A DNA stretch of 64,000 nucleotides, taken from Flavobacterium cheongpyeongense (lineage in GTDB: Bacteria > Bacteroidota > Bacteroidia > Flavobacteriales > Flavobacteriaceae). The number at the start of each line of letters is the position of its first letter. Positions within the stretch are counted from its first letter, which is position 1. The notes beneath the pieces are model-generated. The model had not been told where the DNA came from and did no database searches. It saw only the letters and a program-made list of their open reading frames with translations. Location of the stretch: NCBI RefSeq assembly GCF_003202435.1, contig NZ_QJHK01000002.1, forward strand, positions 248,001 to 312,000. Direction: 5' to 3'. Position numbers and translations under genes: made by a program. Below, one piece after another: positions 1 to 64,000 of the stretch.

Positions 1-871
1 TGCCTCCACTTCCGCCATGTCCGCCCCAGCCTGCCAAATCACCACGTACCGGAATATAATCAGTGGTTGTAACCAGCTTTCCGGTTTTTCCATCAAAAAC
101 AGAAAGATATTCAGGACCTTTTAAAATTTTACCAAAAGTACCCGATTTTGGGTCTCTGTCTACCCAGTCTTTTGAAACATCTCCAACCACATTTCCCTGG
201 CTGTCAGTAGTGCCGTCAGCGGTTTTACAAACCAGTTCTGAAATTCCGTCACCATCCAGATCATATACCATAAATTGTGTGTAATGAGCTCCCTCACGAA
301 TATTTTTACCTAAGTTGATCTGCCATAAAAACTTTCCATCTAAAGTATACGCATGAAAAATAGGCAGATCCGTAATGCCGGTATGCGAGTTATCATGCCC
401 TTTCCCCGTCATGTGTACAACCAAATCATATCTTCCGTCTCCATCTAAATCACCCGTAGAAAGATCATTAGGAATATACCCTTCAATCGGTTTTACCACA
501 ATTGACAAATAATCTCTATCAACGCTTGAAGCGGGAATTGTAAAATTTCCTTTTTCATCTTTTTCTTTTCCTTCTAAAACCGTTTTTACAAACCAGGTAT
601 TTTCTTCCAGAGGATTTGCTTTAATATCAAGAAAATTAGTCGCTCCGGTAATAGGTGCATCATTCAATTTGATTGCTTTTTTACTACCGCTTTTTCGATA
701 TAAATTAAAAGCCAGATCATCCGCATCTGTTCCCAGAACACGCCAGCTGATAAAAAACTGACCGTTGTTTTTAATTGCAATTACACCACGGTCTAAATTT
801 TCCATTTGTCTTTGTGCAAACAAAATTGAACCTGACAAAAAGAATAACGTTACTAAAATTTTATTTTTCAT
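1..871 (-). CDS. Rhamnogalacturonan lyase, PL11 (partial, N-terminal part)
   Basis: The reading frame is open to the left edge, so only about the first 290 residues are visible. It starts at ATG 871 with a signal peptide ending near FAQ. The protein then shows the PL11 N-terminal beta domain (MENLDRGVIAIKNNGQFFIS and WRVLGTDADDLAFNLYRK) and calcium-binding propeller repeats of the form DLDGDGRYDLVV and DLDGDGISELVCKTADGT. PL11 enzymes cleave the rhamnose-galacturonate backbone of rhamnogalacturonan-I by beta-elimination. It is the last visible gene of a minus-strand run with the genes at 1021 and 3368. It is a paralogue of the lyase at 26805 but starts directly with the lyase module. Family assignment is firm; exo versus endo action cannot be read from the sequence. 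Confidence 0.9.
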   Translation of the reverse strand, partial: MKNKILVTLFFLSGSILFAQRQMENLDRGVIAIKNNGQFFISWRVLGTDADDLAFNLYRKSGSKKAIKLNDAPITGATNFLDIKANPLEENTWFVKTVLEGKEKDEKGNFTIPASSVDRDYLSIVVKPIEGYIPNDLSTGDLDGDGRYDLVVHMTGKGHDNSHTGITDLPIFHAYTLDGKFLWQINLGKNIREGAHYTQFMVYDLDGDGISELVCKTADGTTDSQGNVVGDVSKDWVDRDPKSGTFGKILKGPEYLSVFDGKTGKLVTTTDYIPVRGDLAGWGGHGGSGG

Positions 872-942
872 GATTGGTTTTGGTTGGTAAAGTTTGATGT
901 TTAGACTGATTTTAGCTGATAAGGTTTACTTAGGTAAAAAAT

Positions 943-1014
943 AATCTCGCAAAGTCGCTAAAACGCAAAGAAAATATATAATCAAACTTTGCGACTCTGA
1001 GACTTTGCGAGATT
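943..1014. repeat. Intergenic inverted repeat
   Basis: The arms AATCTCGCAAAGTC (943-956) and GACTTTGCGAGATT (1001-1014) are perfect inverse complements. A second nested pair, CGCAAAG/CTTTGCG, lies inside. The element fills the gap between two co-oriented PUL genes and could fold as a large hairpin in the transcript. A degenerate half-copy (CCCGCAAAAGCGCAAAG) lies near 21985. It is probably a dispersed palindromic element, and may attenuate or stabilise mRNA between the two genes. Confidence 0.7.
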
Positions 1015-1020
1015 AAAAAC

Positions 1021-3216
1021 TTAAAACATCTTCTTAAATCCTTCACTTCTGACTTTCCATGTCCCGTCTTTAGGAAACCCCGGATTCTCGATTGTATTTC
1101 CCTCCCAGCCTGCGCACATCATGGCAACAGCTGTTAATAATCCTCCATTACCCGGGAGATAAAGGGTTAACCTTGGCGATTGGTAATTATGTCCGTTTTT
1201 TAGATAGGTATTGGTAACTACATTCATAAAAAGAGCATCAATCGCTTTTTCCGGCATTTGCAAACGGGCTGCCGACATTGCTGTCATTGGGAAATCCCAA
1301 CCCCAGGTTTTATCCCATGTCCAGGTATCCCAAACTAAATCAAATGTGTTTTTCATGATTTTTTTATCCAGAAGAGACGTTTCCGGAAGCATTCCGAAAG
1401 TTCCTAAAACCGATGGATGATCGGTTTTAAACTCCGGATTGGTGTACGAATCCGTAGCGCTTTCTGTTGCCAGATATACCTCTTTCGCAATAGGCAATGG
1501 CGATAGTTTTTTCAAAACATCTTCCCATTTTTCAGGCACTTTTTGGTTTAATTTTTTCTTCCAGTTTATCGCTGTTTTCAAAGCCCAGTTCCAATAAGCC
1601 AATTCATACGTTGGATTAAAAGTTTCCATCGCTTTAAAACGTTCCTGCGCCGGAATCACGCCTGGTCCTAAAACATAACGATCATTTTTAGCGTCAAAAT
1701 TGGCGAACGAAGCCATAAAATCTGCTGTAGCAAAAACACGTTCGCTGTATAAATTTAATGTTGCGGTTGTTGGTTTGGTCTGATAGATCAAATCGGCGTA
1801 GGTAATAAAATGTGGTTGCTGCCAAATCAGGAATGCCCCCACAGAAGATGGGCTTTCATTGCCATCAGGATCGGTCATTTTTTGCCATCTTGCCCCTTCA
1901 AAACCTTGTCTTTTGGCAATATTTTTAGCTTTGTCAAAAACTTTCTGATACCACGGGAGACTTTTTTCTAATAATTCTGATCTGTCCCAAAGAGCAAAGT
2001 GTACTCCGTGCCACCAATGCATCTCTAAGTGTGGTTTTCCAAACCAACTGTTGTAGGTTAAACCTGTTTCTTGTGGCGGAACTTTTCCGGTACATTGTAA
2101 TTTGGTCAGATATTGCGAAAGAATCACACGGCGCTCCAATTCAGATGCACGTTTGTCTGTACTTCCTGAAAAATCAACTGCTGCTCCGCTTTCCCAAAAG
2201 GATTCCCAACCAGCGATACTGCTTTTATCAATCGCTTCAAAAGAAGGAATTAAAGATTTGTTTTTATCTGTTTGAACGAACGAACAACTCAATTCGATTG
2301 TATTGCTTTTTGAAGGTTCTACAACAAAATAATGTTTTGCTTTTTCTTTAATCGATGCAGTGCCTCTCCATTTCAAATTAATATCATACGAAATACTATC
2401 CATTATATGTGTAATGGTCGCTTCTGATTTATTTTTGATTTTCAGATTGCTTGTATAATCTTGTTTTCCTCCCCATTTTTTCCCCGTATCAGTCCCCGCA
2501 ATAGCAACCGTTGAAATAGCTACCTCCTGTTTTTCTTCCCATTTCGTCCCCATATCACCCCATAGTCCTGTTGGAAAAGGGATTCGAATACGAATTTTCA
2601 AACGCCCTTGTTGAATTAAACCCGATTCTACTTTAAAGCCTAAAGCATCTTTTGTCTGATCGCAAGCCGTTATCACTTTCACAGGAGTGCCTTCTACCTC
2701 AAAATAACTCTCAATTTTTCCTGTCCATAAATTCAGCTTTTGATTAATCGCTTTAATATCTTCCGGCTTCACCAAACTGCCATCTTTCTTGGTGATTTCA
2801 AAACCTATATTTCCCAATTGCAATAAATGCGGGTTTTGACGAAACCATTCGACTGCTTCTTTTTTTCGTGCAGGTTCTTTAATTTGTGTTGAATACGAAA
2901 TCTTACGACCATACTGATCTACGTCTTTTAAAGTCTCAGAAAACTTATAATTCTCCGTATTTTTATAACTGTCCCAGCCCCACTCCGATTGCGTTCCGAG
3001 CGGAATTCCGTTTTGGTATTTTTCAGGAAAACTCTGTAAACCTGTAGCATCAACGGTAAAAGCAAAACTACCATTTCCAACCGTTAAAGAAGCTAAAGTA
3101 TCTATTGCAGTAATTTCGACATTATGCCTTGTTACCAATGCCTTTCTATCTATTTTTTGTTGTGAAAACAAAGAAATCGACAACATCAAAAAAGACAGGG
3201 AGAATATTTTTTTCAT
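1021..3216 (-). CDS. Secreted six-hairpin glycoside hydrolase-like protein
   Basis: A protein of 731 residues with a Sec signal peptide (cleavage near LFSQQ). The N-terminal half looks like a beta-sandwich (TLASLTVGNGSFAFTVDATG). The C-terminal half has the helical toroid pattern typical of GH65/GH95-like clans (MHWWHGVHFALWDRSELLEK, GWDFPMTAMSAARLQMPEKA, then PGNGGLLTAVAMMCAGWEG). Acidic candidates lie in the toroid, but I cannot assign a CAZy family by eye. It sits between the DUF4450 gene and a PL11 lyase on the same strand, with gaps of about 150 bp. It therefore probably removes a sugar from rhamnogalacturonan fragments in the periplasm. Substrate is unknown. Confidence 0.6.
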   Translation of the reverse strand: MKKIFSLSFLMLSISLFSQQKIDRKALVTRHNVEITAIDTLASLTVGNGSFAFTVDATGLQSFPEKYQNGIPLGTQSEWGWDSYKNTENYKFSETLKDVDQYGRKISYSTQIKEPARKKEAVEWFRQNPHLLQLGNIGFEITKKDGSLVKPEDIKAINQKLNLWTGKIESYFEVEGTPVKVITACDQTKDALGFKVESGLIQQGRLKIRIRIPFPTGLWGDMGTKWEEKQEVAISTVAIAGTDTGKKWGGKQDYTSNLKIKNKSEATITHIMDSISYDINLKWRGTASIKEKAKHYFVVEPSKSNTIELSCSFVQTDKNKSLIPSFEAIDKSSIAGWESFWESGAAVDFSGSTDKRASELERRVILSQYLTKLQCTGKVPPQETGLTYNSWFGKPHLEMHWWHGVHFALWDRSELLEKSLPWYQKVFDKAKNIAKRQGFEGARWQKMTDPDGNESPSSVGAFLIWQQPHFITYADLIYQTKPTTATLNLYSERVFATADFMASFANFDAKNDRYVLGPGVIPAQERFKAMETFNPTYELAYWNWALKTAINWKKKLNQKVPEKWEDVLKKLSPLPIAKEVYLATESATDSYTNPEFKTDHPSVLGTFGMLPETSLLDKKIMKNTFDLVWDTWTWDKTWGWDFPMTAMSAARLQMPEKAIDALFMNVVTNTYLKNGHNYQSPRLTLYLPGNGGLLTAVAMMCAGWEGNTIENPGFPKDGTWKVRSEGFKKMF

Positions 3217-3367
3217 ATTTAGATATTTATTTTTTTATTGGTAATTTGTAATTCGCACATCTTCGATGGTATTTATAACCAATCTTTTAGTCATGCTCAT
3301 TTCATATAACAGTTAATTTATTTCAAGTTGATTGATATTTGAAATTGATATTGACATTGAATTCTTT

Positions 3368-6300
3368 TTATCTAATTAAAGTAGCACTCATCAATCCAAT
3401 AACCACATCGTTGGCAATGGTTTTCAGGGTAAGACTTTTTAAGGTTTTATTTTTATTTAAAGGTAAATCCAGAATCGTTCCGGCTCCTCCGTCAACTCCA
3501 AAATTAGAAAAGCCTTTTATAGTCATGAAATCTTTAAACCTTCTCGAAATTTCACCCGATTTCAAATAGACTCTTGGCGGTTTTGGTGCATCAGTTGTAA
3601 AAGCGAGTCCGTTAACAAAATAATCCTGCTCAACCGACCACCAGTTTTCAGGGTTTTTTAGTTGTAAAATGGCTGAAGTTCCGTCGGTGTAATTTACTTC
3701 GATTTCACCGTTTACGATACGGCTTTGCATTGGATTTGTAGTTCCGGCAACCATAAAATAAATGTGCGAAGCTTTTCCGTTTAACGGAATACTGACACTT
3801 TTTGGAAAATTATCCCATTGTGATGTAAAAACAATATTTTTTTGATTTTCATCAGAAGGCGTTTTAAAAACAATTCCTTCGGGAATTGTAATTTCTCCGT
3901 TTGATTTTGCCTTTTGACGCAACCCTGAATCGTTCAGTTTTATGGAAACATTCGGATAACACCAATTTCCAATTCCATTTGTAGGAAGCTGTAAAGTTAC
4001 CGTTTGCGGTCTTGGAGACAAGTATTTCTCGTTAAAAACATCGGTTACTTTTAAATTAAAAAAGGACGAAAGTGAAACCGTTTCCTGAATTTTTGAACTG
4101 TTAAACGGAATGTCCCAGTTCGTAAAAGTGATTTCTTCTTTGACATTTGAATCCGTTTGAACCGAAAAACTATTCGTTCCGGGAACTAATTTTTCAAGCG
4201 GAATAACAAGAGTCTCTTTTTTATTTTCATTCAGAATAATTTTCTGCTGATTATCTTTCGCGGAAGCATCAAAAACTACATTCCCTTCAATCTTATTTTC
4301 CGAATTATTTTTCAGGCCTATTTCAACATTATTGTTCTTTAATTGAATCTTTTCTATTTCAATTTTAGGTTTTAAATCCACTTCAACAGCTTGCCACCAT
4401 GTTACATCACCTTGGTTTAACTGAATAAAAAAAGTTTTATTTTTAATACCATATGCAATTGCCTGATACGATTTATTGGTTTTTGAAATTTCACTAAGAA
4501 TAGATTGCGGATCATAAACAGAAACAATTTCTGCTTTGGATGTTGTAATTCCAAAGGCTTCTCCTGCGGCAAAAGAAGGAATAGATGGTATCTCATCTAA
4601 AATATCTCCTTTCCAATTAATTTTTACATCATAAGCAGCATCATACGGTACTTCAATAGCAATTTTTGGAGTTCCGATACTTTCCTGAATAATTTTCCAG
4701 CCCACTGATTTTGAATTTACCGTTATTTCCTGAATTCCATCAAAAGGTGCATTCACAACCAATTTCAGGTTCATTTTTGCTGCAAACTGATTTTTTATAA
4801 GATAAGAATCTGTTTTGTTTTCTCTTTTAAAAGCAATTGAAATATCCGGAATATCTAAAGTGGCGTGATTCCATTTTACCGGAAATCCCGGCTGAATTGT
4901 CAGAACTCCTTCCAGTGCATCCGGCTGGATTCCGAAAAGACCTTCTACCAGAGTTCTGGAAGCCATTCCGATTGGATCAGCAAAATCACGATACAGCTCG
5001 CCTCTTATGGCATCCTGATACATAAGCTGTTCAAAACCACCCGGAGAAGCGCCCAGATACATGCTTTCTACCAAAGCACTTTCCCACATCTTAAATGCTT
5101 TTTCAGATTGTCCGCCCTGCCAAAAAGCCAAAGAAGTATGCAGTTGTTCTGCCAGCGCCACATTGTTTATCGACCAGGTATAAGGTTGCCAATTGGTAGT
5201 GCTAATCATATAAAGATCGGTTTTATCAAGTCCTTCTACCGAAATTGGAATGTGCGGAATCTGCTTGTCCACATAACTCAGCAGCTGATAACTCTCAAAC
5301 GGATTCGATAATTCGGAATCGATAGTGTGATAAATGCTCCAGACACCGGGAACATCATGCAATAATCTGTTTCCAAGACCATCTTTATATTCTGCAAAAA
5401 TGCCTTTTTTCGGAATCCAAAGCTGATCTTTTGAAGCTTTTAGGATTTTATCTGCTTCAATAGCAAATGACTTTTCATCCTGGTGAATCTTTTTGGCTAC
5501 TTGGGCAACCGTTTTATTCGCATAAAAATTATAAGCCGAAGAATGAATCACACCTCCACCACTATATTGCAAAGCATCACTCGCCCATATTGTAGCATAG
5601 GCATCATAAAGTCCGTCATTATCAGGATCGAAATTTCTTTTTTCCCAGTTTAAATGTCTTTGAATTGTTGGCCACATTTCTTTTATAAAAGCCGTATCAC
5701 CTGTCCATTTAAAATGTCGCAGCATCTGATCGAAAAAAACCAGATTCATATCATAATGATGTGCCACCGCATTTTTGTTCGGATTTCGGCTAATGTAACC
5801 GCTACTAAACATTGAGGTTCCCAAGACCTCTTTCTGCCGGGCAAAATTACGAACCGTATCCAAAACTACTGGACCGCTTTCCGGTGTTGTCACCTGTGAT
5901 TTGCTGTAACTTGTAAAATGTGTTTTCGCACGATCATGCCAGCCTAACGGATCTGCTGTGTAAGCACCACGCCAGGCATTCAGATGCATTCTCCAGGCGA
6001 TTGCTCCGTGAAGATACGCAGGGCTTTCCCAAATTCCATCTGCTGCGATAGAAAGTGCTGAACCTAATGTATTAATGTAAGGATCCGGAGTTACAACCTT
6101 TACCCTATTCGCCAAAAGATATGTTTCCTGAACCGATTTGTCATACAATTGCGATAATCCCTTCTGAGAAACATCCGATTTAAAATCCTCACTTGAAAAC
6201 AGCCAAAACATTTCGCTTTTTGAAATGGCATTTTTTCCTGTAACAAGCGTCAGATTTTCAGGATTGGAACTGTATAATTCCAAAGGTGTTTTCTGCTGTT

Positions 6301-6994
6301 TTGGATTGGCCAGCTTTATATCAGAACCCGGAAAATAGCCTGTTAGTTTTTTGTTATTACCCGTTTTCTCTTTATTGCTTTCAGAACCGTATTCCAGTAA
6401 AAAAGACTGTTTTTTTAGCGTATATTTATTATTGGTACAATATTCAGGCTGTAAATAAAACACCGACTCAGGGTCGGCACCAATATCGCCGTCACGACTG
6501 AATTTTTTTCCCGTTGCACCGCCGTATGCCCAGACTAAATTTATCTTTTTGGATACACTTTCGCCTGATACTTTTACAATAAAGCCTTCTTTTTCTTTTA
6601 AGGCAACTACTTTCACAATCAGTTTTCCGTTATCTAAAATAGGGTCCTGAATTTCGTATTGCATCGTACCCAATACATATTTGGTACTGATTTTTGCTGC
6701 TTCAGTAATCCATTTGCTTTCTTTGCCATTTATTAAACCCAGTTTAAAATTCCCGCCCATTCCCGGCATATACATGGCAAATTCCGGTAAATCTCCGGTT
6801 TCAACCCTAAATCCTGTATTCGAACCGTAAAGCGCACGGTTGAATTTTCGGGTACCATTTTTCAGAACAAAACTATTTCCCTCCGGAGCATAATGTATCT
6901 TACGCACAGTCTGTTTTTCCTGCCCTGCAAGCAAGACCGGGCACAACAGTAATAAGTTAATAAAAATTAGGATGGCGAAGTTTTTGGTTTTCAT
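3368..6994 (-). CDS. DUF4450-type large secreted glycoside hydrolase-like protein
   Basis: I place the start at ATG 6994, not at the upstream ATG 7087. The downstream ATG begins a clear signal peptide (MKTKNFAILIFINLLLLCPV), and the 7087 codon lies inside the operator-like repeat at 7085-7101. This gives 1208 residues. The N-terminal region (FNRALYGSNTGFRVETGDLP, EFAMYMPGMGG) matches my memory of DUF4450. The middle is a six-hairpin toroid (IAWRMHLNAWRGAY, NWEKRNFDPDNDGLYDAYAT). The C-terminal 450 residues are beta-rich and probably binding or structural. It is the first gene of the minus-strand run leading to the PL11 at 871. The activity is not known to me. Confidence 0.65.
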   Translation of the reverse strand: MKTKNFAILIFINLLLLCPVLLAGQEKQTVRKIHYAPEGNSFVLKNGTRKFNRALYGSNTGFRVETGDLPEFAMYMPGMGGNFKLGLINGKESKWITEAAKISTKYVLGTMQYEIQDPILDNGKLIVKVVALKEKEGFIVKVSGESVSKKINLVWAYGGATGKKFSRDGDIGADPESVFYLQPEYCTNNKYTLKKQSFLLEYGSESNKEKTGNNKKLTGYFPGSDIKLANPKQQKTPLELYSSNPENLTLVTGKNAISKSEMFWLFSSEDFKSDVSQKGLSQLYDKSVQETYLLANRVKVVTPDPYINTLGSALSIAADGIWESPAYLHGAIAWRMHLNAWRGAYTADPLGWHDRAKTHFTSYSKSQVTTPESGPVVLDTVRNFARQKEVLGTSMFSSGYISRNPNKNAVAHHYDMNLVFFDQMLRHFKWTGDTAFIKEMWPTIQRHLNWEKRNFDPDNDGLYDAYATIWASDALQYSGGGVIHSSAYNFYANKTVAQVAKKIHQDEKSFAIEADKILKASKDQLWIPKKGIFAEYKDGLGNRLLHDVPGVWSIYHTIDSELSNPFESYQLLSYVDKQIPHIPISVEGLDKTDLYMISTTNWQPYTWSINNVALAEQLHTSLAFWQGGQSEKAFKMWESALVESMYLGASPGGFEQLMYQDAIRGELYRDFADPIGMASRTLVEGLFGIQPDALEGVLTIQPGFPVKWNHATLDIPDISIAFKRENKTDSYLIKNQFAAKMNLKLVVNAPFDGIQEITVNSKSVGWKIIQESIGTPKIAIEVPYDAAYDVKINWKGDILDEIPSIPSFAAGEAFGITTSKAEIVSVYDPQSILSEISKTNKSYQAIAYGIKNKTFFIQLNQGDVTWWQAVEVDLKPKIEIEKIQLKNNNVEIGLKNNSENKIEGNVVFDASAKDNQQKIILNENKKETLVIPLEKLVPGTNSFSVQTDSNVKEEITFTNWDIPFNSSKIQETVSLSSFFNLKVTDVFNEKYLSPRPQTVTLQLPTNGIGNWCYPNVSIKLNDSGLRQKAKSNGEITIPEGIVFKTPSDENQKNIVFTSQWDNFPKSVSIPLNGKASHIYFMVAGTTNPMQSRIVNGEIEVNYTDGTSAILQLKNPENWWSVEQDYFVNGLAFTTDAPKPPRVYLKSGEISRRFKDFMTIKGFSNFGVDGGAGTILDLPLNKNKTLKSLTLKTIANDVVIGLMSATLIR

Positions 6995-7084
6995 ATTTTT
7001 AGTAATCAAGGCGTATACATCAGTATCAAATACAGTTTTTTTTTGATAATTTAAACGCAATTTCTTTGTTTTTTTGCGGGATAG

Positions 7085-7101
7085 CATCCTGTACCTACCT
7101 G
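7085..7101 (-). promoter_or_regulatory. PUL operator-like direct repeat (weaker -7 match)
   Basis: In gene sense this reads CAGGTAGGTACAGGATG, two CAGG half-sites 10 bp apart, matching the repeat seen before other PUL units. At the usual 20-bp distance there is no clear TAnnTTTR box, so this copy may be weaker or may act jointly with the divergent site at 7144. It lies 91 bp upstream of the DUF4450 start. Confidence 0.55.
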
Positions 7102-7143
7102 ATTTTTTACAATACCATAATTTATATTATTTCATTTTTTTAA

Positions 7144-7188
7144 CATCATAGTACAGGATACTATATAAATAAGGAACTCTTAGTTTTG
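7144..7188 (+). promoter_or_regulatory. PUL operator plus promoter for the CE12-GH2-CE12 operon
   Basis: CAGGATA (7154-7160) has a poorly matching partner (CATCATA) 10 bp upstream. It is followed after 20 bp by TAGTTTTG (7181-7188), a Bacteroidetes -7 box. Transcription should start near 7195, giving a leader of about 23 nt to the TTG start at 7218. Similar short leaders occur at the other sites. Confidence 0.7.
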
Positions 7189-7217
7189 ATTTTATAATAA
7201 TTTTAAAAAAGAAAACC

Positions 7218-8558
7218 TTGATAAAATGTAATACTTCCTTCTGTCTAATTTTTTGCTTGGTAATGCAGCTAAATTTGTTTGCATCCCATATTAATTTTTT
7301 AACTGAAATAAGTTCGCTTAATACGACTAAAAATCAATTATTTAATTTCGGAACTTCATCAAAAAAAACAAAAGGAATATTAGTAAACACTTCTTTAGTA
7401 TATGATGCCAAAGGATATGGTTTTGATCTTAATTCTTCATCAAATGTAAAAATAAACACGAATAGCTTTTCTGCCCTTAAACCAACTTACTTTTCTGTAA
7501 AAGTGCCTGAGGGAAATTACCAGATTGAAGTTGTTATGGGAAGCCCAGAAAAAGAGTCCAATATTACCATTAAGGCCGAATCAAGAAGATTGATGCTGGA
7601 TCAGCTTTCGATAAAAAAAGGAAAACCGGTAACCCGTATTTTCAATGTAAATGTAAGAACTCCAAAAATCGATGATAGTCAGAATGTTGCATTAAAGGAC
7701 AGAGAAAAAGATATTTTAAACTGGGACGACAAACTCACACTTGAATTTTTAGGAGACGTTACGATTCAAAGTATAAAAATTACACAAAAAGAGAATCTTA
7801 CAGTGGTTTATTTAGCCGGGGATTCAACTGTAACCGATCAGGACGTGGAGCCTTGGGCTTCTTGGGGACAATTTATAACCAACCATTTTGATAACTCCGT
7901 AGTGGTAGCAAATTATGCGGTTTCGGGTTCGGCTTTAAGCTCGTTCAAAGGAGGAAATCGTTTAAAAAAGATTCTTTCATTAATTAAAAAAGGAGATTAC
8001 CTATTTGTCGAATTTGGCCATAATGACGAAAAAATAAAAGGGGAAGGAAATGGTGCGTGGGGTTCTTACTCTACTTTATTAGCAGAATTTGTTCAGGCTG
8101 CCAGAGATAAAGGAGCAATTGCGGTTTTGGTTACACCTACACAACGCCGTGCTTTTAATGAAAACGGAACTTTAAAAGAAACACATGGCGATTTTCCTGA
8201 TGCGATGCGAACTGTTGCACAAAAAAACAACGTCGCACTTATTGACGTCACCAAAATGACAACCGAATTATACGAAGCCTGGGGCGATGAGCCTTCCAGA
8301 AAAGCTTTTGTACAATATCCTGCCAATACTTTCCCGGGTCAGATAAAAACATTGGAGGATAATACTCATTTTAATAGCTTTGGGGCAAACGAAATCGCAC
8401 TTTGTGTCTTGAAGGGAATTCGCGAATTGGATATTCCGTTAAAAAAACAAATCAAAAAAGAAGTTTCAGATTACAATCCAAAAAAACCAAATTATATTTC
8501 GAACTGGACACTTCCAACGAGTGACCGATTTGAAATTACTAAACCAGATGGCAACTAA
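7218..8558 (+). CDS. Rhamnogalacturonan acetylesterase, CE12-type SGNH hydrolase
   Basis: A protein of 446 residues. The start is a TTG: it yields a proper signal peptide (MIKCNTSFCLIFCLVMQLNL) and a leader length like those of neighbouring units, whereas the next in-frame ATG (7263) would leave too short a signal. Residues about 30-190 form a galactose-binding-like beta domain. The catalytic domain follows with block I AGDST (Ser203), block II NYAVSGSA, block III FGHNDE and block V HFNSFGANE. It removes acetyl groups from galacturonate in rhamnogalacturonan, exposing the backbone to lyases. First gene of a three-gene plus-strand operon. The missing ATG is the only oddity. Confidence 0.85.
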   Translation: MIKCNTSFCLIFCLVMQLNLFASHINFLTEISSLNTTKNQLFNFGTSSKKTKGILVNTSLVYDAKGYGFDLNSSSNVKINTNSFSALKPTYFSVKVPEGNYQIEVVMGSPEKESNITIKAESRRLMLDQLSIKKGKPVTRIFNVNVRTPKIDDSQNVALKDREKDILNWDDKLTLEFLGDVTIQSIKITQKENLTVVYLAGDSTVTDQDVEPWASWGQFITNHFDNSVVVANYAVSGSALSSFKGGNRLKKILSLIKKGDYLFVEFGHNDEKIKGEGNGAWGSYSTLLAEFVQAARDKGAIAVLVTPTQRRAFNENGTLKETHGDFPDAMRTVAQKNNVALIDVTKMTTELYEAWGDEPSRKAFVQYPANTFPGQIKTLEDNTHFNSFGANEIALCVLKGIRELDIPLKKQIKKEVSDYNPKKPNYISNWTLPTSDRFEITKPDGN

Positions 8559-8579
8559 CCATTATAGAAATAACCTCTT

Positions 8580-11435
8580 ATGTTACTAAAAAACACCATT
8601 CAAAACTTTACGATCGCTGCCGTTGCCTTGTTTTCATACCAAAATAGCACAGCACAGCAAACTGATAAAATCTACCTTTCCGGGAAAGATTTTGAACATC
8701 CTGTACAATGGGATTTCTTTTGCACCGGAGGCAATAACAGCCAAAAATGGTCCAAAATTAACGTTCCGTCTCAATGGGAATTAGAAGGTTTTGGAGAATA
8801 TACTTACGGAAGATGGTACAAAGAACTGAATCAAAAAGAACCAAGCAAAGAAGAGGGTTTATACAAATATGAATTTGAAGTTCCTGCCAATTATAAAGAT
8901 AAGGACATCCTGATTGCGTTTGGAGGAGCAATGACGGATACCGAAGTAAAAATCAACGGAAAACTGGCCGGAGCGATTCATCAGGGAGGTTTTTATGAAT
9001 TTAAATATGATATAACATCTCTACTAAAATTCGGTTCTAAAAATACTTTAGAAGTCCATGTCTGGAAACATTCTGCCAATAAATCGGTAAATGCAGCCGA
9101 AAGAAGAGCCGACTGGTGGCTGTTTGGTGGCATTTATCGTCCGGTTTGGTTAGAAGTTTCCCCTAAAACACACATTCAGCATATTGCCATAAATCCAAAA
9201 ATGGACGGTTCAATTACAGTTGATCTGAAACTTAAAAATATATCCAAAAATTCTACTTTGGAAGCTTCCCTGAAAGGTTTAAACGGAGAAAATTTCCAAA
9301 CCTTTACTTTTCCGATAAAAGCAAAAAGTACCAAAGAATCGATAGCAGCACAATGGAAAAACATTAAACCGTGGAATCCGGAAAGTCCGAATTTATATAA
9401 TCTGGAACTGGTGTTAAAACAAAATGGAAACATCATCCATGAATATAAAAAACGAATTGGTTTCAGAACATTGGAATTTAAGAAACAAGACGGAATTTAT
9501 GTAAATGGTACCAAAATCATTATGAAAGGCATCAACCGTCACTCCTTCTGGCCGGAAGGTGGTCGCAGTACCAGCAAGAGAATTAGTGATTTGGATGTGA
9601 AATTATTAAAAGACATGAACATGAATGCTGTTCGCGGACATTATCCTCCTGACGAGCACTTTCTTGACGTTTGTGATTCATTAGGGCTTTTTGTTTTAAA
9701 TGAACTGGCTGGGTGGCAAAACTCTTATGATACCGAAACCGGAACAAAATTAGTGACCGAAATGGTTACCCGGGATGTCAATCACCCATCAGTAATGATT
9801 TGGGATAACGGTAATGAAGGCGGATGGAATTACGATGTTGACAAGGTTTTTGAAGACAACGATCCGCAAAAAAGAATCGTAATTCACCCTTGGGCTGACT
9901 TTAATGGCTGGGATACACATCATTATCCTACTTATTTAACAGGAATGCATCGTTTTAATGCCGGAGAAAATGTATTCTTCCCAACCGAATTCATGCACGG
10001 AACCTATGATAACGGACACGGAGCTGCGCTGGAAGATTTCTGGACACGATACAAACAAAGTCCGCTTTTTGCCGGAGGATTTATGTGGGCGCTGTTAGAC
10101 GAAGCTGTTTTCCGTTCAGACTGGAAAGACAATGCTAAATTTGACTCAAAAGGCTCTTTGGCAGCTGATGGTATTTTAGGACCACACCGTGAAAAAGAAG
10201 GCAGCTATTACACTGTAAAAGAAGTCTGGGCACCAATTCAGTTTCAGCCAAAACAGGTTAATACCGATTTTGATGGTTCTTTCTTAATTACAAACGACTA
10301 TCTTTTTAGTAATCTGAATTCCTGTAAAATGGACTATAAAGTGCTAAAATCTAATAATGATGTTTTATATACAAACGGAACTTCGACAGCAATCAGCTCA
10401 GGTAAAATTGAAATTCCAAACATTGATCCGGGTGAAACACGTAAAATTAAATTCGCAGTTCCGTCTAATTTTGCTGAAGGAGACATTTTATCGATTACGG
10501 CTTATGATCAGTTCAATAAAGAAATTTATACCTGGACCTGGTCCATTCATAAAGCAAAATATTATGCTGCTAAATTTTTAGCGGTTCAGAATACAAAAAC
10601 TAAAGCTTCAGGTGTAAAAGCCGGCAATGAAATTACTTTAAAAGGAAGTGACGTTACAGTTGTTTTAGATGCTGCAACAGGGGAAATTTCTTCAGTTAAA
10701 AACGGAAGAAATACAATTCCGCTAACAAATGGCCCAAGACCAATCGGTATGAAAGCCAAATTAAAAGACATTCAGGTTTCTCAGGAGGGTGATAAAGCAG
10801 TCTGCAACGTAACCTATTCAGGCGGTTTATCCTCGATCAAATGGATTATGGAACCCGATGGAAGGTTTAAAATGGAATTGATTGCCCTGAAAAATACTTC
10901 AGGAGGAGAAGGTTTTGACGGCGCTTTTTTTGAAGATAAAATAAACTCCTGGGGCATTACTTTCAGCTTTCCTGAAAAAGATGTAACCGGAATCAAATGG
11001 TTGGGAAAAGGGCCCTACCACGTTTGGAAAAACAGATTGAAAGGAACTACATACGGTATTTGGGAAAAAGATTACAACACGACCATAACTGGCGAAAGTT
11101 TTGAGAATCTGGTATATCCGGAGTTTAAAGGATATCACGCTAATTTATTGGGGGCAAATTTAAAAGCAGGAGCATCATCTTTTAAAGTTTTCAGCGAATC
11201 TGATAATTTATTTTTGAGATTGTTTACACCGGATTTGCCTAAAAATGGTTTCGCAGGAAGTTACCCTCAGCCAACATTTCCGGAAGGAGATATTTCGTTT
11301 ATGTATGAAATTCCGGCTATGAGAGATTTCAAACCTTTAGAACATCAGGGCCCAGAAAGTCAGGCAACCAATATTCGTATCAAAAACGGTGATGACGGAA
11401 TCAAAATGAATTTATGGTTTGATTTCAGAGCGTAA
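8580..11435 (+). CDS. Glycoside hydrolase family 2 (beta-galactosidase-like)
   Basis: A 951-residue secreted protein (signal ending near STAQQ). The GH2 order is visible: sugar-binding jelly roll (VPSQWELEGFGEYTYGRWY, then ADWWLFGGIYRPVWLE), immunoglobulin-like domain, and TIM barrel with GINRHSFWPEGGR. The acid/base Glu is about residue 413 in WDNGNEGGW; the nucleophile Glu is about residue 470 in FFPTEFMHG. A long C-terminal beta domain follows. In rhamnogalacturonan-I PULs, GH2 enzymes remove beta-galactose or beta-glucuronate/galacturonate; I cannot separate these by eye. It lies 21 bp after the esterase gene, so the two are probably co-transcribed. Confidence 0.85.
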   Translation: MLLKNTIQNFTIAAVALFSYQNSTAQQTDKIYLSGKDFEHPVQWDFFCTGGNNSQKWSKINVPSQWELEGFGEYTYGRWYKELNQKEPSKEEGLYKYEFEVPANYKDKDILIAFGGAMTDTEVKINGKLAGAIHQGGFYEFKYDITSLLKFGSKNTLEVHVWKHSANKSVNAAERRADWWLFGGIYRPVWLEVSPKTHIQHIAINPKMDGSITVDLKLKNISKNSTLEASLKGLNGENFQTFTFPIKAKSTKESIAAQWKNIKPWNPESPNLYNLELVLKQNGNIIHEYKKRIGFRTLEFKKQDGIYVNGTKIIMKGINRHSFWPEGGRSTSKRISDLDVKLLKDMNMNAVRGHYPPDEHFLDVCDSLGLFVLNELAGWQNSYDTETGTKLVTEMVTRDVNHPSVMIWDNGNEGGWNYDVDKVFEDNDPQKRIVIHPWADFNGWDTHHYPTYLTGMHRFNAGENVFFPTEFMHGTYDNGHGAALEDFWTRYKQSPLFAGGFMWALLDEAVFRSDWKDNAKFDSKGSLAADGILGPHREKEGSYYTVKEVWAPIQFQPKQVNTDFDGSFLITNDYLFSNLNSCKMDYKVLKSNNDVLYTNGTSTAISSGKIEIPNIDPGETRKIKFAVPSNFAEGDILSITAYDQFNKEIYTWTWSIHKAKYYAAKFLAVQNTKTKASGVKAGNEITLKGSDVTVVLDAATGEISSVKNGRNTIPLTNGPRPIGMKAKLKDIQVSQEGDKAVCNVTYSGGLSSIKWIMEPDGRFKMELIALKNTSGGEGFDGAFFEDKINSWGITFSFPEKDVTGIKWLGKGPYHVWKNRLKGTTYGIWEKDYNTTITGESFENLVYPEFKGYHANLLGANLKAGASSFKVFSESDNLFLRLFTPDLPKNGFAGSYPQPTFPEGDISFMYEIPAMRDFKPLEHQGPESQATNIRIKNGDDGIKMNLWFDFRA

Positions 11436-11564
11436 AAAAGAGTTTCAGGTTTTCTTTGTTTCAGGTTTTTTATCAACCAACCTTAACACAAAGTATCTCA
11501 TTTCTGAAATGACAAAATTGAGAAAAATTACATTTTACATTTCACACAACACATTTCACACAAT

Positions 11565-13067
11565 ATGAAATCAATTAAAATAATTACAATACTTTTTTTA
11601 GGCTTCTTATTTTTAAATTTTACTCCAAAACAAAACAATAAGCCTACCGTTTACACCGTAGGCGATTCTACTGTAAAAAACGGCAAAGGCGACGGATCCG
11701 GCGGACTTTGGGGCTGGGGCGACTATATCGGGCAGTTTTTAGATTCTACAAAAGTCAATGTCGAAAACCATGCATTGGGCGGAACCAGCAGCAGAACTTT
11801 TCAGGACAAAGGCTTGTGGACAGCGGTTTTGAATAAATTGAAAAAAGGCGACTATGTTCTGATTCAGTTTGGACATAACGACGACGGTCCCTTAAACGAT
11901 ACCCTTCGCGCCAGAGGAACAATCAAGGGAATCGGAAAGGAAATCGAGGAAATCGATAACATGCTTACAAAAAAGCATGAAACGGTGCATACTTATGGCT
12001 GGTACATTCAGAAAGTAGTTCAGGAAGCCAAATCAAAAGGCGCAATTCCGATTATTTGCTCCCCTATTCCACGAAATGACTGGAAAGAAGGAAAAGTACC
12101 ACGCAACAACAAATCATACGGATTATGGGCGAAACAAATTGCAGAAAAAGAGAATGTCACTTTTATCGAATTGAACGATAATATGGCGGTTGAAATGGAA
12201 AAGCTTGGAGAGCAAAAAGTAACCGGAACTTATTTCTACAAAAAAGACCATACTCATCCTTCTGCAAAAGGTGCTGCCCTAGCGGCCTCTATAATTGTCA
12301 ATGAAGTCAAAAAAAGCAAAAATTCATTAAAAAAATACATTCTGCCAAACCCTAAAATTGTATTTCCCGCAAAGAAAAAAGTATACCTGATTGGTGATTC
12401 TACTATGGCAAACAATAATAACGAAAATGCTATTGGCTGGGGAGTTGCTTTTGCTCAATATTGTGACACTACCCGAATTGAAGTAATCAATAAAGCCCGT
12501 GGCGGCAGAAGTACCCGAACATTTGAAAAAGAAGGTTTGTGGGACGCTGTCAAAAATCAGTTGAAACCGGGAGATTTTGTAATGATGCAGTTTGGTCATA
12601 ATGATGCCGGAGCTGTTGATAAAGAAAAATTCAGGGGATCACTAAAAGGAAACGGTGACGAAACGCAGCAAGTCATTCGTGACAGCTTAACCGAAACGGT
12701 TCATACTTTTGGCTGGTACATGCAAAAGTTTATCAGGGAAAGTAAAGAAAAAGGAGCAATTCCGATTGTTTTAAGTCAGACACCAAGAAACGAATGGCCA
12801 AACGATAAAGTAGAAAGAAGAGCGGATACCTATGGAAGCTGGTCCAAAATTGCTGCTGAAAGAGAAAAAGTTTTTTTCATTGATCTGAATGAAATTGTAG
12901 CCCTGAAATACGAAGCTTTAGGCAAAGAAAAAGTAAAACCGTTTTTCCCAAAAGATCATACGCATACAGGTGCAGAAGGAGCCACTTTTAATGCACTTGC
13001 AGTTGCAGAGAGCCTCAAAAAGATAAAAGATTGTGGACTCAGGGAATATATTGAAATTTCGAAGTAA
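11565..13067 (+). CDS. Tandem two-domain CE12-type rhamnogalacturonan acetylesterase
   Basis: A 500-residue secreted protein built of two complete CE12-type SGNH domains in a row. Domain 1 (about 25-260) has VGDSTVKNG (Ser35), FGHNDDG and KDHTHPSAKG. Domain 2 (about 270-498) has IGDSTMANN (Ser279), FGHNDAG and KDHTHTGAEG. Both retain the catalytic Ser, Gly/Asn oxyanion positions and Asp-x-x-His. The domains are clearly related to each other (both share the GWYIQK/GWYMQK region), which indicates an internal duplication or fusion. It follows the GH2 by 129 bp and closes the operon. Two active sites may serve the O-2 and O-3 acetyl positions; this is inference. Confidence 0.85.
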   Translation: MKSIKIITILFLGFLFLNFTPKQNNKPTVYTVGDSTVKNGKGDGSGGLWGWGDYIGQFLDSTKVNVENHALGGTSSRTFQDKGLWTAVLNKLKKGDYVLIQFGHNDDGPLNDTLRARGTIKGIGKEIEEIDNMLTKKHETVHTYGWYIQKVVQEAKSKGAIPIICSPIPRNDWKEGKVPRNNKSYGLWAKQIAEKENVTFIELNDNMAVEMEKLGEQKVTGTYFYKKDHTHPSAKGAALAASIIVNEVKKSKNSLKKYILPNPKIVFPAKKKVYLIGDSTMANNNNENAIGWGVAFAQYCDTTRIEVINKARGGRSTRTFEKEGLWDAVKNQLKPGDFVMMQFGHNDAGAVDKEKFRGSLKGNGDETQQVIRDSLTETVHTFGWYMQKFIRESKEKGAIPIVLSQTPRNEWPNDKVERRADTYGSWSKIAAEREKVFFIDLNEIVALKYEALGKEKVKPFFPKDHTHTGAEGATFNALAVAESLKKIKDCGLREYIEISK

Positions 13068-13137
13068 GTTGTATGGTATCTGTAAAATGTTAGATGTAAA
13101 ATGTAAAATGTTTTATGAAATTTAAGAATATAAATTA

Positions 13138-14477
13138 GGCAGTGTATCACTAAGTGTGTAAGTTAAAAAATGATGGGGTTATTAAACCAGCATCATTTTT
13201 TTTTAACTTTAACATTTACACAGTCTTATGAAAAAAGAAGATTTATTATCAGATGAATTTTTAAAACAATTCAAAACAGGTGAAGACCTAAACGGTTTTC
13301 TTGCCCAATTACAAAAACGAGGAATAGAGGCTATTCTATCAGGAGAGCTGGATTCTCATCTAGGATATGAGAAACACGAAAAGACGCCTTCAACTAATTC
13401 TCGTAATGGTTTTTCCAATAAGAAGATAAAAACTTCATTTGGAGAATCAGACATTCAGGTTCCAAGGGACAGAGAAGCTTCTTTTAATCCCATGATTATT
13501 CCAAAACGTCAAAGTATGGTTGATGGATTAGAGAATGTTATTGTCTCTCTTTATGCCAAAGGAATGACCGTTAGTGATATTGAAGAACAAATAAGAGAAG
13601 TTTATAAATTTGACATATCAACCTCCACTATTTCTAGAATTACCGAATCAGTTTCCAGTGATATAACAGCTTGGCAAAATCGCCCGTTAGAACCTGTTTA
13701 TTTAATCGTTTGGATGGATGGGATTGTCTTTAAAGTTCGGGAGAACTCAAAGGTTATTAATAAAACTGTTTACCTTGCTGTTGGCCTGAATCGAGATGGA
13801 AAAAAAGAAGTTTTGGGTATGTGGTTGGGCAAGAATGAAAGTTCCAGCTTTTGGTTAGGAGTTTTAACAGATTTAAAAGCTAGAGGTGTTGAGGATATAT
13901 TAATTACGGCTACAGATAACCTAAACGGCTTTACTCAGACTATTAAAAATGTATTCCCTGAATCACAGACTCAAATCTGTGTAGTGCACCAAATACGCAA
14001 CTCAGCGCGTTATGTGGTGTGGAAAGATAAGAAGGAATTCTCTAAAGATATGAAGCAGATTTATGATGCTCCAACCAAACAGGCTGCCAGGGCTTCTCTT
14101 GAAGATTTTGCTAATAAATGGAATAGTAAATATCCATATGCTGTAAAATCATGGCAAGACAATTGGGAAGAACTTACCGTATTCTTTGACTTCCCAGTTG
14201 AAATTAGGAAAATAATTTATACCACTAATCTAATCGAAAATCTAAACGGTAAGATTAGAAAATACACCAAAAATAAATTATCATTCCCCACCGATGAAGC
14301 AGTTTTAAAATCTGTATATTTGGCTTTAAGAGAAGCTACCAAAAAATGGACGATGCCAATCCATAATTGGGGATTAATACTCAATCAGTTCTTAACTATA
14401 TTTGAAAAAAGGGTTCAACTTTAATTAAAAAGTCAAACCCCGTTATTTTAAACTTACACACTTTTTAGGACAGTGTC
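13138..14477 (+). mobile_element. IS256-family insertion sequence with target duplication
   Basis: A 1340-bp element. The left end (GGCAGTGTATCACT then AAGTGTGTAAGTT) and the inverted right end (GACACTGTCCTAAA then AAGTGTGTAAGTT) match imperfectly over about 27 bp, including 13 identical bases. It is flanked by the 8-bp direct repeat ATAAATTA at 13130-13137 and 14478-14485, as expected for IS256-family transposition. It carries one intact transposase. The insertion is intergenic, between the tandem esterase gene and the histone-like gene, and breaks no visible gene. The intact duplication suggests a recent or still complete insertion. Confidence 0.92.
13228..14424 (+). CDS. IS256-family (MULE-type) transposase
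   Basis: A protein of 398 residues, the usual length for the family. The DDE catalytic residues are apparent: Asp in [13 protein letters not shown], Asp in [10 protein letters not shown], and Glu in [17 protein letters not shown]. The family's CVVHQIRNS segment lies between the second and third. The N-terminal part ([27 protein letters not shown]) is also typical. No frameshift or truncation is seen, so the element is probably active. It sits 90 bp inside the left end of the element. Confidence 0.95.
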
Positions 14478-14505
14478 ATAAATTAAGTGAACGGGGAATT
14501 TGCAG

Positions 14506-14552
14506 CTTTTCACTTTTCACTTTTCACTTTTCACTTTTCACTTTTCACTTTT
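14506..14552. repeat. Heptanucleotide tandem repeat CTTTTCA
   Basis: About 6.7 perfect copies of the 7-bp unit CTTTTCA lie just outside the right end of the insertion sequence. A looser period-7 tract (TGTAAAA units) lies at 13080-13113 on the other side. Before insertion, both sat in one intergenic stretch. Such heptamer tracts probably arise by slippage and may vary between strains. Confidence 0.8.
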
Positions 14553-14560
14553 AATGCATA

Positions 14561-14593
14561 AAAAAACCTCGTTCAATTTAAACGAGGTTTTTT
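14561..14593. terminator. Rho-independent terminator hairpin
   Basis: AAAAAACCTCGTT (14561-14573) pairs with AACGAGGTTTTTT (14581-14593), with a run of T on either strand. It lies directly downstream of the small histone-like gene on the minus strand and can also stop plus-strand reading from the insertion sequence. Confidence 0.85.
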
Positions 14594-14608
14594 ACTTCTG
14601 TAAGAATA

Positions 14609-14785
14609 TTATTTTTTTGATTCTTCGATAGAAACTTTTCTGAATTCTTTTAAAAGTTTTTCAATTTCTAAAGATGATTTACGTGCTCTTGCTCCTGCTG
14701 CTTTAACACCTTTTTCAGATAATGATTCTGATTCTGTTTTGAATACTTCTAATTCAGCGTTGATTTTTACTAATAGATCTTTCAT
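14609..14785 (-). CDS. Histone H1-like small basic protein
   Basis: A 58-residue protein starting at ATG 14785 (MKDLLVKINAELEVFKTESE ... GVKAAGARARKSSLEIEKL ... FRKVSIEESKK). It is Lys-rich and predicted to be helical. It resembles the short proteins annotated as histone H1 in Flavobacterium, which are thought to bind DNA. It is followed at once by a strong terminator and looks like a single-gene unit. It is unrelated to the PUL around it, which suggests that the PUL or the insertion sequence was placed next to an older gene. The function is inferred from resemblance only. Confidence 0.8.
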   Translation of the reverse strand: MKDLLVKINAELEVFKTESESLSEKGVKAAGARARKSSLEIEKLLKEFRKVSIEESKK

Positions 14786-14984
14786 GCTTATTTATGTTAA
14801 ATTAAGTCGCAAAAATATAAGTTTGCTTTATAGCTAACGTAAGTTTTTTGTTAAAATTATCACAGTTTTTCCTAATTGAGTTACTATTCTTTTTTTAAAG
14901 ACTTTATCACCTAATAAACAGCTTGTTACAAAAAAACAAAAATGATACTTTTTTTAATACGATTCGCCTAAAACGCTCAAAACA

Positions 14985-16352
14985 CTACTTGATTTTCTCA
15001 TAATTCACCTTTTTAGCATCTTTTTTAAATTGAATTTCCAGAGCAATTTCCATTTTTTCAGCTACAGACTGCTCTTCAAGTATTAAATTTCTCTGTTCTT
15101 CAGGATCTTTTTCAATATTATAAAGTTCTAAATCTGCAGGAGCGTTGGTATGTCTGGTCCTGATTATTTTCCATGGTTTACTTATTAAAGATTCCTGCAA
15201 ATGACCTCTGACATAAATATCCTTATCCGTGATTGCTTTATTTTCTGATACTGTTGACCAGATATTTGTTCCTTCGATACTTTTTGGAAGATGATTATCT
15301 CCGGCTAAAAACAACATACTTGGCAACAAATCTATAACCGAAGTGTAATTTTCGTTTTTATGGTTATTTAAATGATCTTTCCAGTAAAATAGACAAGGAA
15401 CCCTGATTGCTCCCTCGTAATTCGATGTTTTCCAGTCCCGAAGTGGCGTATTGTCGCCTAAAACATCATTTGAAGGGTGCACTCCGTTGTATTCATTTCC
15501 TGAATCCCAATTTTTCATGGCACCATTGTCGCTCATAAAAATTACCAGCGTATTTTTATCCAGATTTGTCTCTTTGAGTTTTTCCAACAATATTCCAATA
15601 CTATGATCCATGTGGCTCATGGCTGCAGCAAAATCTCTTCTGGAACTGTCTCTTATAGATTTCATATAAGGGTCTTTCCATTTTTGCTCTTCCTGCAACG
15701 GAAAATGCGGCGCACTGTAAGCTACTTCCAAAAAGAAGCTTTTCTTAGGATCTCTTTTTTCTGAAAGCCATTTTATCGCCTCATTCGTAATCAAATCAGT
15801 GGCATGACCTTTCTCTTCGATAAATTCACCATTTCGGTACCAGCTCTTGTCTCCGTTTTTATAAAGATGTGTATACTGATCAATCTGTCCGTGTAAAAAA
15901 CCGTACGAATAATCAAATCCGTATGCAGTTGGTCCGCTGCTTTGCTGCAAGCCCAGATGCCATTTGCCAATAAGTACTGTTTGATAATTATTTTTATGCA
16001 GTAATTTAGGTAATGTCGCAATGGAATCCGGAAGCTTAAACTGACTTTTATCGCTAATTGGCGCTACAATTCCCATACGGCTTGAAGGCCTTCCTGTAAA
16101 CAAACTTGCCCTTGACGGCGAACAGGTTGGATTGGCATAAAACCGATCCAGTTCTACCCCATTTTTAGCTAAAAAATCAATATTGGGCGTTTTGATTACT
16201 GAACCGTGATAGCCAACGTCATTCCATCCGGCGTCGTCTGCAATGATCAAAATAATATTTGGTTTTTCTATTGGGCTCTTTTGATTCTTCTGACTATACG
16301 AAAATGAAAAACAAAACGATAACAGCACTAAAAATTGCATTTTTGTATTCAT
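14985..16352 (-). CDS. Secreted sulfatase (S1, formylglycine-dependent)
   Basis: A protein of 455 residues with a signal peptide (ending near SYSQ). The S1 features are present: metal-binding Asp pair in IIADDAGWND, modification motif CSPSR with Cys77 as the future formylglycine, GKWHLGLQ, and FMSDNGAMKNW. It hydrolyses sulfate esters on sugars, probably in the periplasm; the activating enzyme is not in the window. It follows the GH115 gene by 29 bp and is the last gene of the GH43-GH28-GH115-sulfatase run. A sulfatase is unexpected for land-plant rhamnogalacturonan and may mark an algal or sulfated arabinogalactan-like substrate. Confidence 0.9.
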   Translation of the reverse strand: MNTKMQFLVLLSFCFSFSYSQKNQKSPIEKPNIILIIADDAGWNDVGYHGSVIKTPNIDFLAKNGVELDRFYANPTCSPSRASLFTGRPSSRMGIVAPISDKSQFKLPDSIATLPKLLHKNNYQTVLIGKWHLGLQQSSGPTAYGFDYSYGFLHGQIDQYTHLYKNGDKSWYRNGEFIEEKGHATDLITNEAIKWLSEKRDPKKSFFLEVAYSAPHFPLQEEQKWKDPYMKSIRDSSRRDFAAAMSHMDHSIGILLEKLKETNLDKNTLVIFMSDNGAMKNWDSGNEYNGVHPSNDVLGDNTPLRDWKTSNYEGAIRVPCLFYWKDHLNNHKNENYTSVIDLLPSMLFLAGDNHLPKSIEGTNIWSTVSENKAITDKDIYVRGHLQESLISKPWKIIRTRHTNAPADLELYNIEKDPEEQRNLILEEQSVAEKMEIALEIQFKKDAKKVNYEKIK

Positions 16353-16381
16353 ATTTTATCCTTTTTAAGGTTCAACTCAAC

Positions 16382-18835
16382 TTAGATTTTAACTTTTACA
16401 GTTATATAATCGAGTACAATTCCGTTTTGATTTACATTCATTGTAATCGTATGCTTTCCTTTATTTGCAATTGTAACAGGTAGTTTTACGATAACACCGT
16501 TTTGCAATACGTTTTCTTTCCAGGTTTTATCCCGGTCTTTTGTATTGATCAAAAACAATTGTGATTTATTGCCATCAATCTGTACTTCAATCTCATGATC
16601 AAAATTATTGGAATGTGTTGGCAGCAGATGAATCTCTATTTCGTAATCTCCAGTATTTTCGATTTCAAATTCATAGGAAACGGCAGGCTTTTCGGTTTTA
16701 AAATAAGTATGTTTAAACGGAAACAAAGTAATGGCATTATTGCTGTAACCTAACCCGTTAATGGCTTTCCATTGGTATTCTTTGGATTCATTTTTAGAAA
16801 TAAACTGATTTGCATTAATGAATTTTACTGCTTTTGAAGTTTCCTGAACTGGTACTTCTTTAGAAAATTCGGCTTTTTTAACAGCATCGAAAACAGGCAG
16901 GTTTCTCGGATGCATTGACATCATCTGATTCCATTTGCCGTTGCTGAGTTTCTCATTATAAAAATCAGTTAGTTCTTTTATTTTGCTGTAGGCTTGGTTT
17001 GATAGTGATTCATATTTATTCTTCTGATTTACATCTGCAGTCCTGGAAGCCAGGTTCCAGGACAGAAATTTATAGTTCATATTAGCAGCCGCTTCTATGG
17101 GATAAATTACCAATTGGAAAAAAGCATTTTCTCTTTCATCAGGAACAAATGAGCCTGTATCTACAGCAACAGTCGAATACAAATTACCTATTTTGTTCAC
17201 CAAATTCTCGTATGCCTTAATTCTTTTCAGACATTCTTCTTCGGTAAAATCGGATAATTTTATTTGTGTAGTTGGTTCGGTCTGACTCCATCCCATATAT
17301 TCAGGCTTCCTGAGAAATGCCAATCGGTAATGTTCTTCAAATACGGCAGTCAAATCGTTTGCTGTTTCCGGAGAAAACTCTCTGGTAGTCCAATTTTTCA
17401 GATACTGATTGATTCCATCCGATTTTATACTGTTAATATCCCAGGCTAAATCCAGAAAAAGTTCTGTATTGTATTCAGCGGGCTTTATATCCCCAACATT
17501 TACAATCCACATTTTTTTAGCTCCGTTTTCATAGGCTTTGGTCATTTCGTACCAGATTAGACCCGGTTGTGTCGTGCTTAACCAAAGATAATCATGTGGT
17601 CTTCCCCAATAACTGATGTGGTAATAGACACCGCTTCCTCCTGTCCTTTTTTGTTCTTCTTCATTACTCAGACGACGAATATAACCGTAATTATCATCGG
17701 GCCAAACCAGTGTTATATCATCCGGAACTTTAAGTCCGTTATCGTATAATTCCAATACTTCTTTGTACGGTACAAAAGCTTGCGGAATCTCCTTTAAAGG
17801 TTTTTTAAAAGTATTCGAAAGCATTTCACGCTGATTTAAAATAATCTTTTCCACCATATCGACAGACTCTTTCAAATCTTTTGCGCCTTCCATCTTGCTG
17901 TCGTGAACACCACGCATGCCTAACGTTATAATGGTTTCATTTTGAGCCGATTTTAATTCGTCTAAACGATCCTGCCAATATTGATCAACATTTGTTTTAT
18001 TAGTGAAATAATTGTAATCACCGTGAATTTTAGGTTTCCATTCGTCAACATTATTACGAAGCATCGGCTCAGCGTGCGAAGAACCAATAATCATGTGGTA
18101 TTTTTGTGCCATTTCTTTATTCCCCGAAAGGGTAAAAAAACCTTTTGTTGAAGGATGCATTGCCGGCCAGATCGTATTGGCTTTCAGGCGTAATAATAAC
18201 TGGAAAATCTTTTCGTAGGTTTTTGGCCCTATATCACCCGTTTCTTTTTCAAAAGTTTTCGCTGCCCAGGGCTGTAATCCCCAGTCTTCATCATTCAAAA
18301 AGATGCCTCTGTATTGTACAGATGGAGATGAAATGATACCATATTTAGGTAATTGGAGTGTTACGTTTTCTTTCTTTATCGGGTAAACATCTGCCCACCA
18401 TTTCCATGGCGATATTCCAAGACGTTCTGCAATTTCGAAAACAGCATATACCGTTCCTCTTACATCGCTTCCGGCAATTATAAGATTTTCTTTCTCTTTT
18501 TTAATCGAAAATTTCTCCCATTGATTTCCTAATTCTTTCTGAATGCTTTTTGATTTAAAAAGATGTGAAGAAACCTCTCCGATATAAATTCCTTTTTTAG
18601 AAAATGCAGCAGTTTCTATGATTTCCGGTCTTTTGCCTGTCATTTCTTTTACATCATCAGCCAGTTCATTGACTGCCCAAACGATAAGCGGATCAGTGTT
18701 TTTATCTATATAAATCGAAGCAGATTGATTAGGATTTGCAATCGTAAAATTAACTGAGTTTTTATCCTGACAGTAAGAACTGATGCATAAAAACATAAAT
18801 ATCAACAGGAATTCAATAAATATTTTTTTATTCAT
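16382..18835 (-). CDS. GH115 alpha-glucuronidase
   Basis: An 817-residue secreted enzyme. Typical GH115 segments appear in order: FLNDEDWGLQPWA, LRLKANTIWPAMHPSTKGFF, GSSHAEPMLRNNVDEW, TLGMRGVHDSKM, VWPDDNYGYIRRL, and HISYWGRPHDYLWLSTT. GH115 enzymes remove alpha-1,2-linked (4-O-methyl-)glucuronate from xylan or, in some members, from arabinogalactan. In a pectin locus the arabinogalactan role is more likely. A C-terminal beta domain (about 690-817) may bind sugar. The 122-bp gap to the GH28 gene holds no good copy of the PUL operator, so it is probably read from the upstream promoter at 21759-21803. Confidence 0.92.
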   Translation of the reverse strand: MNKKIFIEFLLIFMFLCISSYCQDKNSVNFTIANPNQSASIYIDKNTDPLIVWAVNELADDVKEMTGKRPEIIETAAFSKKGIYIGEVSSHLFKSKSIQKELGNQWEKFSIKKEKENLIIAGSDVRGTVYAVFEIAERLGISPWKWWADVYPIKKENVTLQLPKYGIISSPSVQYRGIFLNDEDWGLQPWAAKTFEKETGDIGPKTYEKIFQLLLRLKANTIWPAMHPSTKGFFTLSGNKEMAQKYHMIIGSSHAEPMLRNNVDEWKPKIHGDYNYFTNKTNVDQYWQDRLDELKSAQNETIITLGMRGVHDSKMEGAKDLKESVDMVEKIILNQREMLSNTFKKPLKEIPQAFVPYKEVLELYDNGLKVPDDITLVWPDDNYGYIRRLSNEEEQKRTGGSGVYYHISYWGRPHDYLWLSTTQPGLIWYEMTKAYENGAKKMWIVNVGDIKPAEYNTELFLDLAWDINSIKSDGINQYLKNWTTREFSPETANDLTAVFEEHYRLAFLRKPEYMGWSQTEPTTQIKLSDFTEEECLKRIKAYENLVNKIGNLYSTVAVDTGSFVPDERENAFFQLVIYPIEAAANMNYKFLSWNLASRTADVNQKNKYESLSNQAYSKIKELTDFYNEKLSNGKWNQMMSMHPRNLPVFDAVKKAEFSKEVPVQETSKAVKFINANQFISKNESKEYQWKAINGLGYSNNAITLFPFKHTYFKTEKPAVSYEFEIENTGDYEIEIHLLPTHSNNFDHEIEVQIDGNKSQLFLINTKDRDKTWKENVLQNGVIVKLPVTIANKGKHTITMNVNQNGIVLDYITVKVKI

Positions 18836-18957
18836 CTTTAAATACTATTAATCCTCAAAAGTTCGATTTTATATTTCCCTAAAAAACAAAAGTTCAAAGT
18901 TTCAATCCATTTACGTTAAAAAAACCTGAACTCCTGTATCATTATATTCTAAGAAAA

Positions 18958-20286
18958 TTACTCAACTACCTGATTATTGATACGCACATTTTTTAAAGTG
19001 ATTCCATCTACAATGCTTTTGTCTATAGCTGGTTTTGTGGCTTCAATATTCAAGTTCTCGAAAGTAAAATTGGACAAACGTACATTTGGGTCTTTTTCTA
19101 CATTAAAAAACGTATCCGATTTCATATTTATATTTTTTAAAGTCACATGATCTCCATAAGACAATGGAACATCAGGACGCCCTTTTAAGTCAAAAAATTG
19201 CTTCCATGCCAATACAACCAGACAGTTTTTTGCTGTTCCCTTAATATCTTCAACTCTGATATATTCATATCTCTGAGGTGTATCCGGTCTCATTTTTAAC
19301 CACAGCATTCTCGTTGCCCCCTCAATGGTACAATTGCGCATAATGACATTTCGGTTATGAATAGATTCGCTTCCGTTTGTTAAGGCAGAATGGCTAAATC
19401 CGTAAGTACAGTCTTCAATAATTATGTTTGCATTTCCTCCATTGTTTTTATCCTGATCGGCATAAGGACCTTTTCCGCCTTTTAAGGCAATTGCATCGTC
19501 GTTAACCGACATATAACACCCTTTTACCAAAACATTGGTACAAATATCAATATCGATAGCATCAGTACTTGGCGCTTTAATTTCTAAGTGTGGAGAAGAA
19601 ATATGCAAATCAAGCAATTTTACATTATTGCATTTATAAAAATGATTCGTCCAGAAACCTGAATTAATCAGTTTTACATCCTGAAATTGCACACTGTTGG
19701 AATTCCACACAAAAACCAGTCTTGGTCTTGAAACTTCAAGATTGGTACATTTTGGGTTTATTTTGCGTCTTGCCCAGAAGGCTTGATAATATTTATAACC
19801 ATTTCCGTTGATGGTTCCTTTTCCTGAAATCGAAAAATTATCTACACCATAAGCATTTACCAAAGCCGGAAAATAATCCAGGTTCTGCCCTTCCATTCTG
19901 GAGGGCATGATTGGATAATTCGAAATATCATCAGAACCTTTTAAGGTACCTCCTTCAGCAACATATAAACTTGTTTTAGGTTTAAAGAATAAAGCACCGC
20001 TCAGGAAAACTCCTTTTGGAATCACAATCACACCGCCACCATTTTTAGACGCATTGTCAATTACTTTTTGAATCGCAACGGTTTGAATTTTGGTACTGTC
20101 TTTAATAACACCAAAATCTGTAATGGTATATTGTTTTCCTAAATCTTTCAACTGAATTTTAGTGTGGTCCTTAAACCAGGGCGTAATGGCACTCCCATCA
20201 GGAAATGTGTCGTTTGTATAATTTTGAGAAAATGCAGTCTGGAAAATTCCCAAAATGCAGATTGTAAGCGTCAATAATTTTTTCAT
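18958..20286 (-). CDS. GH28 polygalacturonase/rhamnogalacturonase-like enzyme
   Basis: A protein of 442 residues with a signal peptide (ending near TAFSQ) and a right-handed parallel beta-helix. The GH28 active-site segments are recognisable but diverged from polygalacturonase: STDAIDID in place of the NTD motif, VNDDAIALKGG with the Asp pair, FSHSALTNGSE in place of GHG, and WLKMRPD in place of RIK. The divergence suits rhamnogalacturonan-specific members better than homogalacturonan ones. It lies 16 bp after the GH43-like gene, so the two are clearly one operon. It would act on backbone oligosaccharides in the periplasm. Confidence 0.85.
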   Translation of the reverse strand: MKKLLTLTICILGIFQTAFSQNYTNDTFPDGSAITPWFKDHTKIQLKDLGKQYTITDFGVIKDSTKIQTVAIQKVIDNASKNGGGVIVIPKGVFLSGALFFKPKTSLYVAEGGTLKGSDDISNYPIMPSRMEGQNLDYFPALVNAYGVDNFSISGKGTINGNGYKYYQAFWARRKINPKCTNLEVSRPRLVFVWNSNSVQFQDVKLINSGFWTNHFYKCNNVKLLDLHISSPHLEIKAPSTDAIDIDICTNVLVKGCYMSVNDDAIALKGGKGPYADQDKNNGGNANIIIEDCTYGFSHSALTNGSESIHNRNVIMRNCTIEGATRMLWLKMRPDTPQRYEYIRVEDIKGTAKNCLVVLAWKQFFDLKGRPDVPLSYGDHVTLKNINMKSDTFFNVEKDPNVRLSNFTFENLNIEATKPAIDKSIVDGITLKNVRINNQVVE

Positions 20287-20302
20287 TGTATTTTTTTGGT
20301 TT

Positions 20303-21730
20303 TTAAATTTTATGAGGTTTTATTTTAATTTGACTGATAGAAATATAATATCCTGTACTTCCATACTGTGTTTTTTTCTTATCAGACCAATTTGGTCTTT
20401 CTCCCACAACAGAAATGGATAAATCATAATAACCTTTTTTCAGCACCGGAGACCTGAATACCTGAGTCAGTGACGAAGATTTGCTGTACATGTCAACAAG
20501 AGCTGAAACAATTACCTTGCCTTTTTCATTGGTCAAAATAACTTTGGCATAACCATTTTCAGGACTGGTAAAACAATACAATCCGATTTGCTGACCTGTG
20601 AATTGAATCGAAAATGAAGCATTTTTTTCATCACTTCTGCTTTCTAATGATGGCTGCTCCAGATGTTTCCAGTTGCCTTTGTACTGAATTTGTTTATCTG
20701 TATTTTGAATAATTTCGTCTTTACTCGTTGCAACAGATGAAATTCCTGTTAGAGTATCAATATGCCAGGCATCCTTGTATTCAGGAATCGACATTGAAAT
20801 TCCTGAAATTGTAAGCGGCTGCCAGACGTAAGTTGCTGATGAAGCTTGTTTTGGAAACGACCAACGGTCTCCCATAAATATATAAGTCGTGTCTTTTTTA
20901 CCCTGAACTGGGAAAACAAAAGTCGACTGTGAATTCCAAGTAAGTGTACCTTCGGGAGCAATTAAACCATGAGATTGCCAGGGACCTTTTAATGAATATG
21001 CTGTGTAATAATAATTATCATTTTTTTCCCAGCTCGTTAAATGTGATCCAATAAAATAATATAATCCGTCTTTTTTAAGCATCGTTGGAGACTCAAATCC
21101 GGATGTTATATTTTCGTTTACTTTCTCTTTAATCGATTTATAATCGTCATTCAGTTTGTAAATTTCACCACCATGCGTCAATATATAACCAGATCCGTCT
21201 GTATCCTGAAAAGTTCCCATATCCCATTTTTTTATCGATTTTCCCTGAAACAAAAGTGGCCCTTTAAACTGATAAGGACCTTTTATTTTTTTAGAAACCG
21301 CATACCCCACAAACTGATCTTTATAAGTTAATGTATCTGCATGCATGTACATGATGAACTCACCGGTTTTAGGACATTTCATCACTTTTACCCTTTCGCC
21401 AACACGATTAGGTCCCAGTTTACCTGATTTTTGAAGCGGAAGTGCAATATTTTCAAATTTCCAGTTGTAAAGGTCTTTGGATGAATAACAGTTAAATCCT
21501 GCAAATGCATTGCTGGTGTCCGTATGAACTTCCCCAAAAAGATAAAAAGTATCTTTCTCTTTAATAACATTTGCTCCGTGAGCACTTACAACATTTCCGC
21601 TTTGGTCAAACCAGGGTGTTCCTGAATAGATCGCATCCATTTTTCCGAAATGCTGTGCATACGAAACTGAAACGTACATAAAAGTTCCCATCATCAAAAA
21701 CCATAAAATTAACCGGCACTTTGTTGGCAT
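20303..21730 (-). CDS. GH43-type beta-propeller glycosidase (GH43_24/34-like)
   Basis: A protein of 475 residues from ATG 21730. A TTG nine bases upstream is also open but less likely; the ATG gives a leader of about 22 nt from the predicted promoter. After the signal peptide (ending SYAQ) comes a five-bladed propeller: GNVVSAHGANVIKEKDTFYL, FGEVHTDTS, CYSSKDLYNWKFEN, KKWDMGTFQDTDGSGYILTH. The AHGA/FGE start resembles GH43 subfamilies 24 and 34, which include exo-beta-1,3-galactanases. A C-terminal beta domain (about 345-475) looks carbohydrate-binding. First gene of the operon with GH28, GH115 and sulfatase, a set suited to arabinogalactan side chains. The subfamily is uncertain. Confidence 0.75.
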   Translation of the reverse strand: MPTKCRLILWFLMMGTFMYVSVSYAQHFGKMDAIYSGTPWFDQSGNVVSAHGANVIKEKDTFYLFGEVHTDTSNAFAGFNCYSSKDLYNWKFENIALPLQKSGKLGPNRVGERVKVMKCPKTGEFIMYMHADTLTYKDQFVGYAVSKKIKGPYQFKGPLLFQGKSIKKWDMGTFQDTDGSGYILTHGGEIYKLNDDYKSIKEKVNENITSGFESPTMLKKDGLYYFIGSHLTSWEKNDNYYYTAYSLKGPWQSHGLIAPEGTLTWNSQSTFVFPVQGKKDTTYIFMGDRWSFPKQASSATYVWQPLTISGISMSIPEYKDAWHIDTLTGISSVATSKDEIIQNTDKQIQYKGNWKHLEQPSLESRSDEKNASFSIQFTGQQIGLYCFTSPENGYAKVILTNEKGKVIVSALVDMYSKSSSLTQVFRSPVLKKGYYDLSISVVGERPNWSDKKKTQYGSTGYYISISQIKIKPHKI

Positions 21731-21758
21731 TATTTGCAATTAAATTTTAGCACAAGAT

Positions 21759-21803
21759 CAAATATACTTTTTACGACGATCTACACTATCCTGTTCTATA
21801 CTG
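21759..21803 (-). promoter_or_regulatory. PUL operator plus promoter for the GH43-GH28-GH115-sulfatase run
   Basis: In gene sense, CAGTATAGAACAGGATA (21787-21803) is followed after exactly 20 bp by TATATTTG (21759-21766), a perfect TAnnTTTG box. The box ends 29 bp upstream of ATG 21730. The half-sites are 10 bp apart, about one helical turn. Confidence 0.8.
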
Positions 21804-22304
21804 CTGTTTCTAAATTCTTTATTTTCACTTCAGCCATTCTTTAGGAATATTTATAATGCACCTGTTGATGGTACGCTTGTATAGAGAAAGCATCGCAGAC
21901 TAAATTTAGATTTTTCATCTTGGTTTTATTTTAGGAATTAACAGATGCCAAAAGGATCTTAATTGATTTACCGTTCAATTAATCCCGCAAAAGCGCAAAG
22001 ATGCTAGGTTTATTTATAAGGAATAGAATTTGGCTAAAGCCCTTAATGCATGACTATTTTGCCCCCCCCGGCTAAAACTGGAGGCTATTGAAATCTCAAT
22101 AATACTTCATTTTTTTTGACTTTAGAATAATTTACTTTACCCGTTGAGTGAAATTAGTTTTTGATACTTTTTTTGTTCCGTTTCTTTAAACAAAAACACT
22201 CCTGACGTTTTTTAATAATTTCACCCAACAGATTTACTATAATCATTATTATGACTCAAATTCAAAACTTCTAACTTTTAACACACAACATTTTCACCTT
22301 CTCC
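21804..22304. other. Long intergenic region without a gene
   Basis: I see no convincing gene. It holds a C8 tract (22062-22069) inside a motif with GGCTAAAGCCC and GGCTAAAACTGGAGGC, which resembles dispersed Flavobacterium intergenic repeats; a degenerate CGCAAAAGCGCAAAG half-repeat near 21985; and a T-rich stretch (about 22158-22215) similar to one at 26748-26803. It separates two minus-strand operons and probably contains the end of the GH105 transcript. Confidence 0.5.
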
Positions 22305-23657
22305 TTACTTATGCAAATTGTTTTTCCCTTCAACTTTTAACTGTATAGCACTATCATTTATCTGAAACTGATTGTCTTTTAATAACAAAATCACTTCTGC
22401 TCCAGCCAATAAAACAGGACCATAACCATGTGCAGCAAAAACATTTATAGGGCGATAATAATAAAAAGCAGGATCAAAGCCCATACCTGTACCTACGCAG
22501 GTTCCTTCTACCTGACCCTTGTCATTTACTTTTGAAGCCACTGCATTCCAGCCTAATAAAACGGCAGGACCGTATGTCATTTTATCGACATATCCACGGT
22601 TAATAGCTCTGGCAATTGAATACGTATAAATGGCAGTAGCAGAAGTTTCTAAATACGAATCATTCCTATCGAGTAACTGATGCCAAAAACCGGTGCCGTG
22701 CTGATATTGTACTAATCCGGCGATATGTTTTTGCAATTGAGCCAAAACCTGTGGGTATCCGGGATGGCTTTTAGGTAAAACTTCCAATAATTCCACCATT
22801 GTCATGATAGCCCAGCCATTTGCCCTGGCCCAGTGAAACTGTGGATGTACTTCCATCGACTCTACCCAGCCGTGCATGTAGATTCCTTTTTGCTGATTGA
22901 ACATTCTTTTAGAAAACTGATTGACCTGTTTTACGGCATCATCAAAATATTGTGCATCACCTGTATAAGCCCCCATTTGCGCTAAAGCGGGAACGCTCAT
23001 AAACATATCGTCTAACCAAAGCGTATTATCCTGAGGTCTGTTTCGGGCCAAAGTTCCATCTTGCAGCCTAAACTGTTCTTTGCTAATAAAGTGAATGTAA
23101 TTATTTACCAAAGGATCAATATTGGCTTTTAAACCTGCTTTTTTTGCTTTTATAAAGGCTGCACAAAGCGCTCCTGCAAAATCCAGTGCTTCGGGATGAA
23201 GCGTTTTAAGCATGTCTTTGTCTTTGATGTTTTTTTCCTGAATATTTTCTGCTACATCAGCGATTAACTGTATTCTCTTATTCGAATAATCCGCAAAATA
23301 TTGTTCACCTGTAGCTTTAGAAGCCAAAAGCATTCCGGCATAGGTAACCCCCCATTCATAACTGGTCAGCCTGAAAGCTCCCGGTTCGAAAACAATATCT
23401 TCTTTGTTTTTTTTATAATCTTTAATGTCTGCCTTTGTTGCAGCATTTACAATTTTAGAAGCTGAGTTTTTATCTAAAAAGTTATATACTCTGTCTAAAA
23501 CTGCCTTTATATTTTCTTTTTGTGGAATAATATAAGGTGTTGGATAATCAGGCTGCATTAGATGCAAAGGCGTTGTGGCATCATTGGTCTGCGCATTTGC
23601 GGAGGCAATTAGTCCCAAAGCAAAAAGTGTACTAATTTTGGTTGATTTATAACTCAT
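22305..23657 (-). CDS. GH105 unsaturated rhamnogalacturonyl hydrolase
   Basis: A secreted protein of 450 residues (signal ending near ANAQ) with the six-hairpin GH105/GH88 fold. Visible signatures are TLWLDDMFMSVPALAQMG (catalytic Asp region), HWARANGWAIMTMVELL, and FWHQLLDRNDSYLETSATA. The enzyme hydrates the 4,5-unsaturated galacturonate left at the non-reducing end by PL11 lyases and releases it from rhamnose. It is the last gene of the run RhaM, CBM9-PKD protein, DUF4861 protein, GH105. It is longer than the second GH105 at 40521 and only distantly similar, so they may act on different chain lengths or linkages. Confidence 0.88.
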   Translation of the reverse strand: MSYKSTKISTLFALGLIASANAQTNDATTPLHLMQPDYPTPYIIPQKENIKAVLDRVYNFLDKNSASKIVNAATKADIKDYKKNKEDIVFEPGAFRLTSYEWGVTYAGMLLASKATGEQYFADYSNKRIQLIADVAENIQEKNIKDKDMLKTLHPEALDFAGALCAAFIKAKKAGLKANIDPLVNNYIHFISKEQFRLQDGTLARNRPQDNTLWLDDMFMSVPALAQMGAYTGDAQYFDDAVKQVNQFSKRMFNQQKGIYMHGWVESMEVHPQFHWARANGWAIMTMVELLEVLPKSHPGYPQVLAQLQKHIAGLVQYQHGTGFWHQLLDRNDSYLETSATAIYTYSIARAINRGYVDKMTYGPAVLLGWNAVASKVNDKGQVEGTCVGTGMGFDPAFYYYRPINVFAAHGYGPVLLAGAEVILLLKDNQFQINDSAIQLKVEGKNNLHK

Positions 23658-23690
23658 GGTCAGCTATTTTTGGTTCGTAAAGCGTTTTAT

Positions 23691-24974
23691 TTATTTGCTT
23701 ATTTTCACTTCTATTTTAGCCGAAAGCTGTTTGGCTAAAGTCGTTACATAATTCGTGAAATAAGCTGGGTCTCTAAAGTTTGGATCAGCACTTAATTCCC
23801 ATCCAGCAATAGGATAATAACTAATTGGCTGATTATTTTTTGTACTCATTTTTATGAGATAAGAATTGGTCAATTTACCTGTTTTGGGTGCTTCAGTATA
23901 TCCCAGGTAAGCATCCTTTGGTAGAATTATGGCTGTTCCCAAAATCCATTGACGTTCATAAGTCAGTTTATCATGAAGGATAAAACAAACATAATCACCA
24001 GCATCGATTACCTGTAGCGGATTTTGGTTATTGATATTCGAAAATGCAATAACTAAAGTTTCATTTCCTTTAAGACCGCTTAACGAAACAGTATTTTTAT
24101 AGCCGTACATTCCCGGCCAGATGGAAGCAGTTTCCTGTACCTGATATTTGTTGCCGGAAGCCTGCCAGTTTTGATATTTATAATTTAAAACCGAATTCAC
24201 AGGACCTTCACTTACAATCTTAAAAGTTGTTTTTTCAACATTATTGATCGTATCATTGATCAGAATTCCGAGTCTGTTGATTTCATTTCCAACGAGTAAT
24301 CCATATCCACCTAATCCCGCTGAAGTTCCAACAGGAAAAATATCCCTTCCCCAATCGTGCATTTGATGGTAATTGTCTTCTACGGCACCTTTGCTGTTAA
24401 TACCTACATCTTCAGGGGTGATTCCGGGAGTTTTTTTACCAAAAACATCTTTACTATTTCTTCCGTCCAGATAATGCCTGAAACCTGCTTTATCATTTTC
24501 CCATGTTGGTCCATCGGTCTGATATTTTTGAAAACCTAGCTTTTTGTATACCTGATTAGCCATTAAAACCTCATCGGTTACAGGTTGAACAGGCAGGTTT
24601 TCAGCCTCTCTTTTTCCGAAACGGACACTTGTTTTTACTGTAAATTTAGGATCGACATTTGACCATTTAAGTTCAACTGTTTTCTTTTCGTTAGCAGAAA
24701 AATCAGCTACAAAAAACAATTCATCCCATTTTCCGTCACCATTTAGGTCATTAAGCTGTGCCGGAATCGTATCTGATTTTTGCAACAGTACTGGGAAAGA
24801 TTTTTCGGTGCCTTTTGCATTAAGCAAGTTTCTTTTTATTGAAATAGCTTTTTGAGGTAATTCTAAATCCGAATTATTGATTAAAACAATTTTAGCCGAT
24901 TGCGATTTTTGAGCTTTAGAACCTATAAAAACAAGAGCCGATAAAGCTATTGAAAGACAGAGTTTCGTTTTCAT
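23691..24974 (-). CDS. DUF4861 family secreted protein
   Basis: A 427-residue protein with a signal peptide (ending near SKAQ). The body matches DUF4861 as I remember it: INNSDLELPQKAISI, DLNGDGKWDELFFVADF, NYHQMHDWGRDIFPVGTSAG, and GYGLLVGNEINRLGI. It is beta-rich and carries a calcium-like DLNGDGKWDE loop and conserved His/Asp residues (YHQMHDWGRD). The family is frequent beside GH105 and rhamnogalacturonan enzymes, but I know of no proven reaction. It lies 33 bp upstream of the GH105 gene in one operon, which suggests it acts on the same unsaturated oligosaccharides, as an enzyme or a binding protein. Confidence 0.75.
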   Translation of the reverse strand: MKTKLCLSIALSALVFIGSKAQKSQSAKIVLINNSDLELPQKAISIKRNLLNAKGTEKSFPVLLQKSDTIPAQLNDLNGDGKWDELFFVADFSANEKKTVELKWSNVDPKFTVKTSVRFGKREAENLPVQPVTDEVLMANQVYKKLGFQKYQTDGPTWENDKAGFRHYLDGRNSKDVFGKKTPGITPEDVGINSKGAVEDNYHQMHDWGRDIFPVGTSAGLGGYGLLVGNEINRLGILINDTINNVEKTTFKIVSEGPVNSVLNYKYQNWQASGNKYQVQETASIWPGMYGYKNTVSLSGLKGNETLVIAFSNINNQNPLQVIDAGDYVCFILHDKLTYERQWILGTAIILPKDAYLGYTEAPKTGKLTNSYLIKMSTKNNQPISYYPIAGWELSADPNFRDPAYFTNYVTTLAKQLSAKIEVKISK

Positions 24975-24996
24975 TATTATGATTTTATTTTACTAC

Positions 24997-26079
24997 TTAT
25001 TTTACTGCAACATCCCAGATTTTTGACAATCTCGATTTTCCTTTTGGTCCAGAAATATCCAAAACAACAATGTATTTTCCTGCTTCTTTATATTCGTGAA
25101 CCGGATTTTTTTCTGATGAAAAACTTCCATCTCCAAAATCCCATTTATAAGATTCAATTTCACCTTCAGACAGATTGATAAAAGCTACTGTTCTTTTGTT
25201 TTTATCAATCACATTGAAAGTCCATTTTGCACTGATTTCCTTTTGGAATTGTTTTTCCAATGGCATTAATTTAAACGGAAGACTGTAAGAAGCGTTTCCA
25301 TACATGGTATGTTCTTTCGATAAATTCCAAAAACCATTGTTTTTTTCGTCTTTCACATCATCATAATCGATAATTGCCCAGCATAGACCTATGTTTTTAT
25401 TTTCTTCTAAAATAGATTCTACTGCTCTGGATGGATCATTTCCTGCATAATCGAAAGGTGTTATCCAAAATTCTAAAGTAAGTTTTCCAGACTCTCCAGG
25501 TTTAAAATTATAATTGGTTGCAGCATTTGCATACGGCAATTCCTTAATCCAAGGCTGACTGCCCCAGACTAATGTCCAGTCCTTTCCTTCTGCGGGAGTA
25601 AAAATATGATAGTTTTGTGCATGAACACCATGATACGAAAAATAGGCATCCATTGTGTTTGCCAATACTTTATTAGGATGGAATCGGTCTATAAATGGGC
25701 CACCTGACTGGTCAGCATCAACAATAACTTCAAAAGTATCATTGTGCAGCCCTGGTAGAGAAAAATCCCAATAATCATCATACGCTTCATACAAAAAATA
25801 CAGCCGATTCAGTCCTTTTACCCAGGCAACTTTTACACTTACATCTAAGTTTTCAGGATTTGCTTTTAAATGCTTTCCGCTGTCTTCCCATAACTGATCC
25901 ATACCAACTGTATAGCTTTCGGGAACCATTTTCCAGTCATCTGCTTTCCCGTCAATGGTTGGGATTTTATTCGCAGGAAATTGAAAAGCCTTAAAATTCC
26001 TGTTGTCCTGCGACCAACATTGAAACAAGGTGCAAAACAGTAACGCCCGAAACAATGTATTTTTTATATGAAGCCTCAT
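24997..26079 (-). CDS. CBM9-like domain protein with C-terminal PKD domain
   Basis: A protein of 360 residues with a signal peptide (ending near CWSQD). Residues about 30-265 resemble a CBM9-type sugar-binding fold (PTIDGKADDWKMVPESY, NRLYFLYEAYDDYWDF, DTFEVIVDADQSGG). Residues about 275-360 are a PKD domain (SYKWDFGDGSFSSEKNPVHE, YKEAGKYIVVLDISGPKG). There is no obvious catalytic centre and no lipoprotein Cys, so a binding role is likely. It lies 22 bp upstream of the DUF4861 gene, in the same operon. It could hold oligosaccharides in the periplasm or be a partner of DUF4861. Confidence 0.75.
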   Translation of the reverse strand: MRLHIKNTLFRALLFCTLFQCWSQDNRNFKAFQFPANKIPTIDGKADDWKMVPESYTVGMDQLWEDSGKHLKANPENLDVSVKVAWVKGLNRLYFLYEAYDDYWDFSLPGLHNDTFEVIVDADQSGGPFIDRFHPNKVLANTMDAYFSYHGVHAQNYHIFTPAEGKDWTLVWGSQPWIKELPYANAATNYNFKPGESGKLTLEFWITPFDYAGNDPSRAVESILEENKNIGLCWAIIDYDDVKDEKNNGFWNLSKEHTMYGNASYSLPFKLMPLEKQFQKEISAKWTFNVIDKNKRTVAFINLSEGEIESYKWDFGDGSFSSEKNPVHEYKEAGKYIVVLDISGPKGKSRLSKIWDVAVK

Positions 26080-26142
26080 AATTCATTTTTAAATTTCCTC
26101 TTCTTGTTCTAGTACGATAAATAGGACGAATCACAAAAATAA

Positions 26143-26472
26143 TTAATCTAAATGAAAAACTTCCTTCAAACCTACTGCTATTGGTGAATTGTCAGGATTG
26201 GTTTCCATAATATCACCCATATAGGCCCACCATTTTTTTACAATCGGATGATTGGGTAATAGTTCAAAATCAAAATCGGTACTAATTTTTTGAACGGCAA
26301 ATAATATCAATGTCTCTTCGTCCAGAAAAATACTGTAATCCTGTATACCGGTTTCAGAAAGTAAACTGGCTAATTCAGGCCAGATCTCGTCATGTCGCCT
26401 TTTGTATTCCACTTCAAAACCTGGTTTTAATTTCATTTTAAAAGCATTTCTAATTGTATTTTTTTTTGTCAT
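26143..26472 (-). CDS. rhaM: L-rhamnose mutarotase
   Basis: A cytoplasmic protein of 109 residues from ATG 26472. The open frame extends further to a TTG at 26559, but that extension is basic, lacks homology, and would exceed the family's usual 100-110 residues. Family signatures are FKMKLKPGFEVEYKRRHDEI (with the catalytic-region His), IQDYSIFLDEETLILFA, and KKWWAYMGDIMETN. RhaM interconverts alpha- and beta-L-rhamnose for the isomerase and so marks rhamnose as the product of this locus. First gene of the operon ending in GH105. The isomerase, kinase and aldolase are not in the window. The predicted leader is unusually long (about 140 nt). Confidence 0.92.
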   Translation of the reverse strand: MTKKNTIRNAFKMKLKPGFEVEYKRRHDEIWPELASLLSETGIQDYSIFLDEETLILFAVQKISTDFDFELLPNHPIVKKWWAYMGDIMETNPDNSPIAVGLKEVFHLD

Positions 26473-26621
26473 TTTTTTTGTTTTAAGTTTAATTTTGACT
26501 GGCTTATCACGCACTTTTTGCCTTTTGTAAAGCGTTTTTGAACAAAAAAGGGAAGACAAAATAGCACTATTTTTGTGAATTTTATGAGGGTAAATTTCAT
26601 AAAAAACAATAAGGATATCCT

Positions 26622-26666
26622 CAAATATATCTACTTATTCTTCTAATAGTATCCTGTGCTATACTG
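26622..26666 (-). promoter_or_regulatory. PUL operator plus promoter for the rhaM operon
   Basis: In gene sense, CAGTATAGCACAGGATA (26650-26666) is followed after exactly 20 bp by TATATTTG (26622-26629). The start codon of rhaM is 150 bp from the box. The leader between about 26615 and 26473 has no clear gene. Confidence 0.8.
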
Positions 26667-26680
26667 TTAAGTTTTAAGCA

Positions 26681-26723
26681 TAAAAAAGAAGGTTTACAAA
26701 AAAACTGTAAACCTTCTTTTTTA
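26681..26723. terminator. Rho-independent terminator after the PL11 gene
   Basis: AAAAAAGAAGGTTTAC pairs with GTAAACCTTCTTTTTT around a short A-rich loop. The hairpin has a T run on each strand. It lies 80 bp past the PL11 stop and just upstream of the rhaM operator, so it insulates the two units. Confidence 0.88.
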
Positions 26724-26804
26724 CAGAAAAATTATCTCAAAAAATAATTCTTGATACATTTTTTGTTCCCTTTGTCTACACTAAAACGCTGATGTTTTAA
26801 ACAA

Positions 26805-29800
26805 TTATTTTTCAATTATAATTTTAATTGTTTTAGTGTCTTCATCGCTAATTACTTTTAAAAGATGAACTCCGTAATTGTGATTCGGAATACTAAAAGC
26901 AACATTTTGATCATTACCTGTAAGCTCTATTTCTTTTTTCAGTACAATCTGACCGGTGATATTAGAAATTACAACTGTAGCCCTTGCTGTTTTAAAACCG
27001 TTGAACCGAACATTAAATTGTCCGGATGAAGGATTTGGATAAACCAATACTTCTGCCGTTGTTGCTGTGGCATTTTTAACTCCTAAATTAGAAATATCTT
27101 TTATAGCAATATTTGGTGTTGGAGCCGGAGCCATATCATAACCAAGGAAAAAACCCGGATGCGGCGGCTGGTTGTAGGCTGAATTTTGCCATGCAATTGC
27201 TGTACGGTATTGCGGATCATGCATCAAAGTCGGAATTCTGTAATCTGTGACAATATTTGTTGTGAAAAGAATCAGAGCTGTATTATCTGTACGGCGAAGA
27301 ATAATTTCTTCTCTCCAGTCACCCAAAATATCGCCTGTAAGAGCGGGGTTCTTTTTTGAATCATTATTGGAAGAAACCGGAGCTGCCTGATAAATAGTAA
27401 ACAAACGATTTAACGATTTTGTTACCGGATTCCATTTGTCCATTATGGTGCCATCTAACAATTCTCGTCCTAAATCTCCATCCCACCATACAGCTGCATT
27501 TACAGCCTGGCTTCCGTTAGTTGGTTTACTTGTCCCAATCTGACCATCCTGAACATTGTATAAATTTCCTGAAGAACTCCACATTTCGTACCCTCTGTGA
27601 TTTGGGTCAATATCTGCAGCCAGAGCACGGCCTACATCTCCGGTGGTAACGGCTCCAAAAATCATTTTTCCGGTTTTGGCATCGTTAAGCCTGATTCCGT
27701 ATGGACTGTATTGACTTTCAGACTCCAGACACTGCCAGATTTCCTGACCGGGACGATCGGGATCCATATCCGACATATGAAGTGCGTCTCCATGTCCCTG
27801 ACCGTATGTCCACAAACGTTTTCCATCATCGTTAATAGCACTTGAACCATTGATTATTTCGTCTTTTCCGTCACCATCAACATCGCCAATCGTCATCTGG
27901 TGATTTCCCTGACTTGAAAGCGCATTATTGGCAGGGTCATTTGTATCTTTACTATCAAAAATCCAACGAAGCGTTAACTGACCATCGCGCCAGTCATAAG
28001 CGGCTCTCATTAATTTATCATAATAACCACGTCCGATAATCAAACTCGGACGGGCACCATCCAAATACGCTACTGCAGAAACAAAACGATCCTGACGGTT
28101 TCCGTAAGTATCACCCCAGTCTGCGGTATTTGCCCTCGCCGGCTGATAAGCAACTGTTGACATAGCGGCTCCTGTCAAACCATTGAAAACAGTCAGGAAT
28201 TCAGGACCAGCCTGTACCCAACCTCCTGAATTCCGATAATCAACAGTAGAATTGCCAATAACAGTTCCAGTACCATCAATTGTTCCGTCGGCCGTTTTTA
28301 AGATGATTTCAGCTTTTCCGTCCCCATCAAAATCATATACCATGAACTGATTGAAATGCGGACCTGCATTTACGTTTTTACCTAAGTTGATACGCCAAAG
28401 CAAAGTTCCATTCATTTTATAACAGTCGAAAATCTGCTCTCCTGAAAATCCTCCACCATTATGATTCAATAAAGTAGGATCCCATTTTAAGAAAATTTCA
28501 TATTCGCCGTCTCCGTCAACATCACCAACACTGGCATCATTTGCTGTATAAGTGTAAGCTGTACCATCCGGAATTGTACCTCCCGGCGGAATTTGCAACG
28601 GAATCGATAGCTGATTGTTCGCCCATACTGAAACAGGAGTCGTAGCAGCTGCTTCTGTACCGCTAATAATCGGTTTTATTGAATAGGTACTATTTGTTGA
28701 AATATTATCTATGTAATTTGTCGAAGTTGTAACTGGAGTAGCATTAATTTTTACATTATCACGGTACACATTAAAAGCAATATCCGAAGGGTCATTTCCT
28801 AACAATCGCCAACTAATAAAAACCTCATTGGCAGATTTACGCAGGGCAACAACTCCTCTGTTTAAAAATTCTACTTGTTTGGGTGTATTTACTACTGCAT
28901 CCGGCAATGCCAATGTATTGATTCTGATATTTTCGCCATAGGTAGTACTTGCTCCTCCGCCATTAACAGCATAAGCTCTGACATAATAGAGTGTTGCCGG
29001 AGTAAGACCTGAAATGTTTACTGAAAAACTGCCTGTTCCTGCTGTGCCGGCAATAATTTTTGTATTAGCGACAGTAGGATTACTATTTCTACTATATACA
29101 ATTCCTCTTTCTGTAATTGTTGTTCCTCCATCAGAAGTAATATCGCCTCCGGATTCTGCCGATGTAGAAGTAAGATTTGTAACTGCGTTCGTAGTCAAAA
29201 CTGCTGGTGGAGGTGCTGGAATATAATTTCTGACAACAGGAGTTACAATACTGCTGGAATTTGTTTTGGTATAAACGACAAAAGGATATAAACTTCCTGC
29301 CGCGATCGTTAAATTTCCAACCGGTTCATCAATTCCTCTAATTACGGTCGGATCTTTCATTTCTGTCCATGCCGAAGCACCGGCAATTTGTTTGAATACA
29401 CGGGCAGAATAAGTTGGAGTACTACTAACATTATCTATAAAAGAACAATACAGGTTACCTGAAACATCCTTAATTAAACTTAAGCTTGGCGAATCTCTTG
29501 AACCTATTCTTGTTGTTGAACTCCAGGTCGCTGTAGTTTTATTGTACTCAATAGCTGTTGCCCTATTTGAATCTGCCGTATTAAAAAACGCAATAACAGG
29601 ATTACCTGCCGAATTAATTGCCATACTGGTATGTCGGATACCGGCAGTAACTGTTGGAGTAATATAATTCCACGTTCCTCCACTGAATTTATAAAAGGCC
29701 ATAGTGCCGGTTGAAGTTGTGGCAGTTGTCAAACTACAAAACACCAGCCATGGTACATCAGCTTCATCGATTGCCAGGTTTACTCCTACAGCTATCTGGG

Positions 29801-30446
29801 CAACATTTGTTGTAGTGTTTAATGGAATAGTCCCTACTGTAATCCATGAAGTTCCATCAAATTTTTTAACCGTTGGTGTTAAAGAACCCCCTTCACCAAA
29901 AGCTATATAAGGATTATTATCCGAATCAAAAGCGAGTGAAGATCTGGGTGTTGAGCCATATTGTGAAACAGAATTAGTAACTGAGCCTGTTGAAACATAA
30001 AGATTATTGGTATCATTATTCAATGGTTCCCAGAAATCAGTTGTTTCATTATAAACTTTGACGGCTAATTTATTTCCATTCGCTGCATCTACGTAAGTCA
30101 CAAAAAAGCGATTGGTTTTATCAAGCAAAATTCTGGAAAAATTGAGATTCCCTCCAATATCATTACCCATTTGATCCCAAGTTCCGGTTGCAGCATTTCT
30201 TTTTTTTACCTTTACGAAAGGTCCTGTTCCTTCCTTTAACACGACATAAGGTACATCATTTAAAACGGCTATAGAAGTATAACTTGAGGCAGCGGCAGAT
30301 ACCTGAGATTCATTGCCTAAAATAGTCCAATTTTGGGAAAAAGAATTTTGAGTTACTAAAAGATTTAAAATCGTACAAAGAAGAATTCTAATAAGTTTCT
30401 GTCGAAGATGGATCACAGATGATTCAAAAAGTATTTGTTTTTTCAT
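26805..30446 (-). CDS. Large rhamnogalacturonan lyase, PL11, with propeller, FN3-like and T9SS domains
   Basis: A protein of 1213 residues. Order: signal peptide (about 1-38); a repeat region that looks like a beta-propeller (about 40-410, with repeated FDSDNNPYIAFGEGG-type units); a fibronectin-III-like domain (about 415-510); the PL11 module (about 515-1130, with VGDVDGDGEYEIFLKWDP, YDFDGDGKAEIILKTADGT, RGYYDKLMRAAYDWRDGQL); and a type IX secretion tail (about 1140-1213, VYPNPSSGQFNVRFNGF ending TKTIKIIIEK). It is therefore probably secreted to the surface or medium and makes the first cuts in rhamnogalacturonan-I. It is a single-gene unit with its own operator and terminator. The N-terminal extension distinguishes it from the paralogue at 871. 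Confidence 0.93.
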   Translation of the reverse strand: MKKQILFESSVIHLRQKLIRILLCTILNLLVTQNSFSQNWTILGNESQVSAAASSYTSIAVLNDVPYVVLKEGTGPFVKVKKRNAATGTWDQMGNDIGGNLNFSRILLDKTNRFFVTYVDAANGNKLAVKVYNETTDFWEPLNNDTNNLYVSTGSVTNSVSQYGSTPRSSLAFDSDNNPYIAFGEGGSLTPTVKKFDGTSWITVGTIPLNTTTNVAQIAVGVNLAIDEADVPWLVFCSLTTATTSTGTMAFYKFSGGTWNYITPTVTAGIRHTSMAINSAGNPVIAFFNTADSNRATAIEYNKTTATWSSTTRIGSRDSPSLSLIKDVSGNLYCSFIDNVSSTPTYSARVFKQIAGASAWTEMKDPTVIRGIDEPVGNLTIAAGSLYPFVVYTKTNSSSIVTPVVRNYIPAPPPAVLTTNAVTNLTSTSAESGGDITSDGGTTITERGIVYSRNSNPTVANTKIIAGTAGTGSFSVNISGLTPATLYYVRAYAVNGGGASTTYGENIRINTLALPDAVVNTPKQVEFLNRGVVALRKSANEVFISWRLLGNDPSDIAFNVYRDNVKINATPVTTSTNYIDNISTNSTYSIKPIISGTEAAATTPVSVWANNQLSIPLQIPPGGTIPDGTAYTYTANDASVGDVDGDGEYEIFLKWDPTLLNHNGGGFSGEQIFDCYKMNGTLLWRINLGKNVNAGPHFNQFMVYDFDGDGKAEIILKTADGTIDGTGTVIGNSTVDYRNSGGWVQAGPEFLTVFNGLTGAAMSTVAYQPARANTADWGDTYGNRQDRFVSAVAYLDGARPSLIIGRGYYDKLMRAAYDWRDGQLTLRWIFDSKDTNDPANNALSSQGNHQMTIGDVDGDGKDEIINGSSAINDDGKRLWTYGQGHGDALHMSDMDPDRPGQEIWQCLESESQYSPYGIRLNDAKTGKMIFGAVTTGDVGRALAADIDPNHRGYEMWSSSGNLYNVQDGQIGTSKPTNGSQAVNAAVWWDGDLGRELLDGTIMDKWNPVTKSLNRLFTIYQAAPVSSNNDSKKNPALTGDILGDWREEIILRRTDNTALILFTTNIVTDYRIPTLMHDPQYRTAIAWQNSAYNQPPHPGFFLGYDMAPAPTPNIAIKDISNLGVKNATATTAEVLVYPNPSSGQFNVRFNGFKTARATVVISNITGQIVLKKEIELTGNDQNVAFSIPNHNYGVHLLKVISDEDTKTIKIIIEK

Positions 30447-30474
30447 AAAGGATTGGTTAAAAGGTTAGTACTAT

Positions 30475-30519
30475 TAAAATTATCGTGATAATTCATTAAC
30501 AGTATCCTGCACTACCCTG
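30475..30519 (-). promoter_or_regulatory. PUL operator plus promoter for the large PL11 gene
   Basis: In gene sense, CAGGGTAGTGCAGGATA (30503-30519) is followed after exactly 20 bp by TAATTTTA (30475-30482), a TAnnTTTR box. The box ends 29 bp before ATG 30446, the same distance as at the GH43 gene. Confidence 0.75.
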
Positions 30520-30672
30520 CTAATTCTTTTAAAATTAGAATTCTATAGTCTGTTATCAATACGAATCAAAATCAAGATACTGATAATCAATTAAATAAAT
30601 CTCAACCATTACTATTATTATAAAATAAATTATTAACAAATTGATAAACAGTAATTTTTTCTATAAAATAAA

Positions 30673-30706
30673 TCCCGGTTTATTCTTAGATGAGAATAAA
30701 CCGGGA
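30673..30706 (-). terminator. Terminator after the SASA-type esterase gene
   Basis: TCCCGGTTTATTCT (30673-30686) pairs perfectly with AGAATAAACCGGGA (30693-30706) around a 6-base loop. On the minus strand it is followed by an A/T-rich run with several T. It lies 35 bp past the stop of the gene at 30741. Confidence 0.75.
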
Positions 30707-30740
30707 AACAAGAGATTTAAATATAATATACTCTCTAATT

Positions 30741-32252
30741 TTAGTTAGTTAGGTCTGTGCGAAAAGGAGAAGCCGGTAAATTTTCAACATTAAACAAATT
30801 AGGTTCCGGTACTGCTTTCCATGCAAAACGGACTGATTTAGGATTTTTTACTTTTTCTGAAAAAACTACTATTGTTTTTCCATCAATTTTGGCAACCGCA
30901 GGATAATAAACTTTGTCATCCCCGGCAATTTCAAACTCTTTTAAGTCTCCAGTTGTTTTTTTGAAACCAGAATCAACATAATTAAAAAACAACTGAATTT
31001 TATCTTTTTTGATTTTCAGGTGATCATAAATTGGTCCTGAATATACCAATTTATTTTCGTTGTATGTTCTTGCCAAGGCTATTAATGCTAGTCTGTGTCC
31101 TACGGTTTGTTTGTCAATCGGGTGAATATTATTTACATCACCAACATCAGTTGTAACTGCCATTCCGCTATTTGGTATTGTTTTTAATGATAATAATTGT
31201 GCTTCCCTAATTTCTGGTGTCTGACCTTTATGTGGTGCGATCTGAACATAATAAAAAGGAAAATTACCTTGTTTCCAGTCATCACGCCAGTTTTTTACCA
31301 TAGCCGGAAATAAAGTCTGATACAATTGTGCTTTTCCGGAATTGCTTTCGCCCTGATACCATATTACTCCTTTCATGGTGTAATTTATAAGTGGATGCAG
31401 CATCGCATTATAAAGTACATACGAAGTCTTATTGGCTTCCTTTTTAGGCTTTTTAAGTTCTGTTTTTAAAGCATTATTATTAGCCTGTTTTTCATTTCTT
31501 AAATTGAGATAATAGGTCTCAAGCTTTTCCTGATACAATTTTTCATTTTTAGCATCTTCTTCCAGAATGGTTAAAAAATCTGGATTTTCTTCCAGTACAT
31601 TTTGAGAGGTCCAGGCTTCAGCTTTTGTTCCGCCCCATGAAGTTGAAATTAAACCAATCGGAATTTTTAATTTCTGATACAGCTCTCTTCCGTAAAAATA
31701 GGCTACGGCGGAAAACGTTTTTATCGAATCAGACGAACATGTTGTCCATTTCCCAGTAACATCTTCAAGTTGTTTTGGAGAAGCATTCGTTAAAACCGTA
31801 AACAATCTGATATTAGGATAGTTGGCATTTACAATTTCCTCTTCATAATTTTTAACGCCAGTTTTCCATGTACCTTCTTCTTTTCCAACAGGAAAATACA
31901 TATTTGACTGACCGGAACAAATCCAAACCTCGCCAATGAGAATGTTATTAAGTACAATTTTGTTTGAGGCATTAATCGTTATGGAATATGGTTTTTCGCT
32001 TCCCAGAGGAGTATCAACAGCAACTTTCCAGTCTCCCGCTGCATTTGCAACAACTTCTACTGAACTGTTTTGCCATCCTAACTGAATGTTTATTTTTTCG
32101 TTTGGAGATGCCCATCCCCATAAATTGACTTTTGTATTTTGCTGTAAAACCATATTATCACTTACCAATGCTGGTAGTTTAACTTGTGCTTTTATGGAAA
32201 ATGAAACACTTAAAAAAATTAAAAATGAAAACAGATTTTTGATGTAAGTCAT
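30741..32252 (-). CDS. SASA-type (sialate O-acetylesterase-like) carbohydrate acetylesterase
   Basis: A secreted protein of 503 residues (signal ending near SIKAQ). An N-terminal beta domain (NLWGWASPNEKINIQLGWQN) precedes an SGNH hydrolase with EVWICSGQSNMYFPVG (catalytic Ser), SWGGTKAEAW, GVIWYQGESNSGK, and NIHPIDKQTVGHRLALIALA (Asp/His). Family members remove O-acetyl groups from sialic acid, xylan or pectin fragments; here acetylated rhamnogalacturonan is the natural candidate. It stands alone between the large PL11 and susD and is preceded by two copies of the PUL operator/promoter. The region after the Ser block (about 210-270) is a Lys-rich helical insertion. Confidence 0.82.
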   Translation of the reverse strand: MTYIKNLFSFLIFLSVSFSIKAQVKLPALVSDNMVLQQNTKVNLWGWASPNEKINIQLGWQNSSVEVVANAAGDWKVAVDTPLGSEKPYSITINASNKIVLNNILIGEVWICSGQSNMYFPVGKEEGTWKTGVKNYEEEIVNANYPNIRLFTVLTNASPKQLEDVTGKWTTCSSDSIKTFSAVAYFYGRELYQKLKIPIGLISTSWGGTKAEAWTSQNVLEENPDFLTILEEDAKNEKLYQEKLETYYLNLRNEKQANNNALKTELKKPKKEANKTSYVLYNAMLHPLINYTMKGVIWYQGESNSGKAQLYQTLFPAMVKNWRDDWKQGNFPFYYVQIAPHKGQTPEIREAQLLSLKTIPNSGMAVTTDVGDVNNIHPIDKQTVGHRLALIALARTYNENKLVYSGPIYDHLKIKKDKIQLFFNYVDSGFKKTTGDLKEFEIAGDDKVYYPAVAKIDGKTIVVFSEKVKNPKSVRFAWKAVPEPNLFNVENLPASPFRTDLTN

Positions 32253-32279
32253 AGGGATTGAAATTTAAAACTAGAGTTT

Positions 32280-32324
32280 TAAAGGTAGGCAACCAAAATC
32301 ATTTTTCTATCCTGTGCTTCCCTG
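32280..32324 (-). promoter_or_regulatory. PUL operator plus promoter, proximal copy, for the SASA-type esterase
   Basis: In gene sense, CAGGGAAGCACAGGATA (32308-32324) is followed after exactly 20 bp by TACCTTTA (32280-32287). The box ends 28 bp from ATG 32252. Confidence 0.75.
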
Positions 32325-32446
32325 TTTCTGTTAATATATCAGACAAAAAAAGACAATAACGATGTTACTGCCCTGTAAAATTAAAACCATTTATTTTTTA
32401 TCATTACCATTAAAATCTCAAACTGTTTTTTGAAAAATTTAATGTT

Positions 32447-32491
32447 CAAGTTTATTTATTAGAGTTGTTACAGCAATCCTGTTGCGTGCTA
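32447..32491 (-). promoter_or_regulatory. PUL operator-like site, distal copy
   Basis: In gene sense, CAGGATT (32475-32481) is followed after exactly 20 bp by TAAACTTG (32447-32454), one base off TAnnTTTG. The upstream half-site is degenerate (TAGCACG). It lies between the susD terminator and the proximal promoter, so the esterase gene may have two promoters. Confidence 0.5.
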
Positions 32492-32498
32492 CTTAACA

Positions 32499-32529
32499 TG
32501 AAAAAACCGTCCCAAAAAATGAGACGGTT
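32499..32529 (-). terminator. Terminator after susD
   Basis: In gene sense, AACCGTC (32523-32529) and GACGGTT (32505-32511) form the stem, followed by six T. It lies about 50 bp past the susD stop and ends the susCD transcript. Confidence 0.8.
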
Positions 32530-32581
32530 ATTAAAAAATGAAAAAAATGGTCAAATTGTATTAAAATAAAAACGAGAGATA

Positions 32582-34126
32582 TTAATCGTAGCCAGGGTTT
32601 TGATCATACAATCCTGGAACTGCTAAGATTTCAGATAAAGGAATTGGATATAGCAATGAATTTTTATCGATTGTTCTAATTTTATTACCAGTGTCCTCAG
32701 CTGCTTTCCATGCATTCATGATAGTTATAGCATTTCCTGACCTGATTAAATCAAACCATCTTGTACCCTCAGAAAAGAATTCTTTCCTTCTTTCATCAAA
32801 TAATTGATCCAAAGTGATATTTAAGGCATTTGCTGGCACACCTGCTCTTGTTCTCACCTGATTTACAATTGCATCGACATCAGCCTGAGTACCACCACCT
32901 CCATGAAGTGTACATTCTGCCATCAACATCAATACATCTGTGTAACGAATTACCATAAAGTCTACACCCCAGTCTTCACGTCCACCAGTTCCGTATCTGG
33001 CTGCATCAATGTATTTTTTGAAAACAGGAAGCGTATAACTTCCTTTGTAAGTACCGGATGCCACTGTATAACTTGTTGCAATTCCAATTGTTTTTCTATT
33101 ATCATTAGCTGCAAACATATTTAAGAATCCTGTTGAAATTGGTCTTGGCTCTAAAGATCCTTGTTGTGTATTTATACCTATTGATGCAAAATAAGGTTCA
33201 TAACCAACTTCAACCATGAAATTCCCTCCCACAGAGCCTGTTAAACTTTGTGTATAAGGAATCGTAAGAACATTTTCTTTATTAGTAATTCCTTCTACTT
33301 TAAAAATGGTAGCATAATCAGTCCCAAAAGTATATAAACCACTTGTTTTAACATCGTTTAATTGTTGATATGCTTTATCCCATTCGTTTAGACCAAGCAT
33401 AGCACCATCAATACCGTAAGTCGGACTTGAACGCGTCATGTAAACCAAACCTAGTAAAGCTTTTGCTCCATATTTAGTAACACGACCAACATAAGTTGCA
33501 TCTGTAGTGGAAGCCGGAAGATCTGCAATTGCTGATTGTAAATCTGAAATAACCAGATTATAAATATCTACAACCGGGCTTCTTCCAATTTTTGTAGACT
33601 CCTCAGCTGTCATTGTTTTTTCAATCAGAGGAACTCTTCCAAACCATCTTAATAAATCAAAATAACAAAATGCTCTTAAAAAACGAGCTTCGGCAACCAT
33701 TGTTGCTTTATCTGCCGAATTTGTAAAAATCTGATCTCCTTTTTCAGCAATTTTTTCTAACAACTGATTCGCTTTGTAGATGGCATTAAAATTACTTACA
33801 TAAGCTTCTTTTACATAAGTATTAGCACTAATAGAGGTATAAAAACTATTAATTCCTTCCCAATCTCTCGAAGCCGTCGTCAATGCCAGCAAATTATCTG
33901 ATCTGGTTTCACTTAAATTCAATACTCTATTTGCATAACCATAAGTACCTGTTCCATGAAATGCAACCGAATAAACTGCATTTCTTGCCTGAATAAAATC
34001 TCCGGGTGTAGCATAAAAGTTCTCCTCAGTTCCTTGTGATAAAGGAATTTGCGTCAGTTCATCCGTACAGGAAACTGTTCCCAATAAAAGCAAATTTGCT
34101 GCTAATAAATAAATATATTTTTTCAT
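32582..34126 (-). CDS. susD-like: SusD/RagB family outer-membrane glycan-binding lipoprotein
   Basis: A protein of 514 residues with a lipoprotein signal (lipobox LLLGTVSC, Cys about 20). It has the tetratricopeptide-like SusD pattern: ETRSDNLLALTTASRDWEGI, EARFLRAFCYFDLLRWFGRV, PLIEKTMTAEES, and the C-terminal DERRKEFFSEGTRWFDLIRS with YPIPLSEILAVPGLYDQNPG. It caps the SusC transporter at the cell surface and binds the incoming oligosaccharide. It follows susC by a single base, so translation is probably coupled. Length is usual. Confidence 0.95.
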   Translation of the reverse strand: MKKYIYLLAANLLLLGTVSCTDELTQIPLSQGTEENFYATPGDFIQARNAVYSVAFHGTGTYGYANRVLNLSETRSDNLLALTTASRDWEGINSFYTSISANTYVKEAYVSNFNAIYKANQLLEKIAEKGDQIFTNSADKATMVAEARFLRAFCYFDLLRWFGRVPLIEKTMTAEESTKIGRSPVVDIYNLVISDLQSAIADLPASTTDATYVGRVTKYGAKALLGLVYMTRSSPTYGIDGAMLGLNEWDKAYQQLNDVKTSGLYTFGTDYATIFKVEGITNKENVLTIPYTQSLTGSVGGNFMVEVGYEPYFASIGINTQQGSLEPRPISTGFLNMFAANDNRKTIGIATSYTVASGTYKGSYTLPVFKKYIDAARYGTGGREDWGVDFMVIRYTDVLMLMAECTLHGGGGTQADVDAIVNQVRTRAGVPANALNITLDQLFDERRKEFFSEGTRWFDLIRSGNAITIMNAWKAAEDTGNKIRTIDKNSLLYPIPLSEILAVPGLYDQNPGYD

Positions 34127-34127
34127 T

Positions 34128-37100
34128 TTAATTAAAATTAACGTTAAGACCTAAAACGATTGATTTTGCCAAAGGTGCACCTCCATAATCTACAGGAACT
34201 GCAAAATCATTATTTGAACTTCCAGAGGTATTTACCGCTTCAGGATTAAAGCCTCCCTTGTATTTATTCCAATAGAACCAGTTTTCACCTGTTATATAAA
34301 GCCTCATATTATCTATTCTTTTTAAGCTTTTAACAGCATCTTTTAAATTATATCCAAGTGAAATACTTCTTATACTAACATAATCTGACTTATACATCCA
34401 ATCAGAATTCGGCTGAAAACCAAAAGAAGTTTTCCAGTTACCTCTTACAGCCGGATCAACATTTAATGCATTTTCTACTGACCCCATTCCGGTACGATTA
34501 ATTGCTCTTCCTGTTAACCCGTAAACTGTTCCACCGTTTTGACCTTGTACCAATACACTTAAATCTAATTTTTTGTATTTAAAAGTATTTGTTACACCCC
34601 AGGTATATTTTGGAGTTGGATTTCCTAAATCAACGCGATCTTCTGTATTAATTTTTTTATCACCATTCTGATCAATATATCTTGGATCTCCTAAAACTAA
34701 TTTGTTTCCGCCTATAGTAGTACCACCACCATCAATATCAGCCTGAGTTACTACACCATTTTGCTGCAAACCAAAAATGGTGTACATTGGTTTTCCTATT
34801 TCTAATTTTACAAATGGAACCCCTGCTCCAAACTCACTGCTAATTTCAATTTTAGTCTGATCCGGTCCTAATGCCAATACCTTATTTTCGTTATGACTTA
34901 AATTTGCAGATGTTTTCCATTCAAAATTATTAGTTTTAACGTTCACCGTATTCAATTCAAATTCCCATCCTTGATTTTGCACCGCCCCTACATTGGTAAG
35001 ATAACTTGTAAAACCTGATGCCGCAGGAACCGGAAGCCTAAGCAATAATTCTGTATTCTTTTTTCTGTACATATCGAATGTTGCTGAAATTCTGTTTTTT
35101 AGGATTGAAAAATCCAATCCTAAATCAATACTTTTTGATTGCTCCCAATGCAATGATGGATTTCCTATAGAACTTACTCCTTGCCCTATTCCTACAGCAC
35201 CATTAATTGAATAATTATAAGACCCTAATATTGAAAAAGGTGAATAACTACCTATATTGTTACTACCATTAGTTCCTGTGCTTGCTCTTATTTTTAATTC
35301 GCTCAACCAATCAACATTTTCTAAAAATGATTCCTGCTTAACTCTCCATCCTAATGATAGAGAATAAAATGTCCCCCATCTTTTCTCACTTCCAAACTTA
35401 GACGAACCGTCTTTTCTTACACTTGCAGAAAGCATATATTTTTCTTTATAATCATATTGAAATCTACTGAAATAAGATAATAAAGTGTTTTTTTCTGCAT
35501 TAGTAGACCCCAAAGAACCTGTTGGAAGTGTTTCTATCGTTGAACTATTATAAAGTCCTCCGGAAGAAAGATTTGATCGCGTAATTTTATAAGAACTAAA
35601 TGACTGACCCAAAAGAACATTAAAACTATGGTTGCCTACTGATTTATTATAAGTTAAAGTATTTTCATTTACAAAATTTAATCTTCTATAGGTATTATAA
35701 GCTCCCCTTATACTAGCCAGAACATCATTGGGTGTATAACTCTCGAATGTATTATCTGAATTATCAAAGTTAATTGTACTTTTAAATGTAAAAGCCTTTG
35801 CAAATTTATAATCAGCATAAGTAGAAACAATATTTCTATACATAGAGTTTTTTCCAGTTCTGGCCAATGCATTAAGCATATTCGTTGTACTGCTTCCCCA
35901 CGCATATCGGGTTGTATATTTTTCACCTGCTGCATTTGGGGCACTTTCAAAAACAGGAGTTGCTACTAATGCTTTGAATAATGTATTATCTTTTCCTTCA
36001 ACACCCGGGTCATTTCTTTCTGAATAAGACGGAGAAAAATTAATTCCTATTTTAAAACTATCTGATAATTTAAAGTCAATATTAGCTCTTGCAGAAAACA
36101 AGGTATAATCAGTACCAACAATATAACCTGTGTTTTTTTGATAATTAGCAGAAACATAATAGTTAACTACATCAGTTGCCCCAGAAGCAGATAATTGATA
36201 ATTACTGAACTCTCCTGTGCGGAAAACTTTGTCCTGCCAATCAATATAATCCAATCCCGGATGTCCTGGCATATCCCATCTTTCATCATATAAATATGTA
36301 AAATATCTATTATTAGTTGTAACAAGCGGTGCTGATGGATTTACTGCATTATAGGCTGCAATACGCTCAGCATTGGTTTGACTCGCTGAAGCACCGGCAA
36401 TACCCGAACCTACCCATTGCGAATCAATCATGGTTTTTGCTCTTTTAATCCAACCCTCAGCAGATAACATATCCACTCTGTTCGCTTCTTTATTTATACC
36501 TCCATACGTATTAAAAGTATATTTCGTTTTTCCTTTTGTACCTTTTTTGGTTGTAATTAAAACAACACCATTTGCTGCTCGTGAACCATAAATAGAAGCT
36601 GCAGCCGCATCTTTCAATACCTCAATAGAAGCGATATCATTTGGATTCATATTGTCTAAAGGGCTTCCGCTTGAAAAACCGCCATTAACATTTGTTCCTT
36701 CTGTAGAAATAGGAAAACCATCAACCACATACAAAGGTTCGTTTCCCGCAGTAATAGAACCTGCTCCACGAATTTCTATACTAAATGGCTGCCCAGGCAA
36801 ACCAGTAGTTTGTTTTACACGAACACCTGCAATTTGACCAACCAACCCCTGATCAACTCTTGAAATAGGTCGTTCTGTAAAATTTTCTGTTTTAATACCA
36901 GACATGGCACCCGAAGTTAATTTTTTCTTTTGAGTTCCATAACCAATAACTACAACTTCATTTAAGTTCGAGCTTTCATTTTCTAAAGAAATATTATAAT
37001 TATTAGAGGCACCCACTTTTAATTCTTTCGAAACAAACCCAACGAAAGAAAAAACTAAAGTTTCTCCTGGAGAAACAGATATTTTATATGTTCCATCAAA

Positions 37101-37271
37101 GTCTGTACTGGTTCCTCTATTGGTTCCCTTTACCAATACATTCACTCCTGGAATAGAGAGTTTTGCCGGGTCAGTAACTGCACCCGTAATCTCTCTGTTC
37201 TGCGCATACCCTGATACATGCAATAATGCAGACAGAGTTATCATCAACAGAAAACTAAATTTGTTCTTCAT
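34128..37271 (-). CDS. susC-like: SusC/RagA family TonB-dependent oligosaccharide transporter
   Basis: A 1047-residue outer-membrane protein. After the signal peptide (ending GYAQN) comes the carboxypeptidase-like regulatory domain (REITGAVTDPAKLSIPGVNV), the TonB box/plug (NEVVVIGYGTQKKKLTSGAM, LYVVDGFPI, IEVLKDAAAASIYGSRAANG), and a large 22-strand barrel. It imports oligosaccharides across the outer membrane using TonB energy, with the adjacent SusD lid. No N-terminal anti-sigma-interacting (STN) domain is visible, so control is probably not by an ECF sigma/anti-sigma pair. The triple repeat upstream supports control by the shared PUL regulator. Confidence 0.95.
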   Translation of the reverse strand: MKNKFSFLLMITLSALLHVSGYAQNREITGAVTDPAKLSIPGVNVLVKGTNRGTSTDFDGTYKISVSPGETLVFSFVGFVSKELKVGASNNYNISLENESSNLNEVVVIGYGTQKKKLTSGAMSGIKTENFTERPISRVDQGLVGQIAGVRVKQTTGLPGQPFSIEIRGAGSITAGNEPLYVVDGFPISTEGTNVNGGFSSGSPLDNMNPNDIASIEVLKDAAAASIYGSRAANGVVLITTKKGTKGKTKYTFNTYGGINKEANRVDMLSAEGWIKRAKTMIDSQWVGSGIAGASASQTNAERIAAYNAVNPSAPLVTTNNRYFTYLYDERWDMPGHPGLDYIDWQDKVFRTGEFSNYQLSASGATDVVNYYVSANYQKNTGYIVGTDYTLFSARANIDFKLSDSFKIGINFSPSYSERNDPGVEGKDNTLFKALVATPVFESAPNAAGEKYTTRYAWGSSTTNMLNALARTGKNSMYRNIVSTYADYKFAKAFTFKSTINFDNSDNTFESYTPNDVLASIRGAYNTYRRLNFVNENTLTYNKSVGNHSFNVLLGQSFSSYKITRSNLSSGGLYNSSTIETLPTGSLGSTNAEKNTLLSYFSRFQYDYKEKYMLSASVRKDGSSKFGSEKRWGTFYSLSLGWRVKQESFLENVDWLSELKIRASTGTNGSNNIGSYSPFSILGSYNYSINGAVGIGQGVSSIGNPSLHWEQSKSIDLGLDFSILKNRISATFDMYRKKNTELLLRLPVPAASGFTSYLTNVGAVQNQGWEFELNTVNVKTNNFEWKTSANLSHNENKVLALGPDQTKIEISSEFGAGVPFVKLEIGKPMYTIFGLQQNGVVTQADIDGGGTTIGGNKLVLGDPRYIDQNGDKKINTEDRVDLGNPTPKYTWGVTNTFKYKKLDLSVLVQGQNGGTVYGLTGRAINRTGMGSVENALNVDPAVRGNWKTSFGFQPNSDWMYKSDYVSIRSISLGYNLKDAVKSLKRIDNMRLYITGENWFYWNKYKGGFNPEAVNTSGSSNNDFAVPVDYGGAPLAKSIVLGLNVNFN

Positions 37272-37303
37272 AAAAAATTAATTTTGGTTATTATTAGTTT
37301 TGC

Positions 37304-37348
37304 CAAATTTATCTATAAGACTTCCCTGCAGCATCCTGCAGCATCCTG
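37304..37348 (-). promoter_or_regulatory. PUL operator (three tandem half-sites) plus promoter for susCD
   Basis: In gene sense, three half-sites lie exactly 10 bp apart: CAGGATG (37342-37348), CAGGATG (37332-37338) and CAGGGAA (37322-37328). The -7 box TAAATTTG (37304-37311) is exactly 20 bp from the middle half-site, which matches the spacing elsewhere if the first two form the standard pair. The third, weaker half-site would overlap the space to the -7 box. Confidence 0.78.
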
Positions 37349-37572
37349 TTAACATTCAATACCTTATAAATAATTTTTAATTCTTATTTAGCGAAACAAC
37401 AGACAACTTATTGATTAGCAACGTCAAACACAACACATTTTTCACAATATAAAATTCAAAACTTTAACTAAATTATTTTTTAAGCATTCATACTTTTTTG
37501 GAGTAAAAACTGTGAAATATAAAAAAACACACCTTATTATCTATTTACTAATTTATTATTAATAATTAACTA
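37349..37572. other. Divergent spacer between the susC and GH106 promoters
   Basis: About 220 bp of AT-rich sequence between two oppositely directed operator/promoter units. I see no gene, no strong hairpin and no further CAGGAT half-site. The two units point away from each other. Confidence 0.6.
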
Positions 37573-37617
37573 CAGGATGCAACAGGATAGCAATTTGACA
37601 AAAACTTTATATTTTTA
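37573..37617 (+). promoter_or_regulatory. PUL operator plus promoter for the GH106-GH105-esterase/GH43 operon
   Basis: CAGGATGCAACAGGATA (37573-37589) is followed after exactly 20 bp by TATTTTTA (37610-37617), a TAnnTTTR box. The start codon at 37700 is 83 bp further on, a longer leader than at most other units. Confidence 0.77.
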
Positions 37618-37699
37618 CTCGATTAGCCTAAACATAAAAACTCATAATTTATCAATTAGGGCAAATAATCTTCAATAACCATAGAATACATCTATTATA

Positions 37700-40513
37700 A
37701 TGAAACTTAACCCAACCTATTTTTCTTCCTTATTTATTCTTTGCTTTATTTTCAATTCATTTGCTCAGGAGTCAGGCGTATCACCATGGCCCAAATCCAG
37801 CAATATCAATCAGCCCTGGGCACGTTGGTGGTGGATGGGCAGTGCTGTAGATAAACCAAACTTAAAAAAGAGTCTTATAGATTTTCATAAGGCCGGAATT
37901 GGCGGTGTAGAAATTACTCCTATATATGGTGTAAAAGGAGAAGAGAATAACTTTATAGATTATCTGTCGCCAAAATGGATGGAAATGCTGGATTATACCA
38001 TTCATGTTTCAGATAGTCTTGATATGCAGGTCGATATGGTTTTGGGTACAGGCTGGCCTTACGGTGGTTCTCATGTTACATTACCTCACGCCGCTACAAA
38101 ATTGATTGTAGAAAAATATCAGCTCAAAAAGAACGAAACAATTGATCGTTCTATAAAACTGCAGGATGTTAAGGAAAAAATACCTGCTGAACTCTTGTAT
38201 GTGGTAGCCTATGGAAGCGACGGAAGCTATCTTAACCTTACAGATCAGCTAAAAAACAGAAGTTTAAAGGGTATTGATAAAGGAATTGAAGGATCTGAAA
38301 TAGCATTACCCAATACATTAGAAACTGACAAATTAAAATGGAAAGCTAAAAAAACAGATTATACTCTATATGCTGTTTTTAGCGGTAAAACCGGACAGCA
38401 GGTAAAAAGAGCTGCACCAGGTGGTAAAGGCTATACATTAGATCATTATTCAGAGGAAGCGTTGAATGCTTATGTCATTCCGTTTAATAATGCTTTTAAA
38501 GGAAGAGAAGGAAAAATCAGGGCTATTTTTAATGATAGTTATGAAGTTTACGGAACTGATTTTACACCAAATTTCTTCGAAGAATTCCAAAACCGAAGAG
38601 GTTATGACCTTAAAAAACAATTACCATTACTATTAAGTGAAACTGATAATGAAATTGCTAACCGAATAAAAAGTGATTACAGACAGACCATAGCCGACTT
38701 ATTATTGAATAAATTTGATAGGCCATGGACACAATGGGCGCATTCAAAAAACTTCAAAACAAAACTTCAGGCACACGGATCACCAGGGAATTTAATTGAT
38801 TTATACGCATCAGCGGATATTCCGGAATGTGAAACTTTTGGATCAATGCCATTCGAAATTCCGGGCTTTAGACGTGATAAAGAAGATATCCGAGAGGGTG
38901 ATGCAGATCCTGTAATGTTAAAATTCTCATCATCAGCAGCACATATTTCTGGAAAAAATCTGGTATCCTCAGAAACCTTTACCTGGCTGAGAGAGCATTT
39001 TAAAACCGCTTTGTCACAATGCAAGCCCGAAGCAGAAGATTTAATGCTCAATGGCGTCAATCATATTTTTCTTCATGGCTCTACTTATTCACCCGAACGG
39101 GCAGTGTGGCCGGGATGGAAATTTTATGCCTCTGTAAATTTTAATACAACCAACAGTATTTGGGAGGATGCACCTGCCCTGTTCTCTTATATTTCAAACT
39201 GCCAGTCCATATTGCAGCAGGGGAAATCAGACAATGAAATATTACTATACTGGCCTATTTTTGATACATGGGAGAAATACCATAATGGAACTTTGTTTTT
39301 TCAATTCAAAATACATTCTTTATCTGAATGGTTACATGGAACTCCATTTTATGATACTACAAAAGAGCTAATGAAAAAAGGCTACGGAGTTGATTTTATC
39401 TCTGATAATTTTATTGCTGAAGCTAAAATAATAAATGGAGAAATCAGTCTTCAGGGTGGTACTTTCAAATCATTAATTGTTCCGTCCTGCAAAAAAATGC
39501 CTCTGGCTACCTTGCAAAAACTAATTGAACTGCAAAAAGCCGGTGGTAAAATTATTTTTCAGGGATTACCGGAGTCTGTTCCCGGATTTAATGATTACAA
39601 AAATCAGGAAGCAAAACTTCAATCTGTTTTAACTGAAAATAAAGAAGCTGTAAAACCTGTACCGAATATCTTTAAAACGTTGGAAAAGGCTCAGATATAT
39701 CCTGAAAATCTTGTAAATACAGGTTTAAAATTCATTCGAAGAACTATTGACGGCGAAAAAATCTATTATCTGGTGAATCATACCTCAAAAACAATTGATG
39801 GATTTATTCCGTTAGAAATAGGAAATAAAGAAGTTGTTATTTTTGATCCGTTAAATAGAAACTTCGGAAATGCCATTGTTCAAAAAACGGCCAAAAATAC
39901 TTTAGTAAAAATAAAAATTGATCCCGGACAATCTTTTTTCTTAAAAACTGAAAACACAGCAACTCAAAAAAAATGGAATTACTTCGAACCAACTGCTGAA
40001 CCAATCGCATTAAAAGGAAACTGGAAAATAAATTTTGACAAAGGCGGACCAGTATTACCTCCATCTGCAACAACTTCAAATTTAGAATCATGGACAAAGC
40101 TTAGTCCGGAAGCTGAAGCTTTTTCAGGATCAGCAACATACACGCTTGAATTTGACAATCCGAATGCTAAAACAGAATCATGGAGCTTAAATTTGGGTGA
40201 CGTTCGGGAAAGTGCAAAAGTATGGGTTAACGATGAATTTATTGGTACGGCTTGGTCGGTTCCGTATAAATTGAATATTGGAAAATTAAAACAAGGAAAA
40301 AATATTTTAAAAATTCAGGTAACAAATCTTTCAGCAAACCGAATTCGGGCTAAAGAATTAAAAGGCGAAGAATGGAAGATTTTCTACGAAATCAATATGG
40401 TAGATAAAGACTATAAAAAATTTGATGCCACAAAATGGACTCCAATGCCATCGGGATTATTAGGCCCAATCACAATAACACCTTTAAAAACAAAAAAATT
40501 AACTGATCAATAA
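37700..40513 (+). CDS. GH106 alpha-L-rhamnosidase
   Basis: A secreted protein of 937 residues (signal ending near SFAQE). The GH106 N-terminal segments are clear: PWARWWWMGSAVDKPNLKKS, GIGGVEITPIYGVKGEE, DMVLGTGWPYGGSHV. Later come NDSYEVYGTDFTPNFFEEF with candidate acidic residues and, at about 770-900, a C-terminal jelly-roll (NLGDVRESAKVWVNDEFIGT). GH106 enzymes release terminal alpha-L-rhamnose by inversion, here probably exposed after GH105 removes the uronate. It lies 7 bp before the GH105 gene, in one operon. Length is usual for the family. Confidence 0.88.
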   Translation: MKLNPTYFSSLFILCFIFNSFAQESGVSPWPKSSNINQPWARWWWMGSAVDKPNLKKSLIDFHKAGIGGVEITPIYGVKGEENNFIDYLSPKWMEMLDYTIHVSDSLDMQVDMVLGTGWPYGGSHVTLPHAATKLIVEKYQLKKNETIDRSIKLQDVKEKIPAELLYVVAYGSDGSYLNLTDQLKNRSLKGIDKGIEGSEIALPNTLETDKLKWKAKKTDYTLYAVFSGKTGQQVKRAAPGGKGYTLDHYSEEALNAYVIPFNNAFKGREGKIRAIFNDSYEVYGTDFTPNFFEEFQNRRGYDLKKQLPLLLSETDNEIANRIKSDYRQTIADLLLNKFDRPWTQWAHSKNFKTKLQAHGSPGNLIDLYASADIPECETFGSMPFEIPGFRRDKEDIREGDADPVMLKFSSSAAHISGKNLVSSETFTWLREHFKTALSQCKPEAEDLMLNGVNHIFLHGSTYSPERAVWPGWKFYASVNFNTTNSIWEDAPALFSYISNCQSILQQGKSDNEILLYWPIFDTWEKYHNGTLFFQFKIHSLSEWLHGTPFYDTTKELMKKGYGVDFISDNFIAEAKIINGEISLQGGTFKSLIVPSCKKMPLATLQKLIELQKAGGKIIFQGLPESVPGFNDYKNQEAKLQSVLTENKEAVKPVPNIFKTLEKAQIYPENLVNTGLKFIRRTIDGEKIYYLVNHTSKTIDGFIPLEIGNKEVVIFDPLNRNFGNAIVQKTAKNTLVKIKIDPGQSFFLKTENTATQKKWNYFEPTAEPIALKGNWKINFDKGGPVLPPSATTSNLESWTKLSPEAEAFSGSATYTLEFDNPNAKTESWSLNLGDVRESAKVWVNDEFIGTAWSVPYKLNIGKLKQGKNILKIQVTNLSANRIRAKELKGEEWKIFYEINMVDKDYKKFDATKWTPMPSGLLGPITITPLKTKKLTDQ

Positions 40514-40520
40514 TACTAAA

Positions 40521-41645
40521 ATGAAAAAGCTACTTTTAATCTGTGTTATAGGCTCTTTATTTACAAATAGCATAAACGCCCAACAGCCATTTGATAAAAA
40601 ACTAGTGTTAAAACAAATGATTTTAGCCAATGATTATTTTATGCAAAAATGGCCGGAAACTGGTAAAACCATTATTACCAATAAAGAACGTCCAAGCAAT
40701 ATCTGGACACGTGGGGTTTATTATGAAGGATTAATGGCTTTGCATGAAATTTTTCCTAAAGAAGTCTATTACAATTATGCTTACGACTGGTCAGAATTCC
40801 ACAAATGGGGATTTAATGGCGGAAATGTTACCCGTAATGCCGACAATTATTGTGCAGCTCAAACCTATATTGATTTGTATAATTTAGAACCGGATGCTAA
40901 AAAATTAAAAAACACGAAAGCAAACATCAATATGTTACTGAATACCCCTCAATTAGATGACTGGTCATGGATTGATGCTATTCAGATGGGAATGCCGGTT
41001 TTTGCAAAAATGGGTGTTTTAGAAAAAGACAATCGTTATTTCGAAAAAATGTACCAAATGTATATGTATTCGAGAAACAAACAGGGTGACAACGGACTTT
41101 TCAATCCAAAAGATGGTTTGTGGTGGCGTGATGCCGATTTTGATCCTCCCTACAAAGAGCCAAATGGCGAAGATTGCTACTGGAGCCGTGGCAATGGATG
41201 GGTAATTGGTGCTTTGGCAAAAGTCCTGACTATCATCCCTCAAAATGCGCCACACAGAGATCAGTATGTAAAAGACCTAAAAACGATGGCTGCTGCTTTA
41301 ATACCAATTCAGAGACCTGACGGATTCTGGAATGTGAGTTTACACGATTCAACAAATTTTGGTGAAAAAGAAACTTCGGGTACTGCTTTATTCGTTTACG
41401 GAATGGCATACGGGATCAATAGCGGGATTTTGAAAAAAGAAACGTATCTTCCAGTCGTTGAAAAGGCATGGAACGCGATAATAAAAGAAAGTTTACATGA
41501 AAATGGCTTTTTGGGCTATTTGCAGTCAACCGGAAAAGAGCCAAAAGACGGTCAGCCATTATCTTATGACAAAATTCCTGATTTTGAAGATTACGGATTA
41601 GGATGCTTTTTATTAGCCGGTTCAGAAATTTATAAAATGAAATAA
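40521..41645 (+). CDS. GH105 unsaturated rhamnogalacturonyl hydrolase (second copy)
   Basis: A secreted protein of 374 residues (signal ending near INAQQ). It is closer to the classical YteR type than the copy at 22305: RPSNIWTRGVYYEGLMALHE, DDWSWIDAIQMGMPVFAKMG (catalytic Asp), CYWSRGNGWVIGALAKVL, and DGFWNVSLHD with KETSGTALF. It removes the unsaturated galacturonate made by PL11 lyases. The operon order GH106, GH105 pairs exposed rhamnose with its release. Its stop codon overlaps the next start by one base (TAATG), a sign of coupled translation. Confidence 0.9.
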   Translation: MKKLLLICVIGSLFTNSINAQQPFDKKLVLKQMILANDYFMQKWPETGKTIITNKERPSNIWTRGVYYEGLMALHEIFPKEVYYNYAYDWSEFHKWGFNGGNVTRNADNYCAAQTYIDLYNLEPDAKKLKNTKANINMLLNTPQLDDWSWIDAIQMGMPVFAKMGVLEKDNRYFEKMYQMYMYSRNKQGDNGLFNPKDGLWWRDADFDPPYKEPNGEDCYWSRGNGWVIGALAKVLTIIPQNAPHRDQYVKDLKTMAAALIPIQRPDGFWNVSLHDSTNFGEKETSGTALFVYGMAYGINSGILKKETYLPVVEKAWNAIIKESLHENGFLGYLQSTGKEPKDGQPLSYDKIPDFEDYGLGCFLLAGSEIYKMK

Positions 41646-43426
41646 TGAAAAAAAAACTGTTATTTTTTGTCTCTATAGGAATAAGCCTTGCTGCTTTTTC
41701 CCAAAAAAAGGAAATTCCGTTATGGGATAAAGTTCCTGACGCCATTGAACCTAAAGAATATACTGAAAAAATAATAACCAAAAATGGTGTCGCCGAAGAT
41801 GTACGAAAAGTAACACTACCTACCCTTACTCCATATTTTGCAGAACCAGAAAAATCAAACGGAACAGCTGTTATCATTTGTCCTGGAGGCGCTTATGGAA
41901 TGCTGGCTATCAACAAAGAAGGCTATAAAATAGCCGAATGGCTTAATCATTTAGGTATAAATGCTTTTGTTTTAAAATACAGATTACCGAGTGATGAGAT
42001 TATGAAAAATAAAACTGTTGCTCCATTACAGGATGCACAGGAAGCCATACGTATGCTCAGAAGAAATGCCGCAAAGTGGAAACTAAACCCGAATAAAATT
42101 GGAATTATGGGATTTTCAGCTGGCGGACACTTAGCCGCTACATTATCAACACACTATAATGACAAAGTATATACTCCTATTGATACTATAAGTGCAAAAC
42201 CAAACTTTTCAGTTTTAATTTATCCTGTAATATCCATGCAGGAAGGAGTTACACATCAGGGTTCAAAAGATAATTTATTAGGCAAAAATGCTCCGGTTGA
42301 AATAGTCGAAAAATATTCGAATGAAAAACAAATAACAGCTTCAACACCAAAAACATTTTTAGTTCACGCTACTGATGACAAAGCGGTTCCGGTAGAAAAT
42401 AGTATTAATTATTATCTGGCTTTAAAAAAAGAAAAAGTTTCTGCAGAAATGCATTTGTATGAAGACGGAGGCCATGGCTTTGGTCTTGGCGTAAAAGGGA
42501 CCAATGCAGCCTGGCCAAAAACCTTTGAAAAATGGCTTACTATTAACGACTATACTTTAAAATCTGACGGTTATGTATTTACCTATTTTAAAGGTAATGG
42601 CGAAGATGGGCTACATTTGGCTTACAGCGAAGATGGTTACAAATGGAATACTTTAAAAAATGATGCATCGTTTTTAACTCCTGAAGTTGGAAAAGACAAA
42701 TTGATGAGAGATCCCTGCGTAATTAAGGGTGGCAATGGTTTATATCACATGGTTTGGACAGTAAGCTGGACGGATAAAGGCATTGGTTACGCTTCTTCAA
42801 AAGACTTGATTCACTGGTCAAAGCAGGAATTTATTCCAGTGATGGCACATGAAGAAAAAGCCAGAAATACCTGGGCTCCGGAAATTACGTATGATGAAAA
42901 ATCTAAAACATATATGATCTATTGGGCTTCAACCATTGACGGCAAATTTTTAGAAACCAAATCAGAAGAAGAAAAAGGATATAATCACAGGATTTATTAT
43001 ACCACGACCAAAGATTTTAAAAAATTCTCCAAAACTAAATTATTATACGAACCGGGTTTCAATGTCATCGACGCTTCGATTGTAAAGACCAATGATGGCT
43101 TTACGATGTATCTAAAAGACGAAACCAAAGTACCGGTTCAGAAAAATTTAAAAATTGCCACCAGCAAAAAACTACTAGGTCCATACACAAAAGCCAGTGA
43201 ACCTATCACAGGAAATTACTGGGCAGAAGGACCAACTGCTATTCAAATCAATAACGAATGGGTCGTTTATTTTGATAAATATACCCAGAAAAAATATGGA
43301 GCCGTGAAACAAACTGCTAAAGGCTGGGAAGACATTTCTGAGCAGGTTAGTTTTCCTAATGGAACAAGGCACGGTACTGTGATTAAAGTTTCAGCTTCTG
43401 AAATTGAGGCTTTAAAGAAAGAATAA
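41645..43426 (+). CDS. Fusion protein: alpha/beta-hydrolase esterase + GH43-type glycosidase
   Basis: A secreted protein of 593 residues. Residues about 20-300 are an alpha/beta-hydrolase of the acetyl-xylan esterase type (VIICPGGAYGMLAINKEGYK, oxyanion GG; IGIMGFSAGGHLAATL, Ser nucleophile; ATDDKAVPVE, Asp; EDGGHGFGLG, His). Residues about 310-593 are a GH43-like propeller with LMRDPCVIKGG (base Asp), NTWAPEITYDEKSKTYMIYW, NVIDASIVKTNDG, and YWAEGPTAIQINNEW (candidate acid Glu). Both active centres look intact. The fusion would remove an ester and a sugar from one side chain. Last gene of the operon, followed by a terminator. Which sugar is unknown. Confidence 0.85.
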   Translation: MKKKLLFFVSIGISLAAFSQKKEIPLWDKVPDAIEPKEYTEKIITKNGVAEDVRKVTLPTLTPYFAEPEKSNGTAVIICPGGAYGMLAINKEGYKIAEWLNHLGINAFVLKYRLPSDEIMKNKTVAPLQDAQEAIRMLRRNAAKWKLNPNKIGIMGFSAGGHLAATLSTHYNDKVYTPIDTISAKPNFSVLIYPVISMQEGVTHQGSKDNLLGKNAPVEIVEKYSNEKQITASTPKTFLVHATDDKAVPVENSINYYLALKKEKVSAEMHLYEDGGHGFGLGVKGTNAAWPKTFEKWLTINDYTLKSDGYVFTYFKGNGEDGLHLAYSEDGYKWNTLKNDASFLTPEVGKDKLMRDPCVIKGGNGLYHMVWTVSWTDKGIGYASSKDLIHWSKQEFIPVMAHEEKARNTWAPEITYDEKSKTYMIYWASTIDGKFLETKSEEEKGYNHRIYYTTTKDFKKFSKTKLLYEPGFNVIDASIVKTNDGFTMYLKDETKVPVQKNLKIATSKKLLGPYTKASEPITGNYWAEGPTAIQINNEWVVYFDKYTQKKYGAVKQTAKGWEDISEQVSFPNGTRHGTVIKVSASEIEALKKE

Positions 43427-43466
43427 AAAAACAGCGAAATTTAAAAAAATAGTTTCGCTGTTTTTC
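43425..43466. terminator. Bidirectional terminator between convergent genes
   Basis: AAAACAGCGAAA pairs with TTTCGCTGTTTT, with a T run on each strand. It overlaps the stop of the esterase/GH43 gene and lies 22 bp from the stop of the GH31 gene, so it serves both and marks the end of the PUL. Confidence 0.9.
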
Positions 43467-43487
43467 TGAATGACAAATACATTTACT

Positions 43488-45887
43488 TTACTCACCGCTA
43501 ATATGCAGTTCACTAAATTCCTTTTCAACAACTAAAAAATGATTTTCTTCAAAATCAGCAGCATTGAATTCAATTTTTTCATTATCAATTTCAATTTCTG
43601 TTACTTTAAAAGGCAATCCGATAAAGTTAATTTTGTATTTACTATAAGGAGTTACATACTTTCCTTCTTTGTGTAATTGTATGATTACTTCTTTTTCTTT
43701 TCCGATAGTACGGAAAGATAAAAAGCTGAAACGGCCTTTTTTGTAATCATAACCATCCTGCGCATCTTCATAGACTTCTGATTTCTCTTTTCCGGCTTTG
43801 AAATAATAATCAAGCATCAATTCATCAAATTCTAACTCTCCGACATATTGCTGTACAGGATATTTAGGAATAATAGATCCTGCTTTTACAAAAACCGGAA
43901 TTTCATCAAATTTTGAATCAACCCATACTTCTCGCCCTCCTGTTGCAAATTCATTCGTCCAATAGTTGTACCACTCCCCTCTCGGAATATACATTCGTCT
44001 TCCAACAGCATTTGGTTCCAGTATTGGACAAACCAATATATGATTCCCAAAAATGAATTCGTCATTGCGGTAATGGGTTTGTGTATCATCCTGATCGTAA
44101 TATACCAAAGGCTTCAACATTGGAATTCCTTCTTCAATATACTGCCAGAACATCGTATATAAATAAGGCAATAACTGATAACGAAGATTTACAAATTTTC
44201 GGGTAATATTAACCACTTCTTCGTCAAATGCCCAGGGTTCCTGATTTCCATGATCTCCGGAGGAATGCGTCCTGCAAAAAGGATGAAAAACACCTAGCTG
44301 GATCCAACGTGCATATAATTCACCTGTTGGCTGTTCGGCAAATCCTCCAATATCAGAGCCTGTAAAGCCCATTCCGGAAATACTCATTCGCTGCACCTGA
44401 ATATTCGCAATCCATAAATGCTCCCAGGTCGCTACGTTATCACCTGTCCAGGATGAAGTATAACGCTGTGCCCCTGAATAAGCTGATCTGGTGATGACAA
44501 AGGGACGCTTTGGATAAGCAAATCGTTTTACGCCATGATAAGTCGCCCTTGCCATTTGTGTTCCGTAAATATTATGTGCTTTTCTATGACTACAAGGGTT
44601 ACCGTCATAAACATGACGAACATCCATTGGGAAAGTTTTATTTGGTACTTCCATCACAGCCGGTTCATTCATGTCGTTCCAAACACCTTTTACACCAATG
44701 TCCGAAATTAATTCTTTAAACAGTCCTGCCCACCATTCGCGGACCACAGGATTTGTATAATCCGGAAAATTACATTCTCCCGGCCAGACTTTACCTTTCA
44801 TATAAGGACCATCGGCTCTTTTACAGAAATAATCTTTCTCTAATCCTTCTTTATAAACCCAATAATCCTTGTCGATTTTGATCCCGGGATCTATAATTAC
44901 AATCGTTTTGAATCCATCATCGGCTAATTCGGCAACCATTTTCTTTGGATCCGGAAAATAATTTTTATTCCACGTAAAACATCGGAAACCCTCCATATAA
45001 TCGATGTCCAGATAAATCGCATCACATGGAATTTTAAGTTCCCTGAATTTAGAGGTAATCTCTTTTACCTTGCTCTCCGGATAATAACTCCATTTGCATT
45101 GGTGATATCCCAAAACCCAAAGTGGCGGCAATTCAGGTTTACCAGTCAAATCGGTATAAGTTGTAACCACATCCTGCATTTGAGGGCCGTAAACGAAATA
45201 ATAATTCATTTCGCCACCCTCACTCCAGAAACTTGTAACGTTTCTTCTTTCATGACAAAAGTCAAAAAAAGTACGAAATGTATTATCAAAAAAAATACCG
45301 TAAGATTGTTTGTTATGAAGACCAATATAAAACGGAACTACCTTGTATAAAGGTTCCTGGTCTTTTTGATAGGCGTATTGATCGGTAGCAAAATTCTCAA
45401 CTCTTTTTCCCTTTAGATTCAATTGGGTGGCTTTGTCACCAAGACCATAAAAACATTCACCATCTTTGGATGATTTACTCATTTTTACAATATTTCCACC
45501 ATATTCATAGCTTTCTTCCCAATGAAAACCAAGTTCGTCTTCCAGAATCAAAACATCATTTAAATCGTAAATCGATAAACGAAGATCTTCTTTTTTGATC
45601 TTACATTTTACTTTGCTGGTTCTAATTTCAAAATGATTTTCCTCTTCTGTAACTGTCAAAAAATTATAGCCATGCAGTTGACTTTTATCAATTGCATACG
45701 AAAAATCATTGCTAAAATAACCTTTTGTGGTAAAACGAAACCGAATTAAACTGTCCCTGAGAACAGTAACTTTTAAAATTACATTATTGTCTGTATTAAA
45801 AGAAATGGAATCGCCTTCATGCTCATACGAAACGACTTTTGACGGAAATAAATTGCCTTTGTATTCTAATGCGGTATTTATAATCAT
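43488..45887 (-). CDS. GH31 alpha-glucosidase (cytoplasmic)
   Basis: A protein of 799 residues without a signal peptide, so cytoplasmic. The GH31 pattern is clear: PPLWVLGYHQCKWSYYPESK, DAIYLDIDYMEGFRCFTW, nucleophile Asp in GVWNDMNEPAV, acid/base Asp in SSWTGDNVATWEHL, and GMGFTGSDIGGF. It hydrolyses terminal alpha-glucosyl linkages. It lies about 200 bp downstream of glgB on the same strand, at the end of the glgA-glgC-glgB cluster. A role in glycogen or maltodextrin breakdown is therefore more likely than pectin degradation. A 199-bp gap separates it from glgB, so it may have its own promoter. Confidence 0.9.
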   Translation of the reverse strand: MIINTALEYKGNLFPSKVVSYEHEGDSISFNTDNNVILKVTVLRDSLIRFRFTTKGYFSNDFSYAIDKSQLHGYNFLTVTEEENHFEIRTSKVKCKIKKEDLRLSIYDLNDVLILEDELGFHWEESYEYGGNIVKMSKSSKDGECFYGLGDKATQLNLKGKRVENFATDQYAYQKDQEPLYKVVPFYIGLHNKQSYGIFFDNTFRTFFDFCHERRNVTSFWSEGGEMNYYFVYGPQMQDVVTTYTDLTGKPELPPLWVLGYHQCKWSYYPESKVKEITSKFRELKIPCDAIYLDIDYMEGFRCFTWNKNYFPDPKKMVAELADDGFKTIVIIDPGIKIDKDYWVYKEGLEKDYFCKRADGPYMKGKVWPGECNFPDYTNPVVREWWAGLFKELISDIGVKGVWNDMNEPAVMEVPNKTFPMDVRHVYDGNPCSHRKAHNIYGTQMARATYHGVKRFAYPKRPFVITRSAYSGAQRYTSSWTGDNVATWEHLWIANIQVQRMSISGMGFTGSDIGGFAEQPTGELYARWIQLGVFHPFCRTHSSGDHGNQEPWAFDEEVVNITRKFVNLRYQLLPYLYTMFWQYIEEGIPMLKPLVYYDQDDTQTHYRNDEFIFGNHILVCPILEPNAVGRRMYIPRGEWYNYWTNEFATGGREVWVDSKFDEIPVFVKAGSIIPKYPVQQYVGELEFDELMLDYYFKAGKEKSEVYEDAQDGYDYKKGRFSFLSFRTIGKEKEVIIQLHKEGKYVTPYSKYKINFIGLPFKVTEIEIDNEKIEFNAADFEENHFLVVEKEFSELHISGE

Positions 45888-46086
45888 ATGCTGAATGAAT
45901 TAATTAATGATGCTGCCTTTAGTTTCAAACTTACAAAAAAACTTATTAATCCTCTATGAATAAAAGCTTTATTAACGAAAACGTTTTTTATGACTGAGTG
46001 ATAATTTACCCGTCTAAAAAAAATTAATTCGGTAATTTATGACCTGAAAAAACATAAAAATCACAGTACAAAAAAAGACTACTCAT

Positions 46087-47991
46087 TTATACTAAAGAAT
46101 AAACCGTTACACTTAAAGGAGGCAACGTCAATTCGACAGAAAAATATCGTCCATCATAAGGTGAAGATTCTATTTTTAAAATTCCAGGATTGCCTACACC
46201 ACTTCCGCTGTAAAGAGTTGCATCAGAGTTGAAAATTTCTTTTAATTTTCCTTTCTGAGGAATTCCAATTCTATACTTTTCACGTACAACCGGAGTAAGA
46301 TTACAAACAACAATCAAATCTTCCTGAGTATTATTTCCTTTTCGGATATACGATATAACTGCATTTTGATGATCCGAATAGTTGATCCACTCAAAACCTT
46401 CCCCGCTAAATTGTTTTTCGTATAACGCAGGCTGTGTTTTATATAAATGATTTAAGTCGGTAATGATCTTTTTTATTCCTGAATGATAATCATATTGCAA
46501 TAAGTGCCAGTCGAGGCTGTTCTCGAAATTCCATTCGGCTGTTTGTCCAAATTCAGATCCCATAAACAATAATTTGGTTCCGGGATGGGTAAACATATAA
46601 CCGTAAAGCAATCTTAAATTGGCAAATTTCTGCCATTCATCACCCGGCATTTTATAGATAATCGATTGTTTTCCGTAAACCACTTCGTCATGAGAAAAAG
46701 GCAGCATAAAATTTTCGGTAAAAGCATAAGTCATCGAAAAAGTCAAATCATTCTGATGGTATTTTCTGTAGACAGTTTCTTTCTGAAAGTATTTTAAAGT
46801 GTCGTGCATCCATCCCATCATCCATTTCATTCCAAAGCCCAAACCGCCTGTAAAAGTTGGTCTTGAAACCATTGGAAAAGAGGTACTTTCCTCTGCAATA
46901 GTCTGAACACCTTGAAAATTAGCATAGATTACTTCGTTAAATTCTTTAAGAAAACTAATCGTCTCCAGATTCTCTCTTCCACCATATATATTTGGTTCCC
47001 ACTCACCATCGTTTCTGGAATAATCCAAATACAACATCGAAGCTACGGCATCAACACGTAAACCATCAACATGATAATGCTGGAGCCAAAAAACAGCGTT
47101 ACTGATTAAAAAAGCACGTACTTCATTGCGTCCGTAATTAAAAACAAGGCTTTTCCAGTCTGGGTGATACCCTTTTCTGCGATCCGGATGTTCGTATAAA
47201 TGTGAACCGTCAAAAAAACCAAGTCCATGTGCATCATCTGGAAAATGTGATGGCACCCAATCTAAAATTACCCCAATTCCTGCCTGATGTAATTTATCTA
47301 CCAAAACCATAAAATCCTGCGGTTTGCCAAAACGGGAAGTAGGCGCAAAATAACCAACCAACTGATAACCCCATGAAGGATCATAAGGATACTCCATAAC
47401 AGGCATAAATTCAACGTGTGTGAATCCTGTTTCCCTGACATAGGCCACTAAGTCATCTGCGAGTTCCAAATAGGTTAAAAACCGGTTATGATCTCCCCGT
47501 TTCCAGGAACCCAAATGTACTTCGTAAACCGAATAAGGTTTATCCAAAGCATTATGTTCCTGACGAGACTGCATCCAGTTATCATCTTTCCATTTATAAT
47601 CCAGATCCCAGACTACTGAAGCTGTATGAGGCGGTTTTTCGCAGTACAAAGAAAAAGGATCTGCTTTTTCAGTTACGATTCCGTCAATATTAGACTGAAT
47701 TTTATACTTATAAAGAGCTCCTTTGTCTAAATTTGGAATAAAACCTTCCCAAATACCGGAAGAATCCCAACGTACCTGAAGCAAATGTTCACCCTGAGTC
47801 CAGTAATTAAAATCACCTACAACCGAAACAGATTGTGCAGTTGGAGCCCAAACTGCAAAATAAACACCTTTGATGCCATTAACTTCTACCAAGTGTGCCC
47901 CTAGTTTTTCGTATAATTTGAAGTGTTTTCCTGCCTTGAATAAATCGATATCAAAATCGGTAAAAAGAGAATGCGTAATAACGTTGGACAT
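46087..47991 (-). CDS. glgB: 1,4-alpha-glucan (glycogen) branching enzyme
   Basis: A protein of 634 residues, cytoplasmic. An N-terminal CBM48 (GVYFAVWAPTAQSVSVVGDF) precedes the GH13 barrel with VYEVHLGSWKRG, VDGLRVDAVASMLYLDY (Asp nucleophile), TIAEESTSFPMVSRP (Glu acid/base) and LPFSHDEVVYGK (transition-state Asp). It makes alpha-1,6 branches in glycogen. It follows glgA and glgC on the same strand, with a 240-bp gap to glgC. No truncation; the length is typical of the short form lacking an extra N1 module. Confidence 0.95.
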   Translation of the reverse strand: MSNVITHSLFTDFDIDLFKAGKHFKLYEKLGAHLVEVNGIKGVYFAVWAPTAQSVSVVGDFNYWTQGEHLLQVRWDSSGIWEGFIPNLDKGALYKYKIQSNIDGIVTEKADPFSLYCEKPPHTASVVWDLDYKWKDDNWMQSRQEHNALDKPYSVYEVHLGSWKRGDHNRFLTYLELADDLVAYVRETGFTHVEFMPVMEYPYDPSWGYQLVGYFAPTSRFGKPQDFMVLVDKLHQAGIGVILDWVPSHFPDDAHGLGFFDGSHLYEHPDRRKGYHPDWKSLVFNYGRNEVRAFLISNAVFWLQHYHVDGLRVDAVASMLYLDYSRNDGEWEPNIYGGRENLETISFLKEFNEVIYANFQGVQTIAEESTSFPMVSRPTFTGGLGFGMKWMMGWMHDTLKYFQKETVYRKYHQNDLTFSMTYAFTENFMLPFSHDEVVYGKQSIIYKMPGDEWQKFANLRLLYGYMFTHPGTKLLFMGSEFGQTAEWNFENSLDWHLLQYDYHSGIKKIITDLNHLYKTQPALYEKQFSGEGFEWINYSDHQNAVISYIRKGNNTQEDLIVVCNLTPVVREKYRIGIPQKGKLKEIFNSDATLYSGSGVGNPGILKIESSPYDGRYFSVELTLPPLSVTVYSLV

Positions 47992-48231
47992 ATATTTTTA
48001 GTGATTTGTGTCTAGTGATTAATGCTTAGTAATTTTAGTAAGTGCTTAGCAATTTAGTCATTAATTTGTTTTTAATCTTAAATATATAATAATTAGTTAT
48101 TAGTAACAGATTTTAATCGTGGTAAGTAGTCTAAGTTAATGCCATTTTCTTGTAAAAAAGACTTCAATAACATTATTAATCCCTCCATCAAATTCTTAAT
48201 CAGAAAGAACTAATTACCAAGGACTAAAACT

Positions 48232-49512
48232 TTAATCAATTCGGAAATTATCTGGCAGCACCGCACCTTTTTTGACAACAACAATACCGTCTTTAATGGT
48301 GTACAATTCGCTTGTAAAATTTTCCAGATGACTGCCTCCGTTGATGTGGACGTTGTTACCGATGCGTACATTTTTATCTACTAAAGCATTTTTGATAAAA
48401 CAGTTCTCTCCTATTCCAATATGGATTTTATTGTTCAGCTTATCCCTATTCATCTCATCAATATCCTGATAAAAATCGTTACCCATGACATATGAATGCT
48501 GAATCACTGTGCCGTTTCCAATTCTGGAACGAATGCCTACAACTGTGTTTTTTATTTCCTTCGCATTGATGATACAGCCCTCTGAAATTAAAGATTGATT
48601 GATATTTGAGTTTCTGAATTTTGAAGGCGGTAATAACCTTGGACGTGTGAAAATTTTGTTGTCGTTATCAAACAAATTAAATTCAGGTATATCAGCTGTT
48701 AAACCAATATTTGCTTCAAAAAAGGATTCAATATTTCCAATATCTGTCCAATATCCTTCATATTGATAACTCAAAATTTTATGTTTGCCTACAGCTTGCG
48801 GAATAATTTCTTTTCCAAAATCCTTGGTATCCGGATTTGCCATCAAATCTTCTAATAATTGACGGTTGAAAATATAAATTCCCATAGAAGCCAGATATTT
48901 TTTGCCCTGTGCATACATCTGTTCGCTTACTTCCGATTCCCATTCTGGTAAAAGTGATGCGTTTGGCTTTTCAATAAAAGCTTCGATATAATTTTCATGA
49001 TTCGTTTTCAGGATTCCAAATTCAGGGGCATCTTTAGCATTTACGGGTAAAGTAGCGATAGAAATTGCAGCATCTGCCTTAATGTGAGCATCCAGCATTT
49101 CGTTAAAATCCATTTGGTACAACTGATCACCTGAAAGAATAAGAGCGTATTCAAAATCATGTTTTAGGAAATGCGACATACACTGGCGGACAGCATCTGC
49201 TGTACCCTGAAACCAAGTTGGGTTGTCAGGTGTTTGTTCAGCTGCTAAAATATCTACAAATGACTGACTGAAAATACTGAAATTAAAAGTGTTTTTAATA
49301 TGGGCATTCAATGAAGCCGAGTTAAACTGGGTCAAAACAAATATTTTAAAAATATCCGAATTGATACAGTTGGATATTGGAATATCTACTAATCTGTATT
49401 TTCCACCAATCGGAACGGCCGGTTTCGATCTGGTTTCTGTTAATGGATATAGACGTGATCCCTGACCACCTCCTAAAATAATAGCAACGACTCCCTTTTT
49501 GTTAACTTTCAT
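48232..49512 (-). CDS. glgC: Glucose-1-phosphate adenylyltransferase
   Basis: A protein of 426 residues. Nucleotide-binding AIILGGGQGSRLYPLTETRS with KPAVPIGGKYRLVDIP, then FQGTADAVRQ, LSGDQLYQMD, and IEKPNASLLP, with a C-terminal left-handed beta-helix (RIGNGTVIQHSYVMGNDFY). It makes ADP-glucose, the donor for glycogen synthase and the controlled step of glycogen synthesis. It lies 9 bp downstream of glgA, so the two form an operon. Confidence 0.96.
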   Translation of the reverse strand: MKVNKKGVVAIILGGGQGSRLYPLTETRSKPAVPIGGKYRLVDIPISNCINSDIFKIFVLTQFNSASLNAHIKNTFNFSIFSQSFVDILAAEQTPDNPTWFQGTADAVRQCMSHFLKHDFEYALILSGDQLYQMDFNEMLDAHIKADAAISIATLPVNAKDAPEFGILKTNHENYIEAFIEKPNASLLPEWESEVSEQMYAQGKKYLASMGIYIFNRQLLEDLMANPDTKDFGKEIIPQAVGKHKILSYQYEGYWTDIGNIESFFEANIGLTADIPEFNLFDNDNKIFTRPRLLPPSKFRNSNINQSLISEGCIINAKEIKNTVVGIRSRIGNGTVIQHSYVMGNDFYQDIDEMNRDKLNNKIHIGIGENCFIKNALVDKNVRIGNNVHINGGSHLENFTSELYTIKDGIVVVKKGAVLPDNFRID

Positions 49513-49521
49513 TTTTTTTAA

Positions 49522-50931
49522 TTAATTTTGGTTATATATTTCGATATATTCTTGACAAACACTTTCCCAGGAATGATCAGTAGCCATTCCTCTTTTTATT
49601 ATTTCTTTAAAATGATCTTTTTCATCATATAATTTTACCGCACGGTTAATCGAGTAACAAACATCTCCAACCGATGACTGGTCGTGGCAAATTCCGTTTC
49701 CGTTATCGCCAAAATCAATTACCGTATCACGCAAACCTCCTGTTCTTCTCACTATCGGAACTGTTCCATAGCGTAGCGCATACATCTGGTTTAACCCACA
49801 GGGCTCTACTCTTGAAGGCATTAAAATAAAATCTGATCCGGCATAAATCAAATGCGCCAGTTCTTCATTATAACCAATAAAAACATTGTAATTCCCTTTG
49901 TAATCGTCTCTTAATTGTAGTAATTGTTCTTCAATATCAGGATTTCCTGATCCTAAAATCAGAATATTAATATTTTCGAAATTCTCAGACAAAGACAACA
50001 CCGAAGCCTGTGGCAAAAGATCGCCTCCTTTTTCATCGAATAATCTTCCGATAAAACTAAATAAAGGTTTTGCTGGATCTAAATCGAATCGCTCACATAA
50101 TTTTTCTTTGTTTTTTTGTTTTCCAAAATCAAAGTTATCGATATCATAATGTTCTTCCAGCATTTTATCTGTTGATGGATTCCAAAGTTCGATATCTATT
50201 CCGTTTAAAATTCCTTTTGATTTACTTCGGACTTTATTGAATAATGATTCCAGTCCGTTTGCCGAAACATTAATTTCATCCAGATAACTCGGTGAAACTG
50301 TGGTGACAGCATCGGCACATTTTATCCCAACAGCTAATGAATTCAGAGCGTTATCCCACTCCAGAAATCCGGCATGGCGCACATCAAACTCCGGAATATA
50401 ATGCATTTTATCATGACTAAACCATCCCTGATACAATCCATTATGGATCGTAATTACAGTCCTTATACCACTTAAAGCTTCATATTTATAACAGAATTGA
50501 AGCATAAACGGAATTAATCCTGCGTGATGGTCGTGACAGTTGATGACATCCGGAATTGTATTTTCTGCTAAAATCCAGTCTAAAGTGGCGATTTGAAAAG
50601 ATAAAAAGCGTTCAATATCATCTTCATAACCGTATACATTTGGCCTGTCAAACAGCTGTTTTATTTCAATCAGGTATAATTCATATCCTAATTTATCTGT
50701 AGCTTCTTTTAATACATTAAATGGAAACTCAAAATTTCCTAATACAACATTGCCGGCATATACCGTTTCAAAGACATTCTCGGCTTTAAATTTGGTATCA
50801 TAACAGGGAACTACTACCCTGACTTCATTACCTGCATTTTTTTGATATTTTGGTAATGCCCCAACAACATCGGCCAAACCGCCTACTTTTGCCATTGGGT
50901 AACATTCTGCACTAATATGAACTATTTTCAT
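49522..50931 (-). CDS. glgA: Glycogen synthase, ADP-glucose dependent (GT5)
   Basis: A protein of 469 residues. N-terminal AECYPMAKVGGLADVVGALP (ADP-glucose binding KxGGL), TIHNGLYQGWF, KGILNGIDIELWNP, and the C-terminal Rossmann segment LMPSRVEPCGLNQMYALRYG with IVRRTGGLRDTV. It extends glycogen from ADP-glucose. First gene of the minus-strand glycogen cluster, divergent from the alpha/beta hydrolase at 51063, so the promoter lies in the short gap. Confidence 0.96.
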   Translation of the reverse strand: MKIVHISAECYPMAKVGGLADVVGALPKYQKNAGNEVRVVVPCYDTKFKAENVFETVYAGNVVLGNFEFPFNVLKEATDKLGYELYLIEIKQLFDRPNVYGYEDDIERFLSFQIATLDWILAENTIPDVINCHDHHAGLIPFMLQFCYKYEALSGIRTVITIHNGLYQGWFSHDKMHYIPEFDVRHAGFLEWDNALNSLAVGIKCADAVTTVSPSYLDEINVSANGLESLFNKVRSKSKGILNGIDIELWNPSTDKMLEEHYDIDNFDFGKQKNKEKLCERFDLDPAKPLFSFIGRLFDEKGGDLLPQASVLSLSENFENINILILGSGNPDIEEQLLQLRDDYKGNYNVFIGYNEELAHLIYAGSDFILMPSRVEPCGLNQMYALRYGTVPIVRRTGGLRDTVIDFGDNGNGICHDQSSVGDVCYSINRAVKLYDEKDHFKEIIKRGMATDHSWESVCQEYIEIYNQN

Positions 50932-51062
50932 TTAAGATTATTATTTATTAAGTTGGCACTAACCCCAATTAGTATGTAAATTCTATTATTTTTGGTACTT
51001 TTATGTTTTTTAAATTTAGGAAAAAATATGTTAATTTTAACTTCAGAATAAAAATTATCATT

Positions 51063-51926
51063 ATGCCAAAAAAAACACCAAATCCTACAAAATCCCTAAA
51101 AATCCCATTATTTATTATCTTTTCTGTTAAATTATGTGCACTTATTTCCCGTAAACTGGTTACTTTATATACAGCGAAACTTTTTACGACGCCTATAAAA
51201 CATAAAATTCCGAAAAGAGAATTAAAAATGGATTCTGAAAGCATCTGTAAAACGATTCGTATTCCGGCAATTGATAAGGATATTATGGTTTATGAGTATG
51301 GAAAAAGCAATAAAAAAATCTTACTGGTTCACGGCTGGTCAGGACGAGGAACACAATTATTTAAAATTGCCGATTCACTTATAGAAAGCCAGTATTCAAT
51401 TGTAAGCTTTGACGCACCTGCCCACGGAAAATCAGCAGGAAAATCAAGTATTATGTCTGAATTTATTGAGTCTGTTTTAGAAATTGAAAAACAGTACGGG
51501 CCTTTTGAAATTGCTATTGGGCATTCGCTGGGCGGAATGTCTGTTTTGAATGCACTTAAAAATGGTTTGAGGGTTAAAAAAGCAGTTGTGATTGGGAGCG
51601 GCGATATTGTACAGGATATTTTGGCTGAATTTGTTTCTAAATTGAGATTAAAACCTGAAATTAGTGTTCGTTTACGTGATTATTTTGAAAAAAAATACCA
51701 GGTAAAAATGGATGATTTTTCGGCATACAGAGCGGCAAGAGAAGTAGAAATTCCTGTTTTGGTAATTCATGACAAAAATGATCCTGAAGTACCTGTCAAG
51801 GCCGGAATTCATATTCATGATAACCTTCAAAAAGGCAGTTTATACCTAACTGAAGGTTTAGGACACCGCAAAATTTTAGGAAATCATGAGGTAATCAAAA
51901 AAATAACTGAATTCATAATTAGCTAA
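51063..51926 (+). CDS. Alpha/beta hydrolase
   Basis: I prefer ATG 51063 (287 residues) to the ATG at 51003, whose 20-residue extension is basic and close to the divergent glgA promoter; either is possible. The fold is clear: KILLVHGWSGRGTQLF (oxyanion), AIGHSLGGMSVLNALK (nucleophile Ser), HDKNDPEVPVK (Asp), EGLGHRKILG (His). A hydrophobic stretch near the N terminus (KIPLFIIFSVKLCALI) may be a membrane anchor. The substrate cannot be told. The next gene starts 2 bases after its stop, so it is co-transcribed with the endonuclease III gene. Confidence 0.8.
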   Translation: MPKKTPNPTKSLKIPLFIIFSVKLCALISRKLVTLYTAKLFTTPIKHKIPKRELKMDSESICKTIRIPAIDKDIMVYEYGKSNKKILLVHGWSGRGTQLFKIADSLIESQYSIVSFDAPAHGKSAGKSSIMSEFIESVLEIEKQYGPFEIAIGHSLGGMSVLNALKNGLRVKKAVVIGSGDIVQDILAEFVSKLRLKPEISVRLRDYFEKKYQVKMDDFSAYRAAREVEIPVLVIHDKNDPEVPVKAGIHIHDNLQKGSLYLTEGLGHRKILGNHEVIKKITEFIIS

Positions 51927-51928
51927 AA

Positions 51929-52579
51929 ATGGATTTATTTGAAGAAACAAAAGACTGGGCGAATGATTTAAAGCCTATTTTAAAGAAATATAAAGGTAAA
52001 AAACATCCTCTTGATTATGAAAATACATATCAGTTACTGGTGATGGTTGTATTATCGGCTCAGGATTCTGACGCCAATATCAACAAAATCGCTCCTGCTC
52101 TCTTTACTAAATTTCCAACTTTAAAAAGTTTATCAAAAGCTGATGCTGAAACTTTTATGCCTTATGTCAGCAAGGTTCGTAATCATGCAACGAAAACAAA
52201 CTGGCTTTTAGAAATTGCCAAAACGATTCAAAATGATCAAAACATCCCGTTAACCCTGAATGGACTGACCGCATTAAAAGGTTTGGGAAGAAAATCGGCC
52301 AATGTTATTTTAAGAGAAGCACACCAGCCAGCCGAAGGAATTATTACCGATTTACATGTAATACGTGTCGCTCCCAGACTCGGAATTGCAAAGGAAAGCA
52401 AAGATGGCAACAAAGTCGAAAAACAATTGATGGAAGTTTTACCCCAAAAAATCTGGTCTGAAACTGGCATGGCAATTTCTTTCCTGGGAAGGGAAATCTG
52501 CCGGCCACAGCCCAAATGCGAAGAATGTCCTTTGAATCGTATTTGTTATTATTATTTACATCTTAGAAAAGGAATTTGA
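51929..52579 (+). CDS. nth: Endonuclease III-like DNA glycosylase/AP lyase
   Basis: A protein of 216 residues. Helix-hairpin-helix LTALKGLGRKSANVILRE with the catalytic Lys in GLGRKSA, and the catalytic Asp in IITDLHVIRVAPRLG. The C-terminal iron-sulfur loop reads EICRPQPKCEECPLNRICYY. It excises oxidised pyrimidines in base excision repair. The cluster spacing is C-x5-C-x2-C-x5-C, one residue shorter in the first gap than the usual C-x6-C-x2-C-x5-C. All four Cys are present, so the cluster may still form. Confidence 0.88.
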   Translation: MDLFEETKDWANDLKPILKKYKGKKHPLDYENTYQLLVMVVLSAQDSDANINKIAPALFTKFPTLKSLSKADAETFMPYVSKVRNHATKTNWLLEIAKTIQNDQNIPLTLNGLTALKGLGRKSANVILREAHQPAEGIITDLHVIRVAPRLGIAKESKDGNKVEKQLMEVLPQKIWSETGMAISFLGREICRPQPKCEECPLNRICYYYLHLRKGI

Positions 52580-52636
52580 TTAACCTGTATCTTTACATAA
52601 AAAATTATGATTCCTTTATTTTGCTTTTTGAATTTA

Positions 52637-52656
52637 ATATCGTAATATTGCAATAT
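52637..52656 (+). promoter_or_regulatory. ArsR operator 1, upstream of arsR
   Basis: ATCGTAATATTGCAATAT forms an imperfect palindrome 13 bp before the arsR start. The core AATATTGCAAT recurs at 53588-53607. Autoregulation by ArsR is the usual arrangement. Confidence 0.75.
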
Positions 52657-52668
52657 AAAGATTAAAAA

Positions 52669-52995
52669 ATGGGTGCAACTAAAACAGAACATTTTACAGA
52701 TAAGCAAAACCAAATAGCTACCATCGCAAAAGCATTGGGACATCCTGCCCGAATTGCTATAATCGAATATTTGCTAAAAGTAAATACTTGCATCTGTGGC
52801 GACATAGTAAACGAACTGCCTCTGGCTCAACCCACTGTTTCCCAACATTTGAAAGAACTAAAAAACGCAGGACTCATCAAAGGAAACATTGAAGGAAATT
52901 CGATTTGTTATTGTATCGACGAAAAAACATTTGATACCTTAAAGGAATACTTTTCTAAAATTATCCTGACTGTTACAAATCAAAAATGCTGTTAA
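52669..52995 (+). CDS. arsR: ArsR/SmtB family arsenic-responsive repressor
   Basis: A protein of 108 residues with a winged helix: ALGHPARIAIIEYLLKVN, metalloid-sensing TCICGDIVNEL (Cys-x-Cys), and recognition helix AQPTVSQHLKELKNAG. It ends in NQKCC, a Cys pair that may form an additional thiol ligand. As(III) binding should release it from the operators at 52637 and 53588. First gene of the arsenic cluster; the next gene begins 1 base after its stop. Confidence 0.92.
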   Translation: MGATKTEHFTDKQNQIATIAKALGHPARIAIIEYLLKVNTCICGDIVNELPLAQPTVSQHLKELKNAGLIKGNIEGNSICYCIDEKTFDTLKEYFSKIILTVTNQKCC

Positions 52996-52996
52996 T

Positions 52997-53566
52997 ATGG
53001 AAACTGCTTTTGTTATCTGTACAATATTATTACTCTTATATTCAGCATTAGCGTTGTTTGATGGAGTGTATTTACATCTTTATAAATATCGTTTGCATGA
53101 AAATAAAGAGAGTAAATTTGAACATCTCATACATACTATAAGAGCCTTTTTATTTTCAGGTATTCTTTATACATTGTTCATTAGCATCGAAAATAACAAA
53201 CTATTTTTTATAGGCGTGCTATTTATTTTTCTTGACATTTTTATAATGACCATCGATGCATATGTAGAAAAAGACAGTCGGAAATTTATGGGTGGTCTAC
53301 CTCGCTGGGAGTATATTATACATCTTTTGGTAAATGGTTTTCATTTTGCCGGTCTTGCTGTATTTTTAGTCCTTAAAATCAATCTTACAAAAGAAGGCAT
53401 GATGAGCTTGCAAAATAATTTTCAGGAATTTGAAAGTTATAGTCTTTTTAAAATAATTGCTCTAAATATCTTACCTGGTTCAATTTTAATAGGCTTACTA
53501 CATGTTTTAGTTTATATACCTGGATTCAATTTTTACTTTAGAAAAATCCAACTTAAGTGTTGTTAA
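52997..53566 (+). CDS. Four-helix membrane protein of the arsenic cluster, unknown function
   Basis: A protein of 189 residues that I do not recognise. It has about four to five membrane segments (AFVICTILLLLYSALALFDG, LFSGILYTLFISI, FFIGVLFIFLDIFIMTIDAY, LLVNGFHFAGLAVFLVL, LNILPGSILIGLLHVLVYI). Between them are charged loops with His (YLHLYKYRLHENKESKFEHL, RWEYIIHLL). The C terminus is IQLKCC, matching the Cys-Cys tail of ArsR and of the next protein. It is 1 base after arsR and so is co-transcribed with it. A role in metalloid handling at the membrane is inference from context. Confidence 0.7.
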   Translation: METAFVICTILLLLYSALALFDGVYLHLYKYRLHENKESKFEHLIHTIRAFLFSGILYTLFISIENNKLFFIGVLFIFLDIFIMTIDAYVEKDSRKFMGGLPRWEYIIHLLVNGFHFAGLAVFLVLKINLTKEGMMSLQNNFQEFESYSLFKIIALNILPGSILIGLLHVLVYIPGFNFYFRKIQLKCC

Positions 53567-53587
53567 AAAACTTTTTTTTTGCAACAA

Positions 53588-53607
53588 AATCGCAATATTG
53601 CAATAAA
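53588..53607 (+). promoter_or_regulatory. ArsR operator 2, upstream of the DUF6428-arsC-acr3 operon
   Basis: AATCGCAATATTGCAATAAA contains the perfect 10-bp palindrome GCAATATTGC. It shares AATATTGCAAT with operator 1. It lies 20 bp before the DUF6428 start, so the cluster is probably two ArsR-controlled transcripts. Confidence 0.8.
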
Positions 53608-53626
53608 CAATTAAATAAAAAAGATT

Positions 53627-54100
53627 ATGAAACTTTCAGAAATTAAAACCATTTTAGAAACTGTAGAAACAGTAAATTTTCAGTTACCAAACGGAAACTT
53701 CGTGCCAGAACATTTTCATGTTACCGAAGTGGGTTTCATTACCAAAAACTTCATCGATTGTGGCGGAACCGTACGCAAAGAAACAGTTGTAAACTTTCAG
53801 CTTTGGGATGCTAATGATTTTGAACATCGCTTAAAACCAAACAAACTCAATCATATTATAGCACTTTCTGAAAAAGTCTTAGGCATTGGAGATTTTGAAA
53901 TCGAGGTCGAATATCAGGACAGCACCATTGGAAAATACGATTTAGGATTCAACGGAAAAGACTTTTTACTGCTAAACAAACAAACGGCCTGTCTTGCCCA
54001 GGATCAATGCGGAATTCCATCTGAAAAACCAAAAATAAAATTATCACAATTACCTGCTGATAACGCTAATTCATGCACTCCAGGTGGTAAATGCTGTTAA
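53627..54100 (+). CDS. DUF6428 family protein
   Basis: A cytoplasmic protein of 157 residues. The body (VNFQLPNGNFVPEHFHVTEV, FIDCGGTVRKETVVNFQLWD, YDLGFNGKDFLLL) matches DUF6428, a family often found in Bacteroidetes arsenic clusters. Several Cys occur: FIDCGG, TACLAQDQCG, and the tail SCTPGGKCC. The spacing suggests a thiol site for As(III). First gene of the second transcript, 19 bp before arsC. No proven function is known to me; a chaperone or arsenic-binding role is inference. Confidence 0.78.
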   Translation: MKLSEIKTILETVETVNFQLPNGNFVPEHFHVTEVGFITKNFIDCGGTVRKETVVNFQLWDANDFEHRLKPNKLNHIIALSEKVLGIGDFEIEVEYQDSTIGKYDLGFNGKDFLLLNKQTACLAQDQCGIPSEKPKIKLSQLPADNANSCTPGGKCC

Positions 54101-54119
54101 ACCTTACTCTTAAATTGAT

Positions 54120-54749
54120 ATGTTAAATAAACAACCATTATTTACTGATATTGAAAAGATTGTTCAATTATTTCATAATGAAGAAATTCCATCAGGACGC
54201 AAAACTATTCTACAACCGCTTATCAATTTTATTCAGTTGAAAGTTGAAAGTCAGAAAGAAATACGGCTCAATTTTATTTGTACCCACAATTCCAGAAGAA
54301 GCCATCTGTCGCAAATTTGGGCACAAACTGCCGCTCATTATTACGGAATAAAAAACGTTTACTGCTATTCTGGCGGCACCGAAGCTACAGCTATGTTTCC
54401 GAAAGTTGCCGAAACTTTACAAAATAGCGGATTTAAGATTCAAAAACTTTCTGAGGATACGAATCCGGTTTATGCCGTAAAATTTGCTAAAAATCAATCT
54501 CCTGTTATCTGTTTTTCTAAAAAATATGATGCCAATTTTAATCCTGAAAGCAATTTTGCTGCAATCATGACCTGTTCACAGGCTGATAATGGCTGTCCGT
54601 TTATTGCAGGAGCCGAAAAAAGGATTCCGATTATGTTTGACGATCCAAAAGCTTTTGATAACACCCCGCAGCAAACCGAGAAATATCACGAACGCAGTTT
54701 ACAAATTGCTAGTGAACTATTTTATGTTTTTTCACAAATAAAAAAATAA
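54120..54749 (+). CDS. arsC: Arsenate reductase / low-molecular-weight tyrosine phosphatase type
   Basis: A protein of 209 residues. P-loop [14 protein letters not shown] (Cys54, C-x5-R-S). [12 protein letters not shown] supplies a Cys pair with x6 spacing, as in thioredoxin-linked ArsC. FDDPKAF is the general-acid loop. It reduces As(V) to As(III), which the next gene exports. An N-terminal extension of about 45 residues (residues 1-48) precedes the usual fold. It lies 1 base upstream of acr3, so the two are co-transcribed. Confidence 0.88.
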
Positions 54750-54750
54750 T

Positions 54751-55812
54751 ATGGCTTTAAATCATTGTTCACCTGCATCAGAAAGGAAAAAACTGGGATT
54801 TCTGGACCGGTTTCTAACCTTATGGATTTTTCTTGCCATGCTTTTAGGTATTGCTATCGGTTATTTTATGCCGTCAAGCAGCAGTTTTATTAATTCTTTT
54901 TCTAACGGAACTACCAATATCCCGCTGGCAATTGGACTCATCCTAATGATGTATCCGCCTTTGGCAAAAGTGCGTTACGAAAAGATGGGTACTGTTTTTA
55001 AAAACCTAAAAGTTTTAGGAGCTTCTTTATTTTTAAATTGGATTGTTGGTCCAGTATTAATGTTTGTACTGGCAATTCTATTTTTAAAAGGCTACCCGGA
55101 ATATATGATTGGTTTGATCCTGATTGGGCTGGCCCGCTGTATTGCCATGGTGGTGGTCTGGAATGACCTTGCAGACGGAAACCGTGAATATGCGGCAGGA
55201 TTAATCGCTTTGAATAGTATTTTTCAGATTTTACTTTATAGCGTTTATGCTTATCTTTTCATCACTATCCTGCCACCCTATTTTGGCTATAACGGTTTTG
55301 AGGTACATATAAGCATTGGGCAAATTGCAGAAAGCGTTGGAATTTATTTAGGAATTCCGTTTGCACTTGGCATCATAAGCCGTTATAGTTTGATAAAACT
55401 GAAAGGAGAAGAATGGTTTCAGAATAAATATGTTGCTATGATCTCCCCGCTTACCTTAATTGCTTTACTGTTTACGATCGTAATCATGTTTAGTCTCAAA
55501 GGTGAATTAATCGTTCAAATTCCGATGGATGTGGTTCGGATTGCAATTCCTTTGATAATTTACTTTGTGGTCATGTTTGTCATCAGTTTTTTTATCGGAA
55601 AATATTTTGGTGCTGATTATTCAAAAAGTACTGCGATTGCTTTTACCGCCACAGGAAACAATTTTGAATTAGCAATTGCGGTTGCTATTGGAGTTTTCGG
55701 AATCAATAGCGGACAAGCTTTTACCGGTGTCATTGGTCCTTTGGTGGAAGTACCGGCTTTGATTGCACTGGTAAATGTGGCTTTTTGGTTTAGAAAAAAA
55801 TATTTTTCTTAA
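54751..55812 (+). CDS. acr3: Arsenite efflux permease, Acr3 type
   Basis: A membrane protein of 353 residues with about ten helices. Family segments are [47 protein letters not shown]-like [19 protein letters not shown] (conserved Cys), and [20 protein letters not shown]. It exports As(III) using the proton-motive force. Last gene of the cluster and followed by a terminator. Confidence 0.95.
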
Positions 55813-55849
55813 AAACGTACACTTTTTCAATAATCCTGTTCATAAATCA

Positions 55850-55887
55850 GATGCCGTAATCCTAAGTGAAACGGCATCCTTTTTTCT
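55850..55887 (+). terminator. Terminator after the arsenic operon
   Basis: GATGCCGT (55850-55857) pairs with ACGGCATC (55871-55878), followed by CTTTTTTC. It lies 38 bp after the acr3 stop. Confidence 0.88.
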
Positions 55888-56107
55888 GGTTTCTTTATCC
55901 AAAAAAAGATATAACACAAATTAGGAAACATCCGTTGTTGTTCTTATCATTTAAAAAAGTCCATACATATTAAGGCCGCTTCTTTATTTATTCTGCAACA
56001 GCATAAACAAAAAAAGAAAACAAGTATTTTATACATCTTTACAACGTTTTTTTAACGATGTAAAGCTCTATTTTGTTGTTTCGTTGCACAATACTGATTT
56101 ATCAGTA

Positions 56108-56881
56108 TTATTCCAATAAGCCAAGTTTGGTTGCAAAAATCACAGCTTCCATCGAGTTGTTTGCCTCTAATTTTGCTAAAAATCTTTGCCTGTGTGTGTT
56201 TACAGTATGAATGCTTATCGAAAGTATTTCAGAGATTTCTTTACTTAATAAGCCTTGTTTTACTAATTGCAGGATTTCCTTTTCTCTTGTGGTAAGCTCA
56301 ATTTGCGGTTTAGCATTCGCATCATTTAGCGGAATGCTCTTAGCTGTTCTAAAATTCAATAATTGACTTTTTACACCATCAAAGTTTTCTTGGTTTGGCG
56401 AAAAGTCTACTATACTAATAGATAGCCATACATTTCCGAAAGGATCTAATTCTAAAGCTTGATGCTGCTCAATTAGTCTAACATATTCATTTTGAATATT
56501 TAATACTCTATACTCGTTGATGAGCTTATAATTTTTTTTCTCATCTGTAGAAAAATTATTAAACAATTTAAGAGCCGTAATTCCGTTTTTAAAAAGTGTA
56601 AGTTTGTCATTTGGATGAATTTTATCATCTAGAAAATCCTGTCCATGCGTCTTTATAGTTTCTAAATTGTAGCCCAGAAGTTCCGCAAAGTTTAAAGAAT
56701 AGAACAAATGTTCTTTTCTGTTCAAGTCAAAAATACTCACACCGGAATTACCAATTTTGGATAATAGGATAGCATTATGAATATGTTTGTCGACAATAGC
56801 ATAATCTAAACTTTTTTCGTCAAATGTTGTAGCCTGTAGCAGTGTAAAATAAATTTGTTGAATATCTTGATGGTCTGTCAT
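56108..56881 (-). CDS. PAS domain LuxR-family transcriptional regulator
   Basis: A protein of 257 residues. Residues about 40-165 form a PAS-like sensor (GVSIFDLNRKEHLFYSLNF, ELLGYNLETIKTHGQDFLDD). Residues about 190-257 are a LuxR/NarL helix-turn-helix (ELTTREKEILQLVKQGLLSK, SISIHTVNTHRQRFLAKLE). No receiver domain is present, so it may sense a ligand or redox state directly. It is the first gene of a long minus-strand accessory stretch; its target is unknown. The promoter should lie in the gap at 56882-56980. Confidence 0.85.
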   Translation of the reverse strand: MTDHQDIQQIYFTLLQATTFDEKSLDYAIVDKHIHNAILLSKIGNSGVSIFDLNRKEHLFYSLNFAELLGYNLETIKTHGQDFLDDKIHPNDKLTLFKNGITALKLFNNFSTDEKKNYKLINEYRVLNIQNEYVRLIEQHQALELDPFGNVWLSISIVDFSPNQENFDGVKSQLLNFRTAKSIPLNDANAKPQIELTTREKEILQLVKQGLLSKEISEILSISIHTVNTHRQRFLAKLEANNSMEAVIFATKLGLLE

Positions 56882-56915
56882 TGTTCGTTTTAGGTTTTCA
56901 ATTTAGTATAACATG

Positions 56916-56975
56916 CTATTTTGGTTTTTTAATTGTGCAACAAGCACTGTTGTTAGGTGCTGGTTTGTTTTGTGT
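56916..56975 (-). repeat. Hairpin-bearing spacer, cassette-junction-like (A)
   Basis: In the direction of the minus-strand genes it reads AAACAAACCAGCACCTAACA followed by ACAGTGCTTGTTGCACAA. AGCAC and GTGCT form an inverted pair. Similar spacers follow the cupin, SIR2 and proline dehydrogenase genes. Confidence 0.5.
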
Positions 56976-56980
56976 CCTCA

Positions 56981-57475
56981 TTAATTCAGTTTACTTTTCT
57001 TTATGTCTTGTAAAATCTCATTGGTCACAAGCACTAATTTTTCTTCAATTTGCCTTGTTAGTTTATCCAAGTCGTTAAAGTCTGGTTTTTCAATTAAAGT
57101 AGTTTCAAGTATAGCGTATTGAGGTCTTGTCATTCTGTGTTTATTCCACTTTGTCGATTTAAAATACTCCCAATACTTTTCTTGAAGCGGAATGGTGTGC
57201 CCTAAAAGCCAAATTTCGAACTGCATTTTTGAATGGTTTAATACCAGTCCCATTTTTAACTTGCGTTGTTTCAAAAAATCGTTGGTGTAATAGAAGTAGG
57301 TATAGTCCATATACCCTTGAAAAAGGCTTCCGAATGAATATTGCTCAGAAAGATTTTTGGATAATGTTGTCCCAAGTCTTGTTACATATTTAACAAGTCC
57401 AACGTAGGCTTCTTGAATATCTCCTTTATTGAGTTGCTCTTTGTATTTGTCAACGTAATGATTGAAGTCTTTCAC
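56981..57475 (-). CDS. DUF7000-like small cytoplasmic protein
   Basis: A protein of 164 residues that starts at GTG 57475; no ATG is available nearby. It is helical and rich in aromatic residues (QGYMDYTYFYYTNDFLKQRK, NHSKMQFEIWLLGHTIPLQE, YWEYFKSTKWNKHRMTRPQY). It resembles the family now named DUF7000 as I recall it, whose function is unknown. It lies between hairpin spacers typical of this accessory stretch, which suggests independent transfer. Confidence 0.6.
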   Translation of the reverse strand: MKDFNHYVDKYKEQLNKGDIQEAYVGLVKYVTRLGTTLSKNLSEQYSFGSLFQGYMDYTYFYYTNDFLKQRKLKMGLVLNHSKMQFEIWLLGHTIPLQEKYWEYFKSTKWNKHRMTRPQYAILETTLIEKPDFNDLDKLTRQIEEKLVLVTNEILQDIKKSKLN

Positions 57476-57604
57476 TTTTAATAATTTTGTTTTACTAGTA
57501 AAATTCCCTTCTAATAATTTTGATTTATCAAATTATACAAGGTTTAATGTGTTGATTTTCAATATTCAAGTTGTTTAAAAAAATGGATTGCAAGTTAGAT
57601 TTAG

Positions 57605-57665
57605 TCTTTTTTTAGTTGTGCGACAGGGACCCTTTTTAGCAGTTCGTTGTTTTCTGTCAATGTTT
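57605..57665 (-). repeat. Hairpin-bearing spacer, cassette-junction-like (B)
   Basis: In gene direction it reads AAAACAACGAACTGCTAAAA then AGGGTCCCTGTCGCACAACT. The start AACAACGAAC-GCTAA is shared with the spacer at 60450-60518. GGGTCCC forms a short palindrome. Confidence 0.45.
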
Positions 57666-57670
57666 TTTTA

Positions 57671-58078
57671 TTATTTATTGTCTTCAAACCATTTTACAAT
57701 AGAAGGCATATTTCTCTCAAAGCCACCAGGAATAAAAAAGTTAAGAAACCCGCATATCTCATTTGTTCTGTTTGCAAAATCGTGAACAGTTTTGGCAGGT
57801 ATTCTTAAAAAAGTTCCTTGCTCAATGTCAACCCATTTATCGCCAACAAGTATGGATGTAGTGCCTTCAATGCCGTAAAAAACTTCATCATTGTCTTCGT
57901 GTTGGTGAGCACCTGACCCGTCTGAGTTTGGTTCAAGCCACCACTCTGAAATGCTATATTTGTTTGCGGTTTCGTTCTCGTCTGCCTTGAAAACTGCGGT
58001 CATCGTCCCACAGTTGTAAACTCTTCCTTCTCCTGCTTTAAGAAAAAGTGTGTCCGTTTCTTTATGTTTATGCTCCAT
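57671..58078 (-). CDS. Cupin-domain protein
   Basis: A protein of 135 residues with a single cupin barrel: SISEWWLEPNSDGSGAHQHE (metal-binding HxH region and Glu), DNDEVFYGIEGTTSILVGDK, and KTVHDFANRTNE (second His motif). The metal residues look intact. Cupins of this size include many small enzymes and sensors, so the reaction cannot be told. It lies between cassette-like spacers. Confidence 0.82.
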   Translation of the reverse strand: MEHKHKETDTLFLKAGEGRVYNCGTMTAVFKADENETANKYSISEWWLEPNSDGSGAHQHEDNDEVFYGIEGTTSILVGDKWVDIEQGTFLRIPAKTVHDFANRTNEICGFLNFFIPGGFERNMPSIVKWFEDNK

Positions 58079-58286
58079 AATTCAATATTACTACTTTCGT
58101 TTTTTGTGGTGTTGCTCTACAATGAACGCTAACATTCTAGTGCCTAGCGAGGTTGTAAACTTAGGAACTAATTACTTTATTTCATCCATTCGGCTTTGAG
58201 CCTCAGGTCTGTTAAAGATAACATTTCTTGCAAAACGTAAACGTGAATTTATTACAAAATTCGCAATCTTGCCAAACGCCTGTGCT
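58079..58286. other. Spacer with hairpins between the cupin and SIR2 genes
   Basis: No convincing gene. It contains an inverted pair CGCTA/TAGCG (58128-58149) and, in gene direction, GGCGTTTGGCAAGATTGCG just after the SIR2 gene, close to CGCCGTTTGGCAACCC at 60463-60478. Confidence 0.5.
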
Positions 58287-59914
58287 TGTTGTAGGCAGTA
58301 TTATATTTGTTTTCTATATTTTAAGAAATCATATAAACAAATTAATTTTCGAACTTGTGTTTTTAAATCCTCTGTTTTCAGATTTTTATTTTTTAAATAA
58401 TTTAACAGCTCATCTGAATTTATATTTTCAATATCAAGCATTGGGATATAAATCATTGCATGTTCTTCTGTTTCCCCAGCGATTAAATTGTTTACAGAAT
58501 TATATTTTTGATTTATACTTTCCTTTTTTGACAAGTATTGACTTACAGGATGAAAATCCTCTATTTTAATAGCATTAATTTTATCGATTAAGGCTGGTGA
58601 TAATTCATTTGTTTCGTCGTTAATAGGAATATTACCATTTTCATCTAATAAATTAGCTAATCTTAAATATTTAAAATAAGGTAGATATTTTCCTTGAATC
58701 GTGGGTAATGCAGCCTTACATAAAGCACCATGATCTATTTGTAAATCTTGATTTATGACATCCAATAGTAAATCTCGTGAACTCACACCTTTAATACCTA
58801 ATGAGGAAAGATTTTCTTTAATTCCAAAACCATAAACAAATTGAACTTTTTCTATATCTAATAACCCAATATTCGTTTCATCTGCCAAATACACTTTACT
58901 TTTAGATTTTGTATTTTTCACAAAATCATAAACCATATGTTTCATATGTCGTAAAATTTTTATCGGTAACTTTCTATTATTGTTGGCTAAAATTTTATAT
59001 ACATCTTCTAAACTTTTATATCTAATTCTTTTAATAGGAAGATTAAGTTCATTAATTAAATAATTTCCATCATTTATTGTTGTTTCAGTTACTGACTCAT
59101 CTCTTTCGCAAAAAATTAGTCGGTCTTTTAGCTTTTCTATAGTTTGCTTATCTAAAATTTTAATTATTGAATTAAGGATTGAATGAATATTAGTGTCGCC
59201 TATATTATATCCTAAAAATATAATTGGATGTTCCATAAAAATGGTAAGCAGTTTTGCAGCTAAATAGGGATTTTTCAAATGAAATTGTTCATAGTCTTTA
59301 CTGGTAACAACTAAACTATTTGGGCTGGAAACGCATCCATGAATTTTGTAAATTTCTCCTATGTCTATAGAATTATTGAAAATTAATTTATCTTGTCCAA
59401 TAAATGTGTTGAATTCAGGAAATGTTTTTTCCAGTAACAAGTCCCAATTAGTGGTGATAATTCCTTCTACATTTATTTTTTTTAAAAGACGATATTCTTT
59501 TTCCATTTCAGCATTTATGATGCCTTCATTTTTTGATAAATATTGGCATATTTCGTACTTTAATGGACTTTCCGGGTCTTTAACGTGCTGTTCAAATGAA
59601 GCTCTACTATCAATAAATCTATCATCTTTCCACCAATCTTCAAATAAATCATTTGCCATTAAACTTGCTACAGTGGTTAAATCGTTTGATGATTTTGAAT
59701 TATAATAATGAAAGTTTGATTTTAATTTCAATTCCGAGCATACTTTAGACAAAAGTGTTCCCCAACCTTCAGTGTTAATATAACGAGAAGAAAGTCCAGA
59801 GCCAATAAACATAAATGGCGCAGTATTAAATTTTTTTAAATGTGATTCAAACTCTGTTTCAAAACTCATATTTGTTCTTTTTTAACGGATGGTTGTTAAA
59901 TATTGCCTACAACA
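58287..59914. repeat. 16-bp inverted repeat bracketing the SIR2 gene
   Basis: TGTTGTAGGCAGTATT (58287-58302) and AATATTGCCTACAACA (59899-59914) are inverted copies with one mismatch. They enclose the SIR2 gene almost exactly, the left copy reaching into its stop codon. They may be recombination ends of a mobile unit or parts of cassette junctions. Confidence 0.7.
58301..59869 (-). CDS. SIR2-domain protein, candidate anti-phage NAD-degrading effector
   Basis: A protein of 522 residues without signal peptide. The N-terminal SIR2-like domain has the NAD-binding GSGLS (23-27), TTNWD (139-143), a catalytic-type His in KIHGCV (177) and FLGYNIGDTN (218-227). The zinc-binding Cys set of true sirtuins is absent, as in the SIR2_2/defence type. 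Residues about 310-522 form a separate domain that I do not recognise. Proteins of this kind kill or arrest phage-infected cells by depleting NAD; here that is inference. It lies in the accessory stretch, enclosed by an inverted repeat. Confidence 0.75.
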   Translation of the reverse strand: MSFETEFESHLKKFNTAPFMFIGSGLSSRYINTEGWGTLLSKVCSELKLKSNFHYYNSKSSNDLTTVASLMANDLFEDWWKDDRFIDSRASFEQHVKDPESPLKYEICQYLSKNEGIINAEMEKEYRLLKKINVEGIITTNWDLLLEKTFPEFNTFIGQDKLIFNNSIDIGEIYKIHGCVSSPNSLVVTSKDYEQFHLKNPYLAAKLLTIFMEHPIIFLGYNIGDTNIHSILNSIIKILDKQTIEKLKDRLIFCERDESVTETTINDGNYLINELNLPIKRIRYKSLEDVYKILANNNRKLPIKILRHMKHMVYDFVKNTKSKSKVYLADETNIGLLDIEKVQFVYGFGIKENLSSLGIKGVSSRDLLLDVINQDLQIDHGALCKAALPTIQGKYLPYFKYLRLANLLDENGNIPINDETNELSPALIDKINAIKIEDFHPVSQYLSKKESINQKYNSVNNLIAGETEEHAMIYIPMLDIENINSDELLNYLKNKNLKTEDLKTQVRKLICLYDFLKYRKQI

Positions 59915-60211
59915 CCCAAATTTAGGCCACTCTAACCTATTTTGCGCAATGTGTGTTCTTCAATTAAATTAATACAGAAAAGGAATTTACTTCGCTTTTC
60001 GTTTGTTTTAGCCAATATACTAAATAAAAAAACACCCTACTTACGGAAAACCGTAAAATGGTGTTTTAGTAACAAGTTTTAAAATATTTAGATGGAATTA
60101 TTCGATTGCGAAATCTGTGTATAATTTAGTTTATATTTTTCAATGATTGAAAATCAGTGTTTGTTGTTGCTTTTGTGACTTCAATTGTTGCTGCATTGCT
60201 TTTTATTTAAC
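59915..60211. other. Gene-free gap upstream of the SIR2 gene with a terminator-like hairpin
   Basis: No convincing gene. A long hairpin at 60028-60067 (AACACC/GGTGTT outside, TTACGG/CCGTAA inside) is the main structure. The rest is AT-rich and may hold the promoter of the SIR2 gene and the end of the DUF3303 transcript. Confidence 0.5.
60028..60067. terminator. Terminator-like hairpin upstream of the SIR2 gene
   Basis: TTACGG (60041-60046) and CCGTAA (60051-60056) form the inner stem around AAAA; AAAACACC and GGTGTTTT form an outer stem. Runs of A and T lie on either side. It could end transcripts from the DUF3303 gene. Confidence 0.6.
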
Positions 60212-60448
60212 TCAGTCAATCGGGAAAACTTCAAAATCGGTATATTCTTTCCAATGATTAATCCATAAATCAAAGAGTTCTGGATTATTGGTTTCCATAA
60301 GCTGAAAACAAATATTTTGCTCCTTATTGACCCAGGAATTTAAATAGTAAAGCCCTTCGGGAAGCATTCTGCCTTTTCTATTCCATAATTCATTATTCTT
60401 TTCGAAACAATTCGGTTTGAACTTTTCAACAACCATATATTTTTTCAT
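60212..60448 (-). CDS. DUF3303 family small protein
   Basis: A protein of 78 residues (MKKYMVVEKFKPNCFEKNNE, RKGRMLPEGLYYLNSWVNKE, CFQLMETNNPELFDLWINHW). It matches the DUF3303 pattern, including RGRMxPEGLxYxxSW, xCFQLMET and DFEVFPI. The fold is probably ferredoxin-like. No function is known. It stands between cassette-like spacers. Confidence 0.82.
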   Translation of the reverse strand: MKKYMVVEKFKPNCFEKNNELWNRKGRMLPEGLYYLNSWVNKEQNICFQLMETNNPELFDLWINHWKEYTDFEVFPID

Positions 60449-60449
60449 A

Positions 60450-60518
60450 TTTTTTTAAAAGGGTTGCCAAACGGCGATTAGCGGTTCGTTGTTTTTATAC
60501 TTTTGTAATAACGGTTAA
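60450..60518 (-). repeat. Hairpin-bearing spacer, cassette-junction-like (E)
   Basis: In gene direction it reads AAAACAACGAACCGCTAATC then GCCGTTTGGCAACCC. It shares AACAACGAAC-GCTAA with spacer B and CGTTTGGCAA with the spacer next to the SIR2 gene. Confidence 0.55.
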
Positions 60519-61460
60519 TTACTCCATAATATCGATAATGAATTGAAATAAATTATCTGGATTTTCAGCAATACGATTACACAAGTATAGGTACCATTCT
60601 TTTCCATAAACAATATACTGTCGACACGGATGACCTTCTTGTTGAAGCCCTTTTAATAGATCTTCCTGTATTCCATAAAGCATTTCAAATTCATAATTTG
60701 TTTTTGGGATATTGTATTTATCTATTAATTGCTTTACACTATTTTGAATCTTGTCGTGATGTGTAGCAATAGAACATTTGCGTTTTTCTAATAAAAGCTT
60801 TTCAACAATATTAATGTATTGCTTGTCTAAATTTTCTCCTCGACTCAATGAATGCCCTTCTGGTGTAGCAAAAGCACCTTTTACAACTCTAATTTTCCCT
60901 TGGGTTTCTCTTAAAATTCGTTCTAAATCATCTAAAGTTCTATGTAAATATGCCTGAATTGTGATTCCTATATTTGGATAAATTGGCGAAATCTCACAAA
61001 AAATATCTAGAATTTTATCGGTTCTTTCTACTCCTTCTGCACTAATGATTAGTTCTATAGTGCTGTTTTTAGTAGCATCAGCTAATACTTTAAAATTGTC
61101 AAGTGCTAATTGCTTGTCGATTTCTAATCCAATATGGGATAAATCTAATGAAACTATTGCATTCAGTTTCTCTTTTTTTATTGTATCAATTATTTTTATA
61201 AATTCTTGTGTTACTTCTTTGGATTCGTTGATGGAGTGAACACTTTCTCCCATAAATTCTATAGAAGTTTGAAATTGTTCAGAATTTGATTTTTTAACAG
61301 TTCGGATAGTTTCCTCTAAGTTTTCGCCTCCAATGTATCTTTTTGCTCCTTTTAAAAGTAATTTAAACAAAATTGGATTTTGAAGTAAATAGTGTTTTGC
61401 GGTTTCATTTAATGCAGCGTTTTTTAGCGCTTTACTCGCATCAATTTTTAATTTATCCAT
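60519..61460 (-). CDS. Proline dehydrogenase-like FAD enzyme
   Basis: A protein of 313 residues with a TIM barrel. Family segments are IVSLDLSHIGLEID, IGITIQAYLHRTLDDLERIL, GKIRVVKGAFATPEG, YEFEMLYGIQEDLLKGLQQE and the C-terminal HPCRQYIVYGKEWYLYLCNR with IAENPDNL. It oxidises proline to pyrroline-5-carboxylate in the cell. It is a single-domain form, not fused to the second enzyme of the pathway. It lies between cassette-like spacers, away from other proline genes, so it may be an acquired extra copy. Confidence 0.85.
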   Translation of the reverse strand: MDKLKIDASKALKNAALNETAKHYLLQNPILFKLLLKGAKRYIGGENLEETIRTVKKSNSEQFQTSIEFMGESVHSINESKEVTQEFIKIIDTIKKEKLNAIVSLDLSHIGLEIDKQLALDNFKVLADATKNSTIELIISAEGVERTDKILDIFCEISPIYPNIGITIQAYLHRTLDDLERILRETQGKIRVVKGAFATPEGHSLSRGENLDKQYINIVEKLLLEKRKCSIATHHDKIQNSVKQLIDKYNIPKTNYEFEMLYGIQEDLLKGLQQEGHPCRQYIVYGKEWYLYLCNRIAENPDNLFQFIIDIME

Positions 61461-61549
61461 GTCTAGTAATTGAGATTATATTTTTTTAAAAATTCGCCAT
61501 TTTCTCGATACTTTTAGTCGCACTCGCAAAGGCAGTTCTTACCTGTTAA

Positions 61550-62470
61550 TCATTTAATCCCATAAACATCTAATTGTGAGTCTGTCAATTTTTCAACATA
61601 CAACTTTTTGTCAGACAAAATTAATTTCCCATATCCCACGCCATCTTTATTATTATTGATTCCCAAAACTTTTGGCTCTTGGTTTACAATTTTTAAGTCT
61701 TTAGAATAGAGCTTATTACTGGATTCTAGTGTATAGTAAATAATATTATCCTTGATATCAAATCCTCTAATTTTACTTTCTTTTTCTTGCTTAGGAACTG
61801 TGTAAACAAGTGAAGATTCTTCTGATGGCTTATTTAAATCAAATTTTCGAATCTCATCAAAAGATGAAAAATACAAGAATTGACCTACCATTCTCAAATT
61901 TTCAGGTACAATGTAGTCACCTGTGGCGATTAATTGATGGGTAGTTGATGGATTAAATTCGTAAAAATTATTAAGAGCCGAATAGGCATCAATGCTTGAT
62001 GTATAATATAATTTACCTGAATTTTTACACAATTGTGATCTAGAAGTTCCTCTGATAGGATAGGTAGCTTTTACTCCTTTAGAAATAGAGTTCAAATCGA
62101 CTTGTTTGATATCGTCAGAAATAGTCCAACCATAAAGACCTTGATAATATAAATTGTTGCCAATTACTTTTAGTGTATTAGGCCAGTGTTCATCATCTTC
62201 AATTATAAACTCTGCTGTGTTTGCATCTGAGTTAAGGTTAATTCTGTAAATACCGATTTTATGAATAAAATAAAGATATCCATTCTCAACATCAAGGTCA
62301 TTAATTGTAGCAGGAGAACTTACTGAAGAAGAAAAGTCAATGGTTTTAATATAACTCTTTGGTTCCTCAGGCTTTGGTTCCTCAAGCTTTGGTAAATCTG
62401 AGTCGTCAGTTGTATTGCAACTGAATAATAAGAAAAACAAAGAAAGTAATGTTAATGCAGTCTTTTTCAT
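61550..62470 (-). CDS. Lipoprotein with beta-propeller-like repeats
   Basis: A protein of 306 residues with a lipoprotein signal (LFFLLFSCNTTDD, Cys 18). A Pro/Glu linker (PKLEEPKPEEPKS) follows. The rest looks like a six- or seven-bladed propeller (NGYLYFIHKIGIYRINLNSD, NNLYYQGLYGWTISDDIKQV, QFLYFSSFDEIRKFDLNKPS, DNIIYYTLESSNKLYSKDLK). No catalytic motif is seen. It lies 32 bp downstream of another lipoprotein gene, so they are probably co-transcribed and form a surface complex. Function unknown. Confidence 0.7.
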   Translation of the reverse strand: MKKTALTLLSLFFLLFSCNTTDDSDLPKLEEPKPEEPKSYIKTIDFSSSVSSPATINDLDVENGYLYFIHKIGIYRINLNSDANTAEFIIEDDEHWPNTLKVIGNNLYYQGLYGWTISDDIKQVDLNSISKGVKATYPIRGTSRSQLCKNSGKLYYTSSIDAYSALNNFYEFNPSTTHQLIATGDYIVPENLRMVGQFLYFSSFDEIRKFDLNKPSEESSLVYTVPKQEKESKIRGFDIKDNIIYYTLESSNKLYSKDLKIVNQEPKVLGINNNKDGVGYGKLILSDKKLYVEKLTDSQLDVYGIK

Positions 62471-62502
62471 AGTTGTACTATTTGTTTTATTGTTGTTTTA
62501 GT

Positions 62503-63657
62503 TTAATTTGTAATGTTCGCAGTAATATTCATTTTAGCAGGTTTAACTAAATCGTTTATCGCATCGTGTCCAGTAAATTTTGTATAAAAAACAGCTGTAG
62601 TTTTGTATGTGCCAACTGGTAAATTACCTATAACTCGAACACTTACGTTATCACTTTGATTAGGTAGACTATTTCCAATAAAAAACATATTCGAAGTGAT
62701 AAGGTTTGAGGTTGTATTTGGTATTAAATTTTCATAGGTAGTCCCTGATTGAAGGTTTAATTTATGGTTTCCCACATTTTTCCAAGTGGTAATTCCTGCA
62801 ATAAATGTAGAAGAACTTGAGGCAGTTATATTAGTTGTAATAGCTGCATTTGCAAATTCTACGGGGTCTTTCACATCAACAAATACATCAACCCATTTTA
62901 ACCTGTTATTTACATTGTCTCTTAAAACAATTATAAAACTTTTTGGGTAAGCAAAATCAAAACTGGTTGGTACAATTGGATATGGAGTATTCACATCTGA
63001 GAGCGGGATGGAAGAGTCTTGGGTATAGAATACTTCTTCTGCATCAAATGTGGCAGTTGGTACTAAACTTGAAAAATTAGTCCCTTTAGGTACAAATAGA
63101 TAAATGGCTTGGCTACTATTCGCATCGTTAAAACGTCTTTCAATAGTTACATCATTAGGCAATTGCGGATTTTTACTTTTTTCAAATTTAAAATCAACGA
63201 CTGTTAATGTAGATGGTGTTGGTGTTACTTCTTTTTTAATATTTACTGTGTAATGTAATAATTCTTGCGAATTATCCAACACATTTACAATAGTATGTAC
63301 GTGATTTTGTGTTTCATAATTCAGCATTGTACTGTTACCTGGTAGAATAGCAAATTTGCTTAGGTTTAATTCATTTGATGTAATGGAAGAAGCAATTCCG
63401 TTCAAAGAAACAGTGTTGGGTACAACAATATCAATCTTCCCAAATACCGTTTCTTTATTATTTACAATACTGGGTTGTGTAATATTGATTGAAACGGGCG
63501 TAATGCCAAATAATCGGAAGTTATTCAGTTTAGCATCTTCAAGATTAATTGAATTTTGATTCGGATTCGGATTGACACTATCATCTTTGCTACAGCCTAT
63601 AAAGATTGCAGTAATTGTCAGAAGGATTAGAGCAGTTATTGTTCTTGTTTTTATCAT
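62503..63657 (-). CDS. Lipoprotein of unknown function
   Basis: A protein of 384 residues with a lipoprotein signal (TITAIFIGCSKDD, Cys 22). It is beta-rich and Ser/Thr/Asn-rich, with several immunoglobulin-like stretches (LNNFRLFGITPVSINITQPS, LTVVDFKFEKSKNPQLPNDV, TAVFYTKFTGHDAINDLVKP). I do not recognise the family. It precedes the propeller lipoprotein at 61550 and follows a T9SS protein at the right edge, so the three may make one surface system. Confidence 0.7.
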   Translation of the reverse strand: MIKTRTITALILLTITAIFIGCSKDDSVNPNPNQNSINLEDAKLNNFRLFGITPVSINITQPSIVNNKETVFGKIDIVVPNTVSLNGIASSITSNELNLSKFAILPGNSTMLNYETQNHVHTIVNVLDNSQELLHYTVNIKKEVTPTPSTLTVVDFKFEKSKNPQLPNDVTIERRFNDANSSQAIYLFVPKGTNFSSLVPTATFDAEEVFYTQDSSIPLSDVNTPYPIVPTSFDFAYPKSFIIVLRDNVNNRLKWVDVFVDVKDPVEFANAAITTNITASSSSTFIAGITTWKNVGNHKLNLQSGTTYENLIPNTTSNLITSNMFFIGNSLPNQSDNVSVRVIGNLPVGTYKTTAVFYTKFTGHDAINDLVKPAKMNITANITN

Positions 63658-63848
63658 TTTATTAGATATTAATTTACTGTTCGTTGTTCTTTTTTTCGGT
63701 TAGTGTTTTTTAACTTTTTGAATACAATAAGAGGTGATATTTTGAATTTGATTATTATCATCAAAATCATATACATTACAAGCTGAAACAAATACAAATC
63801 ACTGGTTATCAATTTAAAAGACAAAACTTCTGCAACATATAAACTAAG

Positions 63849-64000
63849 TTATTTTTTTATAAATTTAGTCGTATGACCTTCTTCTAATTCCATAAAATAC
63901 ACTCCATTATTCAGGCTTTGAACATCTATTTTTTCATTATTAGAAACAGTGCCATTAGACACTTTAGCTCCCGAAATACTAAATATATTATAGCTTACTG
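63849..64000 (-). CDS. T9SS-secreted protein, C-terminal fragment
   Basis: Only the last 50 residues are visible; the gene runs off the right edge. They form a type IX secretion C-terminal sorting domain (SYNIFSISGAKVSNG, NNEKIDVQSLNNGVYFMELE, TTKFIKK). The protein is therefore secreted, but its function cannot be told. It ends about 190 bp before the lipoprotein gene on the same strand. Confidence 0.85.
   Translation of the reverse strand, partial: VSYNIFSISGAKVSNGTVSNNEKIDVQSLNNGVYFMELEEGHTTKFIKK

Follow-up and report, generated by a model that had tools for sequence, protein, structure and literature searches.

Flavobacteria are major degraders of plant and algal polysaccharides, and how they turn on their PULs is not as well understood as it is in Bacteroides. 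The locus studied here, a 64-kb stretch of Flavobacterium cheongpyeongense DNA (64,000 nucleotides, hereafter the window), raises the question of what to make of a short promoter unit that recurs ahead of its operons: is it an operator, which protein would read it, and would that protein activate or repress transcription?

First, the unit recurs in the window well above chance. The pattern CAGN7CAGGATR-N20-TANNTTTR, at up to two mismatches, occurs at seven places, as compared to a mean of 0.19 and a maximum of 2 in 100 dinucleotide shuffles. Six matches are exact (leftmost coordinates 21759, 26622, 30475, 32280, 37304, and 37573), and the seventh, at 7144, has one mismatch, its first CAG reading CAT; the original prediction of seven sites with a box after exactly 20 bp thus stands for all of them, with 7144 as an inexact instance. 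All seven precede their named genes, the end of the box lying 19–82 bp from the start of the listed open reading frame. On the plus strand, the pattern scan located the 10-bp direct repeat CATCATAgtaCAGGATA (7144..7160) and, 20 bp past it, the −7 box TAGTTTTG (7181..7188) of a GDSL esterase operon (CE12-type in the original prediction, GDSL by Pfam), as well as the operator (37573..37589) and −7 box TATTTTTA (37610..37617) of a GH106/PF07470 (GH88/105-type)/esterase operon. On the minus strand lie, by the same scan and with genes named by Pfam, the operators and −7 boxes of the GH43 operon (21787..21803; TATATTTG, 21759..21766), the operon of rhaM, encoding L-rhamnose mutarotase (26650..26666; again TATATTTG, 26622..26629), the PL11 rhamnogalacturonan lyase (30503..30519; TAATTTTA, 30475..30482), a SASA-type esterase (32308..32324; TACCTTTA, 32280..32287), and susC–susD (37332..37348; TAAATTTG, 37304..37311), where a third half-site, CAGGGAA, follows the two others 10 bp on. 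Two further repeats, both on the minus strand, were read directly from the sequence and are as originally described: a second, degenerate operator copy (CAGGATT; 32475..32491) 5′ of the same SASA-type esterase, with the box TAAACTTG after 20 bp (32447-32454), and a doubtful repeat-like CAGGTAGgtaCAGGATG (7085..7101) without a box. Apparent counterparts of the degenerate copy in relatives (G185:C79:376591 and G066:C29:606982) have one mismatch and a perfect box, and the 7144 operator is kept as CATCATAGTACAGGATA in several relatives. The latter operator also looks palindromic (ATAGTA-N5-TACTAT), but the logo is that of a direct repeat only, and a palindromic reading of the motif was rejected.

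The unit extends beyond the window. The whole-genome scan proposed with the original prediction finds 15 places at up to one mismatch, 7 in the window and 8 outside it, and the reversed pattern finds none; one of the outside matches, on contig C11, falls inside an open reading frame and is probably due to chance. Outside the window, the unit also stands ahead of further pectin genes in F. cheongpyeongense and ahead of its rhamnose operon. Among 249 Flavobacteriaceae genomes the motif is present in 51, representing 49 of 235 genera (reversed control, 1), and it occurs in 83 of 199 Flavobacterium genomes. Because the unit marks several loci of the genome and many genera, its original description as PUL-wide captured a real unit and drew its reach too narrowly. 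Many of the target genes work on rhamnose polymers (PL11, PL4, GH106, GH78-type, rhaM, and rhaT); genome G025 has a cluster in which rhaM stands together with rhamnosidases (PF17389, PF17132), sulfatases, and a second copy of the candidate regulator described below, RhaR-G. A fasciclin/SusCD operon on contig C86 of F. cheongpyeongense carries the motif as well and has no obvious rhamnose link.

Second, the architecture of the unit is rigid. Its logo consists of RCAGGAYRSN written twice, as a 10-bp direct repeat, and then the −7 box of the primary sigma factor, and among the offsets from −22 to 30 half-sites are conserved at 0 and 10 only. For the spacing, repeats were found at 130 places in 22 genomes, hand-picked and all regulator-bearing, of which 80 regions were taken by genome and list order irrespective of the box; seven of the nine repeat places of F. 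cheongpyeongense were added, giving 87 and omitting one place outside the loci used and C87:169858, a repeat without the box (four mismatches). Intergenic repeats number 76 of the 87, and in 72 of these 76, picked blind to the box, TANNTTTR follows at 20 bp with at most one mismatch (56 exactly); at the 79 other offsets, the box appears in a mean of 3.1 and a maximum of 9 of the 87 sites. Together with the reversed controls, these counts speak against a unit equally common at unrelated genes, and they bear out the predicted single operator/promoter unit of fixed spacing and orientation. The four intergenic misses are L244, L290, L273, and L293; the first two have three half-sites each, and the box counts as absent there because the scan was anchored to the first register. 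Three half-sites occur in these two and at 37332, and neither a third half-site nor a +21 copy is general. The remaining 11 repeats fall inside long open frames: eight lack the box and are probably chance occurrences, and three (L285, L287, and L298) have it and may be genuine sites that a crude frame test put in the wrong class.

How does this architecture map onto the promoter? Primary-sigma promoters of Flavobacterium carry a TTG-type −33 element. At the counted sites that element is not found, and its position is taken by the second half-site. In F. psychrophilum, the TAnnTTTG box of the primary-sigma promoter lies at −12 to −5 (PMC9723704); when the box is placed accordingly, the repeat spans −49 to −33 and the second half-site, CAGGAYR, occupies −39 to −33, an occupancy that follows from how the counted sites were selected. 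The final G of TAnnTTTG is replaced by A in 18 of 51 non-redundant sites. The repeat therefore sits where an activator would touch RNA polymerase, as had been proposed, and the layout is that expected of a class II activator, with the operator at a fixed distance and in place of the −35/−33 element.

Third, a candidate for the reader of the unit is encoded nearby. A GntR–LacI hybrid, named RhaR-G here, lies 17.1 kb left of the window (G000:C25:229829-230869). Its N-terminal GntR winged helix scores 46.8 bits for PF00392 (cut-off 27) and its C-terminal sugar domain (Peripla_BP_3) 30.3 bits for PF13377 (cut-off 26.5), a match not reported for the G092 orthologue. Residues 10–78 match the AraR DNA-binding domain 4egy (E 2e-6), and in a model built from 16 close sequences (pLDDT 76.9) residues 85–346 fit LacI-type sugar domains, with Z 18.7 and rmsd 3.3 over 245 aligned positions versus 3tb6 (B. 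subtilis AraR). Divergently from the gene run rhaT, RhaEW (scoring above its cut-off), and an isomerase that matches L-rhamnose isomerase models below their cut-offs; judging by this context, the sugar effector is presumably L-rhamnose. At 76 of 80 named loci, mostly from close species and not 80 independent events, the divergent regulator–rhaT promoter itself carries a repeat (at most two mismatches) followed 20 bp on by the box; the reversed control has 4–6 mismatches at all 80. An ECF-type sigma gene adjoins the RhaR-G gene (L027:2422-3021).

The GntR–LacI type of this linked regulator departs from the original prediction, in which the 10-bp repeat was assigned to a regulator of the AraC or hybrid two-component (HTCS) kind. 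Direct repeats can be recognized by AraC-type domains, and in B. thetaiotaomicron RhaR is AraC-type and the rhamnogalacturonan PULs use HTCSs (PMC3878776, PMC3870299). The known operators, however, show a periodicity of ~21 bp (PMC3878776, PMC3870299) that is absent here, where half-sites stand 10 bp apart, and none of the 33 AraC-type domains (PF12833) in the genome lies within ~17 kb of a site, making such control highly improbable. We find it scarcely credible that the regulator is instead P0001, an NrtR/AraR-like NUDIX protein encoded on C86. Its own promoter contains the unit (C86:157816), its gene ends a SusCD operon with an exact site, and distant NrtR relatives (47% identity and below) are common, occurring in 90 of 199 genomes at E ≤ 1e-8; but a close orthologue (77–80% identity) is found in only 3 of the other 198 (G185, G066, and G060), far fewer than bear the motif, the NrtR match of G025, a genome with 12 motif matches, is weak (E 3e-17), and BtAraR operators are 21-bp semipalindromes, unlike this direct repeat (PMC4666351). 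P0001 is probably a target rather than the regulator.

Fourth, RhaR-G and the motif are inherited together. Among 199 Flavobacterium genomes, at least four motif matches occur in 37 of the 40 with the regulator (E < 1e-120) versus 3 of the 159 without it (p 4e-33), and twelve regulator-less genomes of at least 4.5 Mb have 0–3 matches each. In the 249 family genomes, where the regulator is found in 58 (E ≤ 1e-80), both are present in 49, the regulator only in 9 (no motif at up to one mismatch), the motif only in 2, and neither in 189 (p 5e-40); at the stricter E ≤ 1e-120, none of the 195 genomes without the regulator has three or more matches. The exceptions in Flavobacterium run both ways. Three of the 40 regulator-bearing genomes fall below four matches (G057 with 0, G074 with 1, and G049 with 3), although G057 does possess a rhaT site, missed because of its mismatches. 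Nor is the motif tied to RhaR-G alone: G180 has four matches and no RhaR-G, and among the G180 sites examined one adjoins another GntR gene and a second lies less than 4 kb from a GntR fragment; the likewise regulator-less G191 and G111 have five and four, the five listed for G191 lacking CAGGA in the first half-site. A further 68 Flavobacterium genomes have only weaker matches to P0002, taken as paralogues (at E ≤ 1e-25, 108 of 199 genomes match). In G051, the motif occurs in a SusCD promoter adjacent to a GntR gene, behind which come genes resembling xylB and xylA; paralogues may therefore share the half-site. Co-inheritance alone cannot tell the regulator from other rhamnose genes inherited alongside it.

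A galactose-type paralogue extends the same geometry to another half-site. In 20 promoters hand-picked for spread and named by their regulator gene, with only the operon of this genome annotated, CTGGTA 10-bp repeats (at most two mismatches) are present in the upstream region of all 20, and the box lies 20 bp past the repeat in 19 of them (reversed control, 3–5 mismatches). A scan of the wider family at up to one mismatch finds this operator in no more than 4 of the 249 genomes, including two of Flavobacterium. The paralogue bears on two alternatives. One would have the repeat and box form the −35/−10 pair of an alternative (ECF) sigma factor, for which fixed spacing is a hallmark and the adjoining ECF-type gene a candidate; we give it very little credence, as the downstream element is the primary-sigma TAnnTTTG (PMC9723704), common to CAGGAYR and CTGGTA repeats, and 17 bp of direct repeat would make a long −35 element. 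The other keeps the same GntR–LacI regulator and operator but makes the protein a repressor, which would block RNA polymerase until rhamnose releases it. B. subtilis AraR acts in this way with arabinose, the named relatives of the same architecture repress (4egy, “arabinose metabolism transcriptional repressor”; 3tb6, “arabinose repressor AraR”), and the operator abuts the −33 region. Repression, however, requires neither a single orientation nor an exact spacing, yet the 20 bp are kept in nearly all intergenic sites and are identical in a paralogue with a different half-site; moreover, the basal −33 element is absent because a half-site occupies its position. We thus consider a repressor unlikely.

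Taken together, the comparative sequence evidence (motif, fixed geometry, targets, the site in the divergent rhaT promoter, co-inheritance, and domain architecture) makes it probable, in our judgment, that RhaR-G is a cytoplasmic GntR–LacI activator responsive to L-rhamnose, that it uses the repeats as its operators, and that it governs a rhamnose regulon by class II activation; from this evidence we infer that the protein binds the repeats directly, which effector it has, and that it activates instead of repressing. The rhamnose set free by extracellular and periplasmic enzymes would stem from rhamnogalacturonan (in relatives, from a sulfated rhamnan resembling ulvan), and it or an early catabolite would bind the LacI-like domain of RhaR-G. 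Two winged-helix domains might then line up head to tail along the 10-bp repeats from −49 to −33, replacing the −33 element, and the bound protein would bring RNA polymerase with the primary sigma factor to the TAnnTTTR box. A difficulty with this arrangement is that a dimer of two-fold symmetry can occupy a direct repeat only if its DNA-binding domains are flexible. One regulator would thus couple rhamnose catabolism to the PULs that supply rhamnose.

On a broader view, to which we lean only slightly, the GntR–LacI regulators of Flavobacteriaceae would form a family of class II activators, each reading a 10-bp tandem half-site whose letters depend on the paralogue: CAGGAYR in the rhamnose case, CTGGTA in the galactose case, and, for xylose, perhaps variants of CAGGAY. 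The distance from the half-sites to the −7 box would be 20 bp throughout. The helix in which a recognition code might be read also differs between the proteins, being SRDTVEKAYN in the rhamnose, SRDTVLQAYD in the galactose, and SRDTVFKAYT in the xylose type. In ~50 genera, monosaccharide catabolism and the entire programmes for rhamnogalacturonan I and II and ulvan-like rhamnans would then be under a single cytoplasmic sugar sensor rather than PUL-specific membrane sensors. The unit described here provides flavobacterial PULs with a readable promoter code, a candidate regulator, and a sequence-predictable regulon, which could help to assign orphan PULs to rhamnose polymers, explain the co-induction of unlinked loci, and provide candidate rhamnose- and galactose-inducible promoters for Flavobacterium.

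How does this compare with known systems? The GntR–LacI family is known mostly as repressors acting on palindromes; members that use tandem repeats in a fixed position for activation would be an unusual case. B. subtilis AraR shares with RhaR-G the combination of a GntR DNA-binding and a LacI-like sugar domain (PF00392 + PF13377) and the role of a local sugar regulator, but its operators are palindromic, whereas the operator linked to RhaR-G consists of direct repeats 10 bp apart and keeps a fixed position 5′ of the −7 box, serving a large regulon presumably by activation. AraR is a repressor (PMC4666351). Direct-repeat operators also control Bacteroides PULs, including rhamnogalacturonan PULs, through HTCS and SusR-like regulators, whose repeats average 21 bp between sites for HTCSs and 67–77 bp for SusR (PMC3878776), as against 10 bp here, with a soluble regulator beside monosaccharide catabolism and one operator for several loci. 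Rhamnose regulons are likewise governed by Bacteroides RhaR of the AraC family and by RhaR of the DeoR and LacI families, and DeoR-type rhamnose regulators, too, use two direct repeats at 10–11 bp (PMC3870299). The protein family differs, the regulators of rhamnose genes named there being LacI, DeoR, and AraC (PMC3870299); the text of that paper contains no occurrence of “GntR” or “flavobacter,” and a GntR regulator of this kind does not figure in excerpts of the G. flava pectin (PMC5306329), carrageenan (PMC5698469), and xylan (PMC12125979) papers. Finally, the unit shares with the Bacteroidetes primary-sigma promoter the TAnnTTTG box and its position (PMC9723704) and differs from it in the replacement of the −33 element by the second half-site of the operator.

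First, the unit, a 10-bp direct-repeat operator followed after 20 bp by a -7 box, was sought in the window as CAGN7CAGGATR-N20-TANNTTTR. Seven matches occur at up to two mismatches, six of them exact and one with a single mismatch; 100 shuffles averaged 0.19 and never exceeded 2. This bears out the seven sites of fixed 20-bp spacing in the original prediction; its description of two weaker sites also agrees with our re-reading. All window sites lie in gene sense, with 19–82 bp from box to listed ORF start, and precede genes for a GDSL (CE12-type) esterase, GH43, rhaM, PL11, a SASA esterase, susC and GH106. The genome-wide scan proposed with that prediction enlarges the set beyond the window: the pattern occurs at 15 places in 5.22 Mb with at most one mismatch, and its reversed form at none. 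Outside the window, units precede the following: on contig 37, genes for a GH78-type rhamnosidase, SusC and a BNR-repeat protein, with a related site at a GH141/rhaM fusion; on contig 24, the gene for a PL4 rhamnogalacturonate lyase; on contig 88, that for a secreted protein of 925 aa; and on contig 86, a fasciclin/SusC/SusD operon and the gene for an NrtR-type regulator. Allowing two mismatches adds an operon on contig 25, which we take to be rhamnose catabolic because the orthologous locus of a relative, G092, contains RhaT (PF06379), RhaEW scores above its NCBIfam cut-off, and the isomerase matches L-rhamnose isomerase models, below their cut-offs. Within the window PUL, a Mutator-family transposase gene (13228–14424) separates the esterase operon from the sulfatase gene; the window also encodes a 522-aa SIR2_2-domain protein, possibly defence-related (58301–59869).

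Second, the geometry holds when the box is left out of the search. The bare repeat CAGGAYRN3CAGGAYR occurs at 130 places in 22 Flavobacterium genomes, all regulator-bearing, versus 10 for the reversed pattern. Among 87 repeats, 80 of these places fetched blind to the box plus seven from the source genome, a simple open-frame test places 76 in intergenic DNA, and TANNTTTR (at most one mismatch) lies exactly 20 bp downstream in 72 of the 76, 56 times exactly; at the other 79 offsets the box follows a mean of 3.1 and a maximum of 9 of the 87 repeats. Two of the four intergenic misses (L244 and L290) carry a third half-site, and the box fits after a 10-bp register shift. The logo of 51 non-redundant sites from the 72 reads RCAGGAYRSN twice, then T-A-N-N-T-T-T-G/A, with conservation outside the search pattern at R before the first CAG (46/51), at S after the half-sites (51/51 and 45/51) and at R in the joint (51/51); half-site likeness is confined to offsets 0 and 10. 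With the -7 box placed as in F. psychrophilum, where PMC9723704 maps it at -12 to -5, the repeat spans -49 to -33.

Third, the surroundings of the sites point to a regulator. A GntR-type gene lies beside or near a site in four of the five relatives examined (G025, G092, G180 and G051), and four of these genes score above cut-off for PF00392; the single contig examined of the fifth, G031, has none in such a position. The source-genome orthologue (C25:229829–230869), carrying PF00392 and PF13377, is divergent from rhaT with a site in between. By sequence, its relatives of solved structure are GntR DNA-binding domains, AraR 4egy among them, and in a predicted model (pLDDT 76.9, pTM 0.61, from 16 close sequences) residues 85–346 match LacI-type sugar-binding domains, including B. 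subtilis AraR 3tb6 (Z 18.7, rmsd 3.3, 245 aligned). A family search finds three further GntR domains in this genome: in a 475-aa frame on contig 1, beside galK-galT-galE, and in the same operon as xylB and xylA. The regulator gene is followed by an ECF-type sigma gene and then genes resembling, by appearance, an anti-sigma/SusCD set (L027:2422–9038).

Regulator and motif are inherited together. At E below 1e-120 the regulator is present in 40 of 199 Flavobacterium genomes, 68 others having weaker matches only, which we take as paralogues. The 40 average 8.0 motif matches, with at least four in all except G057 (0), G074 (1) and G049 (3), versus 0.44 in the remaining 159, where only G180, G191 and G111 reach four (Fisher p 4e-33); the reversed pattern gives 1 match in the first group and 22 in the second, and twelve regulator-less genomes of at least 4.5 Mb have 0–3 motif matches. 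Across 249 Flavobacteriaceae genomes from 235 genera, 49 have both (regulator at E<=1e-80), nine the regulator only, two the motif only (one match each) and 189 neither (p 5e-40); at E<=1e-120 with the own genus excluded, the counts are 45, 7, 4 and 191, and at this threshold none of the 195 family genomes lacking the regulator has three or more matches. At least six genera (G228, G242, G340, G360, G366, G369) have a site, among those listed, no more than 300 bp upstream of the regulator gene. The divergent promoter holds the repeat with the box at 20 bp in 76 of 80 named loci (reversed control, 4–6 mismatches), the exceptions being L393, L397 (Hyunsoonleella), L399 and L402 (Flaviramulus), of which L397 and L402 have sites elsewhere within the locus.

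A galactose-type GntR paralogue, 37% identical to the rhamnose regulator, offers a parallel. The galactose operon promoter (G000:C8:50839–50883; L194:12840–12884), divergent from the GntR-LacI gene, carries the 10-bp direct repeat CTGGTAGGTACTGGTAT, 20 bp, then TAATTTTG. In promoters fetched from other Flavobacterium genomes, the CTGGTA repeat is found at up to 2/12 mismatches in 20 of 20, ten of them perfect, with the box at exactly 20 bp in 19 (18 perfect) and 3–5 mismatches in both the reversed and other-strand controls; beyond the genus this half-site is scarce (4/249 family genomes). Because the CTGGTA repeat shows identical spacing, the 20 bp belong to the regulator type and not to one sequence, and spacing common to two half-sites is the strongest sign of a probable RNA polymerase contact, that is, of activation. 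The activator of the original prediction is supported by geometry, and its AraC or HTCS identity is replaced by the GntR-LacI rhamnose regulator as candidate; direct binding, the effector and the sign of control (activation) are what we infer for this protein. A bolder reading, to which we give slightly better than even chances, is a general promoter grammar for the GntR-LacI regulators of Flavobacteriaceae. For a symmetric LacI-type dimer to sit on direct repeats, its DNA-binding domains would have to be mobile.

Rhamnose is the common thread of the target genes, though some targets do not fit. The window PUL encodes PL11, GH106, PF07470 (GH88/105-type), GH28 and rhaM. In G025, 11 listed sites on one strand span about 110 kb of one contig (G025:C37:90000–226900, L141–L147) with rhamnosidases (PF17389, PF17132), sulfatases and rhaM, and enclose a second regulator copy, 60% identical; we read this cluster as a putative ulvan-like PUL. 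G066 likewise combines many sites with a second copy of the regulator on C29. No obvious tie to rhamnose is seen for the contig-86 operon or for the genes at some sites of G051 and G180. This operon ends with the NrtR-type NUDIX/winged-helix regulator (L019:9910–10593; G000:C86:157909–158592), whose own promoter carries the rhamnose-type unit; among 198 other Flavobacterium genomes, a close orthologue of it occurs in only 3. Sites like CAGGACAGTACAGGTTAGTTAATT, followed at 20 bp by a box-like sequence, precede genes in G180 and G051 for which a rhamnose link is not obvious (L154:7414–10143, L157:8139–15979). Nor is the motif exclusive to the rhamnose regulator: without that regulator, G180 still has motif sites, one adjoining another GntR gene, and in G051 a motif-bearing SusCD promoter adjoins a GntR gene that precedes xylB/xylA-like genes. 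Because these sites adjoin other GntR genes, xylose-type paralogues may share the CAGGAYR-type half-site, and the contig-86 operon may instead be under a xylose-type paralogue or NrtR.

Finally, a literature search, with regulon databases and most subscription journals outside its scope, turned up neither the operator nor a rhamnose regulator of GntR type, the available portions of PMC4666351, PMC3878776, PMC3870299, PMC9723704, PMC5698469, PMC12125979 and PMC5306329 included. The 10-bp repeat distance differs from those of HTCS, averaging 21 bp, and SusR, 67–77 bp (PMC3878776), whereas DeoR-type rhamnose regulators, as PMC3870299 describes them, use 10–11-bp direct repeats like the one here, so that such a geometry is plausible for a regulator of rhamnose genes.
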